Source: a virus. Taken from it: a DNA stretch of 34,165 nucleotides. The position numbers and the translations under genes are program-made. Numbering within the stretch: the first letter of the stretch is position 1; every line of letters starts with the position of its first letter. The notes under the pieces were generated by a model, which saw only the letters and a list, made by a program, of their open reading frames with translations, had not been told where the DNA came from and did no database searches. Location: IMG/VR virus record IMGVR_UViG_3300048588_000506, positions 1 through 34,165 of that record; one strand, given 5' to 3'. Shown here one piece after another: positions 1 through 34,165 of this stretch.

Positions 1-65
1 CCCCGATCCTTCACCAGCCTCACCGCCTCAAGCTTGAACTCGCGGCTGAACTTCCTTCTCTGCAT
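1..65 (-). CDS. IS3-family transposase OrfA, N-terminal fragment
   Basis: Read on the minus strand from the ATG at 65, the protein begins MQRRKFSREFKLEAVRLV and continues off the window. This is the classic start of the helix-turn-helix OrfA subunit of IS3-family transposases, which binds the inverted repeats. In these elements OrfA is usually joined to the DDE-bearing OrfB by a programmed -1 frameshift, but that region is outside the window. About 21 residues are visible. The family call is secure; the exact IS name cannot be given from this fragment. Confidence 0.85.
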   Translation of the reverse strand, partial: MQRRKFSREFKLEAVRLVKDR

Positions 66-99
66 TCCAATGCTCCAGTTCCGTTAAACACCTTATCTC

Positions 100-126
100 G
101 GTGTCCACGAAACCGGCAGCAGGCCA
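100..126. repeat. Terminal inverted repeat of IS (OrfA end)
   Basis: These 27 bp match the reverse complement of 34068-34094 at 24 of 27 positions. The three mismatches are consecutive, in the middle of the repeat. The outermost bases next to the interrupted gene are CA on this strand. Confidence 0.88.
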
Positions 127-784
127 CTATTGGGAGAGCCTGAAACAACAGGACTACGACCGCCTCATCCAATCGACCGAGAACAAGGCCGGCGAGTTTT
201 CCGAAGACCCGCGCATCCGCGCCATCATCGGTCAGGCCAAGACGACCTTCGATCTCAAGGCGCTCATTGCCCAGGGCGGCGTGGTGGTGCTCCGGCTCCC
301 GAAAGGCCAGCTCGGCCAGAAGACCACGCTCCTCGGCTCGCTATTCCTCGCCTACTTACTGTCGCTGGAGGGCAGGGGCCTGTTCCCCTTTCACGTCTTC
401 ATCGACGGCGTCCACCACTTCGACACGCCGATCGTCCGCCACCTGCTGGAAAGCCGGTACGACGTGACGGTGACGCACCGCTACCTGGGGCAGCTGACCG
501 AAGAGTTGAAGGTGGCGCTGCTCGGCAGTGCCGATCGGCGCGTCATCTTCCGCACCGGTGTCGAGGATGGCGCCTTCCTGGAGCGCACGATGCCGCACGA
601 CAATACGCGGCCGTCGCTCCACATGCTCGGCAATGGTCAGATGATGACGGTGGAAGGAAATACCATCGAATGGCACGATCGTCATCGTCCACTTCGTCGT
701 GGAAATAGGCGTCGGCTAAACAAACTTGTCAGCCAATCCAAGCGGCGATACGGTCGTGATCTTGGGGCAAAGGAAAGGACTTAA
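127..784 (+). pseudogene. HerA/VirD4-like ATPase, 5'-truncated by the IS
   Basis: The reading frame is open from inside the IS repeat to the stop at 784, so only the C-terminal part of a larger ATPase remains, about 218 native residues. The visible part looks like the second half of the ATPases seen beside type IV coupling proteins. There is a strand with GGVVVLRLPKGQLG, then a hydrophobic Walker B-like strand ending FIDGVHHFD, a sensor-like THRYLGQL and a VIFRTGVEDGAFL segment. In related proteins the Walker B strand normally ends in Asp-Glu; here the Glu position is Gly, so ATP hydrolysis would probably be lost even without the truncation. The natural start and Walker A motif are missing. 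It lies directly upstream of 808-1224 and the coupling ATPase, in the same direction. Confidence 0.6.
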
Positions 785-807
785 AGTACCAACCTGGGAG
801 GGCGGAA

Positions 808-1224
808 ATGAGGGTAAGCATCGAGCACACGGAGAAGTCGCAGGGGCTCATTTTCAAGAAGAAACTCTACGGCTTATCGCTCACGGTGACGTTCTCGGAG
901 GAAGAAAAACAGGTCATCGAAGACCGGAAACTTCACCGGACAATTATCATCGAGCGCGGCCCGCCCGCCGATGTTAACGCGGAGAAGCACGCCAACCGGG
1001 GGCTGGCCGCGAAGATCGCCACGGCCGCGATCAAGGGCGCGGACGCCAACAATTTCCATCTCACCATCGGCAAGCTCTTGAAGGGCAAGGACACCTACTT
1101 CCTGGACGAGGTGGTCGAGGCCAAGGCCTACGAGGAGGAGGTCCGGGACTCGATGCACAAGCTCAAAAGCTACATCACGCTGAGCGAGGGGATCGAGCAG
1201 AAGTCCGACAGCTTCGAACTATGA
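808..1224 (+). CDS. Conserved hypothetical protein between two ATPase genes
   Basis: This 138-aa protein starts at an ATG preceded by a strong ribosome site (GGGAGGGCGG, 2 bases before the ATG). It has no signal peptide or membrane helix. It is mixed alpha/beta with many Lys and Glu residues, and I recognise no catalytic motif. Its stop overlaps the start of the coupling ATPase by four bases (ATGA), so the two are translationally coupled. Its place between a HerA-like ATPase remnant and a TraG/TraD-like ATPase suggests an accessory role in the same DNA-transfer or DNA-pumping machine. That role is inferred from position only. Confidence 0.6.
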   Translation: MRVSIEHTEKSQGLIFKKKLYGLSLTVTFSEEEKQVIEDRKLHRTIIIERGPPADVNAEKHANRGLAAKIATAAIKGADANNFHLTIGKLLKGKDTYFLDEVVEAKAYEEEVRDSMHKLKSYITLSEGIEQKSDSFEL

Positions 1225-3185
1225 AGGACGATTGGGGAGCCCTTATCAGCTTCGCCGTCTTTGCCTTCGCGCTAGGCGTCCTTTGGGTGGCTTTCCTGAT
1301 GACGCCCGTATTCTTGGTGGCCGGCGTTCCGGTGGTGGCGTACCTCTACCACCGGAACTCCCCCAGGACGAAAGAGAAGCTGGCGCGGCAAAGGACCGAG
1401 GCGCTGTACGAACAGGCCAGGGCCATTGCGCCGCCGAACGTGGACGCGCATGCCGATAGGCTATTCGACGCACTCGATGAAACGACCAGGGACGTGGCCG
1501 CCGCCATCTACAAGTTGGAGGGCATCGACCCGCCACCCCCGCTCCCGCCCATCTGCGACAGCATCGAGGGCGCCCGCTATCGGGACCGGCTCATCAAGTA
1601 CATCAACACCGCCCACGATCAGACGGTGTCCGACGAGTTCGTGGACGCGCTCATCGAGTGCATGCCGAGGTTTCCGCCGAGCGAGGGGATATTCGAGGCC
1701 ACCGCGACGCTCACCGGGGATGAAGTGGAACGCCTCATCGCGCCGTTCTACCGGCATGACGACTTCTTCAAGTCGCTGAAGAAGACGCTCGACCGCAATC
1801 TGACGCACCAGAAGGACGTGATGCCGAGCGACTACAAGGGCGACAACGTCACCTACGCTTACCTTCGCGATACGCCGCTCCTGGACCTCGAAACGCGACG
1901 CTTCCGCATCGGCCTCAAGGCCCGAGCCGAGCACACGCAGGTCATCGCGGCATCCGGTTCAGGCAAGACCAGCCTCCTCCAGTACCTCATCCATCACGAC
2001 CTAGACGAGGACTGTTGCGTCATCGTTATCGACAGCCAGAAGCAGCTCATCGACACGCTGGCCAAGCGGGCGGTGTGGACCGATGATATCGCCTACTTCT
2101 CGCCGCGTCATAACCTGGGCCTCAACCTGTTCGACATGCCGGTCCAGGGCGAGCAGGAGATCAATGCCGTCATCGACCTCCTGGAGTACGTCTTCGCCGG
2201 GCTGATGGACGCGAAGCTAACCACTAAGCAGGCCACGCTCTTCAACTACGCCACGCAGCTGATGATGGCTTCGAAGGGGAACCTGTCGTCGCTGCGCCGT
2301 CTCTTGCGGAAGGACGGCGGGGTGATGCCGTTCGCCACCCATATCGAGAAGCTGCCGCGGAGCGCCCAGGACTTCTTTCTTAGCGAGTTCAGCCAGAAGG
2401 GATACGATTCGACCAAAGAGGAGATCATGTGGCGCATCGATTCGATGCAGCGGAACCCCGCCTTCGCCCGCATCTTCGACGCGCCCAAGAACCCGGTCGA
2501 CATGGCGTACGAGATGCGGAACCGCGATCTCATCCTGATCGACACGGACGTGGGCTTCCTCGGGGAAACCGGCTCATCCTTCTTCGGCCGTCTGTTCATC
2601 GCCCTCATCCTCCAGGCGGCTCGGCAACGAGTAGCGTCCGGCGACGTGAAGCGTCCGGTGTACCTTTTCATCGATGAATGCGCCGCCTATCTGGACGCCC
2701 GCCTGGAGACGATGATGGTCCAGGTGCGCAAGGCCAATATCGGCGTGACGCTCGCCCACCAGGACCTCGATCAGCTGCGGAAGGCCGGCATCTTGAACAC
2801 GGTCCTGGGCGGCACAGCCACCAAGTTCGCCGGTCGGCTCTCCGACGCTGACGCCCGCGTGATGGCGTCGAACATGCGGACCAGCCACGAGTTCCTGCAA
2901 AACCTCCCCCGTTACCATTTCGCGCTCAGCCGGCTGGGCGAAGCGACGGCCGACGTGTCGTTCAACACCTGGACATATGAGAAGGCGGATAAGCGTACGG
3001 ACTACGAGGGCATGGTCGCGGAGATGGAGCGGCGGTACGGCTACACCCCGCCGCCACCGGCGCCGGAAGTTGCGCCGCCACCGCTCGATCGAACGGCACC
3101 GGCACCAAGGCCGGCCCCCAGACCGAAGGCCCCGAAACCAGCGCCTCCAGTGGATGAAGAAATCCGGCCAACGAACAAATTGTGA
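1221..3185 (+). CDS. TraG/TraD/VirD4-like coupling ATPase, membrane anchored
   Basis: This 654-aa protein belongs to the HerA/VirD4 group of DNA-pumping ATPases. Two hydrophobic segments at about residues 8-42 would anchor it in the inner membrane with the ATPase in the cytoplasm. Walker A is ASGSGKTS at about 244-251, Walker B is YLFIDEC at about 480-486, and LAHQDLDQL follows near 510, in the usual position of the post-Walker B Gln motif. The C-terminus is a Pro-rich, Lys-rich tail, probably disordered. Such ATPases recruit DNA-protein substrates to a conjugation channel. Here there are no channel (VirB) genes in view, so it would have to borrow one, or serve another DNA-translocation job. 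It starts in an ATGA overlap with the preceding gene. Confidence 0.75.
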   Translation: MKDDWGALISFAVFAFALGVLWVAFLMTPVFLVAGVPVVAYLYHRNSPRTKEKLARQRTEALYEQARAIAPPNVDAHADRLFDALDETTRDVAAAIYKLEGIDPPPPLPPICDSIEGARYRDRLIKYINTAHDQTVSDEFVDALIECMPRFPPSEGIFEATATLTGDEVERLIAPFYRHDDFFKSLKKTLDRNLTHQKDVMPSDYKGDNVTYAYLRDTPLLDLETRRFRIGLKARAEHTQVIAASGSGKTSLLQYLIHHDLDEDCCVIVIDSQKQLIDTLAKRAVWTDDIAYFSPRHNLGLNLFDMPVQGEQEINAVIDLLEYVFAGLMDAKLTTKQATLFNYATQLMMASKGNLSSLRRLLRKDGGVMPFATHIEKLPRSAQDFFLSEFSQKGYDSTKEEIMWRIDSMQRNPAFARIFDAPKNPVDMAYEMRNRDLILIDTDVGFLGETGSSFFGRLFIALILQAARQRVASGDVKRPVYLFIDECAAYLDARLETMMVQVRKANIGVTLAHQDLDQLRKAGILNTVLGGTATKFAGRLSDADARVMASNMRTSHEFLQNLPRYHFALSRLGEATADVSFNTWTYEKADKRTDYEGMVAEMERRYGYTPPPPAPEVAPPPLDRTAPAPRPAPRPKAPKPAPPVDEEIRPTNKL

Positions 3186-3191
3186 TATGAT
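3183..3191 (+). promoter_or_regulatory. Extended -10 promoter, TGATATGAT
   Basis: A TGn plus TATGAT element overlaps the stop codon of the coupling ATPase gene. No good -35 box is visible at the usual spacing. Transcription would begin near 3198, giving the following Replic_Relax-type gene a leader of some 80 bases. It is the same element type that precedes many of the phage genes. Confidence 0.45.
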
Positions 3192-3279
3192 TTCAGGCAG
3201 TTGCAGGGGCGCTTATTTCTAATCACCGCCCCTCATCGCGAACGTGGCGCTCGCCCGCGAAGCCACTATCGCTGCTTCT

Positions 3280-4206
3280 ATGTCAAAACCCATCGGACGC
3301 GGCTGGTTCCATGAGAAGCCGCCCGTCGAAGAGCAGATCGACCTCAAGCCGACCGAACGCCAGGCGCGCTGGCTGCGGTTCTTGCTGCTCCACGGGCCGC
3401 TGCCGTCGTCGTTTCTGTTCGCCCTGGAGGGGGAGAAGTCAGCCACCGAATTGCGGTCAGCTCAGCTTCCCCTTCGCCGCCTCTGGCAAGGCGGTTTCAT
3501 CATCCGCCCGCATCAGCAGCGCGAGACCGAGAACTCCAACTACAACGAGTACGTGTACGACCTCTCGGAGCAGGGAAGGCGGTACCTTCGCGACCAGGGC
3601 CACTGGATCGACACCGTGCGCCCGACCGGTCCATGGGTCCATCAGCTGTTCGTGGCGACCGTCACCGCCACGGCCGATATCTTCTGCCAGCGCGAGGGCT
3701 ACCGCTACATCCCGCCGCATGAATATCTCGGTGAGCAACCTGCGACGGCTAAGGTGCCGTTCCATTGGGACGGGAAGGCCATCACTTTGTCTTTGGCACC
3801 CGATGCTGTCTTCGCCATCGACTACGGCAAGAGCTTCATCGCCTATGCCCTGGAGGCCGACCGGGACACCGAGATCAGCACGCCGAGGAGCCGCAATAAC
3901 CCCTACCGGAAGAGCGACCTCCGCTCCGTGCGCCAGTACGTTCAGTTCATCGGTCAGAAGCAGTACAAAACCGCCTACGGCCGCTCGGCCATGATGGTCC
4001 TGCTCTTCATCACGGCGAATGAAACCAGGAAGGCGCGGTTTCTCGATGTGGTCGCGGGCGAGATGTCGCCGTGCTCCTTCATCGCTGCCGGCGTCGTCCC
4101 CGAGTTCGGCAAGCCATGGAAGCCGCCGCGTCCGCTATTTCATCTGTTTGACCAGCCGCTCGACCGCGCCGGCAAGGACGGTTTTGTCATAAAGAAACCC
4201 GCCTAG
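3280..4206 (+). CDS. Replic_Relax-type protein (plasmid replication-relaxation family)
   Basis: The 308-aa protein has an N-terminal winged-helix-like section (TERQARWLRFLL ... LRRLWQGGFI, about residues 25-80). A larger domain follows with FAIDYGKSFIAYALEADRDTE at about 183-204, a nuclease-like acidic strand. This layout matches the Replic_Relax family found on plasmids and integrative elements, often beside TraG/TraD-like ATPases as here. These proteins are thought to process or bind the origin of replication or transfer. A GTG at 3244 in frame would add 12 residues; neither start has a ribosome site. I chose the ATG because the added residues look unstructured. The family call rests on overall pattern and context, not on an alignment. 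Confidence 0.6.
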   Translation: MSKPIGRGWFHEKPPVEEQIDLKPTERQARWLRFLLLHGPLPSSFLFALEGEKSATELRSAQLPLRRLWQGGFIIRPHQQRETENSNYNEYVYDLSEQGRRYLRDQGHWIDTVRPTGPWVHQLFVATVTATADIFCQREGYRYIPPHEYLGEQPATAKVPFHWDGKAITLSLAPDAVFAIDYGKSFIAYALEADRDTEISTPRSRNNPYRKSDLRSVRQYVQFIGQKQYKTAYGRSAMMVLLFITANETRKARFLDVVAGEMSPCSFIAAGVVPEFGKPWKPPRPLFHLFDQPLDRAGKDGFVIKKPA

Positions 4207-4266
4207 TTTCCTAAGCGGGTAGTTGCGGTCGGGCTGGGAGGGATGCCCGCCGGTCAATCATTGCAT

Positions 4267-4299
4267 GACCGTTGTATTCCTTCTCAAGGAACAACGGTC
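4267..4299. terminator. Hairpin between convergent genes
   Basis: GACCGTTG at 4267-4274 pairs with CAACGGTC at 4292-4299, and the inner TTCCTT pairs with AAGGAA, with a two-base bulge. No clear T-run follows on either strand. It lies between a plus-strand and a minus-strand gene and overlaps the stop of the latter, so it probably ends or stabilises both transcripts. Confidence 0.5.
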
Positions 4300-4522
4300 A
4301 CTGCGCCGATATCCAGTCGGTCGCCAGATCGGCGACCTTCGCGAGTACCGGGAGGTCGGCGTGCGAAAAGCTGTCGCCATCCTTCCAGTCGCCGTTGTCT
4401 TTGTACGAGCGGGTGAACGTGGTGTTGTAGTGCGCTTCGTTCTTCCAGATCGTGCATTTGACGTAGCCGATGCGGATGGTATGCGCGGGGCCGTTGCTCT
4501 TTGCCGGCTTTCCGTTTGCCAT
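4298..4522 (-). CDS. Small conserved protein of plasmid/ICE type
   Basis: This 74-aa protein starts at the ATG at 4522 on the minus strand behind GGAGAAGGAG, a strong ribosome site. It carries the pattern VKCTIWKN ... TFTRSYKDNGDWKDGDSF ... DLPVLAKVADLATDWI. I know this from a family of short proteins widespread on plasmids and integrative elements; their role is unknown. The fold looks like a small beta sheet plus a C-terminal helix. It is the only minus-strand gene in the left half of the window and has its own upstream region, so it may be expressed separately from the conjugation-like genes. Confidence 0.7.
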   Translation of the reverse strand: MANGKPAKSNGPAHTIRIGYVKCTIWKNEAHYNTTFTRSYKDNGDWKDGDSFSHADLPVLAKVADLATDWISAQ

Positions 4523-4898
4523 TGTACTCTCCTTCTCCAGTCACTTGCTGGGAGGGAGAGGCGGCGAAATCCTATTATGTGGCATAGTGAATGAAGCACC
4601 GTTCCACGCCTTCCCCTCTCAGCAAGCAACTTTCGACTTGGCATCTATCAGGACTGGCGACAGATACTATCTTAGATGATGTACTGGCCTCTGTGTGGGA
4701 GTTCAACCCATACACGCCACTTAGTAGCCTAGGACTAAGTGCGTCACAGAAGTCAATACACCATCTCTCCCGCTCCCTACGCCCGGCATATCTACCGAGG
4801 CGTCTAGGATGTAAGACACCAATGGCCAAAGCCACAGGGCGTAGGAAGCAGGATATCTGGTATGATTATATCAGAAGTACAAACCCGTGGAGGTAGCG
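4523..4898. other. Intergenic region with strong predicted structure
   Basis: No convincing gene lies in these 376 bp. Several perfect inverted repeats do: 4718-4725 with 4734-4741 (8 bp, extendable to 11 bp with one bulged base), 4776-4784 with 4837-4845 (9 bp), and 4823-4826 with 4831-4834. The region also holds the promoter of the minus-strand small gene and an extended -10 element at 4858. It could be a regulatory leader, an unannotated RNA or an operator region. I cannot tell which. Confidence 0.4.
4858..4866 (+). promoter_or_regulatory. Extended -10 promoter, TGGTATGAT
   Basis: TGn plus TATGAT lies about 32 bases before the ATG at 4899. Unlike the leaderless phage promoters, it leaves room for a short leader with a GGAGG ribosome site. 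Confidence 0.5.
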
Positions 4899-5498
4899 AT
4901 GGGGAATGTTCCCTATTTGGATTTTCAGGCCATCAAGCGCTCATACTCCATGGAGGAGATCATGGCGCTGACCGGCCTCGCGTTTAAGAAGGATGGAAAG
5001 TCATTCCGATGCAGCTGCCCGGTCCACAAAGGCGGGCCTCGCTCACTGGTCGTGTCGCCGGCCGAGAAGGATGACAAGGGCGACACCGGGGTGTTCTTCT
5101 GCCACGCCGCGAACGTCGGCGGCGACCGGGTGGCGCTCCTGGCGCACGTCCGCGACGCCAAGCCCTACGGCATCTTCAAGGAGCTGGCCGAAAGCCGGCC
5201 GGCCGAGACACCAAAGGCGCCGCCACCGGCGCCCGCAACAGTTCCCGAAGAGAAGGAGAAAGAAGCAAGGGGGACTGGCCTGCCACCCTTGCCCTACCTG
5301 GAAAGCGATCACGACGCTGTACGAGCTATGGGATTTCGACCAGACATCGCCAAAGCTCTAGGCATCGGGTTCGCGCCTCGCGGCCTACACAAACAGCGTT
5401 TAGCTGTTCCTCTGCGTTTAGCAGACGGCCGCTTGGCTGGGTACCTCTCCATTCCGGCGACTACGAGTGTCCAGCTCCCGCCGAAGTGGCATCTTTGA
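4899..5498 (+). CDS. CHC2-type zinc-finger protein, primase-like N-terminus only
   Basis: This 199-aa protein starts at the ATG at 4899, behind GGAGG. It has the beginning of a DnaG-like primase zinc domain: FRCSCPVH at about 36-43 and FFCHAANVGGD at about 66-76. The usual fourth ligand is not where expected (CHAA in place of CxxC), so metal binding may be altered. A Pro/Glu-rich linker follows, and then a segment like the start of a primase core (FAPRGLHKQRLAVPLRLADG, 162-181). The TOPRIM catalytic residues are absent because the protein ends too early. It may bind template or cooperate with host primase rather than make primers itself. Confidence 0.65.
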   Translation: MGNVPYLDFQAIKRSYSMEEIMALTGLAFKKDGKSFRCSCPVHKGGPRSLVVSPAEKDDKGDTGVFFCHAANVGGDRVALLAHVRDAKPYGIFKELAESRPAETPKAPPPAPATVPEEKEKEARGTGLPPLPYLESDHDAVRAMGFRPDIAKALGIGFAPRGLHKQRLAVPLRLADGRLAGYLSIPATTSVQLPPKWHL

Positions 5499-5524
5499 GC
5501 GCTTTCGGGCGCTCTTTTCTTTTG
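5497..5524 (+). terminator. Rho-independent terminator
   Basis: GAGCGC pairs with GCGCTC around a six-base loop (5497-5514), followed by TTTTCTTTT. It overlaps the stop codon of the zinc-finger gene. Confidence 0.85.
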
Positions 5525-5680
5525 TGCTTAATGCCTGTGGCGAAAAAGTGACCAACGGAGAATTGATTTCTACTCACCTTTCATCATCGCGCATCCCAGA
5601 ACGTTATAGAGCAGCATGCCAACCTTAGACGGCAGAATAATCCCGGAATAGCGTCACCTGGCCAACGGAAGGAGATCCAA

Positions 5681-5821
5681 ATGGCCAGACGTAGGAGAAG
5701 GAAAGCCGGTGCGGTCAAGAAGACGTACCGCCGCGCCAAGCGCGCTATCAAGAGCGTCACGCCGTTCGCTATCATGCGCCGCACTATCAGGCGGCACGAA
5801 CGACGCGGCTTGGGGTGCTAG
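5681..5821 (+). CDS. 46-aa highly basic protein
   Basis: The ATG sits 6 bases behind GGAAGGAG, one of the best ribosome sites in the window, and the frame runs to TAG at 5819-5821. The protein begins MARRRRRKAGAVKKTYRRAK. About 20 of its 46 residues are Arg or Lys, with hardly any acidic residues. It is flanked by a terminator on each side, so it is a single-gene unit, with 156 bp of otherwise unremarkable DNA before it. A nucleic-acid-binding or condensing role, protamine-like, is likely from composition alone; I recognise no family. Confidence 0.7.
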   Translation: MARRRRRKAGAVKKTYRRAKRAIKSVTPFAIMRRTIRRHERRGLGC

Positions 5822-5843
5822 CCTCTACCGCCTTGTAGTTATG

Positions 5844-5875
5844 AACCCCGGCTCACGAGGCCGGGGTTTCTCTTT
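5844..5875 (+). terminator. Rho-independent terminator
   Basis: AACCCCGGC at 5844-5852 pairs perfectly with GCCGGGGTT at 5860-5868 around a seven-base loop, followed by TCTCTTT. It ends the small basic protein gene. Confidence 0.9.
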
Positions 5876-5965
5876 GCGGTATAAAGTAGACCGTAAACAC
5901 AAGAAGTAGCTCCGAGCTTCATTAGAGCCACTGAATCGGCGTCTGAAAACTAGACCAAAAGTAGA

Positions 5966-5974
5966 TGGTACAAT
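5966..5974 (+). promoter_or_regulatory. Extended -10 promoter, TGGTACAAT
   Basis: TGn plus TACAAT lies 29 bases before the DUF932 gene, with no clear -35 box. The resulting short leader contains a CAGGAG ribosome site. Confidence 0.55.
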
Positions 5975-6003
5975 GGAGGTAGTTCCCACAGGAGTACCTT
6001 CAA

Positions 6004-6723
6004 ATGAACGGATTGATGCTACACGTCGGCGCTGCCGCCGTGGATTTCGACCAGCTTCGCGCGGTCAACACCCCGGAGGCTACCGCCACCCACGTCCCGC
6101 TCCCTCACCACCATCTGGTGGAGATGGTGCGGTACGCTCTCGGCTTCTACGATCACGAGATCGTGGAGGAGCATCATGCTCTGATGCCGGACGGCCAGCG
6201 CTACTTCGGCCTCATGTCGCTCAAGTCCCCGTACGGCGACTACATCGACACGCTCGGCCTGCGCAACTCGCACGACAAATCCTTCCCCGTGGGCCTGGCC
6301 TACGGCGCCAGGGTGTTCGTGTGCGACAACACCAGCTTCATCGGCGACCAGGTCATCAAGCGGAAGCATACGGTCAACGCCAAGCGCGACCTTCCGGGCC
6401 TCGTCTCATCGGTGATCGAGCCGCTGCGGCTTCGCCGCGAGGAGCAGCATGCCTGCTTCGAGCGTTACCAGCAGGCGGAGATCGCCGACGAACTGGCCGA
6501 TCACGCCATCATGCGCATGTACCGGGAGGGAGTCATCAACCTCACCCGGATCGCCGACGTGAACTCGGAGTGGCATACGCCGTCGCACGACTGGGGCAGC
6601 AAGACGGCCTGGAGGCTCTTCAACGCCGCCACGTTCGCCTTGAAGGGCAGGGTGGCCGAGAACCCCAGCGTCACCGCCGACCTGCACAAGGTCATCGACG
6701 GCGTCTGCGAGCGGGTCCACTGA
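6004..6723 (+). CDS. DUF932 family protein (phage/plasmid-related)
   Basis: This 239-aa protein shows the DUF932 signature: LGLRNSHDKSFPVGLAYGARVFVCDN at about residues 80-105 (given in part: LGLRNSHDKS, then ARVFVCDN). An LK/IDG-type helical C-terminus follows. DUF932 proteins are common on phages and plasmids. Their function is unsettled; roles in early takeover or DNA metabolism have been suggested. The ATG at 6004 is preceded by CAGGAG. It leads a three-gene unit: its stop TGA shares one base with the next ATG, and the third gene abuts the second. The unit is bounded by the promoter at 5966 and the terminator at 7115. Confidence 0.75.
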   Translation: MNGLMLHVGAAAVDFDQLRAVNTPEATATHVPLPHHHLVEMVRYALGFYDHEIVEEHHALMPDGQRYFGLMSLKSPYGDYIDTLGLRNSHDKSFPVGLAYGARVFVCDNTSFIGDQVIKRKHTVNAKRDLPGLVSSVIEPLRLRREEQHACFERYQQAEIADELADHAIMRMYREGVINLTRIADVNSEWHTPSHDWGSKTAWRLFNAATFALKGRVAENPSVTADLHKVIDGVCERVH

Positions 6724-6899
6724 TGAAGACCCAAGCCCAGCTCGCCGCCAGGCTGATCGAGCTGGAGGACTTGATCCTTCAGCTCGACAGCACCTTCGCC
6801 GACATCGAGACCGCTCGCCGCAAAGGCTACATGGCCCGCGATATGCCCAGGCTTCGCGCTGAGGCAGACCACATTCGCCAGGAACGACGGGAGAGGTAG
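6723..6899 (+). CDS. 58-aa helical protein
   Basis: The frame starts one base into the stop of the DUF932 gene (TGATG) and ends at TAG 6897-6899. The protein is a predicted pair of amphipathic helices (LAARLIELEDLILQLDSTF and ETARRKGYMARDMPRLRAEA) with no cysteine and many charged residues, resembling a small coiled-coil adaptor. I recognise no family. The tight coupling on both sides makes it a real gene despite its length, and it probably works with the DUF932 protein. Confidence 0.6.
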   Translation: MKTQAQLAARLIELEDLILQLDSTFADIETARRKGYMARDMPRLRAEADHIRQERRER

Positions 6900-7109
6900 A
6901 TGCTCCAGAACGCGCGTCGCAGATATATGCTCGGCGTCTTCACCGTCGAGCGCACGCCTAAGGGCTGGCAGTTCTGCCGCTCAGGGCACGAGAAGGATAA
7001 GGACGCCTGGTCGCGCCCTTACCGTAGCATCGCGTCGGCGACACTCATGGTGGCCCGCCAGCTCCGCAAGGAAGTGGAGCGGCGGGATGCACCGTACAAT
7101 GTCGATTGA
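6900..7109 (+). CDS. 69-aa hypothetical protein
   Basis: It starts immediately after the stop of the preceding gene, with GGGAGAGG as ribosome site. The small basic protein has a beta-hairpin-like stretch (GVFTVERTPKGWQFCRSG) followed by a helix (SATLMVARQLRKEVERR). It has no signal peptide or membrane segment. The gene ends just before a strong terminator, so it closes the early unit that begins with DUF932. Function unknown. Confidence 0.6.
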   Translation: MLQNARRRYMLGVFTVERTPKGWQFCRSGHEKDKDAWSRPYRSIASATLMVARQLRKEVERRDAPYNVD

Positions 7110-7114
7110 TCTTG

Positions 7115-7137
7115 ACCCCGCCACAGTGCGGGGTTTT
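7115..7137 (+). terminator. Rho-independent terminator
   Basis: ACCCCGC pairs with GCGGGGT around CACAGT, followed by TTTCTT. It closes the DUF932 unit. Confidence 0.88.
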
Positions 7138-7165
7138 CTTCGTGTATCTCAACGCGGGGGTCATT

Positions 7166-7684
7166 ATGCGCACATTTCTCTTGGCCGCAATCTTCGTCCT
7201 GACTTCTTCGCTCACGTCAGCCGAGGAAAGAAATATAGCGCTCCATGGGCATACGTACGAAATAGATATTCCCCCGACCTATGTTCTGCAGCCAGGCAGG
7301 TCCGCCAACGATGGTCTACACTTCCTATCGGCTCAATTCGGCTACCTAGCAGTCAATGCGTGGAGTCTCGAAAAGCACCTAGAGTCATGTGCGAAAGCAG
7401 GCCCAAATTGTCGTACCGGCGCAAAGACAATGGATAAGTACCTGATAGACAAGCGATTTGCTCGCGACGTGCCAGGGGTAGAATTGACCTATATTGGCGG
7501 CCGTTCGGCGGAAGGCGCGTCGATGTACCTGATTTTCGGTTTGATCGCTCGCACCAGAAGCGTCGTCTTCATAAACATGATTCACGCTAAGGAGCACGGT
7601 CAAATGCTCGACGACGCTAATATGTCCGCTTTCACAGAGATCGCCGACCACTTCTTTCGTCAGATCGAACTTGGCCGGCTGTAG
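7166..7684 (+). CDS. Exported protein of unknown function (accessory gene)
   Basis: I chose the ATG at 7166 because it gives a clean signal peptide (MRTFLLAAIFVLTSSLTSAEE, cleavage after about residue 19) behind a GGGGG ribosome site; an upstream in-frame start would bury it. The mature protein is about 153 residues with two cysteines close together (CAKAGPNC), likely a disulfide in the periplasm. Base composition is lower in GC than the phage genes around it. It lies just after a terminator and before a 180-bp non-coding stretch, the typical setting of a phage accessory (moron) gene. I recognise no family. Confidence 0.6.
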   Translation: MRTFLLAAIFVLTSSLTSAEERNIALHGHTYEIDIPPTYVLQPGRSANDGLHFLSAQFGYLAVNAWSLEKHLESCAKAGPNCRTGAKTMDKYLIDKRFARDVPGVELTYIGGRSAEGASMYLIFGLIARTRSVVFINMIHAKEHGQMLDDANMSAFTEIADHFFRQIELGRL

Positions 7685-7846
7685 TAGGTGTACGGTGCGA
7701 GAGAAGTGGCAGGTGCGCTATCCGCTCGACCTCACTTTGGGCAACGGCCGGCAGGAGTTCGATTCCTTAGGATCGGTGAAAATCCGGCGTGACTGGGTCT
7801 GGTGACCCGGCCGGGATAGTTGTGGTTCGAATCCGCACGCTTCCGA
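7685..7846. other. Non-coding stretch with a tRNA-like T-arm
   Basis: No gene is evident. At 7821-7837 there is a complete T-arm-like hairpin (TGTGG, loop TTCGAAT, CCGCA), and further upstream 7797-7807 forms a short GGGTC/GACCC-type hairpin. A second TTCGATTC motif sits at 7758-7765. No acceptor stem could be found that pairs with the bases after the T-arm, so this is not called as a tRNA. It may be a decayed tRNA or a structured leader for the following gene. Confidence 0.3.
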
Positions 7847-7855
7847 TGCTACAAT
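7847..7855 (+). promoter_or_regulatory. Extended -10 promoter, TGCTACAAT, leaderless
   Basis: TGn plus TACAAT ends 9 bases before the ATG at 7865, so the transcript would begin within a few bases of the start codon. There is no ribosome site. Confidence 0.6.
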
Positions 7856-7864
7856 TTAGGACGT

Positions 7865-8536
7865 ATGGATATTGTCTATCCGTTGAAGCGCACCGGCTTC
7901 AATCGTGAACTCCGCTATTCCCTCCGCTCCCTTAGAAACCTCCCGCACCGCCACGTTTTCATAGCCGGGGATGCGCCGTCGTGGGTTCGGAACGTGATCC
8001 ACCTACCGGTGCCGCAGCGCGGCACCAAGTACCAGAACTCCCGTGCCAACATTCTCACCGCCGCTCGCGATCCCCGCGTCTCCAGGGATTTCATCCTGAT
8101 GAACGACGACTTTTACGTGCTGTCGCGGCAGAAGACTGTGAAGCCCATGCACATCGGAGACATGGATGCCTTCATGGCGACTTTCCCGTTCCGTGGAGCC
8201 TATTGGGATTTGATGGTGAAGACGCGCTTGCTCCTCAGCGATCTCGGCATCGGCCGGCCGAAGTTCTACGAGCTCCACGTACCCTGCGTTTACAACAGGA
8301 AGAAGCTGCTCGCCATGGTGGAGCGGCTGGATGGCCACGAGTATATGATGAGGACCGTATACCATAACCTTTATGGCTCAGGCGGTAGGGGGCGGGATGA
8401 TGTAAAGAAGCACAAGCGTGCCCAGGAGATCGTGGAAACGGACTACCTGTCATCGTCGAACGGAATGATAAAGAAGCGAGCGTTCAAGGCATGGCTCAAC
8501 GAGCGGTTTGGCGAGGTGTGCGAGTATGAGGCGTGA
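7865..8536 (+). CDS. Stealth-like sugar-phosphate transferase
   Basis: The 223-aa protein starts MDIVYPLKRTGFNRELRYS and contains RDFILMNDDFYVL at about residues 75-87. These two stretches look like the CR1 and CR2 regions of Stealth proteins, which transfer sugar phosphates onto capsular or surface polysaccharides; the NDD would hold the metal or nucleotide. A frame extension to 7820 is possible but would run through the T-arm-like hairpin and the -10 element, so I start at 7865. In a phage such a gene could modify the host surface or a virion glycan. The family call is by motif memory and is moderate. Confidence 0.6.
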   Translation: MDIVYPLKRTGFNRELRYSLRSLRNLPHRHVFIAGDAPSWVRNVIHLPVPQRGTKYQNSRANILTAARDPRVSRDFILMNDDFYVLSRQKTVKPMHIGDMDAFMATFPFRGAYWDLMVKTRLLLSDLGIGRPKFYELHVPCVYNRKKLLAMVERLDGHEYMMRTVYHNLYGSGGRGRDDVKKHKRAQEIVETDYLSSSNGMIKKRAFKAWLNERFGEVCEYEA

Positions 8537-8631
8537 AATTAGCGGCTCAGTCAGTCGACGCTTGGGCTATTTTCAATTATTGTGGGCATGAGATATAGTC
8601 TACTTGCCCCGCAGCAACCGTAGGTTTTGCA

Positions 8632-9018
8632 ATGGCGAAGTCGAGATTCCGCCCGCTCCATGATCGCGTCGTTGTCCGACGCGTAGAATCCGAGGAGCGG
8701 ACCCGAGGCGGCATTATCATTCCCGATACCGCCAAAGAGAAGCCGCTCGAAGGCGAAATTGTTGCGGTTGGTTCGGGTGCCCGAGACGAGACAGGCAAGC
8801 TTGTCCCGCTGGATGTCCGGTCGGGTGATCGTGTCCTCTTTGGAAAGTGGTCTGGCACAGAGGTGAAACTCAACGGTGAAGAGCTCCTTATTCTGAAGGA
8901 GTCCGACATCATGGGGATAATCGGGGGAGGAGGGAGGGTATACCTACGAGGCGGCGGCCTCGCGGGTGATCCCGGGACTGGCTCAGAGCCTCGACCGACT
9001 AAGCGCCGGCGCAAGTAG
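8632..9018 (+). CDS. groES: Co-chaperonin GroES with a basic C-terminal extension
   Basis: Residues 5-95 are a standard Gro[21 protein letters not shown], the mobile-loop contact [10 protein letters not shown] that docks on GroEL, and [20 protein letters not shown]. It closely resembles rhizobial GroES. Normal GroES is about 95-105 residues; this one has 128, ending in a Gly-rich then Arg/Lys-rich tail ([12 protein letters not shown]). No groEL follows, so it must work with host GroEL, as phage co-chaperonins do for coat protein folding. It lies shortly before the packaging and coat genes. Low-quality ribosome site; a TATAGT-type -10 lies about 40 bases upstream. Confidence 0.9.
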
Positions 9019-9021
9019 CTT

Positions 9022-10053
9022 ATGCTTTCCAGCCTGCCCAAGCTCGCAGACCGGGCGTTCATCATCGGCTTCCTGTTGCCGGCGGTGCTATTTCTCGTCG
9101 GGTTCTACGTCGTCTTTTCTGACATCGAGGCTGTTGCCAAGGCCGCGGAAGCAGCGTTTGCAAAGGAAGCGCTTGAAACTTTTGTCTTCGCGGCCGTCGT
9201 GGCTTGGCTCTTGGCGATATCGCTTTCGATTTTAAATCACGGCCTCCTCAGGGCTTTTGAGGGGTATCGATTTCCCATCCGCCGGTTCAAGGCGAAGCAG
9301 ATAAAGTCCTTTCGTGAGATCAACGCTAAAATCACCGAGCTAGATAAGCAGTGGAGCGACATGGGGCGTGCCTTCCCGGCCGAAAAGCAAAAGCAACACG
9401 CCCTCCTACTGCGTGCATTCGTAAGCACTTTCCCCTCGGAAGAGCGACTGGTGCTCTCAACTCGATTCGGAAATGCAATTCGAGCCTTCGAGGACTACTC
9501 ACGAGCCGTTTATGGAGCGGACAGCATTCCTCTTTGGAACCATCTTGCCGCCATACTGAACGATCGCTTCGCACAGGAACTCGAAGATGCGCGTACACAT
9601 GTAAACAGCCTCATCAACCTGTCGTTTCTTTCCGCAGTTATCTCGTTGTTGGCCATCCTACGTTTTCTTCTTGAACTGCCTTGGAGCACGTCTCCTTCGC
9701 TCTATTGGCTGATTGTCGCTCCATGGTCATTACTCACGATATTTGGTGCGGGGGCTGTGATTTCGCGACTGGCATATCTATTGGCAATAGAACGTGCGAT
9801 CGCATGGGGCAGCGTCGTAAAGGCAGCGTTTGATTGCTTCCTACCTGAGCTGGCAGTGAAGCTTGGCTACAATTTGCCTGATAGTCCTAAGCTGCGACGT
9901 GCTTTCTGGAATGAGTTTAGTAAGCAGGCGATTTTTCACTTGCCGCTAAAGCGTGAACGCTGGCTGGCGAAGAAAACTCCCACAACAGCCGCAAAACGGC
10001 AATCTGCAACGTCTAAGGCAAAGTCACAAAACCTAAGAAGTAGGGGAAAATAG
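9022..10053 (+). CDS. Membrane protein, four predicted helices, unknown function
   Basis: This 343-aa protein has hydrophobic segments at about residues 13-33, 50-70, 195-217 and 225-252. A long charged helical region lies between the second and third, and the C-terminal tail is very basic. It begins 3 bases after groES without a ribosome site of its own, so it is probably coupled to it. GC content is visibly lower than in the phage structural genes, a sign of separate origin. In this position, between an orphan groES and the terminase, it is likely an accessory gene such as a membrane-based exclusion or defence factor. That is inference; I recognise no family. Confidence 0.6.
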   Translation: MLSSLPKLADRAFIIGFLLPAVLFLVGFYVVFSDIEAVAKAAEAAFAKEALETFVFAAVVAWLLAISLSILNHGLLRAFEGYRFPIRRFKAKQIKSFREINAKITELDKQWSDMGRAFPAEKQKQHALLLRAFVSTFPSEERLVLSTRFGNAIRAFEDYSRAVYGADSIPLWNHLAAILNDRFAQELEDARTHVNSLINLSFLSAVISLLAILRFLLELPWSTSPSLYWLIVAPWSLLTIFGAGAVISRLAYLLAIERAIAWGSVVKAAFDCFLPELAVKLGYNLPDSPKLRRAFWNEFSKQAIFHLPLKRERWLAKKTPTTAAKRQSATSKAKSQNLRSRGK

Positions 10054-10075
10054 TACCTTACGGGGGAGCGCCGCA

Positions 10076-10084
10076 TGGTATGCT
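10076..10084 (+). promoter_or_regulatory. Extended -10-like element, TGGTATGCT, leaderless
   Basis: It lies 6 bases before the terminase small-subunit ATG. The hexamer TATGCT is a weaker match than others in the set, but spacing and the TGn agree. Confidence 0.4.
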
Positions 10085-10090
10085 TTTGGC

Positions 10091-10501
10091 ATGGCGCGGC
10101 CAACGAAATACGACAAGCGCTTCATAAAGAACGTCAATGACTATCTCATTGACTGCGAGGATCAGATCGAGGAGTATCACCGTACGCGCGGCGAGAAGTC
10201 CGATACCTATGATCGCCTGGTGCACGTGAAGCTACCCACGGTCGAGGGTTTCGCTCGATACATCGGCGTGAACAAGACCACTCTCTACGAGTGGGCTGAT
10301 CGCTACGCCGCATTTTCCAACGCTTTGGAGTTGATCGTTTCGGTTCAGAAGGACCGGCTCATCAACCACGGCCTGTCCGGTGACTATAATCCGGTGATCG
10401 CGAAGCTAATACTTTCCGCCAACCATGGCATGAGCGAGAAGTACGAAGTGAAGGAGCGTCACACACTAATTCTAGATGAAGGAGAAACAGGTACGGTTTA
10501 G
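10091..10501 (+). CDS. terS: Terminase small subunit
   Basis: This 136-aa protein begins MARPTKYDKRF and contains a helix-turn-helix (VEGFARYIGVNKTTLYEWAD, about 52-71). It then has LINHGLSGDYNPVIAKLILSANH, a pattern I know from phage small terminases that recognise the genome packaging site. Its 3' end overlaps the large-subunit gene by 26 bases, the usual pairing. No ribosome site; the -10 element at 10076 implies a leaderless message. It opens the virion gene block. Confidence 0.82.
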   Translation: MARPTKYDKRFIKNVNDYLIDCEDQIEEYHRTRGEKSDTYDRLVHVKLPTVEGFARYIGVNKTTLYEWADRYAAFSNALELIVSVQKDRLINHGLSGDYNPVIAKLILSANHGMSEKYEVKERHTLILDEGETGTV

Positions 10502-11873
10502 TGACCTCGCTCACTTCACCGCAAAACAGAATAGCGCCGACCAGCTCGTACAGAGCCACAAATACGTCCTCTATGGCGGCGCCATGGGCGGCGGCAAGTC
10601 GTACTGGCTGCGCTGGCAACTCATCAAACTCCTTCTTCGCTGGGCCAAGGCTGGCCGCACAGGAGTCATCGTCGGCCTGTTCTGCGAAGACTATCCGGCG
10701 CTCAAAGACCGCCACCTTTCCAAGATCGGCAAGGAGTTCCCGTCGTGGATCGGCACCTATCACGCCGACCACAAAGAGCACGGCCGCTCATTTATCCTGA
10801 AGCCGGAATACGGCTCCGGCGTCATCGCCTTCCGCAACCTGGACGACCCGTCGAAATACCAGTCAGCCGAGTTCGCCGCCATCGGCATTGATGAGCTGAC
10901 CAAGAACCCGGAGGAGGTGTTCGACGATCTGCGCACCCGTATGCGCTGGCCTGGCATCGTCGACGTGCGCTTCCTCGCCGCCACCAACCCAGGCGGCATC
11001 GGCCATGCCTGGGTGAAGAAGAAGTGGATCGAGGGCATCCATGAGGAGAACGAGCTGGAGGCCGACGAGTTCGCCTACCTGCCGGCGCTCGCGGCCGACA
11101 ATCCACACCTCGACCCGTCCTATCTCCGCTCACTTTCCGGCCTTCCCGAGGATAAGCGCAAGGCCTTCCTCGAAGGCGATTGGGATATCTTCAAAGGGCA
11201 GTATTTCAGCGAGTGGCGGAAGGCGCTGCACGTGGTGGAGCCGTTCAATCCGCACGAGTTCTGGTACAAATTCGTCTCGATCGACTACGGCTACGACGCT
11301 CCCTCGGCCGTGTACTGGCATGGCATCGACGGCGATGGTGTCGACTACGTCTACCGCGAGCTGTACCGGAACAAGCTGACCTACGAGCAACTGGCGGCCG
11401 AGATCGTCGCCATGACACCGGCTCACGAGGAGATCGCCTATTGGGTGGCGGACCCGGCCATTTGGGCGAAGAAGGGCGAAACCGAATTGTCTGGCATGGA
11501 GTTGATGTACAACAAGCACCGGGAAGTCACCGGTCGCGGCATCAACATCGTCAAGGGCAACAATGACCGCATCAACGGTTGGAACCTGCTCCGCGAGTAC
11601 CTGAAGCCGTTCCAGCAGCAGCACCACATCATCGCCAAGCTGCAAGTGTTCTCGACCTGCACGGAGCTGATCCGCACGCTGCCGTCCCTCATCTACGACA
11701 AGCACCGCGTCGAAGACCTGGATAGCGACGGCGAGGACCACGGTGCCGACAGCGTCCGCTACGGCGTCATGTCCCGGCCGCGCAAGGCACCGAAGGCGGT
11801 GGACCCGGTGACCGCTATCCTTGCCCGCCGCAAGGCCCCGTCACCAGCTGGAATGAATGTGGAGCTGGACTAG
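10476..11873 (+). CDS. terL: Terminase large subunit (packaging ATPase-nuclease)
   Basis: This 465-aa protein has all expected motor and nuclease motifs. Walker A is GGAMGGGKS (34-42), Walker B is AIGIDE with D139 and E140, and the coupling motif is ATNP (169-172). The RNase H-like nuclease has acidic residues D270 (SIDYGYD), D326 (VADP) and D425 (HGADSVRYG). It threads DNA into the prohead through the portal and cuts it. Length is normal for the Terminase_3/Terminase_6-like groups. It starts inside the small-subunit gene and ends 18 bases before the portal start. The unbroken motifs suggest a functional protein. Confidence 0.93.
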   Translation: MKEKQVRFSDLAHFTAKQNSADQLVQSHKYVLYGGAMGGGKSYWLRWQLIKLLLRWAKAGRTGVIVGLFCEDYPALKDRHLSKIGKEFPSWIGTYHADHKEHGRSFILKPEYGSGVIAFRNLDDPSKYQSAEFAAIGIDELTKNPEEVFDDLRTRMRWPGIVDVRFLAATNPGGIGHAWVKKKWIEGIHEENELEADEFAYLPALAADNPHLDPSYLRSLSGLPEDKRKAFLEGDWDIFKGQYFSEWRKALHVVEPFNPHEFWYKFVSIDYGYDAPSAVYWHGIDGDGVDYVYRELYRNKLTYEQLAAEIVAMTPAHEEIAYWVADPAIWAKKGETELSGMELMYNKHREVTGRGINIVKGNNDRINGWNLLREYLKPFQQQHHIIAKLQVFSTCTELIRTLPSLIYDKHRVEDLDSDGEDHGADSVRYGVMSRPRKAPKAVDPVTAILARRKAPSPAGMNVELD

Positions 11874-11874
11874 G

Positions 11875-11883
11875 TGCTATAAT
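11875..11883 (+). promoter_or_regulatory. Extended -10 promoter, TGCTATAAT, leaderless
   Basis: A perfect TATAAT with TGn lies 8 bases before the portal ATG at 11892. No -35 is recognisable at 17 bases upstream and there is no ribosome site. Confidence 0.65.
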
Positions 11884-11891
11884 TTCCATGC

Positions 11892-13655
11892 ATGCCTAAA
11901 CGCGAATACGACCTCATCAAACAGATACGCGGAGAGATCAGCGACTTCTATTCAAAGCGCATCCCCATCACCGTCGTGCCGGAGGATCAGGGCCGCGGTG
12001 AGTTCACCTACGAGTTCTCGCAGCGCGAGACGGTCGGCCTGATCGACCTATACTACAACTCCCAATTCCGCTCGGGGAAGTATGACCGCGAGGGCCGACA
12101 GAAGATATTCCTCAACGTCGGCAAGTTCCGCACCGACGTGGCGGAGATGCAGATCGACATCGACATCGCCGACTACCGCTTCCTGCCTGATTCCTCGGAC
12201 CTGTGGTCGCCCTGGCTCATGTCCCGCGACTTCCACCAATGGGCGCAGGACCATGACTTTGCGCAGACTATCAACAGCTTCGGCGCTGACCTCCCGCGCT
12301 ACGGCACATGTGTCTCGAAGCGGGTGGGCAACGATGTCATGCGCACCTCGATCGGCCGCCTCATCAACACGCAGAACGCCGAGAGCCTGAAGAAGGCGGC
12401 GCTAGGCGGCGGCTTCGTCATCGAAGCGCTTCAGATGACGCCGCACGAGATGGAGCAATATCCGGATTGGAACCTCGACGGGCTCCAGGACAGCGATCTC
12501 CAGGGCGCCGTCTACGAGCGCTATGGCCTCATCTGCCCGGCCCACATCAAGCTGGCGAAAGACCAGGAGCCCGAGGAGGGCGATTGGGACGAATGGTTTC
12601 TCGGCCTCTCCGTCATCACCACCGACATCCAGAAGAAGGAGAAGAACGGCGCTTTGGTTTTCGCCGAGAAGATCGACGAGAAGGATTTCCCGTACGAGGA
12701 GGCTCACTGGCAGCGCCAGGACGGCCGCTGGCTAGGCATCGGCGAGATGGAGAACCAGTTTATGAACCAGCTGGCCGCCAACGTCTCCATGCACCTGCGG
12801 CAGAAGTCCATGTACTGGTCCGCGAAGAAGATTTTCACCAAGACGATAGCGGAGGGGCCGAACAATCTGGCCAAGGACGTTGCCGATGGTGGTGTCGTCG
12901 ATCTTGGTGCCAACGGCTCCATGAACGTCGTCAACACCAGCACCCAGCATCTCGGCGACTTCAATTCCTTCGACAACCGCATCGAGGCGAACGCCGACAA
13001 GACCTCCTTCACATATGAGGCCGCCACCGGCGAAAGCCCGAAGGCCGGTACGCCGTTCTCTCTCCAGGTGCAGCTCGATAGGACACTCCAGAAGCACTAC
13101 GGCAAGAAGCGCGAGAACTTCGGCCTTTTCCTCAAGCGCGCCTTCTTCAATCACCAGGTCGAGATTTTCAAACGAAAGAGCCGCAAGGCCCACACGCTCA
13201 CCTTCGCCTACACCGACGACGAGGCCGAACTGCTGCGCGAGGCGATGGTGCTGGCGCACGTCTCCGAGCGGAAGATGAAGCACCTCTTGGCCGGCAAGGT
13301 GAAGCTGAAGGCCGAACTGGAGGCTGATATCCGCGAAGAGCTGTCCCGCTCGCCGTACCTGATCGTCGACATTCCGGACAGCTTCTACGACAACGCCAAA
13401 TATCACACGAAGCTCATCATCACCGGCGAGGAGCAGAACGTCGGCGCGGATATGCAGACCATGGTGACGTTGTGGCAGACCTTGCAGCAGGCGGGCGACC
13501 CGCGCGCCGAGAAGGTGTTGGAGCGCATCATGTCGTTTACCGGACAAAACCTGCGGCTCCTCGCCGGCGCTCGGCCGGCCCAAGCTGTGGCACCGGCCGC
13601 TCCCGCCGTGCCTGCCAGCCCCGTAACCCCACAATTCAATGCTACAGCGCAGTGA
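11892..13655 (+). CDS. Portal protein (probable)
   Basis: A 587-aa protein lies directly after terL and before scaffold and coat genes, which is the invariant place of the portal. The length fits podovirus-type portals. Features include a long N-terminal alpha/beta region, helical segments around 295-330 (IGEMENQFMNQLAANVSMHL), and an Ala/Pro-rich C-terminal tail that may be disordered. I see no unmistakable motif, so the call is by position, size and composition. Its 3' end overlaps the next small gene by 17 bases. Confidence 0.72.
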   Translation: MPKREYDLIKQIRGEISDFYSKRIPITVVPEDQGRGEFTYEFSQRETVGLIDLYYNSQFRSGKYDREGRQKIFLNVGKFRTDVAEMQIDIDIADYRFLPDSSDLWSPWLMSRDFHQWAQDHDFAQTINSFGADLPRYGTCVSKRVGNDVMRTSIGRLINTQNAESLKKAALGGGFVIEALQMTPHEMEQYPDWNLDGLQDSDLQGAVYERYGLICPAHIKLAKDQEPEEGDWDEWFLGLSVITTDIQKKEKNGALVFAEKIDEKDFPYEEAHWQRQDGRWLGIGEMENQFMNQLAANVSMHLRQKSMYWSAKKIFTKTIAEGPNNLAKDVADGGVVDLGANGSMNVVNTSTQHLGDFNSFDNRIEANADKTSFTYEAATGESPKAGTPFSLQVQLDRTLQKHYGKKRENFGLFLKRAFFNHQVEIFKRKSRKAHTLTFAYTDDEAELLREAMVLAHVSERKMKHLLAGKVKLKAELEADIREELSRSPYLIVDIPDSFYDNAKYHTKLIITGEEQNVGADMQTMVTLWQTLQQAGDPRAEKVLERIMSFTGQNLRLLAGARPAQAVAPAAPAVPASPVTPQFNATAQ

Positions 13656-13893
13656 ACATGAGCAGCAGGTATTCGCCGCGTTGGCCGAAGGCAGCGAGGG
13701 AACGGTGCTGCTTGGCTACCTTCGCCGCCTGGTCGCGCACGTGACCGATGCCCGGCAGATCAAAGAGCAGGGCGGCGATATGAACATCGCCATCGAGGCG
13801 GCGGCCCGCGCAGCTGGTATAATCGAGGAGAACCTTATCGAGCCGTTGTCTCGTGTGCAGCACCACCAGGGCGAGCACGAGCCGATGGACTAG
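13639..13893 (+). CDS. 84-aa hypothetical protein of the head gene cluster
   Basis: The ATG lies within the last codons of the portal gene, in a different frame, which suggests translational coupling. The protein is helical and mildly acidic (EHEQQVFAALAEGSEGTVLL, then a long AIEAAARAAGIIEENLI helix). There is no membrane segment. The DNA contains a perfect TGGTATAAT at 13815-13823, but no start codon follows it closely, so it may be chance or an internal promoter. Function unknown; head assembly is likely from position. Confidence 0.6.
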   Translation: MLQRSEHEQQVFAALAEGSEGTVLLGYLRRLVAHVTDARQIKEQGGDMNIAIEAAARAAGIIEENLIEPLSRVQHHQGEHEPMD

Positions 13894-13978
13894 CCGTTTT
13901 GTGGGAGTCCGGCAGAACAACCACGTTATGAGAGCGAGCCCGCGCTTCACCAAATCGGGTTAATACCTTTTAGCGTTT

Positions 13979-14557
13979 ATGGAAGAAGAGCAAAACGTCC
14001 AGGACGAGCACGTAGAAGAGGAAGTGGAAGATGAGGAAGAGGTAGAGGAGGAGGACCCCGAAGAGGAGCCGGAAGGCGACTCCAAGGGCGACGACCCCTA
14101 TGCCGGCCTCTCTGAATCCGACCTGAAGAAGCGTCTCGCCAAGGCTGAAAAGGCCATTGTGAAAAACAAGGGCAAGCAGCCGAAGGAGCCCAAGGCTCCC
14201 ATTACCAAGCAGCCCAAAGGCGATGAGATCCCCGAATGGGGACAGAAGATCATCCAATCCGAAGAGAAGCGGTCGTTCGGTTACGAACACCAGCTCTCCC
14301 CGGAGCAGGTGGACGCCGTCTTCCGCTATAACGGCGGCAAGGCACCAGATGAGAAGTTTCTGGAGCGTCCCGAAGTGAAAGCGATGGTCAAGGCGATCGG
14401 CTCGAAAGACCGTGTCGCTCTCAACACCCCTAAGGGCGGCACCGGCGTCGTGTACAAGGGCAAGACCTTTTCGGAGGTCGCGTCCGACGAGAAGTCCTCA
14501 ACGGCCGACAAACAAGCGGCATTCGAGGGCGTCCGGAAGAAGCACGGCGTCGGCTAA
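13979..14557 (+). CDS. Scaffolding-like acidic protein
   Basis: This 192-aa protein has an extremely Glu-rich first 40 residues (VEEEVEDEEEVEEEDPEEEP), then a Lys-rich, low-complexity middle and a short ordered C-terminus (VYKGKTFSEVASDEKSS). An acidic, mostly disordered or helical protein encoded immediately before the coat gene is the typical scaffold that templates prohead assembly and then leaves. I see no protease motif. No ribosome site precedes the ATG. The call is inferred from position and composition. Confidence 0.65.
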   Translation: MEEEQNVQDEHVEEEVEDEEEVEEEDPEEEPEGDSKGDDPYAGLSESDLKKRLAKAEKAIVKNKGKQPKEPKAPITKQPKGDEIPEWGQKIIQSEEKRSFGYEHQLSPEQVDAVFRYNGGKAPDEKFLERPEVKAMVKAIGSKDRVALNTPKGGTGVVYKGKTFSEVASDEKSSTADKQAAFEGVRKKHGVG

Positions 14558-14572
14558 ACCATCTAACCTAAC

Positions 14573-15517
14573 GTGGCATTCGCATCACCCACCGACGCCT
14601 TCACCAAGGCGAACATGGACCCGTTCATCAAGGAGGTGTGGTCCCCGATCATTCACGATCTGAAGCAAGCTCAGATGTCCATTCTGAACTTCGCGCAGGA
14701 CCTGTCCTACCTCCTGTCGGACGGCGGCGACGTCATCAACGTCCCGAACATCTACACCAACGTCTTCTCCGTTCAGACCCAGTCTACGGAGGGCGCCGGT
14801 GTCGTCGACGAGTCACCGGCACCGGCCAACCGGACCCTGACCGTCGACACCCACAAGTACATCGCCTTCGTCATCGGCAAGAAGACGATGAAGCAGATTT
14901 CGAAGCTGTATCCGCTCAACCAGAAGTACGCGGAACAGGCTCGTGACCTGCTGATCGCGGCGGTAGAAACCAGCCTCTTCGCGCTCGTTTCTTCGCTCAC
15001 CACCACCGATGTCGGCAGCGGCACCACCGCCGTTTCCGACCTCACGGTGCGCTCGGCGATCAAGACCCTTACCAGCACCGACGGCTCGGTCTTCGAACTT
15101 TCGAAGATGGGCTGGTTCTTCCACCCGACCGTGTACTGGATGCAGCTTCTCGGTATCTCCAAATACTACGAGAAGCAGAAGTCCGGCATGCAGCCGGTGA
15201 AGGACGGCAACTTCGGTGCCGGCGCGGTGTCGGAGTCGTACATGGGCCGCCTCTACGGCATCCCGTTGTACGTCTCACCGCGCGTACCGGTGGCGGCAAC
15301 CGTCGTGTCCAACATGCTCTTGCATGAGGACGCTTTCGGCTTCGCCATGCACACGGACGGTCAGAATGGCATCGACATCGCCACTGACTACCTCGTGCAG
15401 AACCTCGCCTGGCTTACCGTCGTAGATATCATCTACGGCGTAGCCTGCCTGCGCACCGGCGCGGGCGTCACGGTCCTCGCCGACGAGGAAGAGACCGTGG
15501 CCGACGACGAGAGCTAG
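14573..15517 (+). CDS. Major capsid protein (HK97-fold type)
   Basis: This 314-aa protein starts at GTG 14573, giving MAFASPTDAFTKANMDPFIK; an ATG at 14614 would cut off a typical coat N-terminus. Segments such as GGDVINVPNIY, VDTHKYIAFVIGKKTMKQIS and LYGIPLYVSPRVP are familiar from P22-like and related coat proteins, where the middle part forms the spine helix and P-domain. It follows the scaffold gene and is followed by a strongly structured spacer (15525-15584). There is no ribosome site before the GTG. The acidic tail (DEEETVADDES) is unusual but plausible. Probably the most abundant virion protein. Confidence 0.88.
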   Translation: MAFASPTDAFTKANMDPFIKEVWSPIIHDLKQAQMSILNFAQDLSYLLSDGGDVINVPNIYTNVFSVQTQSTEGAGVVDESPAPANRTLTVDTHKYIAFVIGKKTMKQISKLYPLNQKYAEQARDLLIAAVETSLFALVSSLTTTDVGSGTTAVSDLTVRSAIKTLTSTDGSVFELSKMGWFFHPTVYWMQLLGISKYYEKQKSGMQPVKDGNFGAGAVSESYMGRLYGIPLYVSPRVPVAATVVSNMLLHEDAFGFAMHTDGQNGIDIATDYLVQNLAWLTVVDIIYGVACLRTGAGVTVLADEEETVADDES

Positions 15518-15524
15518 TCTCTCA

Positions 15525-15584
15525 CCGGTCGCTGACCGCCCTCCCATCCATTGCGGTTGGGCGGTCCGCAATGGAAACGACCGG
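15525..15584 (+). promoter_or_regulatory. Interlocked RNA stems after the coat gene (possible pseudoknot or switch)
   Basis: Three perfect inverted repeats are packed into 60 bases: 15525-15531 with 15578-15584 (7 bp), 15534-15541 with 15559-15566 (8 bp), and 15548-15556 with 15566-15574 (9 bp). The second and third cross each other, so they can form either two alternative hairpins or a pseudoknot inside the outer stem. There is no T-run, so this is not a simple terminator. Candidates are an attenuator, an RNase block protecting the coat message, or a translational control site. Confidence 0.6.
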
Positions 15585-15611
15585 CAATTATCCACCGTTC
15601 AGCATCACACC

Positions 15612-16007
15612 ATGATTTATCTATTCCGCAAGTTTAACGGCCAGATCACGATGGCCACCGGCGCGGCGGCCTGGGAGCTGTACTCATCGGATGGCCAGTG
15701 GAAGCACCGGCCGCAGTACCTTGGCGCCGTCACCGAGCAGTTCTATCGTCAGTTGAAGGCGGCGCTGCAAGCGCAGGTGCCGATAGACCCGGCCCTCTAT
15801 TCAGCCGTGAACAAGGGCGACCAGTCCAAGGACGCGCCGCTCCGCTCGGCCACCAGCAAACGCCGGAAGCTGGAGGCGACGCTATATGAGGAGCTGGTAG
15901 CGGCGGCCGACCGCACGGAGAAGCCGCGCAACATGAACGTCATCAATCGCGACGCTTTGAAGCCGCACGAGCAGAAGGCGCTCGATAAGCTTATCGCCGG
16001 GGCATGA
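15612..16007 (+). CDS. 131-aa hypothetical head protein
   Basis: It starts at the ATG after the structured spacer and overlaps the next gene by four bases (ATGA). The N-terminus has a beta-rich stretch (MIYLFRKFNGQITMATGAAA) and the rest is helical and basic, with KRRKLEATLYEELVAAAD. There is no membrane or signal segment. It begins a run of four overlapping genes (15612-17029) that ends at a strong terminator. By position these may be head-completion or minor capsid proteins, but I recognise none. Confidence 0.6.
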   Translation: MIYLFRKFNGQITMATGAAAWELYSSDGQWKHRPQYLGAVTEQFYRQLKAALQAQVPIDPALYSAVNKGDQSKDAPLRSATSKRRKLEATLYEELVAAADRTEKPRNMNVINRDALKPHEQKALDKLIAGA

Positions 16008-16438
16008 ACAAGCGCACCCGAAGGATCATCCAGGAGATCAATAACTCCGTCCCCAAGGAGCTGCGGGAACGCCTCTTTCAGCGCGTCTTTGTGGCTCCGG
16101 ACCTGCGCCTTAGCGTCCGCGAGGCCGCGAGCGCCATGCGGGAGGAGGCGGAGAAGATGGAAGAGAGCGTGCAGCGCCGGAAGCTCGTAAAGGAGGCTGA
16201 CCGCCTCCAGAACATGATCGATGCCGGCTACTACGACACCACGGAGCTGCGCGTAGACCAGGAGGTGGCAAAACAGATCGACGCCTGGGTGAGCCAGGAA
16301 CTGGACAAGGCCATTGCCGAGGGGCGCATTCCGCACCCAAAGCATGACCGACAGTACCAGTCATTTATTCGTAAACTAAAACAAAATGGAAAAAGAAAAC
16401 AACAAGGAGAAGGGGATCAAGAGCCCGTTATCGGATGA
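16004..16438 (+). CDS. 144-aa charged helical protein
   Basis: It starts in an ATGA overlap with the previous gene. The protein is almost entirely helical and highly charged, with probable coiled coil around residues 35-75 (EAASAMREEAEKMEESVQRR). A Lys/Gln-rich C-terminus follows (LKQNGKRKQQGEGDQ). It overlaps the following gene by 53 bases, in another frame. No family recognised; role in head assembly is a guess from position. Confidence 0.58.
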   Translation: MNKRTRRIIQEINNSVPKELRERLFQRVFVAPDLRLSVREAASAMREEAEKMEESVQRRKLVKEADRLQNMIDAGYYDTTELRVDQEVAKQIDAWVSQELDKAIAEGRIPHPKHDRQYQSFIRKLKQNGKRKQQGEGDQEPVIG

Positions 16439-16685
16439 GGTAGTGCATGAGGCCGAGTTGAAGGCCGACGCCGCATTCCAGATCGACAGTGGTATAATGC
16501 AGAGGAAGTTCGCTCTTGCGTACATGCAAAAGCAACTGGCCGAGCTGCCCGTTCCGGCCGAGGATGCGCCGGAGAAGGACAAGCAGGCTTACGCGCGGGA
16601 AAAGGTGAAGATCGACGCCATGGAGGCGGAGATCGAGCGCCAAGAGGAGTACCGCGAGTTTATAAGAGACACCATCCACGTATGA
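16386..16685 (+). CDS. 99-aa charged helical protein
   Basis: The ATG at 16386 lies within the preceding gene, in a different frame, and the stop overlaps the next start (ATGA). It is acidic overall, helical, with a C-terminal coiled-coil-like EAEIERQEEYREFIRDTI. The DNA contains a perfect TGGTATAAT at 16490-16498 whose final AT begins an in-frame ATG (residue 38). A shorter product from that internal start is possible but would need the transcript to begin upstream of it. Function unknown. Confidence 0.55.
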   Translation: MEKENNKEKGIKSPLSDEVVHEAELKADAAFQIDSGIMQRKFALAYMQKQLAELPVPAEDAPEKDKQAYAREKVKIDAMEAEIERQEEYREFIRDTIHV

Positions 16686-17029
16686 GGAAGTTTCTATCAC
16701 ATAATCTCACCAGCCATATGGCAAAGCCAAAAGATGACGCAGTCGTGGTCGTCCGTTCGGACGGCAAGGAGTTCCTTATCAAACGCGACCTCGTGGCCGA
16801 GCATGTCAATCGCGGCTTCAAGGTGAAGAACGAGGCCGACATGCCGAGCGAGGAGGAGTTGAGCAAGGCGGTCGGCTACGGCGGGCCGAAGCCTGATGCC
16901 GACAAGGGTACCACCGGCGAGGGCAACCCGGAGGGCGGTGACGAGGCTACCGTTCCAGAAGAGAAGCCGAAAGCCAGAACGGCGAGCAGCAACAAAGACT
17001 TGCGGCGCACGCGAGCCAAGCGGAGATAG
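16682..17029 (+). CDS. 115-aa hypothetical protein with disordered tail
   Basis: It begins in an ATGA overlap. An in-frame ATG twelve codons later (MAKPKDDAVVVV) could be the true start, as the first residues look unstructured. The middle carries a small domain (VRSDGKEFLIKRDLVAEHV, then GFKVKNEADMPS), followed by a Gly/Glu/Lys-rich disordered C-terminus ending RRTRAKRR. The gene closes the post-coat cluster before a strong terminator. No family recognised. Confidence 0.55.
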   Translation: MRKFLSHNLTSHMAKPKDDAVVVVRSDGKEFLIKRDLVAEHVNRGFKVKNEADMPSEEELSKAVGYGGPKPDADKGTTGEGNPEGGDEATVPEEKPKARTASSNKDLRRTRAKRR

Positions 17030-17041
17030 TCTTACTTGTAG

Positions 17042-17073
17042 AAAGAGGGCGCGTACATTCGCGCCCTCTTTTT
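17042..17073 (+). terminator. Strong Rho-independent terminator
   Basis: A perfect 12-bp stem (17042-17053 with 17060-17071) around TACATT ends in TTTTT. It separates the head genes from the exported accessory gene. Confidence 0.93.
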
Positions 17074-17135
17074 CGTCTCGACGTATCTCGCGCCAGAAAA
17101 TAGGATAGAGGCACTGGTCGCTTTGGGAGGGACAA

Positions 17136-18200
17136 ATGCTGCCGCTTCGCTCTATCCTGGTGCTCTTACTTCTGAGCGTTCCTCAACTCGCTGCTGCGCA
17201 GTCTGAGTGCGACGCCGCACTTGTGCAGTCATCCTACAAGAATCTGTATGAATACCAATCGGACTGGCGCCTGGCGAAGTACGTCACCGAGGAAGTTTTC
17301 AACGAACGGAAGATGTCGGCGTCCGCCGAAGGCGAGTTATTTGACGTCCCGCTAAAGGGATCATTCGATGACTACAAGGCCGCTCAGCAGAGGTTGGAGC
17401 GGCAACACAACGAGTCGATGTCACTGGACGAAGCACGCAACATCTTCTGGACAGGCTTGGATGAGAATGCAGTGACCGCCTACACCGCCTGTTTGGACGC
17501 CATTGCGAATCGCGACGGGTTGTATCTGCAAGTAGTCGCGAGCGATGATGACACAGTGATCGTAATGATCAGGCTTGATCTGCCTGGTGTTCTGGAAACA
17601 CAGCTTAGTTGGACCGAGCCTGTCGTTGGCGGACAGACACTCATCACCACCGTTAAACAGGGCACCACTAACGTTTCTATACCTCGCACAGGTCAGCCAG
17701 TTGTGCTCGCGGCAAACATCGATCACTACGCCTCCAATACGGTTACGGTGCTGCCTCTAGTGCAACCGATCCGGAAACCCAAGGCACCGTGCCTTTTCGA
17801 GAACTCCAGTGGTGAATGTCTCGTTTGCGGAAGCACTTGGAACCAGATGTTTAGCAATGGAACGAACCACCGTTTCTACTGCCCTGGAATGCTATCCGGT
17901 CAATCGTTCGTCTCAAAAACGAAGGGTGTCGTTCGCCCTCCAGCGGGAGGTTCAAGCTTGTCGGTCCAGCTTAGTATGACTTATCCAGATGGGACTGAAA
18001 GCAGCCCCCTTGCCATACATTCAGACACGTACCACGCGCAAAACTTCGCGATCCAAAGCGGGATCGTTGAAGTGCCATCGATGCCGGTTGGTTCTTCTTT
18101 CAACATTATCTCATGCAGTGCGAATGTAGCCGGCGGTTGCCTATCGTACGGTCGATGGCAGATATGCGACGTTAGACACGGGTGCGAGTGGATAGAGTGA
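17136..18200 (+). CDS. Exported Cys-rich protein, accessory gene in the virion block
   Basis: This 354-aa protein starts behind GGGAGGGACAA, a strong ribosome site unlike its leaderless neighbours. The signal peptide is MLPLRSILVLLLLSVPQLAA. The mature part has about ten cysteines, most in the second half (CLFENSSGECLVCGS, then CEWIE at the end), suggesting disulfides in the periplasm or outside. GC content is lower than the virion genes on either side and a terminator lies just before it. It therefore reads as a moron: a host-directed gene inserted between head and adaptor genes. Function unknown. Confidence 0.65.
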   Translation: MLPLRSILVLLLLSVPQLAAAQSECDAALVQSSYKNLYEYQSDWRLAKYVTEEVFNERKMSASAEGELFDVPLKGSFDDYKAAQQRLERQHNESMSLDEARNIFWTGLDENAVTAYTACLDAIANRDGLYLQVVASDDDTVIVMIRLDLPGVLETQLSWTEPVVGGQTLITTVKQGTTNVSIPRTGQPVVLAANIDHYASNTVTVLPLVQPIRKPKAPCLFENSSGECLVCGSTWNQMFSNGTNHRFYCPGMLSGQSFVSKTKGVVRPPAGGSSLSVQLSMTYPDGTESSPLAIHSDTYHAQNFAIQSGIVEVPSMPVGSSFNIISCSANVAGGCLSYGRWQICDVRHGCEWIE

Positions 18201-18221
18201 TTACGCTGTTGTAGAATTGTG

Positions 18222-18247
18222 GGATCGCCGGAGATAGACGGCGATCC
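18222..18247. promoter_or_regulatory. Perfect hairpin just before the adaptor gene
   Basis: GGATCGCCG pairs perfectly with CGGCGATCC (9 bp, 8-base loop), ending 4 bases before the ATG at 18252. A TAGAAT hexamer at 18212-18217 would start transcription at the foot of the hairpin, so it would form the whole leader. Without a T-run it is not a terminator; it could protect the 5' end or bind a protein. Confidence 0.5.
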
Positions 18248-18251
18248 GAGA

Positions 18252-18968
18252 ATGCAATTCAACTCACACAGCGACAACCAAGACATCGTCTCATATGTGG
18301 TCGACGCGACCGGCCTTAACCCCGTCGCCCACCTGAAGCAGATAACCCGCGCCGCCAACGAGGCACTGCGCATAATCTGGTCCTGGATATTCGACGCCTA
18401 CGGCGGCTGGCAGTTCGATGACGGCAACCAGGCCGACCTCCCATCCGCCACCACCGCCCTGGTCGCCTCGCAGCAAAAGTACACCCTGCCTTCAGAAGCC
18501 ATCACCGTGCGCGACGTTTCGGTGAAAGACCCAGGTGGCCAGTGGCGTGACCTCGATCCCGTCACCCTTGAGGAGATCACGGCAGGGCAGGCGGAGGAGG
18601 AGTATCTGTCCACTCCCGGCTCGCCGATCCAGTACCGCGTCATCGCCGGCATCGTGAAGTTGTATCCCGCGCCAAACTACGCCCAGGACGCCTCTCTGCG
18701 TGTCCGCTTCGATCGTGGCACTATCCAGTTCGTGTCCACCGACACCACGAAGAAGCCAGGCTTTGCCGCCGAGCTGCAAGGCGCTGTCCCGGCCGGTGCT
18801 TCCTACTTCATTGCCAAGAACAAGAATCACAAGAACGTGCGGCTCCTGGAGCGCGACTGGTTCCAGTATGAGGACCGCATCAAGTCGTTTTATAAGCGGC
18901 GCTTTGCCGAGCTCAATCCGCAGAAACCCCGCAGCGAGTTCACTGACCCGCTCGCCGAGGTGTTATAA
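18252..18968 (+). CDS. Head-tail adaptor protein (probable, P22 gp4-like)
   Basis: This 238-aa protein lies downstream of coat and upstream of fibre and hub genes, where adaptor proteins are encoded. The helical N-terminus (LKQITRAANEALRIIWSWIF, about 28-47) followed by beta-rich DVSVKDPGGQWRDLDPVTLE is like the tail-adaptor proteins that sit under the portal. I chose ATG 18252 (MQFNSHSDNQD); the GTG at 18219 would extend through the hairpin. Its last codons contain the TGTTATAAT promoter of the next gene. The adaptor call is from position and shape and is only moderate. Confidence 0.6.
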   Translation: MQFNSHSDNQDIVSYVVDATGLNPVAHLKQITRAANEALRIIWSWIFDAYGGWQFDDGNQADLPSATTALVASQQKYTLPSEAITVRDVSVKDPGGQWRDLDPVTLEEITAGQAEEEYLSTPGSPIQYRVIAGIVKLYPAPNYAQDASLRVRFDRGTIQFVSTDTTKKPGFAAELQGAVPAGASYFIAKNKNHKNVRLLERDWFQYEDRIKSFYKRRFAELNPQKPRSEFTDPLAEVL

Positions 18969-18969
18969 T
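18961..18969 (+). promoter_or_regulatory. Extended -10 promoter, TGTTATAAT, leaderless
   Basis: A perfect TATAAT with TGn lies 5 bases before an ATG, so transcription should begin at the start codon itself. It overlaps the stop of the adaptor gene. Confidence 0.65.
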
Positions 18970-18974
18970 TTCGT

Positions 18975-19130
18975 ATGCCTATCGCTGAGTGGACGAAGGA
19001 TGCACTACCGGGAGGCGCCTGGTTTGCCGGCCAGCCCGTTATCACTGCGGGTATGGGCAGCCTAGACGGGCTTGTGGTGCTCGCTGGTCAACTCGGTCAG
19101 GTTTCCGAATGGGAGCCTGATACAATTTAG
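18975..19130 (+). CDS. 51-aa protein, leaderless
   Basis: The frame starts 5 bases after a perfect extended -10 and ends at TAG 19128-19130. The protein (MPIAEWTKDALPGGAWFAGQ ...) is small, hydrophobic and Gly-rich, with no clear membrane helix, and looks like a short beta-rich structural piece. Its last codons contain the promoter of the tail-fibre gene, so the two are packed as closely as possible. It is a good candidate for a virion accessory peptide. I recognise no family. Confidence 0.65.
   Translation: MPIAEWTKDALPGGAWFAGQPVITAGMGSLDGLVVLAGQLGQVSEWEPDTI
19118..19126 (+). promoter_or_regulatory. Extended -10 promoter, TGATACAAT, leaderless
   Basis: It lies 7 bases before the tail-fibre ATG, inside the last codons of the 51-aa gene. 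Confidence 0.6.
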
Positions 19131-19133
19131 TAT

Positions 19134-20327
19134 ATGAGCAACTTATACCCTGAGAATTTAAATACGCACAAGAAGGATTGGGGCAACACCACTCCGGTTA
19201 AAGATACGCATCCGGAGGAGCATAACGACATTGCCGCCGCCGTTGAGGCGCTAGAGGCAAAAGTAGGAGCCAATAGCTCTGCTGTTCAAACGTCCCACGA
19301 CTATAAGCTGTCGGAGATCACCGGCGACGACAAGGCGGCGTCGAAGGAAGCTACGGAAACCGCTTTGGCGGAGCATATTGAAGATACTGAAAATCCTCAC
19401 GAGGTGACGAAGGCTCAGGTCGGGCTCAGCAACGTCGACAACACCTCCGACGCGACCAAGAACGTCGCGATGGCGATCTTGGAGAACAAGACGATCGACG
19501 CCGAGGACAACCTCATTGAGAACCTAGACACCGACAACTTCGCCCCAGACGTGGTCGACGATGATGGCTCGATGTTCGCAGACAGCGCCGATCGTATTCC
19601 GACGCAGCGGGCAGTCAAAGAGTATGTGGACGCAAATGCCGGAGGAGACGGGCTGGACCGTCAGGTATTTACGGCCAGTGGAACTTGGAACAAGCCTGCG
19701 AATGGCGATGTTGCTTTTGTTCAGGTGTGGGGCGGAGGTGGCTCAGGAGGCAGACGTGGCGGTTCAGGCGGTGGCGCCGGTGGCGGAGGTGGCTCATACA
19801 TCGAGGCCTGGTTGCCACTGAGTTCCCTTCCATCAAGTGTGGCTGTAACGGTTGGTGCAGGTGGAGCGGGTAGAACTGGTAACTTTGAGGCGGGAGCAGC
19901 AGGTGGTAGTAGTTCCTTTGGCGCATATTTGACCGCCAACGGCGGTTCAGGTGGCCAACACGATGGAACATCGGGTGCAGGTGGAGCGGGCGGTAGCACT
20001 GATTCAGCCGGAGGGTTTGCGGGAGGCACCGCAGGCGCACCAAATGGAGGCACTTCGGTGTACGGTGGCGGTGGTGGTGGTAGAGGCTCTAACCCAGCAG
20101 GTACTGGCGGTTCATCAATCTATGGCGGGGGCGGAGGTGGTGGAGGGCATTCTAGTTCCGGTGCGGCCGGTGGCGCTTCTGGCGCTGGAGGCGCTGGAGG
20201 CGCTGGAGGTAACGGTGCTGTTAGCGGTACAGCGGGTGCTACTCCTGGTGGGGGAGGCGGTGGTACTTCAACAGGTGCGACATCTGGAGCTGGCGGAGGC
20301 GGCATGGTCATCGTCACCGTCTTCTAG
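19134..20327 (+). CDS. Tail fibre with glycine-rich receptor-binding domain
   Basis: This 397-aa protein has an N-terminal helical part (EEHNDIAAAVEALEAKVG), then a fibre repeat HIEDTENPHEVTKAQVGLSN (about 83-102) of the type that builds phage fibre shafts. A bridging segment follows (IPTQRAVKEYVDANAGG). From about residue 200 it is a domain made largely of Gly with Ser, Thr and Ala, starting FTASGTWNKPANGDVAFVQV. Such glycine-rich tips form bundles of polyglycine helices whose loops contact the host receptor. The very regular GGN-rich codons make this stretch prone to repeat-length change. It starts leaderless at ATG 19134. Confidence 0.8.
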   Translation: MSNLYPENLNTHKKDWGNTTPVKDTHPEEHNDIAAAVEALEAKVGANSSAVQTSHDYKLSEITGDDKAASKEATETALAEHIEDTENPHEVTKAQVGLSNVDNTSDATKNVAMAILENKTIDAEDNLIENLDTDNFAPDVVDDDGSMFADSADRIPTQRAVKEYVDANAGGDGLDRQVFTASGTWNKPANGDVAFVQVWGGGGSGGRRGGSGGGAGGGGGSYIEAWLPLSSLPSSVAVTVGAGGAGRTGNFEAGAAGGSSSFGAYLTANGGSGGQHDGTSGAGGAGGSTDSAGGFAGGTAGAPNGGTSVYGGGGGGRGSNPAGTGGSSIYGGGGGGGGHSSSGAAGGASGAGGAGGAGGNGAVSGTAGATPGGGGGGTSTGATSGAGGGGMVIVTVF

Positions 20328-20333
20328 TTTTGT

Positions 20334-21779
20334 ATGTTCAAAAATGGCGTTCTCACCATCGACTACGACACCTGGAAAGACGGCATAGCGTCGTCGCCTC
20401 TTGTCGGATGCGGGGATCTCCGAAACGCCGACATTTTCAGCCAGCGTGGCGCGCTGCTTTGCGGTCTCAAGGCTGCCAAGGAGAGCGGCCCCACGATCGT
20501 CGCCCTCCCACGCTACATGCGCCACGATGAGGAGAACGACCGTGTCTTCATCGGCGACGCGGACGGCAACCTCTACATCCGTTCGTCCGGGGGCGGCTAT
20601 TCGGTCACCGGTTTTGAAGACGCTGGCGACTGCCAGGGTTTGGAGTTCTGGCGCGGGCATGTTCTCTACGCCGACACCACTCAACTGCTCGCCTACGACC
20701 CCGACATCCCCAATTCGTATGGTGACATCGAAGAATTTGAAGAGGGCCAGCGCGGCGTCTTCGACCTGCCGCACGTCGCGCATGTCGGCCAGGACGATGT
20801 GATCTGCTTCACCGACGGCCGCTACATCGCCTCGCTTCAGGAAGTGCCAGGCCAGGTTTTCGACCCTGGCAACACCGACACCTATACCTGGAATGCTACT
20901 GCCCTCGACCTGCCGGAAGGCTACATCGCCACCACCCTGACCGAGATCGGTACTTACCTGCTGATCGGCACTCGCTTCGGAGCGGCCACTAATCGCGGCA
21001 ACCGTGCTCACGCCTTTCCGTGGGACCGCGTCTCGCCATCCTTCAACATACCGCTCCGCACCAAGGGCAACGGCATCTGGCAGGCGATCGAGAAGGAGAA
21101 CGTGGTCTACACTCTCGTCGACCGTGACGGTCTGAAGGTATACGCTTCGAACCTCACCGCTATCGAGATGCAGCGGGAGTTCAAGCGCCTCGGCTTTTCA
21201 TACGACCTCAATCCAGACGCGGTGGAACAGGTCGACGACGAACTTCTGTTCGGCGTCGGCGCCGCTGACAGCTCCAGTCACAGCCTCGGCATCTATTCGC
21301 TTCGCGACGGCGCCTTGCAGCTGCGGCACACGCTCTCTTGCGGCGAGACGGACATCGAGATCGGCTCCGTCCTCAATCTCGGCAACGGGACCATTCTCGC
21401 CTCCTGGCGCAACAACAACGACGGCAACTGCGGCGTCGATGCCATCGGTCCTCATCGCTGCACCGGCTACGCGACGGTCGTGGAGACGCCGCTCTTCACA
21501 GTGGGCACCGCCACTGAGGCGCAGGCCTTCAGCCAGATTGATATCAATCTGGCGAAGAAACTGGCGACGGGGCAGGGCGTCCGCGTGAAGTACCGCGAGC
21601 ACCTGGACGACGAGTGGACCACGATCGGCACCTTCGACCACGCCACCTTCGGCGCCGTATCGAAGATGAACGCGGAGGCTAAGGTCGGCGACGTCTCCAC
21701 CATCCAGCTACGCATCGAATTGACGGCGGCGTCGAATAGTACCGACAGTCCGGAGCTTCTTTCCGTCACCCTCTTCTAG
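20334..21779 (+). CDS. Tail hub or tail tubular-like structural protein
   Basis: This 481-aa protein is almost entirely beta: repeated strand-turn units with DG, GN and GD turns (DADGNLYIRSSGGGYSV, LVDRDGLKVYASNL, then LTAASNSTDSPELLSVTLF at the end). This is like a beta-propeller or stacked sandwich. Length and position are similar to the P22 gp10 hub (about 470 residues), which follows the adaptor. It starts 6 bases after the fibre stop, with no ribosome site. Two genes in a row end in a similar VTVF/VTLF strand. The hub identity is inferred; a host-binding propeller is the main alternative. Confidence 0.55.
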   Translation: MFKNGVLTIDYDTWKDGIASSPLVGCGDLRNADIFSQRGALLCGLKAAKESGPTIVALPRYMRHDEENDRVFIGDADGNLYIRSSGGGYSVTGFEDAGDCQGLEFWRGHVLYADTTQLLAYDPDIPNSYGDIEEFEEGQRGVFDLPHVAHVGQDDVICFTDGRYIASLQEVPGQVFDPGNTDTYTWNATALDLPEGYIATTLTEIGTYLLIGTRFGAATNRGNRAHAFPWDRVSPSFNIPLRTKGNGIWQAIEKENVVYTLVDRDGLKVYASNLTAIEMQREFKRLGFSYDLNPDAVEQVDDELLFGVGAADSSSHSLGIYSLRDGALQLRHTLSCGETDIEIGSVLNLGNGTILASWRNNNDGNCGVDAIGPHRCTGYATVVETPLFTVGTATEAQAFSQIDINLAKKLATGQGVRVKYREHLDDEWTTIGTFDHATFGAVSKMNAEAKVGDVSTIQLRIELTAASNSTDSPELLSVTLF

Positions 21780-21781
21780 TT

Positions 21782-22021
21782 ATGACCACTTTCAACCCAC
21801 AGACCGACATCGAGCAGCTTCGCAGGCAGCTCTTGGAGCACAAGCACACGGGGCTCGACAGCGCAAAGCTAGACAGCCCGATCCAGAAGCAAGGAAGCCT
21901 CACTACCGCGAATAATGCGGCGATCAACGACGTAAACCGCGACGCCATCATCGCCAACATTCGGGTACGTGTGAACGAGATCGAACAGGCCCTTATCAAT
22001 GCTGGTATACTAAGCGAGTAG
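21782..22021 (+). CDS. 79-aa phage structural-type protein
   Basis: It starts two bases after the hub-like stop, with no ribosome site. The protein has LRRQLLEHKHTGLDSAKLDS near the N-terminus, a pattern often seen in short phage tail or fibre-associated proteins. It then has a helix ending NEIEQALINAGILSE. The last codons carry the TGGTATACT element for the next gene. Function unknown; a tail accessory role is likely from position. Confidence 0.6.
   Translation: MTTFNPQTDIEQLRRQLLEHKHTGLDSAKLDSPIQKQGSLTTANNAAINDVNRDAIIANIRVRVNEIEQALINAGILSE
22003..22011 (+). promoter_or_regulatory. Extended -10-like element, TGGTATACT
   Basis: It lies 11 bases before the ATG at 22023, the longest spacing in the set. 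No -35 or ribosome site. Confidence 0.45.
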
Positions 22022-22022
22022 T

Positions 22023-23288
22023 ATGGCTCGAACCGATACTCTGGAAAGGAAGGCAAACGACATCCTCGGTGGAAACGAGGAGAGTTCGGCGAACTTGGCC
22101 ACGCTGCCGAGCTTTGGGGCGGCCAATCAGATCGGCGCCACGACCTTGTCCACACCGACTTTGCGCGAAGCACTGCCCGCTCCCCTGTCGGATTTCACCT
22201 CCTTCATCCGCTCGCTCACGCCCGATACGTCGGCGCTTGATCGGCGCGGGGAGAACTTGCGGGGCGACATCAGCGACACGATTGCAGCTATTGGTACCAA
22301 GGGCGACCGCCAGTTGGAGGTGGAAGGTGAACTCGGCCTGCCCGAGGACCGACAGCGGCTTCGCGAATTAAACCTCCAGGTTGCGCAACTAAGGGGCGAG
22401 TTCGACAAGGCCATCGTGAACGAGGAGGGCTCTGTACGCCCCATCGAGTTCATCACCGGCCGCCAGGACTTCTTGCAGAAGAAAAGCGCGGTGATGGTGG
22501 GCGCGCTCACGTCCGTTGCCCAGGCGCTCCAGGGCAATATCACCCTGGCCGAGCAGACCGCCGATCGCACCATCGAGCGCGAGTTCGCCGATGAGGAGGC
22601 GGAGTTGGCGCGGCTCCAGTTTGAATATACCGAAAACAAGGAGGCGCTGGAAAAGGCCGATAAGCAGGGAGCCGACCAACTGGCGCTCTACATCAACGAG
22701 CGCAGTCGTGTGCTGGCCGATCAGAAGGAGGAACGACAGAACGCTCTGGCCATCGCCCAACTTGCTGCCATCAATGGCGCGCCCAACACCGTCGTCTCTC
22801 GGATCGCCGGAGCACGGTCCCAGGAGGAAGCGCTGTCCGTTGCCGGTGGCTGGCTGCACAAATCATCGAGCAACAGTCCGGCCACGTTCACCCAGTCGCA
22901 GTATGCCGCGCAGGGCTTCGCCGACCGCGTGGCAGAGGCCAACACCATCATCAGCCAGATAGGCGACCAGTTCACCGGGACGTTCAGCAGTGTAGGGAGA
23001 TGGCTTCCCAACCGCCTGAAGTCTGCCGAACGGCAGCAGTTCGAGCAGGCACAGCGGAACTTCATCAACGCGGTGCTCCGTCGCGAGTCCGGTGCGGCCA
23101 TCGCCGCATCGGAGTTCGATAGCGCCGCATTGCAGTATTTCCCGCAGCCGGGCGACACAGAGGAAGTGCTTCTCCAAAAGCAGCGGAACCGCGAAATCGT
23201 CCTCAATTCCCTTCAGCGGGAAGGCGGCATCACGAAGCCGCTGGAGATCGGTCTAGACCCCAACGATCCTCTTAATCTCGGAATATGA
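22023..23288 (+). CDS. Internal virion / DNA ejection-type protein
   Basis: This 421-aa protein is mostly helical with long coiled-coil stretches (about 110-240, for example EREFADEEAELARLQFEYTE). Its C-terminal part contains FEQAQRNFINAVLRRESGAA followed by YFPQPGDTEEVLLQKQRN. I know this pattern from injection or internal virion proteins of many tailed phages: a helix, then YFPQPGD, then an Arg-rich helix. Such proteins leave the head with the DNA and form a conduit across the envelope. It overlaps the next gene by four bases (ATGA). Confidence 0.7.
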   Translation: MARTDTLERKANDILGGNEESSANLATLPSFGAANQIGATTLSTPTLREALPAPLSDFTSFIRSLTPDTSALDRRGENLRGDISDTIAAIGTKGDRQLEVEGELGLPEDRQRLRELNLQVAQLRGEFDKAIVNEEGSVRPIEFITGRQDFLQKKSAVMVGALTSVAQALQGNITLAEQTADRTIEREFADEEAELARLQFEYTENKEALEKADKQGADQLALYINERSRVLADQKEERQNALAIAQLAAINGAPNTVVSRIAGARSQEEALSVAGGWLHKSSSNSPATFTQSQYAAQGFADRVAEANTIISQIGDQFTGTFSSVGRWLPNRLKSAERQQFEQAQRNFINAVLRRESGAAIAASEFDSAALQYFPQPGDTEEVLLQKQRNREIVLNSLQREGGITKPLEIGLDPNDPLNLGI

Positions 23289-24924
23289 CATCGGAGCAAT
23301 TCGCACAGCGCATCAAACAACAGTACCCGCAATACCAAGGCGTCGAGGACGCCGTTCTCGCCGAACGAATGATCGAGAAGTACCGCAGTACAAGGACCTC
23401 ATTGCCTCCAGCACGCCGGAAAAAGAGATCAACTACCTGTCGCGCACAGTGAGCGTGCTCGGAGCCATCTTTGGCGGCGACAAGATCGGCGACGCCATCG
23501 GCACGCAAATCGCGCGCGTCTCACCCGCCGGTCGTGAACTGGCCGATCAGGAACGACGCGGCGTCGCTCCGGCCGGTTCGGTGGAAAGCACCTTTAAGTC
23601 GCCCACGGCCGGTCAACTGGTCGGAGACATTTTCCGCACCGCCGCTCTCGCTTCTCCACCCGGTCGCATCGCCGGTTTGATAGCCAGAGGCGTAGGTTCC
23701 GTCGGCCGAGCCGCGCGTGTCGCCGGCAACATCGTGGAAGGCGGAGTCACGGGCGCTCTTGCCGACACGGGCGTATCGATGGCCGAAGGGCGGGGGCCAT
23801 ACCTTGGCCTAGGCACCGCCCTTGGTCTTGGTATTCCCGCCGCCAGTCCTGTAGCGCAGGCCCTCAGCCGTGTGTCGCTACGATTGGCCGGAAAGGGTAG
23901 CGCGGAGATCCAGGGTGCGCTGACCGGCACTAGTGCTGAGACGATCCAGCAAGCCTTTGAGGCGGCTCGCACCGGCGGCAAAGACCTCCAGAAGTTCACG
24001 GCCGCCATGCGCGGGGAAACCACTCCGGAGGCGCTGGTGAACAGCGTGCGAGAGAACATCGATCGCATTGCCGCCCAGCGTCAGACGCTCTTCAAAGACA
24101 CGCTCGCCGAGTTGTCCGACGCCACCGTCTCGACCGCCCCGGCCAAAGAGCGCTTCCAGCGGGAACTCCAGGATGCCGGCATCACAATTGACGAAGAAGG
24201 GCTCCTCGATTTCAGCGCGTCGAAGCTCCGCACGGTTCCCAACGCGCAGGCCAAGCTCCAGCAGGCCTGGAAGGAGATCGAGGCGATGCCGGAGATGTTG
24301 TCGATCGGCGACCTAGACACGACCAGACAGGCCATCAAGGGCATCAAGGCCATCTCTGGTGATGAGCCTTCCGCCAATCTGGCGAATATGCTCATCGACG
24401 ATGCCGTGCGCAGCGTCCGATCGGCCGGCGAGCAGGTGGACGGCTATGGCCGGATGCTCGACAATTTCGGCGAGACTTCCGAGTTCCTGGACGAGCTGAG
24501 CCGCGGCCTTTCGACTGGCGACAAGCGCACCATCGATCAAACCTATCGGCGCATGGCCACGGCCTTAAAGACCAACAACGAGCAGCGGATGGCGCTCATC
24601 CGCGAACTGGATGCCATGACCGACGGCGCGGTCCTTTCGACGATCGCGGGACAGCAGCTCAGCGAGGCTTTGCCTCGTGGCATTTTCCGTCAGATCGCGG
24701 CTGCGATGGCAGCGGGCGGCGTGCTCACCGGCGGCCTCACCGCGCAAACTATTCCCGTGCTGGTATTCGCCTCACCGCGCGTCACCGGCGAGGTCGTGCG
24801 TGCCCTTGGTTTGGGCGCTGCAAAAACCGACCAGATAATCGAGGCCCTGAAGACGGCGAGAGGGGTGCTAACCAAGATCGGTGCTATCGGTGGCTCGGTC
24901 CAGAATGGTAGCGATCTTGAATAG
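23285..24924 (+). pseudogene. Second ejection-type protein, broken by a one-base frameshift
   Basis: The gene begins at ATG 23285 (MTSEQFAQRIKQQYPQYQGV) in an ATGA overlap. In this frame it reads ...MIEKYRSTRTS and stops at 23456. One frame over, the sequence continues QYKDLIASSTPEKEINYLSR into the long frame that runs to 24924. The earlier match KQQYPQYQG suggests the intended sequence at about 23380-23386 was KYPQYKD, so one C was lost from a CCC. The whole protein would be about 546 residues: helical, with a hydrophobic Gly/Ala-rich part near 110-190 and again near 470-490, which fits membrane insertion during DNA injection. No slippery heptamer is present, so mutation or sequencing error is likelier than programmed frameshifting. 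Confidence 0.72.
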
Positions 24925-24980
24925 AATGTATATCAGAAACAGTGAGGGTATAAGTCCCATACGCGAGTAGATAACCACAA

Positions 24981-25006
24981 GGCCGGCAATTTTGCAAACG
25001 CCGGCC
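24981..25006. terminator. Perfect hairpin after the virion block
   Basis: GGCCGGC pairs with GCCGGCC (7 bp) around AATTTTGCAAAC. There is no T-run, and its 3' arm touches the next -10 element, so it may act as a weak terminator or affect promoter access. Confidence 0.45.
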
Positions 25007-25015
25007 TGATATCAT
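25007..25015 (+). promoter_or_regulatory. Extended -10 promoter, TGATATCAT, leaderless
   Basis: It lies 7 bases before the ATG at 25023, directly after the hairpin arm. Confidence 0.5.
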
Positions 25016-25022
25016 AGTAGGG

Positions 25023-25265
25023 ATGCCTGACGCTGAAACCATACGAATCATTGCTCAACTCGGTGGCACGGTGTTCGTGGTCTGCGTCTTTGTCGGCTAC
25101 CTCGTGCATAAGAATGGCAAGAGCGAGAAGGCCATGCAGCGCGTGGCTGACAGCCTGAAGACCGTGAACGATGCCCAGGAGGTCCATACTCGCGTTCTAA
25201 TGCGGATCGCGCAACAACATGGCCTTTCAGGTGATGCCGACGACCTGATGACCGGGCGGCGGTGA
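25023..25265 (+). CDS. 80-aa single-span membrane protein of the lysis block
   Basis: One membrane helix at about residues 14-31 (LGGTVFVVCVFVGYLVHK) is followed by a charged, helical, cytoplasmic or periplasmic tail. Size and place just before the endopeptidase suggest an antiholin, second holin or inner-membrane spanin, but no outer-membrane partner or lipobox is seen. Its stop overlaps the promoter of the endopeptidase gene. Leaderless start. Confidence 0.6.
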   Translation: MPDAETIRIIAQLGGTVFVVCVFVGYLVHKNGKSEKAMQRVADSLKTVNDAQEVHTRVLMRIAQQHGLSGDADDLMTGRR

Positions 25266-25271
25266 TATAAT
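25263..25271 (+). promoter_or_regulatory. Extended -10 promoter, TGATATAAT, leaderless
   Basis: A perfect TATAAT with TGn lies 6 bases before the endopeptidase ATG at 25278. Confidence 0.65.
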
Positions 25272-25277
25272 ATCTAT

Positions 25278-25862
25278 ATGCTATCCGCGCCATTCAAGGG
25301 AGCATACCCGTCTAGCATCTCGCAGGCCTACCATGATGCGCACCGCGCCTTGGACATGGTGTCCTATGCCGCCCCGTTCATTGGCGGCTACGGCGCGCCT
25401 CTTTGTGCTCCCGAAGAGGTTGAGATCATCCGCATCAGCGGCGATGTCCTCACCCCTGATGATTTCTCAGACGACGCGCTCGGCTTCGGCGTTTGGATGA
25501 AGGGCTTGGAAACCGGCATGACGCACTGGTTTCACCACACGCAGGTGCTTCTTCCCGTGAATGTTGGCCAAACCGTCAAGCGCGGCCAGATCGTCGCCTT
25601 CATGGGCAACTCGGGAGAGGTCTACAGCGGCGGCGTTCCCGTTCCGGCGGACCCGAAGGTCCGGTACAACCCGAACTATCCGGGCGTGCACCTGCATTGG
25701 GAAATGAACGAAAAGGGCTACCGGCTTGGCGGCCCCAAGCGGCTACTAGACCCGCGAGCTCACATCGATTGGACGCTCCAGCCGACCTACACGACCGGCG
25801 ACCTGCTGAAGGCGTACTCGGTCGTCGTCGGCAAGGCGGCCGGCTTAATAGCTAAACAATAG
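25278..25862 (+). CDS. M23-type metalloendopeptidase (lysin)
   Basis: This 194-aa protein carries the M23/LytM zinc site: H22 and D26 in HRALD, a His cluster THWFHHT at 82-88, and HLHWEM with H138 and H140. VNVGQTVKRGQIVAFMGNSG (95-114) is the characteristic glycine-rich turn region. It would cut peptide cross-links in peptidoglycan. There is no signal peptide, so release through the adjacent holin is expected. The domain fills most of the protein; no separate cell-wall-binding domain is seen. It lies between a small membrane protein and a holin. Confidence 0.85.
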   Translation: MLSAPFKGAYPSSISQAYHDAHRALDMVSYAAPFIGGYGAPLCAPEEVEIIRISGDVLTPDDFSDDALGFGVWMKGLETGMTHWFHHTQVLLPVNVGQTVKRGQIVAFMGNSGEVYSGGVPVPADPKVRYNPNYPGVHLHWEMNEKGYRLGGPKRLLDPRAHIDWTLQPTYTTGDLLKAYSVVVGKAAGLIAKQ

Positions 25863-25866
25863 AACT

Positions 25867-26130
25867 ATGCTCGAAACTACGATCACCCTCGAAACGCTGG
25901 CGACCATCCCCGTCGTTTCGTTGGGCATGTCATTGCTCATTCAGTTCCTCAAAGGGGCGTTCCCGGGAGCCGATCCACGCCTGATAACCCTCGGTATGAG
26001 CCTCGCCTTTGGTGCGGCGTACTGGTGGCTATCGGATACCAGCCTCCTTGTGTCGATCGTCGGCATCCTGGGCGCCGCTAGCGTCATCTACGGATTCATA
26101 CTCAAGCCGCAACCTTCCGATATGGTATGA
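25867..26130 (+). CDS. Holin (probable, three membrane helices)
   Basis: This 87-aa protein has three hydrophobic stretches, at about residues 10-28, 38-55 and 58-78 (LLVSIVGILGAASVIYGFIL). The N-terminus is short and uncharged and the C-terminus ends in a Lys/Pro tail. Size and topology are those of class I holins, which open the inner membrane to release the endopeptidase encoded just upstream. Four bases separate the two genes. Its last codons contain a TGGTATGAT element. Confidence 0.72.
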   Translation: MLETTITLETLATIPVVSLGMSLLIQFLKGAFPGADPRLITLGMSLAFGAAYWWLSDTSLLVSIVGILGAASVIYGFILKPQPSDMV

Positions 26131-26136
26131 TCGAAG

Positions 26137-26166
26137 TACGGCCGATCGACCGGCCGTATTTCTTAC
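26137..26166 (+). terminator. Rho-independent terminator after the lysis block
   Basis: TACGGCCG pairs with CGGCCGTA (8 bp), followed by TTTCTT. It lies only 5 bases after a TGGTATGAT element at 26123-26131, so that element would produce only a very short transcript. Confidence 0.8.
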
Positions 26167-26176
26167 GTAGACAAAG

Positions 26177-26200
26177 GACCGCTTGGGATGGCGGTCTTTT
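26177..26200 (+). terminator. Second terminator in tandem
   Basis: GACCGC pairs with GCGGTC around TTGGGATG, followed by TTTT. Tandem terminators mark the boundary between late and early-type gene blocks. Confidence 0.75.
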
Positions 26201-26274
26201 GCTATCCACAGGGTATGGTTGCGGTATGCCCTCATAGGTATATACTATAGGGTATTATAAGTTAAGCCCATTTA

Positions 26275-26415
26275 ATGAAGAAACACCAATGCGAGCGCTG
26301 TAACCACGAGTGGTATCCGCGCTCGCCAATCAAGCCCACAGTTTGTCCGAACCCAAAGTGTAAGTCACCTTACTGGAATAAGCCCCGAAAAGATGCAGAG
26401 GAGAAGAGCAACTAA
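26275..26415 (+). CDS. 46-aa zinc-ribbon protein
   Basis: The protein MKKHQCERCNHEWYPRSPIK continues to CPNPKCKSPYWNKPRK. CxxC (6-9) and CxxxxC (24-29) make a zinc ribbon followed by SPYWNKPR, a signature of short phage and plasmid proteins known from many genomes, probably DNA- or RNA-binding regulators. There is no ribosome site. The upstream 50 bases are AT-rich (TATATACTATAGGGTATTAT) and probably hold the promoter. It opens a run of five tiny genes and overlaps the second by 23 bases. Confidence 0.75.
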   Translation: MKKHQCERCNHEWYPRSPIKPTVCPNPKCKSPYWNKPRKDAEEKSN

Positions 26416-26554
26416 CATCGACTTCAAGTTCGGCCACTCTCGCATGCGCGACGAGTTGGCCAGTCGGCACCAGGGCAAGGCGTTCGACGTTTTCGTCCTA
26501 TGCCCGCTCATTGTGGCGGTCGCGGCCGTCGTCCTAAGCGCGGTCGCTGTATGA
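26393..26554 (+). CDS. 53-aa tail-anchored membrane protein
   Basis: The frame starts within the zinc-ribbon gene and ends in an ATGA overlap with the next. The first 30 residues are basic and soluble (MQRRRATNIDFKFGHSRMRD) and the last 20 form one membrane helix (VLCPLIVAVAAVVLSAVAV). That makes it a likely tail-anchored inner-membrane protein. No family is recognised. The overlaps on both sides support it being real. Confidence 0.55.
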   Translation: MQRRRATNIDFKFGHSRMRDELASRHQGKAFDVFVLCPLIVAVAAVVLSAVAV

Positions 26555-26667
26555 TCCCTTTCGATTTTGAGACCATGACCGCCGCTGAGGAGATGGACGA
26601 TAACAGTGGTGACGGCCCGTGCCTAGAGAAGCGACTTGAGAGTTATAAGGGTAACCCGTTCGAGTAG
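26551..26667 (+). CDS. 38-aa acidic peptide
   Basis: It starts in an ATGA overlap and ends at TAG 26665-26667. The sequence MIPFDFETMTAAEEMDDNSG is strongly acidic, with a more basic C-terminus (KRLESYKGNPFE). No family recognised; a small host-interacting peptide is possible. Support comes only from the tight gene packing. Confidence 0.45.
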   Translation: MIPFDFETMTAAEEMDDNSGDGPCLEKRLESYKGNPFE

Positions 26668-26668
26668 C

Positions 26669-26806
26669 ATGAAGGAACGAGACAATCCCTGCCGGCACCT
26701 TCGCGTCGAACGAGGGAAGAGCGGCCTAAGCAGCAAATTTATCAGCATCCTCGCGACGGCGGTTGGCCGCGACGAGGAGTACACCCGCAAGCTTTTCGAC
26801 CTATGA
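26669..26806 (+). CDS. 45-aa basic peptide
   Basis: The ATG lies one base after the preceding stop and the frame ends in an ATGA overlap. The peptide MKERDNPCRHLRVERGKSGL is basic with one short helix near the C-terminus (FISILATAVGRDEEYTRKLF). No family recognised. Context supports translation. Confidence 0.45.
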   Translation: MKERDNPCRHLRVERGKSGLSSKFISILATAVGRDEEYTRKLFDL

Positions 26807-26928
26807 AGCACGAGATCAAATGTGCAGCGGTATCGCCGTACAAGATACCGAAAGACACCCGCACTCACGCGGAGATTGCGACGGAGCAAGCGCACGAGGA
26901 GGTAGCTAGCAGCCACATGATCGATTAA
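26803..26928 (+). CDS. 41-aa peptide
   Basis: It begins in an ATGA overlap with the previous gene and ends 17 bases before the SSB-like gene. MKHEIKCAAVSPYKIPKDTR is followed by an acidic helix (AEIATEQAHEEVASS). No family recognised. It is the last of the chain of tiny genes and may be expressed with the DNA-metabolism genes that follow. Confidence 0.45.
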   Translation: MKHEIKCAAVSPYKIPKDTRTHAEIATEQAHEEVASSHMID

Positions 26929-26945
26929 TCACTATTTCAACATAT

Positions 26946-27632
26946 ATGGCACGAGAAGAAGTAAGAGACCCATCAACCTATTACAGCATCATCGACGGGA
27001 CGTTCCGCACCCAGGTCGATCAAAACGACCCATATGCCGTCCGCCGCGAGTGGAAGGCCACGGATGGCAAGACCGGCGTGAAGTTCGAGCGCGTCGTCAC
27101 CGCTCTCATCGGCTTCATCACCGACATCTCATTCTTTGAGGGCGAGTACGGGCAGCAGATCATCATCTCTCTGGATAAGGGCGCAGACGGGAAGACGCCG
27201 AAAATCGCGCTTAACACCGCCAGCCGCGAGGCCGAGGGCTTTATGAAGCGCTTGCCGGCCATCGATCTCGCCAAGGAGGTGCGCCTTCGCCCGTACTCGT
27301 TCACCGACCAGTCGGATGGCGACGAGGTGCGCGGCATCGAGGTCAATCAGGAGGACGAGAACGGCGACTTCAAACGGAAGATCGGAGACTTCTTCCGCGA
27401 CCCCGAGACGAAAGCTTTCCTAAACGGCTTCCCGGCTCCAGAGGGCGACACCACCGACTACACCAAGGACCACTGGAAGTTGTATTTCACCAAGACCCGC
27501 ATCTTCTTGGCGGACTACACCAAGCAGAACATCATCCCGAAGATCGCGGTGACGGAGCACCCGCAGGGCACCAGCCAGGTCGAGGCGGCGGCACCAGCTG
27601 GCGAGCCGAACCCGAACGATATTCCGTTCTAG
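26946..27632 (+). CDS. Phage single-stranded DNA-binding-type protein
   Basis: This 228-aa protein ends in PNDIPF, the acidic-then-IPF tail by which bacterial and phage SSBs dock host repair and replication proteins. The body is beta-rich (FERVVTALIGFITDISF, then GQQIIISLDKGADGKTPKIA), compatible with an OB-fold though not of the standard SSB type. The stretch before the tail is Pro/Ala-rich and flexible. It lies just upstream of a winged-helix gene and the RusA resolvase, forming the only clear DNA-metabolism block of the element. No ribosome site is seen. Confidence 0.65.
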   Translation: MAREEVRDPSTYYSIIDGTFRTQVDQNDPYAVRREWKATDGKTGVKFERVVTALIGFITDISFFEGEYGQQIIISLDKGADGKTPKIALNTASREAEGFMKRLPAIDLAKEVRLRPYSFTDQSDGDEVRGIEVNQEDENGDFKRKIGDFFRDPETKAFLNGFPAPEGDTTDYTKDHWKLYFTKTRIFLADYTKQNIIPKIAVTEHPQGTSQVEAAAPAGEPNPNDIPF

Positions 27633-27635
27633 GCC

Positions 27636-27884
27636 ATGCGTTACCCGAAGCCAGGGACACAGGCCGATAAGGTGCTGCAAACCCTGCTAGCGGCCGACGG
27701 CGGATGGGTGTCGAAGCAGGTGTTCGTTCGGCAGCTCTTTCTCACCCAGGCCGGCGCTCGCATCTTTGAGCTGGAGCGCGAGTACGGCTGGAAGATCGAG
27801 CACAGTGATTTCACCGACGAGCACGGCTTCCGCAGCTATCGGATCGTGCGGGAGGAGCCGCATACGATGCCACTGGCGATTTAA
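27636..27884 (+). CDS. 82-aa winged-helix-type DNA-binding protein
   Basis: Three bases after the SSB-type stop. The protein has KVLQTLLAADGGWVSKQVFV, then LTQAGARIFELEREYGWKIE and HGFRSYRIV: a helix-turn-helix followed by a beta wing. The pattern matches short phage helix-turn-helix proteins. It could regulate the neighbouring genes or assist DNA processing. There are no catalytic residues. Confidence 0.65.
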   Translation: MRYPKPGTQADKVLQTLLAADGGWVSKQVFVRQLFLTQAGARIFELEREYGWKIEHSDFTDEHGFRSYRIVREEPHTMPLAI

Positions 27885-27924
27885 TGGCGTACTCGGCCGA
27901 ATCCAATCATGCGGGGCGCGGGGG

Positions 27925-27954
27925 TTGAAATCCAAGAATTTGAACCTGTAAACT
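27925..27954 (+). promoter_or_regulatory. Sigma-70-type promoter, TTGAAA-18-TAAACT
   Basis: A -35 and -10 pair with 18-base spacing lies upstream of the small membrane protein gene at 27992, which has a GAGG ribosome site. It contrasts with the leaderless phage promoters. Confidence 0.45.
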
Positions 27955-27991
27955 GTGACTTCCGCTGTTAGGGGCGCGATGAGGCAACAAA

Positions 27992-28231
27992 GTGGACAAG
28001 GCTGAGATCGACAAGGAAGCTCGTGAGAGTATCGCGTTTAGGCGGCGATTCGCCTTGGTTCTTGCGCGCGAAGAAGAAATACTGGACGAACTGAGATACA
28101 AAAACTCACCGGAAGGTAAGAGGGTAGCCAAGAGGCTGAGAAGGCGCGGTTTCATCAACTTTCTATTGTTTTTCTTTGCTGTACTCCTTATTGGGCTGAT
28201 TTTGCAGATGATTAGAGAGACGCCTACCTAA
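27992..28231 (+). CDS. 79-aa single-span membrane protein
   Basis: It starts at GTG 27992 behind GAGG. The first 50 residues are very charged and helical (EEEILDELRYKNSPEGKRVA), followed by one membrane helix at about 53-73 (FINFLLFFFAVLLIGLILQM). Lower GC than the flanking phage genes and a conventional promoter suggest an accessory gene inserted between the winged-helix and RusA genes. Function unknown. Confidence 0.55.
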   Translation: MDKAEIDKEARESIAFRRRFALVLAREEEILDELRYKNSPEGKRVAKRLRRRGFINFLLFFFAVLLIGLILQMIRETPT

Positions 28232-28248
28232 TCGCAATCTTGGCGGGA

Positions 28249-28257
28249 TGCTAGAAT
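28249..28257 (+). promoter_or_regulatory. Extended -10 promoter, TGCTAGAAT, leaderless
   Basis: It lies 6 bases before the GTG start of the RusA-like gene. Here the leaderless start codon is GTG rather than ATG. Confidence 0.55.
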
Positions 28258-28263
28258 AGAAGC

Positions 28264-28641
28264 GTGACCATCACCATTGAGGGCGAGCTGACCGACCTTA
28301 ACACCTACATCAATGCCGAGCGCACCAATCGCTTCATCGGCGCGCAGCTCAAGCGCAAGGAGACGGAGAGAGTGGCGCTAGAGACACGGGCGGCCAAGGT
28401 GCCGCCTGTTTCTCGTTATCCCGTCACCATCTCTTTCCGATGGTTTTCGAAGGACGCAAGGAAGGACATCGACAACGTGGCCTTCGCCAAAAAGTTCATC
28501 CTGGACGGCTTGGTCCTGGCCGGCGTCTTGCAGGAGGACAGCCGGAAGCACGTGGCCGGCTTCGGGAGTGAGGAGTTTTATATCGACAAAGCCAGGCCGA
28601 GGGTCGAGGTCAGTATCGCGACTGGCACGCGCGGTCTCTAG
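28264..28641 (+). CDS. rusA: RusA-type Holliday junction resolvase
   Basis: This 125-aa protein has the RusA catalytic pattern: KDARKDIDNVAFAKKFILDG (about 60-79) supplies two of the conserved Asp residues and VLQEDSRKHV (about 84-93) the third. Length matches RusA. It cleaves branched DNA, resolving recombination or replication intermediates before packaging. It starts at GTG 28264, which fits the -10 element and the family N-terminus. It acts naturally with the SSB-type protein just upstream. Confidence 0.87.
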   Translation: MTITIEGELTDLNTYINAERTNRFIGAQLKRKETERVALETRAAKVPPVSRYPVTISFRWFSKDARKDIDNVAFAKKFILDGLVLAGVLQEDSRKHVAGFGSEEFYIDKARPRVEVSIATGTRGL

Positions 28642-28761
28642 AAGTGCGCCAAACCGCGGGGCACTGAACGCAAGTCGGCAAGTATTATTCGCGGAAGTCC
28701 ATTTCAATTTTCTGTCGACGTGGTAGTTTTGTCCGCTGACTTCCTGGGGAGGAATTGTCCG

Positions 28762-29310
28762 ATGAGAATCCGTAGTATTTTCATATTGTTAGCCCTATAT
28801 GCGGTGGGAACAGGCCCCGCATTACCGCAGGACAACGTGTTCAAGGGTATCCTGGGCGGAATACTAAAGGGCGCTCTCTCTGGTGGTTCGCCGGAGCAAA
28901 ATAACCGAAATCAACAGCCTCAGTATCAGGGCAATTCCACGCGCTCCGCGCAAGCAATTCTGCCACCTGCAGATAGGCACACGTTGAACGACGAAATGGT
29001 GCATTATTTAATCGCTGATTTCGTTGCCAATACTAACTCACGTTCTACCACCGGCGCGCCATGCGGCAACTTCTTCGAGATACCGGAGGTTAGAGTGGTA
29101 GATCGCCGCATTCGTAGCGATACAGCCAGCTTGCAAATTCAGCTTACGGCCAGACCTAAGACAAATGTGGAGCCGTTTTTCATACTGATGTGCTTTGGCA
29201 TCAACACGCAGCGTCCGTGGCGTGCAGGTGGCACGAACGTAATGCAGGGCGTCTACGATTTCGAGTTGTGGGACGATGGCTGGAGGGTTACTCCGCGCCG
29301 TCCACGCTAG
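28762..29310 (+). CDS. Exported protein of unknown function (accessory gene)
   Basis: I start at ATG 28762, behind GAGGAAT, giving a signal peptide MRIRSIFILLALYAVGTGPA. The mature N-terminus is Gly-rich (FKGILGGILKGALSGGSPEQ), followed by a Gln/Asn-rich linker and a C-terminal domain with two cysteines (PCGNFF, FILMCFG) that could be joined. It is lower in GC than the phage genes. It faces the minus-strand block that begins at 29346 with no clear terminator between. Function unknown; periplasmic or surface location expected. Confidence 0.6.
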   Translation: MRIRSIFILLALYAVGTGPALPQDNVFKGILGGILKGALSGGSPEQNNRNQQPQYQGNSTRSAQAILPPADRHTLNDEMVHYLIADFVANTNSRSTTGAPCGNFFEIPEVRVVDRRIRSDTASLQIQLTARPKTNVEPFFILMCFGINTQRPWRAGGTNVMQGVYDFELWDDGWRVTPRRPR

Positions 29311-29345
29311 GTCCGACGAACTATCATAGGCAATCAGCGCCGCCG

Positions 29346-29636
29346 TCACCGCGTCTTCACCGGGTCAGCATTCGACTGGTTTGGCGCATTCCCCAGGGCG
29401 TCAGCCTCGATGACTGCCGCTTCGAACGCCTTGCGCGCCGCCAGCGCCCGCTTTTGGTCACCAGTGGCCTCTAACGCCTTGAGGAGCGCCTGCCTGGCGG
29501 CGCGATGTTTGGCGGTGTTGGGGTCGCCCGGCCAATCAGTAAGAAGGATGCGGGCGGCGCGCTCGGGGGAGGTGACGTTGAACGTCATGCCCGCCGATAG
29601 GCGCACCGGAACGCTGTCGCTCCACCAACCTGGCAT
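29346..29636 (-). CDS. DUF982-type protein
   Basis: This 96-aa protein starts at ATG 29636 (MPGWWSDSVPVRLSAGMTF) behind GGAG. The pattern of W..PV at the start, a middle with ERAARILLTDWPGD, then HRAARQALLKALEATGDQKR and ARKAFEAAVIEADAL matches DUF982, a small family concentrated in Rhizobiales chromosomes and plasmids. Its function is not known. It is the last gene of a four-gene minus-strand run. It is one of the best hints to the host group. Confidence 0.7.
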   Translation of the reverse strand: MPGWWSDSVPVRLSAGMTFNVTSPERAARILLTDWPGDPNTAKHRAARQALLKALEATGDQKRALAARKAFEAAVIEADALGNAPNQSNADPVKTR

Positions 29637-29687
29637 ACGCATACTCCACGAACCGCGACTCAATGCGCGGTGGTGGAGACAGTTGCG

Positions 29688-29819
29688 TCAGCCGAGCCAG
29701 ATAATCATCGCGAGGAGCGTGGCCATGGCCGCGCCGGCCACGAACGCCCAGCCCGAGCCCGGTCCCCATGTCGGGGAATACGCGGGCTTCGGCGGGCGTT
29801 TGTCGTAGCCGGAGACCAT
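29688..29819 (-). CDS. 43-aa single-span membrane peptide
   Basis: It starts at ATG 29819 behind GAGAGGAG. The first 25 residues are Pro/Gly-rich and basic (MVSGYDKRPPKPAYSPTWGP) and the last 18 are one membrane helix (WAFVAGAAMATLLAMIIWLG). It lies 7 bases after the stop of 29827-30231 on the same strand. No family recognised. The good ribosome site supports it. Confidence 0.55.
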   Translation of the reverse strand: MVSGYDKRPPKPAYSPTWGPGSGWAFVAGAAMATLLAMIIWLG

Positions 29820-29826
29820 TCTCCTC

Positions 29827-30231
29827 TCAGTGCCGCCCTCTGATCCATTTCGGAACGCTGAGCGGGCCGTGTTTGATGCGGCTCGTCGGGTTGCCGCGCC
29901 GTACCCACACCTTCTCCATCGTCTGGCCCTTCTGGCAAGCCTTTGGATCGAACGGCTCGCCTTCAAAGTACGCGGCGAACTCGGCGGCTTGCGCCGCCTC
30001 CCGGAAGCAGAAGATGCGCATGTCTTCATGCAGGAGGTCAAAGCCTTCCCACTTCATATAGACGCGGTAACTTTGGGGATGTTCACCAAACCGTTCCGTG
30101 CAGAACTGGTTGATGGGCTCAAAATTTTCCATCGTGCAGAATAGGTGCCAGATGGCGACTTGGTGCGGGAAGTTCTGTTCGATGTCGCGCTGATGCGAAC
30201 GCTGTCGCATTCGCGATGTCGTGACCGTCAC
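29827..30231 (-). CDS. 134-aa hypothetical protein
   Basis: It starts at GTG 30231, overlapping the stop of the preceding minus-strand gene by four bases (GTGA). An ATG seven codons later is the alternative start. The protein is mixed alpha/beta with many aromatics (HQVAIWHLFCTMENFEPINQ, then RIFCFREAAQAAEFAAYFEG) and a basic C-terminus. There is no membrane segment. Its charged and aromatic makeup looks like a globular cytoplasmic protein. No family recognised. Confidence 0.6.
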   Translation of the reverse strand: MTVTTSRMRQRSHQRDIEQNFPHQVAIWHLFCTMENFEPINQFCTERFGEHPQSYRVYMKWEGFDLLHEDMRIFCFREAAQAAEFAAYFEGEPFDPKACQKGQTMEKVWVRRGNPTSRIKHGPLSVPKWIRGRH

Positions 30232-30449
30232 GCCCCACCTTCCACGCGCCGGCCGTGGTAGCCACGGGTGTAGCCGTACGAGTTGGTGGCCTGGGCGATA
30301 TACAGCTCGTTTTCGAGCAGGCTGTTGGTGAGCAGGAGTTCCTTCACGGCCGCGCGGGCGCTGCCGAATTGCGCGATCACCTTCTCGGCTTCGTGGTCGA
30401 GGTTCACGGCTCCGCCGCTCGGTGCCATCGCTGGTTCCGCCATAGTCAT
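30228..30449 (-). CDS. 73-aa hypothetical protein, first gene of a minus-strand operon
   Basis: It starts at ATG 30449 with GGAG upstream. The protein has a long helix (EAEKVIAQFGSARAAVKELL) followed by LLENELYIAQATNSYGYTRG, a pattern that looks conserved in rhizobial small proteins. It leads the operon 30449-29346. A GTTC-N7-GTTC element 58 bases upstream suggests possible LexA control. Function unknown. Confidence 0.6.
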   Translation of the reverse strand: MTMAEPAMAPSGGAVNLDHEAEKVIAQFGSARAAVKELLLTNSLLENELYIAQATNSYGYTRGYHGRRVEGGA

Positions 30450-30506
30450 CTCCGTCGATTTGATCGGACGAGCATGTCACCGACCAACGGACGGCGCAAG
30501 GATTTT

Positions 30507-30521
30507 GTTCCTAGTTTGTTC
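30507..30521. promoter_or_regulatory. LexA-type site, GTTC-N7-GTTC
   Basis: GTTC at 30507-30510 and 30518-30521 with a 7-base spacer is the consensus of alphaproteobacterial LexA boxes. It lies 58 bases upstream of the minus-strand operon starting at 30449. About one such match is expected by chance in a window this size, so location is the main support. Confidence 0.4.
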
Positions 30522-30566
30522 GCGGCAGAAAGGCGTGGCTCTTATGATCCTGCCTCGTTCACAGTC

Positions 30567-31763
30567 CTATTGTCTGCTCAACGTGACCATTTGGCGTTGC
30601 ACAGCTTCATCCACGAGCTGGCAGGCGTCTTGTGGGTTGTCGTCAGGGTTGGCCAGTGATCGTGTAATGAGCTTGCCGTTCTCTCGTTTAGTCCGCATCG
30701 GCAGTCCGATCGCCCCGACAAAATATGCTGCACGATCAACATCGACATTGGACGGGTCTATGGAGACGGCAAACTCCGAAACCTCATCTGCATTAATCTC
30801 TATCCGAAGGCCGCCGCCTCCGATGCGAGTTCTTTCAAAAAGTCGGTAGCCGGAAGTGCCCGTCCACTTTCCCGTTTCGAGCGCAAGACATTCCGTCGCG
30901 CGCGTGGCGTTGGCCCCTACTTGATCGATGAAGCGCCCAAAGAGCATCCCTTCGATATTCACTTCATTGCACCTGTCGCAGTAGTCGCCCTCTTCAAGTA
31001 GTAGGCATTGCTTCTTTTGGTTAGTAACAAAACACACGACGGTGCCCGGATCAGCCTGAAAGTTGTGTTCACGAATACAATCTTTCAGAACACGATCGCT
31101 CGTAACATCCTCCGTTGGACGACATTTCGCTGCGGCCAGTGCGGCCGAAGTTTCGAAAAACGTAGCAACAAAAGCAGGATCATACCGCTGACGAAAGGTA
31201 AGTATCAATTTATCCGAACCACCGTCCTTGCGTACGTCAACTCTCTGCAACTCGATTTGAAACGCACTCCAAGGAAATGTTTCAAGACTGCGATCAAAAA
31301 TCTCGCCGCGTGCCTTTTTTTGAAGCAGCGCAACCGAAGCTTCCGCACCGCTTCTTTGAAGTTCGCGGCTCAAGAGAGTACCTTTTATCTCTCCGCCTCC
31401 TCCAGCCACTAGTCCCAAGAAATTCTCAATTCGAGAAGCGGATACAATAACCTGCGCTTCAATTTCGTGCTGGCCGTCCCTCACGCTTGACGAGATTTCT
31501 TGATAGGCTTCTATATAGCCGTTTACCGTGCTGAAGACCCGGTCCCTAACGACAGCATCCCCACTAATTTGCCGATCAGCTACAACCAACTGCTTCAGGG
31601 TATATTGAAGCGCGTTGCGGACGGCGTCGGCCTTAGCTGCTGACGGCGTTTGACCCCTGCCGGTAACGCGGACGGTAATATCTGGCGACTCGGCAAAAGA
31701 TGTTGATGCGAAAAGAAGTGTGGCTAGCATCACTAGCCACGACTTTAAATTGAAGCTCCGCAT
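30567..31763 (-). CDS. Exported protein with FlgT/LPP20-like N-terminal domain
   Basis: I start at ATG 31763 (MRSFNLKSWLVMLATLLFAS), behind GGAGAG, giving a clean signal peptide. Residues about 25-115 have the pattern VTGRGQTPSAAKADAVRNAL ... VNGYIEAYQEISSSVRDGQH ... VIVSASRIENFL. This resembles the repeat domain of FlgT, LPP20 and similar envelope proteins that form rings or bind partners. The rest, about 280 residues, has several cysteines and is not recognised. It is paired with the exported gene upstream (27-bp gap), so they probably work together in the envelope. Confidence 0.6.
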   Translation of the reverse strand: MRSFNLKSWLVMLATLLFASTSFAESPDITVRVTGRGQTPSAAKADAVRNALQYTLKQLVVADRQISGDAVVRDRVFSTVNGYIEAYQEISSSVRDGQHEIEAQVIVSASRIENFLGLVAGGGGEIKGTLLSRELQRSGAEASVALLQKKARGEIFDRSLETFPWSAFQIELQRVDVRKDGGSDKLILTFRQRYDPAFVATFFETSAALAAAKCRPTEDVTSDRVLKDCIREHNFQADPGTVVCFVTNQKKQCLLLEEGDYCDRCNEVNIEGMLFGRFIDQVGANATRATECLALETGKWTGTSGYRLFERTRIGGGGLRIEINADEVSEFAVSIDPSNVDVDRAAYFVGAIGLPMRTKRENGKLITRSLANPDDNPQDACQLVDEAVQRQMVTLSRQ

Positions 31764-31789
31764 AGAGCTCTCCATCGGCAATTGAGATA

Positions 31790-32446
31790 TCACCAGTCTG
31801 TCTGCTTTGTACGTCGTACCTCAGAGCGCTGTATGTCCAGCCGCAGTGTGCCCGGCTTTTGCTCTGGCAAAGCTGGCGCTGACGTGGTCGGTGATGCAAT
31901 CAACGCTTGCAACTCCGAAGCGGCTGCGAGGCTCTTCTTACTGATGCCGACCACTGTCCAGGCTTCGGACTTCGACTCGTCATATCCGCTTTCGAGCACG
32001 ATGACGCCCTTCAGCGTGCCGGCAGCAAACGAGCCTGTTAGCTCTGTGAGCGTCTCCGACACGACCCCTTCGTCCACTTTGGAAAGCGTGCCTTCACCGC
32101 CGTTTTCTCGCCGCTGCGTAGCGCGAGTCACGTCGGACTGGACCTCCGTTACGAGACGCGACGAAGCGCTCATCTGTTCCATGGTTCGAACGAACTGCGC
32201 CTTTGCCTTTTCCTCAGCGATTACCTGAGCTTTGTGAATACCACGGCGGTCCGGAATAACCACTGGCGTACTGTAACGTGAGGACGCTCTTAGTAGTGTT
32301 CCGTCAGGCGCCCACTCAAACTCTACGCCGTTCACGCCAGCTTGCCACGTAAGGCCGCCGTCGCTGCCGACCGATGCCTCGCCGCTAACGGCCGGAACTG
32401 CACCTATCGAGAGAACTGCAACTGCTAGGAAGCGAGATACGCGCAT
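31790..32446 (-). CDS. Exported protein paired with 30567-31763
   Basis: This 218-aa protein starts at ATG 32446 behind GGGAG, with signal peptide MRVSRFLAVAVLSIGAVPAV. The mature part contains KAQVIAEEKAKAQFVRTMEQ and GVIVLESGYDESKSEAWTVV, again LPP20-like envelope features: a helix over a sheet. A Pro-rich C-terminus follows. It is the first gene of a two-gene minus-strand unit whose promoter must lie in the structured region beyond 32446. Lower GC than the phage core suggests acquisition. Function unknown. Confidence 0.6.
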   Translation of the reverse strand: MRVSRFLAVAVLSIGAVPAVSGEASVGSDGGLTWQAGVNGVEFEWAPDGTLLRASSRYSTPVVIPDRRGIHKAQVIAEEKAKAQFVRTMEQMSASSRLVTEVQSDVTRATQRRENGGEGTLSKVDEGVVSETLTELTGSFAAGTLKGVIVLESGYDESKSEAWTVVGISKKSLAAASELQALIASPTTSAPALPEQKPGTLRLDIQRSEVRRTKQTDW

Positions 32447-32491
32447 GAGGGGTCTCCCAGTTGACAGAGAATGAGAACCTATGAGGAGTTT

Positions 32492-32564
32492 GTGTCACAA
32501 GAATGTCTCACAAGCGACACAGTTATCCACAACGTGAGATTGTATCTCGTGATAAGATAATCAT
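32492..32564. other. Candidate replication origin: DnaA box, direct repeats, AT-rich DNA
   Basis: TTATCCACA, a perfect consensus DnaA box, is at 32523-32531. Just before it are two 10-bp direct repeats differing at one base, GTGTCACAAG (32492-32501) and GTCTCACAAG (32505-32514). After it lies an AT-rich stretch. A further inverted TCTCAC-like element (GTGAGA at 32534) follows. Together these resemble a small plasmid-type origin. No Rep gene is adjacent, and the same DNA must also hold the promoter of the minus-strand exported genes. Confidence 0.4.
32550..32558 (+). promoter_or_regulatory. Extended -10-like element, TGATAAGAT, leaderless
   Basis: It lies 6 bases before an ATG at 32565, the same spacing as for the RusA and endopeptidase genes. 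Confidence 0.45.
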
Positions 32565-32669
32565 ATGGCACAAAACACAAACACAATTGGATATTGTCTC
32601 GGCGGGGCAGGTGTTTTGTGCCAACAAAATCACCCTGCCGAGCTAGTACCCAATTGGAAGCACGCTTAA
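32565..32669 (+). CDS. 34-aa leaderless ORF on a structured transcript
   Basis: The frame encodes MAQNTNTIGYCLGGAGVLCQ and a further 14 residues, ending at TAA inside a terminator hairpin. It is preceded by an extended -10 at leaderless spacing. The same DNA is unusually structured: 32566-32578 pairs perfectly with 32611-32623 (13 bp), 32598-32607 pairs with 32633-32642 (10 bp, one G-T), and 32584-32590 pairs with 32650-32656 (7 bp). The first two cross. It may be a small RNA of about 115 bases, a peptide gene, or both. Confidence 0.45.
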   Translation: MAQNTNTIGYCLGGAGVLCQQNHPAELVPNWKHA

Positions 32670-32682
32670 TCGGCGTGCTTTT
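32658..32682 (+). terminator. Rho-independent terminator
   Basis: AAGCACGC pairs perfectly with GCGTGCTT (8 bp) around TTAATCG and ends in TTTT (32679-32682). It ends the short 32565 transcript. Confidence 0.85.
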
Positions 32683-32965
32683 CTGTTGCTGACGGGGAAA
32701 GGTGGCCGAATCTCGCGGCCTCCCGTTGGACGCCATTAAACGCGAGAACTCATAGCTTGATGTTTGGGGCAGCATCCCCAAGCCCGACCGTATGAGGCCA
32801 CTGGTGCCGTAGCCTAGACCCTTGAACGGCAACATGCTCGGGGTAGGACCCAACAAGGGAGCCTACTTACAGTCTGAGGGGAGAACACGCGGAGAGACAA
32901 CCGCATTCCAGTGTTCGAGGTCAGGTTCGTCTGTGACGGCCTTTTAGCCCTTCTATGCCCGCCGT
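32683..32965. other. Structured non-coding region before endonuclease VII
   Basis: No gene is evident in these 283 bp. Perfect stems include 32711-32717 with 32741-32747 (7 bp), 32764-32769 with 32776-32781 (TTGGGG/CCCCAA), 32703-32707 with 32796-32800, and 32813-32821 with 32841-32847 (CCTA..CCC with GGGTAGG). The density of pairing is high for intergenic DNA. Placed directly before an endonuclease VII gene, it might be an intron-like RNA or a leader, but I could not match group I or group II core sequences. Confidence 0.35.
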
Positions 32966-33265
32966 ATGAGATACCAATATCACGAACTTACGAGAGAGGA
33001 CCGACGACGGCTATTCGCTGCCGTCCTGTTATGTCCGATTTGCGAAGGTAACAGCCATTCGTTCAAGATGGTCGCCGACCACTGCCACAAGACCGGGTTC
33101 GTTCGCGGTATCATCTGTGAGCGGTGCAACTCTTGGCTTGGCGTGTTTGAGGGCAAGAGGAGCCGCGATCACAAGCGTCAGCATCTTGAAAAGGTGCAGA
33201 GGCGCTACGGCGTGTCGCCTCGGAGGTTCACCAAATACCTGCATCGACCGCCACTTTATCACTAA
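32966..33265 (+). CDS. Recombination endonuclease VII family nuclease
   Basis: This 99-aa protein has the endonuclease VII signature: CPIC (23-26), VADHCHKTGFVRGIICERCN (36-55) with catalytic D38 and H39 and zinc ligands C23, C26, C51 and C54, then WLG. These enzymes resolve branched DNA or act as homing endonucleases. The C-terminal part is basic and may bind DNA. There is no ribosome site; the ATG at 32966 is the only start that keeps the whole domain. It would partly duplicate RusA, so a homing or host-DNA role is possible. Confidence 0.85.
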   Translation: MRYQYHELTREDRRRLFAAVLLCPICEGNSHSFKMVADHCHKTGFVRGIICERCNSWLGVFEGKRSRDHKRQHLEKVQRRYGVSPRRFTKYLHRPPLYH

Positions 33266-33277
33266 ACCAATCAATTA

Positions 33278-33829
33278 ATGAAAACAACAATCAGGATCGG
33301 CAAACCAGCCGACTACTATCGCAAAGAGTTCAAGAAGAAAGGAATAGAGGTTCTTTCCTATGCCGACGAGTTACTAGACAAAATGTCGGGCAACAAGGAG
33401 GAGGCTATAGAAGTCACTACCATGACGATCAGAGAGTTGGGCTTCACCGACTACCCCACCACCACTAAGTTGTTCAATCGCGTCAAAAAGATGGGAGAAC
33501 TGCTCCCAGCCGAAGCGGGGCCAGCCCTACGTTTAGCGTACGAAGACCAACCTAAGGGTAATTGGCTGTATACGATGATGGAACCAATTGCCGGCTCCGA
33601 TGGCGACCCGCGCGTGTTCAGCGTCCGTCGGCGCGACGACGGCGAACAGTGGCTCGGCACGGATTGGGTCCGCCCCGGCCGCGGGTGGCGTCTCGACGGC
33701 GAGATCGTCTTCCGTCTCCGCAAGGAGAACTCAGACCCTCTGTCCTCTCAGTCCTCTGAACCTTTGATTTTGGAAAAGGCCATTGAGGTCTGCAAGGAGG
33801 CGGGGATGGTGGTTTATAAGCCGATGTAA
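33278..33829 (+). CDS. 183-aa hypothetical phage protein
   Basis: It starts 12 bases after endonuclease VII with no ribosome site. The N-terminal helical half (VTTMTIRELGFTDYPTTTKL, then NRVKKMGELLPAEAGPALRL) is followed by a beta-rich domain with RVFSVRRRDDGEQWLGTDWV and GWRLDGEIVFRLRK, and a helical C-terminus. The WLGTDWV...GWRLDGEIVF stretch looks like a small conserved fold seen in phage and metagenomic proteins, but I cannot name it. It is the last intact gene before the right IS. Confidence 0.6.
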   Translation: MKTTIRIGKPADYYRKEFKKKGIEVLSYADELLDKMSGNKEEAIEVTTMTIRELGFTDYPTTTKLFNRVKKMGELLPAEAGPALRLAYEDQPKGNWLYTMMEPIAGSDGDPRVFSVRRRDDGEQWLGTDWVRPGRGWRLDGEIVFRLRKENSDPLSSQSSEPLILEKAIEVCKEAGMVVYKPM

Positions 33830-33845
33830 GAAAGGAGGTATAAAA

Positions 33846-34106
33846 TTAGAAAACCAAGTCGTCAGCCTAGAGCTGGCCAAGAAGCTTAAAGAGTTGGGAG
33901 TGAAGCAGGAGAGTCATTTTCGATGGATTAAAGACTTTGATAGTTCCATGGATGGATGGTGCGTCACCACGTTACCAGGAGTAGATAGTCGAGAATGGTA
34001 CGCCGCCTTCACCGTCGCAGAGCTGGGGGAGATGCTTGAACCGAGCTTGTCGATGCCAACGAAAGTGTGGCCTGCTGCCGGTTTTTCGGACACCAGGTTA
34101 AGCTAA
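33846..34106 (+). pseudogene. Small phage protein, lost start codon and 3' end replaced by IS sequence
   Basis: The frame reads LENQVVSLELAKKLKELGVK and later AAFTVAELGEMLEP, a well-known short phage protein pattern that normally starts with Met. Here AAGGAGG (33832-33838) is 7 bases before TTA, in the place of the start codon, and no ATG, GTG or TTG follows at usable spacing. The native sequence stops at 34067, where the IS repeat begins. The last 12 residues before TAA at 34104 come from the IS. It is probably inactive. Confidence 0.7.
34068..34094. repeat. Terminal inverted repeat of IS (OrfB end)
   Basis: It begins TGGCCTGCTGCCGG and ends GGACACC. It matches the reverse complement of 100-126 at 24 of 27 positions. 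Confidence 0.88.
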
Positions 34107-34165
34107 CATAGCTTTCTCCTCGAACTCGACGGGGCTCATATAGCCCAGCGTCGAGTGCCGTCGCC
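34098..34165 (-). CDS. IS3-family transposase OrfB, C-terminal fragment
   Basis: Read on the minus strand, the last residues are RRHSTLGYMSPVEFEEKAML plus Ala and a TAA stop. This is the standard C-terminus of the IS3-family OrfB integrase-like (DDE) transposase. The stop lies 4 bases from the inverted repeat. Only about 22 residues are in view; the catalytic residues are outside. Same element type as the OrfA fragment at the left edge. Confidence 0.87.
   Translation of the reverse strand, partial: RRHSTLGYMSPVEFEEKAMLA

Follow-up and report, generated by a model that had tools for sequence, protein, structure and literature searches.

Why does a tailed-phage contig carry a gene pair of the kind known from conjugation, and what does the pair do there? 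The window analysed here, a stretch of viral DNA of 34,165 nucleotides, was initially annotated as having a coupling ATPase and a Replic_Relax protein beside phage genes. This was confirmed: terminase, portal and tail genes are found on the one contig, which also holds a major head protein, an SU10-type adaptor and a tail fibre. The features are listed in Table 1.

Table 1. Features of the module, the adjoining phage genes and the contig ends.
Feature	Position	Strand	Basis
End of IS3-family element (5' end of its first ORF, MQRRKFSREFKLEAVRLVKDR)	1-126	-	Translation, terminal repeat GGCAGCAGGCCA
Remnant of second T4CP-like ATPase gene	127-784	+	Matches phrog_5156 positions 565-723
Small partner protein, 138 aa	808-1224	+	Conserved position immediately before the T4CP gene (islands, G003)
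T4CP-like membrane ATPase, 654 aa	1221-3185	+	Pfam, fold match, motifs
Replic_Relax / MOBC-type relaxase-like protein, 320 aa	3244-4206	+	Pfam, conserved residues, model
Small conserved protein, 74 aa	4298-4522	-	Homologue at the same place in phage record G010
Intergenic region with overlapping imperfect inverted repeats	4523-4886		DNA folding, repeat search
CHC2 zinc-ribbon primase-like protein, 203 aa	4887-5498	+	PF01807, homologues in G002 and G003
DUF932 protein	6004-6723	+	52% identity to the G003 protein at the corresponding place
Terminase small subunit (TerS; GP3_package)	10091-10501	+	71 bits; 50% to G002 TerS
Terminase large subunit (TerL)	10476-11873	+	
Portal protein	11892-13655	+	Homologous gene follows terL in G005, G006 and G008
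Candidate replication origin	32447-32965		DnaA box, direct and inverted repeats
Other half of the same IS3-family element (3' end, second ORF)	34068-34165	-	Same orientation as 1-126

The coupling ATPase, the Replic_Relax protein and nearby non-coding DNA

The larger protein of the pair belongs to the TrwB class of coupling ATPases and has a membrane helix at its N terminus. It matched Pfam TraG-D_C with 22.7 bits, barely over the cut-off of 22, and PF01580 (FtsK/SpoIIIE) was absent among its Pfam matches. The top PDB match of its AlphaFold2 model (pLDDT 84.8) was TrwB (E 8.8e-12, TM-score on target ~0.6), which was better than the further matches to HerA-NurA and HerA-DUF4297. The protein has two of the parts expected of a type IV coupling protein: a TrwB/VirD4-type motor domain with Walker motifs (Walker A GSGKT at residues ~246-250) and an N-terminal transmembrane domain, observed as a single long hydrophobic segment starting at residue 8 and as a long helix (residues 5-45) in the model. 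This N-terminal segment is absent from the T4CPs of G003 and the G005 group. Most informative phage lineages retain a membrane helix: in the window and G010 it belongs to the T4CP, and in G003 and the G005 group to an adjacent protein, which in G003 is the homologue of the small partner protein. The closest relatives of the window T4CP are island and plasmid proteins (41% identity to L039), and phage T4CPs were scattered among such proteins, with no single clade, in a tree that has long branches and was used solely for this non-monophyly.

The second protein is a Replic_Relax protein of the MOBC type, with a probable winged helix and PD-(D/E)XK-like domain. It matched PF13814 with 47.6 bits (cut-off 25.3), and CONJscan scores this family as MOBC (PMC5357655). 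Y105, H133, D187, E204 and Y232 were invariant across 35 homologues; D187 and E204, together with D206, which is present in about three quarters of the proteins, form the acidic motif D...E-x-[DE]. By inspection, the putative active-site Tyr is missing from the G003 and G010 proteins. The best PDB matches of the structure model (pLDDT 88.8) were restriction or nicking endonucleases and MarR-type winged helices, all weak (best E 6.9e-3); the MOBC relaxase fold consists of a winged helix and PD-(D/E)XK (PMC12857230). The curated MobC subfamily NF041423 was matched by none of the window, L008 and L051 proteins, and hence the window protein lies outside the CloDF13-type subfamily. The Replic_Relax protein of the E. 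coli plasmid NZ_CP075635 forms a bridge, matching both PF13814 (31.9 bits) and NF041423 MobC (142.6 bits, below the cut-off of 200). When the window protein was compared by profile with MOBC references from Pantoea and E. coli plasmids, the CloDF13 record having given no usable MobC ORF, the match was weak (probability 2.3%, E 0.021). A Mob_Pre search was uninformative, since no control matched.

A phage-style extended -10 had been proposed at 3183, between the two genes. The string TG-n-TATGAT is indeed present, but promoter-like sites in this region were not above chance (2 found vs 3.8 expected), and consequently the string carries no weight. The intergenic region downstream of the pair folded strongly as DNA (z -4.7, 0/100 shuffles), with inverted-repeat arms at 4539-4568/4602-4631, 4674-4695/4745-4766 and 4760-4784/4837-4861. 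No Rfam or tRNA match was found in it, and a tRNA or RNA-family explanation was ruled out at the sensitivity of the tools. We regard this region as a candidate binding site, nick site or origin. The origin-like region proposed at 32492 is a candidate replication origin: it contains the only perfect DnaA box of the window (32523-32531), for which we calculated a chance expectation of ~0.26, and its folding exceeds that of shuffled sequences (z -3.1).

Conservation of the module in relatives

When viral and genome collections were scanned with the T4CP, Replic_Relax and portal proteins of the window as single sequences, nothing was returned; only profile queries worked. The homologous phages and plasmids that the initial annotation had called for do exist: divergent uncultivated phages keep the module, and islands and plasmids of alphaproteobacteria share the operon. 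The order T4CP - Replic_Relax - CHC2 - (DUF932) - TerS/TerL (- portal) was observed in the window, G002, G003 and G010, and the order Replic_Relax - T4CP - CHC2 - TerS - TerL - portal in the G005 group. The CHC2 protein, which scored 23.7 bits against PF01807, slightly under the cut-off of 24.9, is 40% identical to that of G002 and 29% to that of G003. An opposite-strand gene between Replic_Relax and CHC2 is common to the window and G010; judged from this homologue, the minus-strand ORF is a real conserved gene. Purifying selection acts on the module genes in the G005 group, the sole testable group, in which the T4CP showed dN of 0.08-0.23 vs dS of at least 2.9 or saturated. Identity in this group is 68-88% for T4CP and CHC2, whereas terL and portal fall to 25-41% between some of the same phages.

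Outside the phages, the three genes of 808-4206 are collinear with those of the Sulfitobacter mediterraneus plasmid NZ_CP081110 (42, 33 and 35% identity). Many island loci of alphaproteobacteria carry the operon of the small partner gene, T4CP and Replic_Relax, frequently accompanied by a gene for a serine or tyrosine recombinase. Two records were rejected as module-bearing phages: G001 is a piece of an island next to the remains of an unrelated siphophage, with a T4CP protein identical to that of Phaeobacter L043, and in G009 both genes are present but far apart, with a very divergent ATPase. The module is a standing part of these viruses and very probably not a graft, a misassembly or a stray plasmid piece.

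The contig starts within an IS3-family element. The flanks of the element are AGTG and CTAT, and thus there is no target-site duplication. The ORF at this end spans 101-784, but its beginning belongs to the element; the rest is what remains of a second T4CP gene after the IS took away the 5' half, with Walker A. At the same place G003, G010 and L051 have an intact or related homologue of this gene, immediately preceded in G003 and G010 by the gene for a tyrosine integrase; G005 and G012 also encode an integrase. The lack of an integrase in the window is therefore explained by truncation of the contig inside the IS. A partition-gene search, which covered the ParA/CbiA type, found no such ATPase in the window, G003, G005, G010 or G012, although the plasmid controls matched. 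Like P1-like and other phage-plasmids, the window combines phage and plasmid-like genes on one element. However, with a truncated end, integrases in relatives and no ParA found, the earlier suggestion of a phage-plasmid is not supported.

Comparison with known systems

The CloDF13 MobB-MobC module and that of the Pantoea dispersa plasmid NZ_CP045219 (T4CP - MobC, NF041423) resemble the window in that a T4CP gene is directly followed by a MOBC-type relaxase gene, the ATPase is TrwB-like, and the relaxase has the D...E-x-[DE] motif and a conserved H, along with a winged helix and a PD-(D/E)XK-like domain that are probable in the window protein. Unlike these modules, the window pair lacks the NF041423 match and sits in a tailed phage without VirB10 or a known oriT. 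In streptococcal IME class 8 (PMC5357655), a PF13814 relaxase likewise adjoins a VirD4-type coupling protein, with a serine integrase where the alphaproteobacterial islands of this analysis frequently have a serine or tyrosine recombinase; unlike this class, the window has capsid, packaging and tail genes as well as CHC2 primase-like and DUF932 partners.

Pairs of a translocase and a Replic_Relax gene have already been reported, unexplained, in cultured tailed Bacillus phages, namely Pagevirus Pony and Page (PMC3853050), 268TH007 (PMC9476937) and Tyroviruses (gp17-gp18; PMC9703825); accordingly, the window module adds a proteobacterial form of such a pair. The podophage Pony, of 40 kb, has no annotated integrase (PMC3853050), and in it the translocase lies directly upstream of the PF13814 gene (27096-28262 and 28201-28821), as in the window. 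The Pony ATPase belongs to FtsK/SpoIIIE (PF01580, 46.2 bits), whereas that of the window is TrwB-class, and the Pony pair is 27 kb from the terminase genes in the deposited record, compared with 0.2-2.3 kb. The Bacillus phages also differ from the window in having Gram-positive hosts and no annotated CHC2 or DUF932 partner.

Possible functions of the module

We tentatively read 127-6723 as a conserved phage module of conjugation-type parts, most likely serving replication initiation or genome establishment. This reading was chosen because no DnaB-type helicase was found and because the module lies directly upstream of the packaging genes; the helicase search, which used DnaB_C only, matched none of 5 phage records and all 14 control genomes. 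PHROG names for phage Replic_Relax relatives include 'replication initiation protein' and 'replication initiation by nicking'. The parts would be a MOBC-type DNA-binding nuclease, a membrane-held TrwB-class hexameric DNA translocase, a primase-like zinc-ribbon protein and small partners. The Replic_Relax protein would bind a site on phage DNA, perhaps the structured intergenic region, and nick one strand; the T4CP would then load onto the nicked complex and pump or unwind DNA at the inner membrane, and the CHC2 protein together with an SSB-like protein would aid conversion of the displaced strand. In this way replication would be started, or the phage genome would become established after infection or excision.

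The retention of the membrane helix in most informative lineages and the integrase-less annotation of Pony are in keeping with a replication role. Experimental knowledge of MOBC and T4CP pairs concerns mobilisation (CloDF13, PMC7431656) and counts against it. The role is inferred from DnaB absence and gene company, the putative active-site Tyr is missing in two phages, and the kinship and tree scatter of the T4CPs fit repeated uptake of a mobility module equally well.

Such a mobility function is the main rival, although a doubtful one: the relaxase would nick an oriT and the phage T4CP would dock the DNA on the conjugative pore of a co-resident plasmid or ICE, so that the prophage moves by conjugation as well as in virions. 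The alphaproteobacterial island operon matches the IME class with VirD4, MOBC and serine integrase (PMC5357655), a T4CP is followed by MobC on the conjugative Pantoea plasmid, which has virB genes, and plasmids of the CloDF13 type, which encode a T4CP themselves, are mobilised with the aid of helpers (PMC7431656). The best fold match, TrwB, also agrees with it, as do ArdC in G002 and, elsewhere in the genome, in G005 and G008, and the strongly folding region beside the relaxase gene. However, no VirB10 homologue was found in these phages, and hence mobilisation would need a helper; no oriT was identified either. TM deletion abolishes transfer for known T4CPs (PMC7431656), which counts against transfer in view of the several phage T4CPs that lack this segment, and the fact that divergent lineages keep the module upstream of terS-terL suggests that it takes part in the phage cycle. 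It is unlikely that several integrating short-tailed phage lineages have a working mobilisation module, with the prophage exiting in virions or via the conjugation pore of another element.

A device for host takeover, exclusion or defence, in which the HerA/T4CP-type ATPase and the PD-(D/E)XK-like nuclease attack competing DNA as in HerA-nuclease systems, is improbable. The HerA fold matches and a match of the ATPase to PADLOC mad8 (2.6e-14) point in that direction, but TrwB was the better match, Replic_Relax had no PADLOC match, only one MADS component was matched, and the partners are primase-like, not effector-like.

A functionless plasmid fragment joined to the phage by IS recombination or misassembly would account for the IS3-family element at both contig ends, the missing target-site duplication and the truncated T4CP gene. 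This is very improbable because the relatives show the same order with phage genes, which largely refutes it; furthermore, the DNA between module and phage genes showed no IS, and the main T4CP and Replic_Relax ORFs are intact. Least probable of all is an aid to packaging or ejection, with the ATPase moving phage DNA across the membrane at entry or feeding the terminase: the module lies just upstream of terS-terL and DNA injection was proposed for the Pony FtsK protein (PMC3853050), but a full terminase is present and the nuclease and primase partners are left unexplained.

Coupling proteins and relaxases are taken as signs of conjugation; in several lineages of uncultivated phages, their genes stably adjoin those for packaging. 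Consequently, metagenome surveys that score them as hallmarks of plasmids or ICEs will misclassify phages, and phage-finders may take such genes for plasmid contamination. The question of function can be put to the test in the cultured Bacillus phages, which have an analogous pair. A role in replication, as we tentatively prefer, would indicate that phage DNA is processed in a manner resembling conjugation; with a role in transfer, the two main routes of gene transfer would be joined in one element.

Proteins of the module and its phage relatives

The 34,165 bases are a complete IMG/VR virus record. Genes for a small protein, for an ATPase resembling coupling proteins (T4CP) and for a Replic_Relax protein follow one another on the same strand. 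The ATPase scored barely over the Pfam TraG-D_C cut-off. When its AlphaFold model was compared with solved structures, the top match was TrwB, the R388 coupling protein (E 8.8e-12), with HerA and VirB4 lower. The Replic_Relax protein reached 47.6 bits against a Pfam cut-off of 25.3. The pair named in the initial annotation was confirmed. In the Replic_Relax model (pLDDT 88.8) a winged helix precedes an alpha/beta domain, and the best structure matches, restriction/nicking endonucleases and MarR-type winged helices, were weak. D187 and E204 were invariant in 35 homologues. CONJscan scores the MOBC relaxase superfamily by PF13814 (PMC5357655), and a winged-helix plus PD-(D/E)XK architecture was described for MOBC relaxases (PMC12857230). 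PF13814 and the curated MobC family were bridged by one E. coli plasmid protein. By homology, the window protein is a putative MOBC-type relaxase.

Relatives were gathered by profile search with the ATPase, giving further IMG/VR contigs, and gene maps were then compared. The initial annotation had proposed looking for homologous phages or plasmids that keep both modules together, and phage contigs of this kind were found with a shared order, which the window matched, including the opposite-strand gene. There is a bias in the collection, since every contig in it had been classed as viral beforehand, and three of the records are no longer than ~8 kb; the case for a phage module is therefore based on the records of 34-44 kb and the shared gene order.

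Gene order in the phage relatives
Contig	Order	Remark
G002	T4CP - Replic_Relax - CHC2 - ArdC - TerS - TerL - portal	TerS 50% identical to window TerS
G003, 40 kb	integrase - second ATPase - small protein - T4CP - Replic_Relax - CHC2 - DUF932 - TerS - TerL - portal	DUF932 52%
G010, 44 kb	integrase - second ATPase - T4CP - Replic_Relax - opposite-strand gene - CHC2 - DUF932 - TerL	
G005 group (G005-G008, G011-G013), distant	Replic_Relax-like - membrane protein(s) - coiled-coil protein (some) - T4CP - CHC2-like - TerS - TerL - portal	

In the G005 group, dN/dS was far below 1 for T4CP, Replic_Relax and CHC2, and between some of these phages T4CP and CHC2 were better conserved than terL and portal. 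For G005 versus G006 and G013, T4CP and CHC2 were 70-88% identical and terL and portal only 25-41%, which points to exchange of the module or to tighter constraint on it. By eye, G005 and G008 (loci L023 and L027) also encode a second Replic_Relax-like protein outside the T4CP module, with a winged helix and PD...E-x-E-R...K.

Feature coordinates
Feature	Contig	Position	Remark
IS3-family element, ends	window	1-126; 34068-34165	opposite ends, identical orientation
Second coupling-type ATPase gene	window	127-784	5' half removed by IS
Small protein, T4CP, Replic_Relax	window	808-4206	
Opposite-strand gene	window	4298-4522	
Its homologue	G010	7353-7583	
Candidate binding or nick site	window	4523-4886	adjoins Replic_Relax gene
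phrog_7999 protein (unknown function)	window	7820-8536	E 2.5e-57
GroES co-chaperonin gene	window	8632-9018	
Origin candidate	window	32447-32965	intergenic
DnaA box	window	32523-32531	only perfect box of window
Second Replic_Relax-like protein	G005	889-1725	
Second Replic_Relax-like protein	G008	16122-16985	

Islands, plasmids and the role of the module

The small protein - T4CP - Replic_Relax operon was also found on a Sulfitobacter plasmid and at many genome loci of Alphaproteobacteria, where serine or tyrosine recombinases and a second coupling-type ATPase frequently accompany it. In the T4CP tree, whose long branches make fine detail unreliable, phage proteins stood at several places among island proteins; therefore, the module appears to have moved between islands, plasmids and phages. 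Loci L039-L118, mainly from Rhodobacterales, are widespread islands with the operon and a second T4CP beside a serine recombinase, and look like an uncharted IME family. In ten such genomes searched, no terminase match lay near the islands, within the limits set by contig coordinates, and the fetched island loci contained no homologues of the query terminases.

Judged by homology, the module parts would together nick and pump DNA, alongside a primase-like partner. The region adjoining the Replic_Relax gene, which folded much more stably than shuffled sequence (z -4.7), is the best candidate for a binding or nick site. The chief alternative is mobilisation through a helper element as in CloDF13, where mobilisation requires CloDF13's own coupling protein (PMC7431656). 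It is supported by the TM helix of the window T4CP, by the TrwB fold and by the relatives on islands; as a general explanation it is weakened by several phage T4CPs that lack a TM helix, although a neighbouring protein then has a membrane segment. DnaB helicase was not found in the window, G003, G005, G010 and G012 (14/14 control genomes positive). The cultured podophage Pony has an FtsK - Replic_Relax pair with no integrase annotated, and PHROG names such proteins 'replication initiation (by nicking)'. Because of these three observations and the packaging operon as stable neighbour, we favour phage DNA replication or establishment as the most likely role.

Contig ends and the absent integrase

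No target-site duplication is seen in the bases beside the IS halves (CTAT and AGTG). With such halves at both ends, the contig is therefore either a circle opened at one IS next to which DNA has been lost, or the stretch bounded by two copies of the IS. G003 and G010 carry an intact or related second ATPase gene in the position corresponding to the one cut in the window, with a tyrosine integrase directly upstream on the same strand. Hence, the missing integrase is best explained by truncation and not by the plasmid life style that had been suggested. Neither ParA/CbiA nor a VirB10 homologue was found in the window, G003, G005, G010 and G012, whereas control plasmids were positive in both searches. 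On present evidence, the window appears to be neither a phage-plasmid nor self-transmissible. A join by IS or misassembly, named in the initial annotation as the refuting case, does not account for the module order shared by the relatives, nor for the low dN/dS and the T4CP/CHC2 conservation in the G005 group.

Besides the DnaA box, the possible origin contains a perfect inverted repeat of 13 nt and the direct repeats TGTGTCACAAG/TGTCTCACAAG. GroES was 76% identical over 89 residues to Sinorhizobium plasmid groES, a likeness that suggests an alphaproteobacterial host. The phrog_7999 protein was weakly similar to Stealth CR2, a sugar-phosphate transferase-like domain.

Known and new parts of the module

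In tblastn against 50,697 GenBank phage records with the T4CPs of the window and two relatives, the sole match was 'Microcystis phage Mwe-JY31' (L006, PP438423.1). This record encodes Rep3 initiator, ParA, SMC/RecF-like and TPR proteins with the T4CP/Replic_Relax pair. None of the proteins examined was recognised as a structural protein of a phage, and the record may represent a misfiled plasmid. Translocase and Replic_Relax pairs were reported in Bacillus phages, function not given (PMC3853050, PMC9476937, PMC9703825); FtsK-type homologues of the Pony translocase occur in 161 records, and the unnamed PHROG family phrog_5156 already contains such T4CPs. The window version is proteobacterial and TrwB-class, whereas that of Pony is FtsK-type. 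We found no description in the literature of the conserved link to packaging genes. Given these earlier records, the new part is the proteobacterial TrwB-class form of a known, unexplained pair, with its conserved packaging-gene link.

Follow-up and report, generated by a model that had tools for sequence, protein, structure and literature searches.

Elements and genes at the locus

The window is the whole 34,165-nt viral contig IMGVR_UViG_3300048588_000506 from IMG/VR. A first-pass annotation had placed ten TGnTAnnnT elements 5–11 bases 5' of start codons, one GTG and nine ATG. Re-reading the sequence finds every one of them, with motif-to-start gaps, in site order, of 9, 6, 8, 5, 7, 11, 7, 6, 6 and 6 bases:

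7847..7867, plus strand: TGCTACAAT, 9 bases before ATG 7865 of a phrog_7999 family gene
10076..10093, plus strand: TGGTATGCT, 6 bases before ATG 10091 of the terminase small subunit (GP3_package)
11875..11894, plus strand: TGCTATAAT, 8 bases before ATG 11892 of a 587-aa protein in portal position
18961..18977, plus strand: TGTTATAAT, 5 bases before ATG 18975 (51 aa), overlapping the preceding gene's stop codon
19118..19136, plus strand: TGATACAAT, 7 bases before ATG 19134 of a glycine-rich, tail-fibre-like protein
22003..22025, plus strand: TGGTATACT, 11 bases before ATG 22023 of an unknown protein of 421 aa
25007..25025, plus strand: TGATATCAT, 7 bases before ATG 25023 (80 aa)
25263..25280, plus strand: TGATATAAT, 6 bases before ATG 25278 of an M23 peptidase (lysin)
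28249..28266, plus strand: TGCTAGAAT, 6 bases before GTG 28264 of a RusA-like resolvase
32550..32690, plus strand: TGATAAGAT; downstream of it, ~120 nt that would form a strongly structured RNA with a terminator-like hairpin at its end

The ATG at 7865 is residue 16 of a frame opened at 7820, and the PHROG profile match begins there. By eye, a G+C-rich inverted repeat lies directly 5' of the element at 25007. The plus strand also has strong intragenic elements at 13815 and 16490. Three elements described as having longer leaders are real as well:

3183..3282, plus strand: TGATATGAT, 88 bases before ATG 3280 of a Replic_Relax gene
4858..4901, plus strand: TGGTATGAT, then a leader with a Shine-Dalgarno site and ATG 4899 of a primase-like gene
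5966..6006, plus strand: TGGTACAAT, then a leader with a Shine-Dalgarno site and ATG 6004 of a DUF932 gene

The copy TGGTATGAT at 4858 overlaps TGATATAAT on the minus strand.

The tenth site had been taken for the start of another leaderless gene, at 32565, and this reading is less likely than that of a strongly folded RNA. The 136 bases at the 32550 site fold with a z-score of −5.76, and none of 200 shuffles folds as well; no Rfam family matched the structure. The frame of 34 codons that opens at 32565 probably does not represent a gene, and a small structured RNA is the likelier product of the element.

Does each late gene have its own promoter, as first proposed? The small terminase subunit, portal, fibre, lysin and resolvase genes do carry an element, but most others do not, including two central ones:

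10476..11873, plus strand: terminase large subunit (TerL), without an element of this kind, overlapping the preceding gene
14573..15517, plus strand: major capsid protein, GTG start, without an element here or in seven scorable relatives

Because these two lack an element and 11 of the 26 late genes overlap the gene before them or directly adjoin it, and so look coupled, the arrangement is better described as one late run with internal promoters than as one promoter per gene. Of the nine elements linked to genes, five are located within or beside the end of the preceding gene, with starts 1–18 bases past its stop. In the late core, an element is found at 8/26 genes and a Shine-Dalgarno-like site at 1/26, and among the other 17 starts the element is found at two and a Shine-Dalgarno-like site at eight. 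Six late genes (13979, 14573, 15612, 18252, 26275 and 26946) have no element, Shine-Dalgarno site or close coupling.

Position and frequency of the elements

Counting both strands, there are 34 copies of the motif TGNTANNNT; shuffles give 25.8. Its raw frequency is weak evidence, since 5/100 shuffles reach the observed count; the strong evidence is the position of the copies relative to starts. For 10 of the 20 plus-strand copies, an ATG or GTG that opens a frame of 30 codons or more follows after 5–11 bases, where 2.2 would be expected (p 1.6e-5). The same test on minus-strand copies gives 4/14 versus 1.35 expected; p is 0.04 with a 30-codon minimum, 0.007 with 50 and 0.41 with 75. This weak excess near short frames counts against the explanation favored below. 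Counting from starts gives a similar picture: 10 of 43 plus-strand starts, a hand list compiled with the claim known, have an element at 5–11 bases, clearly more than in shuffled upstream DNA (mean 0.20, maximum 3 in 2000 shuffles). Another five of these starts have a more distant copy, up to 150 bases away (at 29, 32, 32, 88 and 143), and not one copy lies at 12–28 bases. A mechanical gene list gives 8/44 at 5–11 bases, against 0–2 in the other 7-base bins counted; in a near-identical rerun, one of the eight sites belongs to a doubtful minus-strand frame. Strict elements, defined as a hexamer matching at least 5 of 6 bases at a distance of 4–11 bases, precede 6 of 46 genes against 0.08 expected. 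The motif is only mildly more frequent in the window than at random, and it is in its start-adjacent placement that the enrichment is strong.

Promoter class

The bases that the motif leaves unspecified also resemble a promoter. At the ten sites, 21 of 30 unspecified hexamer positions match TATAAT, against 14/30 for the ten remaining copies on the plus strand and 6/42 for those on the minus strand (ten sites versus minus strand, p 2e-6). The hexamers score 4–6 of 6 (mean 5.1), with the TG one base upstream. The best −35 match at the ten sites averages 2.7 of 6, the same as at random positions (2.72), and the −35 is therefore absent, down to the level of random DNA. The original description of these starts as having neither a −35 nor a Shine-Dalgarno site thus holds for the −35; for the Shine-Dalgarno site it fails at 7865, where an AGGA three bases before the ATG makes the exception among the ten sites.

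A TG combined with a TATAAT-like hexamer is characteristic of extended −10 promoters, a class recognized by the sigma 3 domain, and independence from a −35 is indicated here by sequence. The ten elements would then be extended −10 promoters whose location suits transcription with little or no leader. The first T of the hexamer lies 11–17 bases before the start codon, a placement that fits normal initiation at or beside the start, as had been predicted. Excerpts of Zheng et al. 2011 describe leaderless (TA-led) genes as having a TA-like signal ~10–12 bp upstream of the start (PMC3160421), and a signal of this kind is found at the ten sites. A phage-specific or alternative initiation factor had been thought necessary. 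Extended −10 promoters can bypass the −35 with ordinary sigma, according to the relevant passages of PMC7403470, and no such factor was found: the 40 proteins searched, which leave out a few small frames, have no Pfam match to a sigma or initiation factor, and sequence searches for a gp39 or gp76 homologue gave no match up to E 1. A fast-diverging factor may be present in the phage, beyond the reach of these searches.

Recurrence in relatives

Close relatives are scarce. The first 25 kb has no near DNA relative among 50,697 phage records, in which the portal and capsid proteins also have no match. A plasmid search with DNA gave matches limited to IS ends, and a cargo protein of the contig has no plasmid match. 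Scans of IMG/VR with single proteins (the portal, the product of gene 7865, the TraG-like protein) gave no confirmed relatives; terminase gave nine distant ones and capsid one. The family of relatives was then opened by alignment-based searches via the portal and capsid proteins.

In the first set of relatives, strict elements precede 10/162 genes against 0.47 expected, with 0–2 in five other 8-base bins. The later count is based on 46 loci, chosen by a DNA-identity criterion; its closer set is nearly the same as under hand selection. In the closer half, 12/224 genes have a strict element (other bins 1, 4, 1 and 0), and seven of these twelve show a gap of 6. For the more distant half, the count is 5/206 at 4–11 bases against 2, 0, 5 and 3 in other bins, so that enrichment there is not clear, and its portal starts all lack a strict element. 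The comparison with related phages proposed at the outset therefore yields a start-adjacent excess in the first set and in the closer half of the second. Strict elements are absent from the genes of P23-45 (0/78), P10VF (0/66), PBC5 (0/55), lambda (0/70) and CRP-13 (0/54), from the terminase relatives (0/64) and L002 (0/26), from terminase-matching contigs of the Mesorhizobium order (0/199) and from alphaproteobacterial loci (0/554). L002, the nearest relative by TerL (39%), at first appeared enriched, at 4/20; it is not counted because two of the sites are intragenic and its genes have Shine-Dalgarno sites.

The placement of TGCTATAAT at the portal start is found again in relatives. In the first set (L121 and L124 omitted as copies of L120 and L123), an element lies 7–9 bases before the portal start in five of ten non-redundant relatives, and the relatives sharing this distance have portal proteins that are 27–38% identical. 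The capsid start has an element in 0/7 scorable relatives; L011 and L117 were omitted because the 5' end of the capsid gene appears disturbed in both. In the later set, one of 58 loci has no usable portal start and the other 57 collapse to 44 clusters, seven of which have an element at 5–11 bases, against 0–2 in six other 7-base bins. In half of the portal genes of the first set and in 37/44 later clusters, no exact element is found at this distance. Relatives found through the portal or capsid proteins show no Shine-Dalgarno excess over background. The element is not the family's general start signal, because most starts have neither an element nor a Shine-Dalgarno site.

By eye, some portal genes (L135, L137, L144, L152 and L161) have terminators that end at the start codon. 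An all-starts scan does not set this pattern apart: 3/220 in the closer set, against 3/67 in P23-45 and 3/485 in alphaproteobacterial loci. The scan used 47 of 65 new loci; 18 were removed by hand, L143 among them without good reason.

Comparison with known systems

A promoter set against the start codon, giving leaderless phage mRNA, is a known but uncommon mode of expression; in infection by the Thermus phage phiYS40, host IF2 goes up and IF3 down. Indeed, the mechanism is already known from phiYS40 and from the leaderless mRNAs of Bradyrhizobium with TGnTA. In phiYS40 the −10 element abuts the start codon of phage genes, as it does in the contig, and leaves no leader; most of its middle and late mRNAs are described as leaderless in the sections of the report cited here (PMC3594737). 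In its first 50 kb, 12/55 mechanically called genes have a start-adjacent element, against 1–4 in other bins, and strict elements, as a positive control, number 5/59 against 0.16 expected. Unlike the contig's family, phiYS40 has kept a Shine-Dalgarno excess (17/55 versus 7). No homologous late genes were found to be shared with it: tblastn at E 0.01 with TerL, portal and capsid gave no match in the initial 50 kb of either phiYS40 or P23-45.

For Bradyrhizobium japonicum, excerpts of PMC4842269 report leaderless mRNAs with an extended −10 consensus TGnTA and 192 transcription start sites exactly at start codons. This is the same element, in the bacterial order indicated by the contig's GroES and IS, but there it serves host genes that are a minority of the transcriptome, whereas here it precedes late phage genes. 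In Deinococcus-Thermus, the quoted parts of PMC12340547 describe a TANNNT ~6–7 bases before the ORF, shown to act as a −10 region and inactive in E. coli without a −35; the elements of the contig differ in including the TG and in having a hexamer near TATAAT. P23-45 resembles the contig in its class of phage promoter, with extended −10 middle and late promoters that work with gp39, as summarized in portions of PMC7403470. It differs in having gp39 and gp76, factors without a homologue in the contig, in showing little start-adjacent signal in its first 50 kb (2/67 mechanical, 0/78 strict) and in its strong Shine-Dalgarno excess (41/68 versus 12).

Possible explanations

What do the start-adjacent elements do? 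Probably, each of the nine gene-linked elements is an extended −10 promoter that uses ordinary sigma and gives leaderless or near-leaderless messages within the late run. The 5' ends, the sigma factor and the mode of translation are predictions: the housekeeping sigma would read the elements via the TG and TATAAT, without a −35, and with initiation 6–8 bases past the hexamer, most messages would begin at the start codon, and those of 7865 and 22023 would begin 1–5 bases before it. Messages of this kind would be leaderless or nearly so, with no room for a Shine-Dalgarno site, and would be read from a 5'-terminal AUG or GUG. The promoters would be internal to one long rightward late-gene run, with the genes between them read from upstream starts, mostly via overlap or stop-start coupling. 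The 11-base gap at 22023, which would leave a short leader, counts against this explanation, as do the AGGA at 7865, the six late genes with no element, Shine-Dalgarno site or coupling, and the relatives in which the element is missing or not clearly enriched.

The same elements could be ordinary internal promoters whose proximity to a start is incidental, with long leaders downstream and the adjacent gene translated by coupling. Such promoters would be expected where five of the nine elements lie, in or beside the end of the preceding gene, and at 13815 and 16490, where strong plus-strand elements lie inside genes. They would not explain why distances cluster at 5–11 bases with none at 12–28, or why similar distances recur at the portal starts of relatives with 27–38% identity and of the later set; the positions of the 7865 and portal starts are, moreover, backed by protein comparison, and the idea is quite unlikely. 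It is also unlikely that the elements are the −10 elements of a phage-modified polymerase, in which a gp39- or AsiA-like factor displaces sigma region 4 and late transcription becomes extended-10-dependent. The complete lack of a −35 signal would suit such a factor, and passages of PMC7403470 attest them in phages with extended −10 promoters, but the contig has no gp39 or gp76 homologue and no sigma-related Pfam domain among the 40 proteins, and extended −10 promoters function without them. Chance resemblance in A+T-rich intergenic gaps agrees with a raw motif count only slightly above expectation; against the positional tests on the contig, the portal test in relatives and the match of the unspecified bases, it is improbable in the extreme.

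Host, lineage and implications

The host pointers of the contig, GroES and the IS, are alphaproteobacterial. The portal profile has no match in 385 alphaproteobacterial or 398 Pseudomonadota genomes, a prophage search that is uninformative on virulent phages, and 7/397 genomes of the Mesorhizobium order carry terminase matches with E 1e-20 or lower, which are not specific. The Candidate Phyla Radiation was also weighed as host, and the literature searched yielded nothing usable. One tentative possibility, still on the doubtful side, is that the lineage dropped Shine-Dalgarno sites from its late genes, that part of it fuses promoters to the portal start, and that the contig is a cargo-carrying alphaproteobacterial settler. 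Besides the portal, this member would express eight further genes from start-fused promoters, and the cargo it has taken up would use Shine-Dalgarno sites.

What would leaderless late genes imply? New here are relatives without a Shine-Dalgarno excess, and start-adjacent elements that are enriched in part of the family, notably at the portal gene. This adds a phage lineage, without detected homology to Thermus phages, in which leaderless expression is predictable from sequence; the predicted sites are the portal gene and other starts within the late run. The lineage has so far been seen here in environmental contigs only, and these range from 31% to 62% G+C. On the tentative reading above, the late module could move between hosts that differ widely in base composition, because TGnTATAAT and a 5'-terminal AUG rank among the least host-specific signals. 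If 5' ends confirm the predictions, the family would offer a ready-made comparison of how efficiently different hosts translate leaderless phage messages. Gene finders that score Shine-Dalgarno sites should be used with caution on these contigs, since they show none above background.

Placement of the element

All ten pairs of a TGnTAnnnT element and a start codon claimed in the first-pass annotation were found in the window, a virus record of 34,165 bases from IMG/VR, with 5–11 bases from motif to start codon. The alternative named there, that the motif is equally frequent at random positions, does not describe the window: the raw count is only mildly above chance (34 copies vs 25.8), but the placement is well above it, with 10 of 20 plus-strand copies lying 5–11 bases 5′ of an ATG or GTG that opens at least 30 codons (2.2 expected). 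The shuffle check proposed with the claim agrees: the element stands at 10 of 43 starts, vs a mean of 0.20 and a maximum of 3 over 2000 shuffles of upstream DNA, although these starts were listed by hand after the claim was known; mechanical gene starts are themselves imperfect. On the minus strand the same frame test gives a weaker excess (4 of 14 vs 1.35 expected at 30 codons), with p = 0.007 at 50-codon frames and nothing left for frames of at least 75 codons.

The element is, by its sequence, a putative promoter −10. The motif fixes only hexamer bases 1, 2 and the last. At the three others, the ten sites match TATAAT in 21 of 30 cells; the figure is 14 of 30 for the remaining ten plus-strand copies, which probably include further promoters, and 6 of 42 for the minus-strand copies. 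The claimed lack of a −35 was borne out (best match 2.7/6 at the sites vs 2.72/6 at random positions), and extended −10 promoters are described as working without one (PMC7403470). With normal initiation, most messages would begin at the start codon itself, those of 7865 and 22023 a few bases 5′ of it.

Strong extended −10 elements also occur within genes at 13815 and 16490 and, by eye, at 26123 just 5′ of a palindrome followed by T-rich sequence. At 4858–4873, two extended −10 elements on opposite strands overlap in a near-palindrome, perhaps a divergent promoter or operator.

Organization of the late genes

Several genes without a Pfam match stand between the phage genes:

7166–7684, no Pfam match
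9022–10053, no Pfam match
17136–18200, no Pfam match
28762–32446, no Pfam match

Some have secreted-protein-like beginnings (by eye) and some have Shine-Dalgarno sites; they look like cargo acquired from a Gram-negative host.

Do the terminase, portal, fibre, lysin and resolvase genes each have their own promoter, as first proposed? In the late core (26 genes, 10091 to 28264, excluding the cargo-like gene at 17136), the element is present at eight starts and absent from the terminase large subunit, capsid and most other genes. A Shine-Dalgarno-like site stands at 1 of the 26, 11 lack both signals but overlap the preceding gene or begin no more than 8 bases from its stop, and the last 6 show no element, no such site and no close coupling. 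The other 17 starts have the element at two (7865 and 32565) and Shine-Dalgarno-like sites at eight, one being AGGA at 7865 (p = 0.001 for these sites, late core vs remaining starts). Given these counts and the lack of the element at the terminase large subunit and capsid, the late genes are best seen, as far as sequence can tell, as a single run that contains internal promoters and in which some genes are coupled. A probable frameshift lies within 23285–24924, where the short frame that opens at 23285 is overlapped by a long one opening at 23449.

A candidate small RNA at the tenth site

32550–32690, plus strand: extended −10 element and a predicted RNA (folding), very stable, about 120 nt long and ending in a terminator-like structure

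The 136 bases from 32565 fold with a z of −5.76 (0 of 200 shuffles as good), predicting a long hairpin and then a terminator-like hairpin; the RNA at 32550–32690 matched no Rfam family. We read the 32550 element as a putative small-RNA promoter. The element is placed as claimed, but the 34-codon frame at 32565 is probably accidental rather than a gene, given the strong fold and terminator-like hairpin there.

Host and precedents

8632–9018: Mesorhizobium-type GroES (Cpn10) carried by the phage and extended at its C-terminus past the matched 98 residues

This GroES, the contig ends and a plasmid-like gene order are pointers to a possible Hyphomicrobiales or other alphaproteobacterial host. Across 98 of its 128 residues the GroES protein is 88% identical to that of Mesorhizobium, and DNA identity is about 75%, so its gain is not very recent. 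The contig ends (1–126 and 34068–34165) represent both termini of a single type of IS3-family element and match 109479–109604 and 108366–108463 of NZ_CP063363.1; their best plasmid matches, 95–97% identical, are in Hyphomicrobiales. The contig may derive from a circle opened within an IS copy, though by eye its flanks carry no target duplication. At 808–4206, a small protein (138 aa), a TraG-like ATPase and Replic_Relax follow the order of annotated genes on a Sulfitobacter plasmid. That plasmid gave the sole plasmid match for Replic_Relax (35%, 96% covered), and the other two genes were compared by annotation; this order suggests a phage-plasmid or plasmid-derived module. Against these pointers, or neutral to them, the family portal is absent from 385 alphaproteobacterial and 398 Pseudomonadota genomes, and gene 7865 matched 50 phage records, all with actinobacterial hosts.

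The suggested host order has leaderless transcripts: 171 are reported in S. meliloti (PMC3616915), and in B. japonicum 192 transcription start sites lie exactly at start codons, the leaderless mRNAs having the extended −10 consensus TGnTA, which the authors compare to leaderless phage genes, citing the Thermus phage phiYS40 (PMC4842269). Caulobacter, another alphaproteobacterium, has 375 (PMC4117421), and phiYS40 is the phage precedent (PMC3594737). The mechanism is therefore already known, and the window phage is a new case of it.

Conservation among relatives

No close DNA relatives of the window were found. Two-row capsid and portal alignments gave a first set of eleven further environmental loci (twelve counting locus L011), of 33–45% G+C; a nine-row portal alignment gave a later set of 70, 65 of them under ids absent from the first round although some share contigs with known loci, and several on 36–40 kb contigs. 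Among 10 non-redundant relatives of the first set (portals 27–38% identical to the window's), 5 have the element 7–9 bases 5′ of the portal start. None of the 7 capsid starts that could be scored has it (Fisher test, p = 0.04 with only the relatives and 0.02 including the window, the relatives sharing ancestry, so that such counts are not independent). Of 44 portal clusters from the later set, 7 have it at 5–11 bases; the six 7-base bins that follow hold 1, 2, 2, 1, 0 and 0. All seven are loci closer to the window; one, L150, has 62% G+C, TGGTATAAT and a GTG start.

Across all starts, a strict element (hexamer at least 5/6, 4–11 bases from the start) occurs at 6 of 46 in the window (0.08 expected), 10 of 162 in the first set (0.47) and 5 of 59 in phiYS40 (0.16). 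It was found at 0 of 78 genes of P23-45 (a Thermus phage with extended −10 promoters), 0 of 66 of P10VF, 0 of 55 of PBC5, 0 of 70 of lambda, 0 of 54 of CRP-13, 0 of 64 of distant terminase relatives, 0 of 26 of L002 (nearest by terminase large subunit), 0 of 199 on Mesorhizobium-order contigs with a terminase match and 0 of 554 in alphaproteobacterial groES neighbourhoods; the bare motif TGNTANNNT lies at 5–11 bases from 3 of 432 genes in alphaproteobacterial loci. The comparison with related phages that had been proposed thus shows start-adjacent enrichment in the first set and in the closer non-redundant half of the later set (12 of 224; next four 8-base bins 1, 4, 1, 0), but none that is clear in the distant half (5 of 206; 2, 0, 5, 3). 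Literature searches, judged from listings and from excerpts of some papers, turned up no published account of this family-wide pattern.

Shine-Dalgarno-like sites are not in excess in the family, judging by usual vs control places: 9 vs 13 of 125 in the first set, 19 vs 33 and 13 vs 23 in the closer and distant halves, and 7 of 42 vs 9 in the window. In eight comparison phages, the ratio of usual to control places runs from about 1.9 to 28. Most family starts have neither signal.

The apparent common order (position, length) is terminase small subunit, large subunit, portal, small gene, scaffold-position gene and capsid; for each of terminase, portal, scaffold-position gene and capsid, some of the loci showed homology. 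By eye, homing-endonuclease-like frames stand at the capsid gene 5′ end in L011 (3796–4275) and L117 (6292–6738), where the capsid starts look disturbed; neither frame matched an Rfam family, and that of L117 has an extended −10 six bases 5′ of its own ATG. In L116, L117 and L120, gene runs 3′ of the capsid gene resemble sugar-modifying enzymes (by eye, from N-termini).

Follow-up and report, generated by a model that had tools for sequence, protein, structure and literature searches.

In the retroregulation of the lambda int gene by sib, a long hairpin that is cleaved by RNase III destabilizes the int RNA. In this system, as with the REP-type hairpins that stabilize mRNAs, how strongly a gene is expressed depends on a structure at its 3' side, via RNA decay or processing. 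Another structured RNA, Mu-gpT-DE, is reportedly located after the major capsid genes of Mu-like phages. The L17 downstream element is a structured RNA motif in a downstream (3' UTR) position (PMC2864571). The autoregulatory pseudoknot of gene 32 in the phages T4 and T2 is located in the 5' leader, 67 nt upstream of the start codon, and consists of two coaxially stacked helices and two loops (PMC3014915). Viral exoribonuclease-resistant RNAs, such as those of flaviviruses that resist the 5'-3' exonuclease Xrn1, adopt a compact pseudoknotted fold that is regarded as blocking the exonuclease mechanically (PMC5760640).

Here, we describe an element that follows the major capsid gene in the window, by which we mean the whole virus record of 34,165 bases. 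The element is best explained as an RNA structure that acts in cis within the phage mRNA, in which a closing stem (A) surrounds a pseudoknot formed by two further stems (B and C) with abutting 3' arms. At the level of sequence, the comparison with related phages demonstrates the crossing architecture of the stems, their place after the capsid gene, their covariation, their absence elsewhere in the loci scanned and, on the capsid tree, repeated switches between the element and intrinsic terminators.

The three-stem element and its genomic surroundings

The gene content of the window includes large terminase, major capsid, GroES, RusA and primase-type genes, of which the phage-encoded GroES is located at positions 8632-9018 (Cpn10, E 5.6e-36). 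A TraD/TraG-type coupling-protein-like ATPase (1221-3185) adjoins a Replication-relaxation protein (PF13814; 3244-4206), a pairing in a phage genome that resembles conjugative elements. Inverted repeats of 36 nt with 83% complementarity were observed near both ends of the record (92-127 and 34067-34102), and are possibly the terminal inverted repeats of a linear genome.

The element spans 60 nt (15525-15584) and contains stems of 7 bp (A), 8 bp (B) and 9 bp (C) in the order A B C B' C' A', such that B and C cross each other and both are enclosed by A (Table 1). An earlier note on this DNA had described these three perfect inverted repeats, two of them crossing, and they are read directly from the sequence. 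The coordinates and the sequence also confirm its description of a 94-base spacer, from the capsid stop at 15517 to the next ATG at 15612, in which our search identified no T-run. The capsid gene itself, which the note called the most highly expressed gene, we infer to be so. The base at 15566 is common to B' and C', so that either 8 + 8 or 7 + 9 pairs of B and C can form simultaneously.

Table 1. Positions of the stems and of the flanking genes in the window.
Feature	Sequence or product	Positions	Strand	Basis or remark
Major capsid gene	GTG start, 314 aa	14573..15517	+	Immediately precedes the element; match to PHROG 267 major head protein, E 1.7e-7
Stem A, 5' arm	CCGGTCG	15525..15531	+	Closing stem in all 28 members
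Stem B, 5' arm	GACCGCCC	15534..15541	+	Sequence; descriptor members
B-C linker	TCCCAT	15542..15547	+	Sequence
Stem C, 5' arm	CCATTGCGG	15548..15556	+	Crosses B
Stem B, 3' arm	GGGCGGTC	15559..15566	+	Sequence
Stem C, 3' arm	CCGCAATGG	15566..15574	+	Abuts B'; base 15566 shared
Stem A, 3' arm	CGACCGG	15578..15584	+	Sequence
Next gene	131 aa	15612..16007	+	Without PHROG or Pfam match

The predicted folding energy of the 60-nt RNA is -31.0 kcal/mol (z = -3.35; none of 200 shuffles was as good), a value that leaves out the crossing stem C, as the folding program does not consider pseudoknots. We therefore also used a three-stem descriptor, consisting of the helices A, B and C and a gap of 0-3 nt between B' and C', which scored 62.4 at this site as compared to 45.6 for the runner-up on either strand of the window. 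No descriptor matches were obtained in 60 shuffles of the window spacer, and no second copy of the element was found in the window record; a DNA repeat family was rejected because the element is present in a single copy. A reading frame of 14 codons (METTGNYPPFSITP; 15571-15615) starts within arm C', and its TGA overlaps with the next ATG (ATGA). It possibly encodes a leader peptide, or it may have arisen by chance.

A search of the window against all 4,227 Rfam families produced no match above the gathering threshold, and the same search with eight relatives identified only a tRNA at the gathering score. The best sub-threshold match to the window element was to D12-methyl, with 22.5 of 57 bits and on the opposite strand. 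No description of the motif was found in a literature search, which is not proof of its absence.

Recurrence of the element in related phages

No match to the capsid or the spacer of the window was found among phage GenBank records, and many capsid relatives were recovered by scanning viral contigs and genomes. The window element itself lacks a close relative: the nearest of these capsids are about 50% identical to that of the window, and the closest one (L114) is followed by only a partial element. In L001, which has a capsid that is 41% identical to that of the window, the sequence past the stop codon reads CCATATTG TTTAGCTCTC TTA CTCTTTTTG G GAGAGCTAAA CAAAAAGAG AG CAATATGG, with a stem order identical to that in the window and a different sequence. 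Group I-like introns with homing-endonuclease-like ORFs apparently interrupt or precede the capsid genes of L017 (6537-7266) and L001 (about 3757-4327).

We applied the descriptor to two sets of distinct spacers downstream of capsid genes, 76 in total (41 + 35), of which 28 (18 + 10) reached a score of at least 47, with capsid identities down to 31%. A 29th spacer with such a score, L050, was excluded from this set since it contains a terminator with a crossing stem. The element was also recognized by eye, with a mismatch or a bulge, in four spacers (L015, L026, L037, L053), yielding about 32 members if mismatches are allowed, and it appeared to be partial in L048 and L057 as well as in L114. 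Because the descriptor demands pairing, shuffled sequences, and not the pairing itself, serve as the test: when the 76 spacers were shuffled with dinucleotide content preserved, not one of the 3,860 resulting sequences (2,460 + 1,400) reached a score of 45. In 946 kb of loci (both strands together), all matches with scores of at least 53 fell on the site behind the capsid gene, read from either strand, and a scan of viral contigs with the consensus pattern of stem A identified the element at post-capsid matches only.

Across the relatives, the element is 55-70 bases in size and begins 0 to 55 nt past the capsid stop, and its orientation relative to this stop is fixed in every member. Capsid genes at 24-28% identity (L003, L019-L023) are followed by simple hairpins or none. 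In the marine sister group, this position is taken by a simple hairpin that lacks a T-run, and then by a Shine-Dalgarno-like sequence. A different three-stem layout, X Y Z X' Y' Z' with all stems crossing, was observed just past the capsid stop of L070, with the arms TTAACGGGC, AGAGAGGTGGAGG and TCTGGC followed by GCCCGTTAA, CCTCCACCTCTCT and GCCAGA.

Covariation and strand of the RNA

The 17 core pairs (5 in A, 6 in B and 6 in C) are each represented by three to six standard pair types among the 28 members, in which the core 5' arms are on average 37% identical. Paired substitutions were also observed among close relatives. Both sides were changed in 12 of the 17 core pairs between L033 and L028, and in 8 of the 17 between L016 and L129, although the capsids are 83% identical in both comparisons. 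In L043 and L086, with capsids that are 89% identical, a T-A pair in C is replaced by C-G and a C-G pair in B by T-A. The earlier note had remarked that the arrangement looks selected, and this impression is borne out by about 30 relatives, which have the crossing architecture behind their capsid genes and show compensatory changes throughout. The covariation analysis that it proposed has now revealed such changes in all three stems; the contrary outcome that it named, a lack of them in relatives, was not observed.

G-U pairs are unevenly distributed among the stems. A total of 49 were counted in the 28 members, with 27 in A, 21 in B and a single one in C, corresponding to 1 of 225 pairs in C as compared to 48 of 500 in A and B (Fisher p = 2e-7). 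Since each G-U pair in plus-strand RNA corresponds to an A-C mismatch in RNA of the opposite sense, the structured molecule should be the mRNA-sense RNA, and an antisense-strand RNA is disfavoured by the direction of these pairs.

Pseudoknot or alternative folds

Crossing of the helices B and C is common to the 28 members, and each of the two covaries, as expected of an RNA pseudoknot. The element does not have the classical H-type geometry with a third loop that spans stem 1 between B' and C', as this linker measures 0-3 nt in all members. An initial notion, that B and C could not co-exist without a B'-C' linker, was dropped because a rigid-helix bead model contradicted it for the linkers of the window. 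In this model, which is a coarse test of the geometry, the helices A7, B8 and C9 co-exist at zero cost with the window linkers, and A, B and C were also accommodated for most of the relatives tried.

The earlier note had allowed for either a pseudoknot or a two-state switch, in which the B and C hairpins would be alternative folds chosen by a ribosome, the polymerase or a ligand. That B and C cross is itself compatible with a switch, and the bead model fails for the longest forms of B with linkers of 0-2 nt (L012 and L034), which are then too short for co-existence. Furthermore, a fold of the window strand with DNA parameters prefers C, and C is energetically favoured over B in L106. In 26 of the 28 members, however, the predicted energies favour A+B over A+C, with a mean advantage of 6.2 kcal/mol, and C is thus not a balanced alternative. 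Moreover, B and C compete for one base only, and the model accommodates both helices when given the linkers found in the window and in most relatives. B would also be completed before C during transcription. Given that B is favoured and made first, and that C is kept nearly free of G-U pairs, C is hard to explain unless it is formed together with B. Judging from the modelled energies, from how rarely C contains a G-U pair and from the coarse geometry, we favour the pseudoknot, which is the part of the earlier proposal that is strengthened; the switch is retained as a rival, albeit an unlikely one.

Exchange with intrinsic terminators

Intrinsic terminators, recognized as a G+C-rich hairpin followed by a U-run, occupy the same spacer in 12 relatives (L017, L029, L030, L032, L040, L041, L049, L050, L091, L110, L122 and L123). 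This reading was rejected for the window element, which has hairpin B but no T-run, and standard intrinsic termination is for this reason not expected. As judged from the spacer sequences, the element has repeatedly been exchanged with intrinsic terminators on the capsid tree, with labels that were assigned partly by eye: the tree requires 12 changes for the element, of which at least nine are forced by well-supported branches, and eight changes for the terminator, of which at least seven are forced. The sister pairs L033/L091, L034/L032 and L106/L050 are split between element and terminator. In the first of these pairs, with capsids that are 82% identical, TATAAT is located 7-8 nt before the next ATG in both phages. 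The exchange is one of shared position, and does not establish a shared action.

The terminator in L050 has a loop that pairs with an upstream stretch, and in L106 the sequence TTTGTTT comes directly after the G+C-rich C hairpin. The two sister phages thus seem to represent an intermediate, and their spacers are possibly pseudoknotted terminators or antiterminators.

The downstream edge of the element

The end of A' is located at most 2 nt from, or overlaps with, the next ATG in about 15 members, corresponding to about half of them (e.g., L012, L014, L016, L034, L064 and L105). An ATG at the foot of helix A could thus indicate either a leaderless message that arises by processing or a start codon that is sequestered. 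In the window, 27 nt separate A' from the ATG. A gene with the motif YFF-K-NG-I is located downstream of the element or the terminator in most relatives; in L016 and L062 the next gene is unrelated, and the element remains with the capsid gene. A frameshift or readthrough signal was rejected, as an in-frame TGA is present six codons past the capsid stop and the relative frame of the next gene differs between the window and L001.

Shine-Dalgarno motifs are rare in these phages. Boxes resembling a -10 promoter element are located 6 nt before the ATG in 11 of 317 ORFs, as compared to about three at other spacings, and about half of these cases concern the gene after the capsid. This spacing corresponds to the layout of leaderless transcripts, and such candidate promoters are here referred to as leaderless-type. 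Eight loci have a -10-like box exactly 6 nt before the post-capsid ATG and no Shine-Dalgarno motif (L029, L030, L032, L040, L041, L043, L049 and L058). A leaderless promoter within A' itself is not supported, as the -10-like sequences AATAAT and AACAAT are located about 2-3 nt from the ATG, and not 6-7 nt.

Proposed function and rival explanations

We consider the chances about even that the element acts as a boundary of the capsid mRNA that does not depend on a U-run, be it as a stabilizer, a processing site or an attenuator. This reading is suggested by its position, by its association with the capsid gene and not with the next gene, and by its exchange with terminators. The knot would form on the nascent capsid transcript as a compact and mechanically stable structure, and would constitute the 3' boundary of the capsid message. 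There, it would hold up 3'-5' exonucleases and possibly also RNA polymerase or the next ribosome, with the consequence that capsid mRNA and protein would accumulate over the products of the downstream genes. Where a leaderless-type promoter is present past the element, it would drive the downstream gene, which would alternatively be expressed from read-through or processed RNA with the AUG at the foot of helix A. The location of A' within 2 nt of the ATG in about half of the members is as suggestive of a role in translation or RNA processing as it is of a 3' end.

The main rival, which is credible but has distinctly less than an even chance, is translational control, according to which the knot would hide the region just upstream of the next start codon and repress the next gene, with relief perhaps provided by a ribosome at the capsid stop that melts helix A, or with a phage protein binding as it does to the autoregulatory operators of phages. 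The members with A' next to the ATG fit this explanation, as does the rarity of Shine-Dalgarno motifs, and a pseudoknot that serves as a translational operator has a phage precedent in gene 32 (PMC3014915). The explanation is less easily reconciled with the 27 nt between A' and the ATG in the window, or with L033, L043, L045 and L086, in which the ATG is located at least 26 nt past A' with a -10-like box in between. The variable distance from the capsid stop to A, the unrelated next genes in two of the phages and the terminators at the same place in sister phages also speak against it. Cleavage at the foot of helix A, by processing or self-cleavage, would yield both a protected capsid 3' end and a leaderless message that starts from the AUG. 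Such a cut would explain why A' abuts the AUG, and element-less relatives have leaderless-type -10 boxes 6-8 nt before the same ATG, but a ribozyme core is unlikely with so few unpaired conserved bases, and 5-30 nt intervene between A' and the ATG in the window and several other members; we regard this possibility as rather improbable. Finally, all three stems are inverted repeats in the DNA and C is almost purely Watson-Crick, which would suit protein-binding repeats or a cruciform acting at the DNA level. We find this highly improbable in view of the 48 G-U pairs in A and B, the fixed orientation after the capsid stop, the exchange with terminators, which act as RNA, and a near-complete sequence turnover that is unlike that of a protein-binding site.

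Extending the reading as an mRNA boundary, we tentatively raise the possibility of a new class of phage mRNA element: a knot without a loop between its 3' arms that would end the capsid message without a U-run, be interchangeable with a terminator in evolution and, in many phages, also determine where a leaderless message for the downstream gene begins, at the foot of helix A.

Comparison with known systems

Among DNA phages, the element stands out as an unusually clear case of a structured RNA, in that its three stems are maintained although their sequence has been replaced almost completely, and in that it occupies a single fixed position in the loci examined. Its exchange with terminators offers a natural experiment on how a very abundant capsid protein is separated from the genes that follow, and raises the possibility that a pseudoknot does the job of a terminator or an mRNA stabilizer without a U-run. 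The absence of a loop between the two 3' arms is also a structural question of interest.

With intrinsic terminators, the element shares the genomic position in sister phages and a G+C-rich hairpin (B), but it has no U-run and contains in addition a crossing helix (C) and a closing helix (A). In contrast to the long hairpin of lambda sib, it is a compact pseudoknot at a site where relatives carry a terminator. It also differs from both the L17 downstream element and Mu-gpT-DE in its pseudoknot of three helices, arranged as A B C B' C' A', which has been exchanged with terminators and, in the window and eight relatives, matched no Rfam family at the gathering score. Like the L17 downstream element (PMC2864571), it is a structured RNA directly after a gene that is presumably highly expressed, with a function that is proposed only. 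The gene 32 pseudoknot and the element described here are both located in phage mRNA and have two crossing helices, but here a closing stem surrounds the knot and there is no loop between the two 3' arms. The likeness to exoribonuclease-resistant RNAs (PMC5760640) lies in the proposed compact pseudoknotted fold, with the blocking of exonucleases being likewise a proposal for the phage element.

Follow-up and report, generated by a model that had tools for sequence, protein, structure and literature searches.

The region around positions 32565-32682 (the unit) of a 34,165-base virus record (IMG/VR IMGVR_UViG_3300048588_000506, the whole of which is referred to here as the window) is best read, with somewhat more confidence than doubt, as the gene of an untranslated small RNA with competing predicted folds. 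Of the three readings offered in the original prediction (small RNA, peptide or copy-control RNA), the small RNA was best supported, by its strong fold, its crossing stems and a terminator-like end on the + strand, and the other two were weak. The product would be an independent, untranslated transcript some 115-120 nt long, reaching from near 32567 to past the hairpin at 32658-32680. The following features were located in the unit and directly upstream of it.

32523-32531, + strand: DnaA-box-like TTATCCACA, upstream of the unit; the sole TTATNCACA in the window
32534-32561, + strand: best sigma-70-like promoter match (GTGAGA-16-GATAAT, 9/12), at chance level
32565-32669, + strand: open frame of 34 codons, MAQNTNTIGYCLGGAGVLCQQNHPAELVPNWKHA, probably untranslated
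32566-32578, + strand: S1, 5' arm of the 13-bp stem (repeat search); 5' tail of the putative RNA
32611-32623, + strand: S1, 3' arm (repeat search); lies inside the apical loop of the long hairpin
32584-32656, + strand: long hairpin with 24-nt arms (32584-32607/32633-32656), 79% complementary; -35.7 kcal/mol
32584-32590/32650-32656, + strand: 7-bp outer stem of the long hairpin
32598-32607/32633-32642, + strand: S2, 10-bp inner stem of the long hairpin, with one G-U
32613-32630, + strand: weak apical 7-bp stem (GUUUUGU-GCCA-ACAAAAU), which competes with S1
32658-32682, + strand: terminator-like hairpin, 8-bp perfect stem (32658-32665/32673-32680) followed by TTTTCTGTT

Crossing inverted repeats

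The inverted repeats are real and exceed chance. When a repeat search was run, the 13-bp perfect repeat claimed for the unit was recovered at 32566-32578/32611-32623, and a scripted check agreed that it crosses the 10-bp stem; neither a 13-bp repeat nor a crossing pair arose in any of 1500 local first-order Markov shuffles. The outer 7-bp repeat was also found, within the 24-nt arms 32584-32607/32633-32656. The 10-bp repeat is present as a stem but contains one G-U and is hence not perfect as described, and 161 of the 1500 shuffles also contained such a stem (10 bp, no more than one G-U). In the window, the 13-bp repeat is the longest of six perfect repeats of at least 10 bp (loop of at most 60), and a perfect repeat of at least 13 bp occurred in 5 of 100 simulated whole windows. 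In a sequence as long as the window, such a repeat by itself is only a little out of the ordinary; it is the combination with the crossing stem that stands out. Crossing stems, as an H-type pseudoknot would need, are present, and the 9-nt loop 32624-32632 would need to span 13 bp.

Fold energy and competing folds

The RNA of 32565-32684 folds at -51.8 kcal/mol (z -6.72), a value equalled by none of 200 shuffles. When all 120-nt windows of this genome were ranked by GC-corrected energy, those over the unit took the 4th and 6th places of 4540. The top three places all go to 4736-4885 (- strand) and the 5th to 26131 (+ strand). Strong folding is not peculiar to the unit, as it is similar or greater at 4736-4885 (-) and 26086-26280 (+).

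The order of folding was followed through the minimum free energy of growing 5' prefixes, without kinetic simulation. S1 with an inner hairpin dominates prefixes of about 54-74 nt (-23.7 kcal/mol at 62-74 nt) and is replaced by the long hairpin from the 78-nt prefix onward. Of 1000 shuffles, 0.9% matched the 66-nt prefix in stability and 5.1% matched it in the number of prefix pairs that are later lost; none matched it in both. When S1 was forced in the full RNA, the energy was -40.6 instead of -53.5 kcal/mol, a cost of about 13 for nested folds. Before loop cost, the stacks sum to -24.7 (S1) and -24.2 kcal/mol (S2) against -35.7 for the nested long hairpin, so a pseudoknot of S1 and S2 is possibly feasible in energetic terms. 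With a loop cost of 10-13 kcal/mol, a guessed and uncomputed figure, its stability would be close to that of the hairpin (-35.7). By a geometric argument, likewise uncomputed, the lower stem of the long hairpin cannot be part of a pseudoknot with S1, because the 5 nt at 32579-32583 would span the entire hairpin stem.

Other structured elements were noticed in the window. Directly upstream of the primase-like gene (CHC2 zinc finger) at 4887, the stretch 4640-4900 contains a pair of long imperfect hairpins in succession (22-nt arms 82% and 25-nt arms 80% complementary). On the - strand it folds at -116 kcal/mol, and its windows head the GC-corrected ranking. In Rfam it matched only below threshold (mir-9261, 23.9 bits vs 86); it could be a structured RNA or a site of single-strand initiation. 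A strong terminator-like hairpin with a 12-bp perfect stem is found at 17042-17071, and two strong terminator-like hairpins stand in tandem at 26086-26280.

Proposed mode of action

The model for the small RNA takes the repeats, their crossing, the fold energies and the prefix fold order from computation. The first 12-13 nt of the RNA would be the complement of the 5' half of the apical loop in the same molecule, and if transcription began at 32567 the S1 arm would stand at the extreme 5' end. During synthesis S1 (13 bp) could form first and then be displaced by the hairpin 32584-32656 once the 3' arm of the latter emerges. Alternatively, the upper 10 bp alone may close, so that S1 is retained in an H-type pseudoknot. 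The 5' tail would thereby lock or time the apical loop from within the molecule, and this loop would be the likeliest contact for a putative target RNA or protein. It is a speculative idea, to which we give little weight, that this is a phage RNA carrying its own antisense, with the 5' end as the built-in inhibitor of the apical loop. On the same tentative footing, each new molecule of such an RNA might have a fixed period of activity or inactivity, or might be pseudoknot-locked until a target or protein opens it.

Elsewhere in the window, exact matches to the unit measure 10-12 nt, and the sole complementary one 10 nt. In a duplex scan run without a null, the best partners of the apical loop were two stretches of - strand RNA, 8016-8075 (-26.6 kcal/mol) and 25336-25395 (-23.1 kcal/mol), each lying within + strand genes; for the 5' tail, no pairing outside the unit was stronger than -15.5 kcal/mol. 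These pairings were not accepted as targets, though they might be.

Genomic setting and a possible role as DNA

The window combines a phage core (large terminase at 10476-11873) with plasmid-like genes recognized by Pfam (TraG/TraD-like at 1221-3185 and replication-relaxation at 3244-4206). On one side of the unit lies 31790-32446, a gene read leftward, and on the other the endonuclease VII gene (32966-33265), read rightward. Third-position GC is 0.51-0.68 in four right-end genes vs 0.74-0.86 in 11 of the 12 other scored genes, the exception being 9022-10053 (0.57), and the codon bias of the genes around the unit is weaker than in most core genes scored. A GroES-type co-chaperonin is encoded at 8632-9018 (Cpn10, E 5.6e-36). 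The leftward genes at 30567-32446 are two adjacent frames with no Pfam/PHROG match and, by eye, signal-like N-termini. At the right end, the - strand of 34110-34165 encodes what we take to be the C-terminal part of a transposase of IS3 type; an insertion element, adjoining the frame 33849-34106, is thus the probable end of the contig.

The best of the alternatives, which we nevertheless consider rather unlikely, is a DNA-level element: the AT-rich stretch, with its DnaA box and its short direct and inverted repeats, would serve a plasmid-like phage as an operator region or as an origin, either of replication or of transfer. On this equally doubtful reading the repeats would serve as DNA hairpins or protein-binding sites. 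It draws on the TraG/TraD-like and replication-relaxation genes and on the base composition, since GC is 33-43% in four 30-nt stretches over 32470-32589 vs 52-55% in the 1-kb windows of 31001-34000. It also draws on the palindrome TTGTGTCACAA at 32490 with an 11-nt repeat 13 nt on, and on the only TTATNCACA of the window, at 32523. The DnaA box that had been noted beside the unit is indeed there, but is weak on its own, as 16 of 100 shuffles held at least one TTATNCACA. This box is single, an iteron array was not found, and no replication initiator was detected among the 30 window proteins (a subset of the window frames) scanned with Pfam. In addition, a + strand stem followed by a T-run fits the end of an RNA; this order points to an RNA of the + strand.

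The palindrome and the similar 11-mer (32490-32514) lie between the leftward gene 31790-32446 and the unit, and are possibly an operator.

Putative transcription signals and a possible leader

The promoter-like element of the original prediction fared poorly: its best match (9/12) is no better than chance, one such match being found in 1.3 kb with 0.7 expected. With a discriminator of 5-8 nt assumed after GTGAGA-16-GATAAT, transcription is expected to start at 32567-32570, which leaves the first two bases of the AUG (32565) outside the transcript, and the exact leaderless spacing claimed for the frame was not upheld. A weaker alternative, TCCACA-19-GATAAG (8/12), gives a start at 32562-32565, which is compatible with a leaderless AUG. 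As for the terminator hairpin, the perfect 8-bp stem was confirmed, but its T-run TTTTCTGTT is interrupted and a simple terminator scan omits 32658-32680. Two sites were listed by the scan in the region (1.3 expected). One of these, 32594-32610, lies inside the unit, and early termination there is possible, because it was this site that was listed rather than 32658-32680.

An improbable reading makes the unit a 5' leader that controls the downstream genes from endonuclease VII (32966-33265) onward, with 32658-32680 as an attenuator and the competing folds setting read-through. The unit does stand about 280 nt upstream of co-oriented genes and its folds are mutually exclusive. However, the predicted terminator stem overlaps neither S1 nor the long hairpin and so is masked by neither, and the 278 nt after the terminator-like hairpin fold no better than shuffles (z 0.13).

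The 34-codon frame and copy control

The frame exists as described but is ordinary, as the window holds 50 ATG frames of 30-40 codons. Under the pooled usage of 16 window genes (the four right-end genes included) it scored -0.32 bits per codon. Real fragments of the same length (n=517) had a mean of 0.28, with 0.6% as low as the frame, and open off-frame fragments (n=1121) had a mean of -0.34 and scored alike. The usage of the four right-end genes alone lacks power (155 real fragments, mean -0.03; frame -0.08), and by this measure the frame is indistinguishable from coding. When the frame was searched by tblastn, one match at E 9 was obtained in phages and none in plasmids. Most of the frame falls within the long hairpin, and its peptide has, by eye, no long hydrophobic stretch.

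A small peptide gene of 34 codons, leaderless or toxic, is on this evidence quite improbable. In its favour are the open frame 32565-32669 itself, the right-end usage and the 8/12 promoter, which would permit a start at 32565. Against it stand the pooled score, the abundance of such frames in the window and a best promoter match whose expected start lies beyond the first two bases of the AUG. Tblastn gave no convincing relative, the frame lies mostly inside the hairpin, and the long hydrophobic stretch is missing.

The suggested copy-control RNA, a plasmid antisense RNA of RNAI/CopA type, is the least probable of all and highly unlikely: the DnaA box lies nearby, and the plan of hairpin and terminator in the unit resembles such RNAs, but no initiator whose mRNA leader could be acted on at the same locus was found among the 30 proteins scanned with Pfam. 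Of the accessible hairpin loop and intrinsic terminator expected of such an RNA, hairpins are present in the unit; the loop can be locked by the 5' tail, the T-run is interrupted and the terminator is absent from the scan. RNAI targets the rep mRNA of its own plasmid, according to PMC10724649, and no rep was found among those 30 proteins; the opposite-strand leftward gene 31790-32446 has no Pfam/PHROG match and, by eye, a signal-like start.

Search for relatives

The searches may omit records very near the window's own genome, so that close relatives may exist unseen. When 32480-32720 was compared with phages by blastn (E up to 10), none of 32 records covered 80% of the query, and the 20 listed covered at most 12%. 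For 32560-32690 in plasmids, one record was obtained (26% covered, E 4). Exact 12-bp S1 arms had no match in viral contigs. The 10-bp S1 arms matched 3 viral and 36 genome contigs, and all 39 were, by eye, other hairpins. The apical 16-mer was present in 85 viral-contig stretches, and local alignment of all 85 gave nothing like the unit.

A covariance model (R1) was built from one sequence entered twice and has low power for diverged relatives. On 80 of the 85 apical 16-mer loci it gave one match (15.5 bits, E 0.6). On 25 sources and on 12 sequence handles it found the window only, the same hairpin on the - strand scoring 27.4 bits in the former search. In the phylum of genome G001, 4 of 398 genomes matched at E of at most 0.1 (best 0.005 per genome, 25.2 bits), and in the class of G003, 2 of 385 (best 0.0027, 25.4 bits). 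These best values are at chance level, because several hundred genomes were covered per search. Folding and inspection of the seven loci concerned showed an ordinary terminator hairpin in six and none in the seventh (L072), and nothing unit-like was seen. With filters off, R1 gave a best E of 1.4 on the loci L164, L163 and L052. No match was found in the window at the gathering thresholds of 4227 Rfam families; the best score below threshold was 18.8 bits vs a threshold of 86. By no route was a relative of the unit obtained, so the stems have no covariation behind them, which is the chief weakness of the case.

A 41-42-nt element (GGCACAAAAC...GTTTTGTGCC) with similar flanks was noticed in contigs of Elusimicrobium, Elusimicrobiaceae, Elusimicrobiales or Elusimicrobiota (L019, L021, L023, L025, L031, L040, L041, L044, L046, L047 and L050), and is apparently a dispersed repeat.

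Neighbouring genes were also used as guides. With TerL, 9 viral loci matched (30-39% identity), as did 716 phage records, none of which reached 60%. The gene 1221-3185 had no match in viral contigs but 14 in plasmid records and matches in 13 of 289 genomes. For DUF982, taken as a pointer to the host, no match was obtained in 11 and 58 genomes (control genomes were also without match) or in plasmids. Endonuclease VII (32966-33265) yielded no homologue. The gene 33278-33829 had none in viral contigs and phages and one in 385 genomes (32% over 155 aa); in the 16-kb stretch around this homologue, six other window proteins including endonuclease VII had no match. The gene 30567-31793 had none in viral contigs or in 10 sequence handles.

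The leftward gene 31790-32446 had no match in plasmids and matched 2 of 398 genomes, one strongly (G027, 46-49% identity); in the family of G027, this was the only one of 8 genomes with a match, the other 7 being without. At its locus L052 the homologues of the 31790 and 30567 genes adjoin, the latter split over two frames (two pieces, 46% and 26% identity). Since the unit was not found upstream of the 31790 homologue there, by eye and with R1, it does not, as judged from this sequence, always accompany the gene pair.

Comparison with known RNAs

PMC11228461 describes the timP mRNA of the type I toxin-antitoxin system timPR as having mutually exclusive folds, one of them a pseudoknot. The unit would likewise be a short RNA with mutually exclusive folds, in its case predicted ones. 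However, timP is translated and has the antisense partner TimR (PMC11228461), whereas the unit has no convincing coding frame and no known partner RNA. For the aapA3 toxin mRNA of Helicobacter pylori, metastable hairpins are proposed to arise during transcription (PMC6733600), as is proposed here for the unit. Those of aapA3 hide the Shine-Dalgarno of a toxin frame (PMC6733600), and no such toxin was identified here. Mutually exclusive early and late folds, which mark mRNAs of the timP and aapA3 type, are seen in the unit among predicted folds only. As to a translated toxin of this type, the frame is not coding-like by pooled usage, undecided by local usage and non-hydrophobic by eye.

The RNAI of I-complex plasmids is, like the putative RNA, a small stem-loop RNA in which the top loop is important (PMC10724649). 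The IncK RNAI measures 60-61 nt and pairs with a rep mRNA stem-loop (PMC10724649), whereas no rep was found among the 30 window proteins scanned. OOP, sar and c4 are short phage-encoded RNAs, as the unit putatively is, and are given in PMC12197685 as antisense RNAs of phage genes; the unit has no exact complement longer than 10 nt elsewhere in the window and no Rfam match at threshold.

Significance

As a single sequence without relatives, the unit is at present a lead and not a discovery. If it is transcribed, the small RNA would join the known phage RNAs as a structured orphan and would provide a compact model for RNAs that refold during synthesis. Should the RNA indeed carry its own antisense, it would be a self-timed regulator outside every family in the copy of Rfam that was searched.
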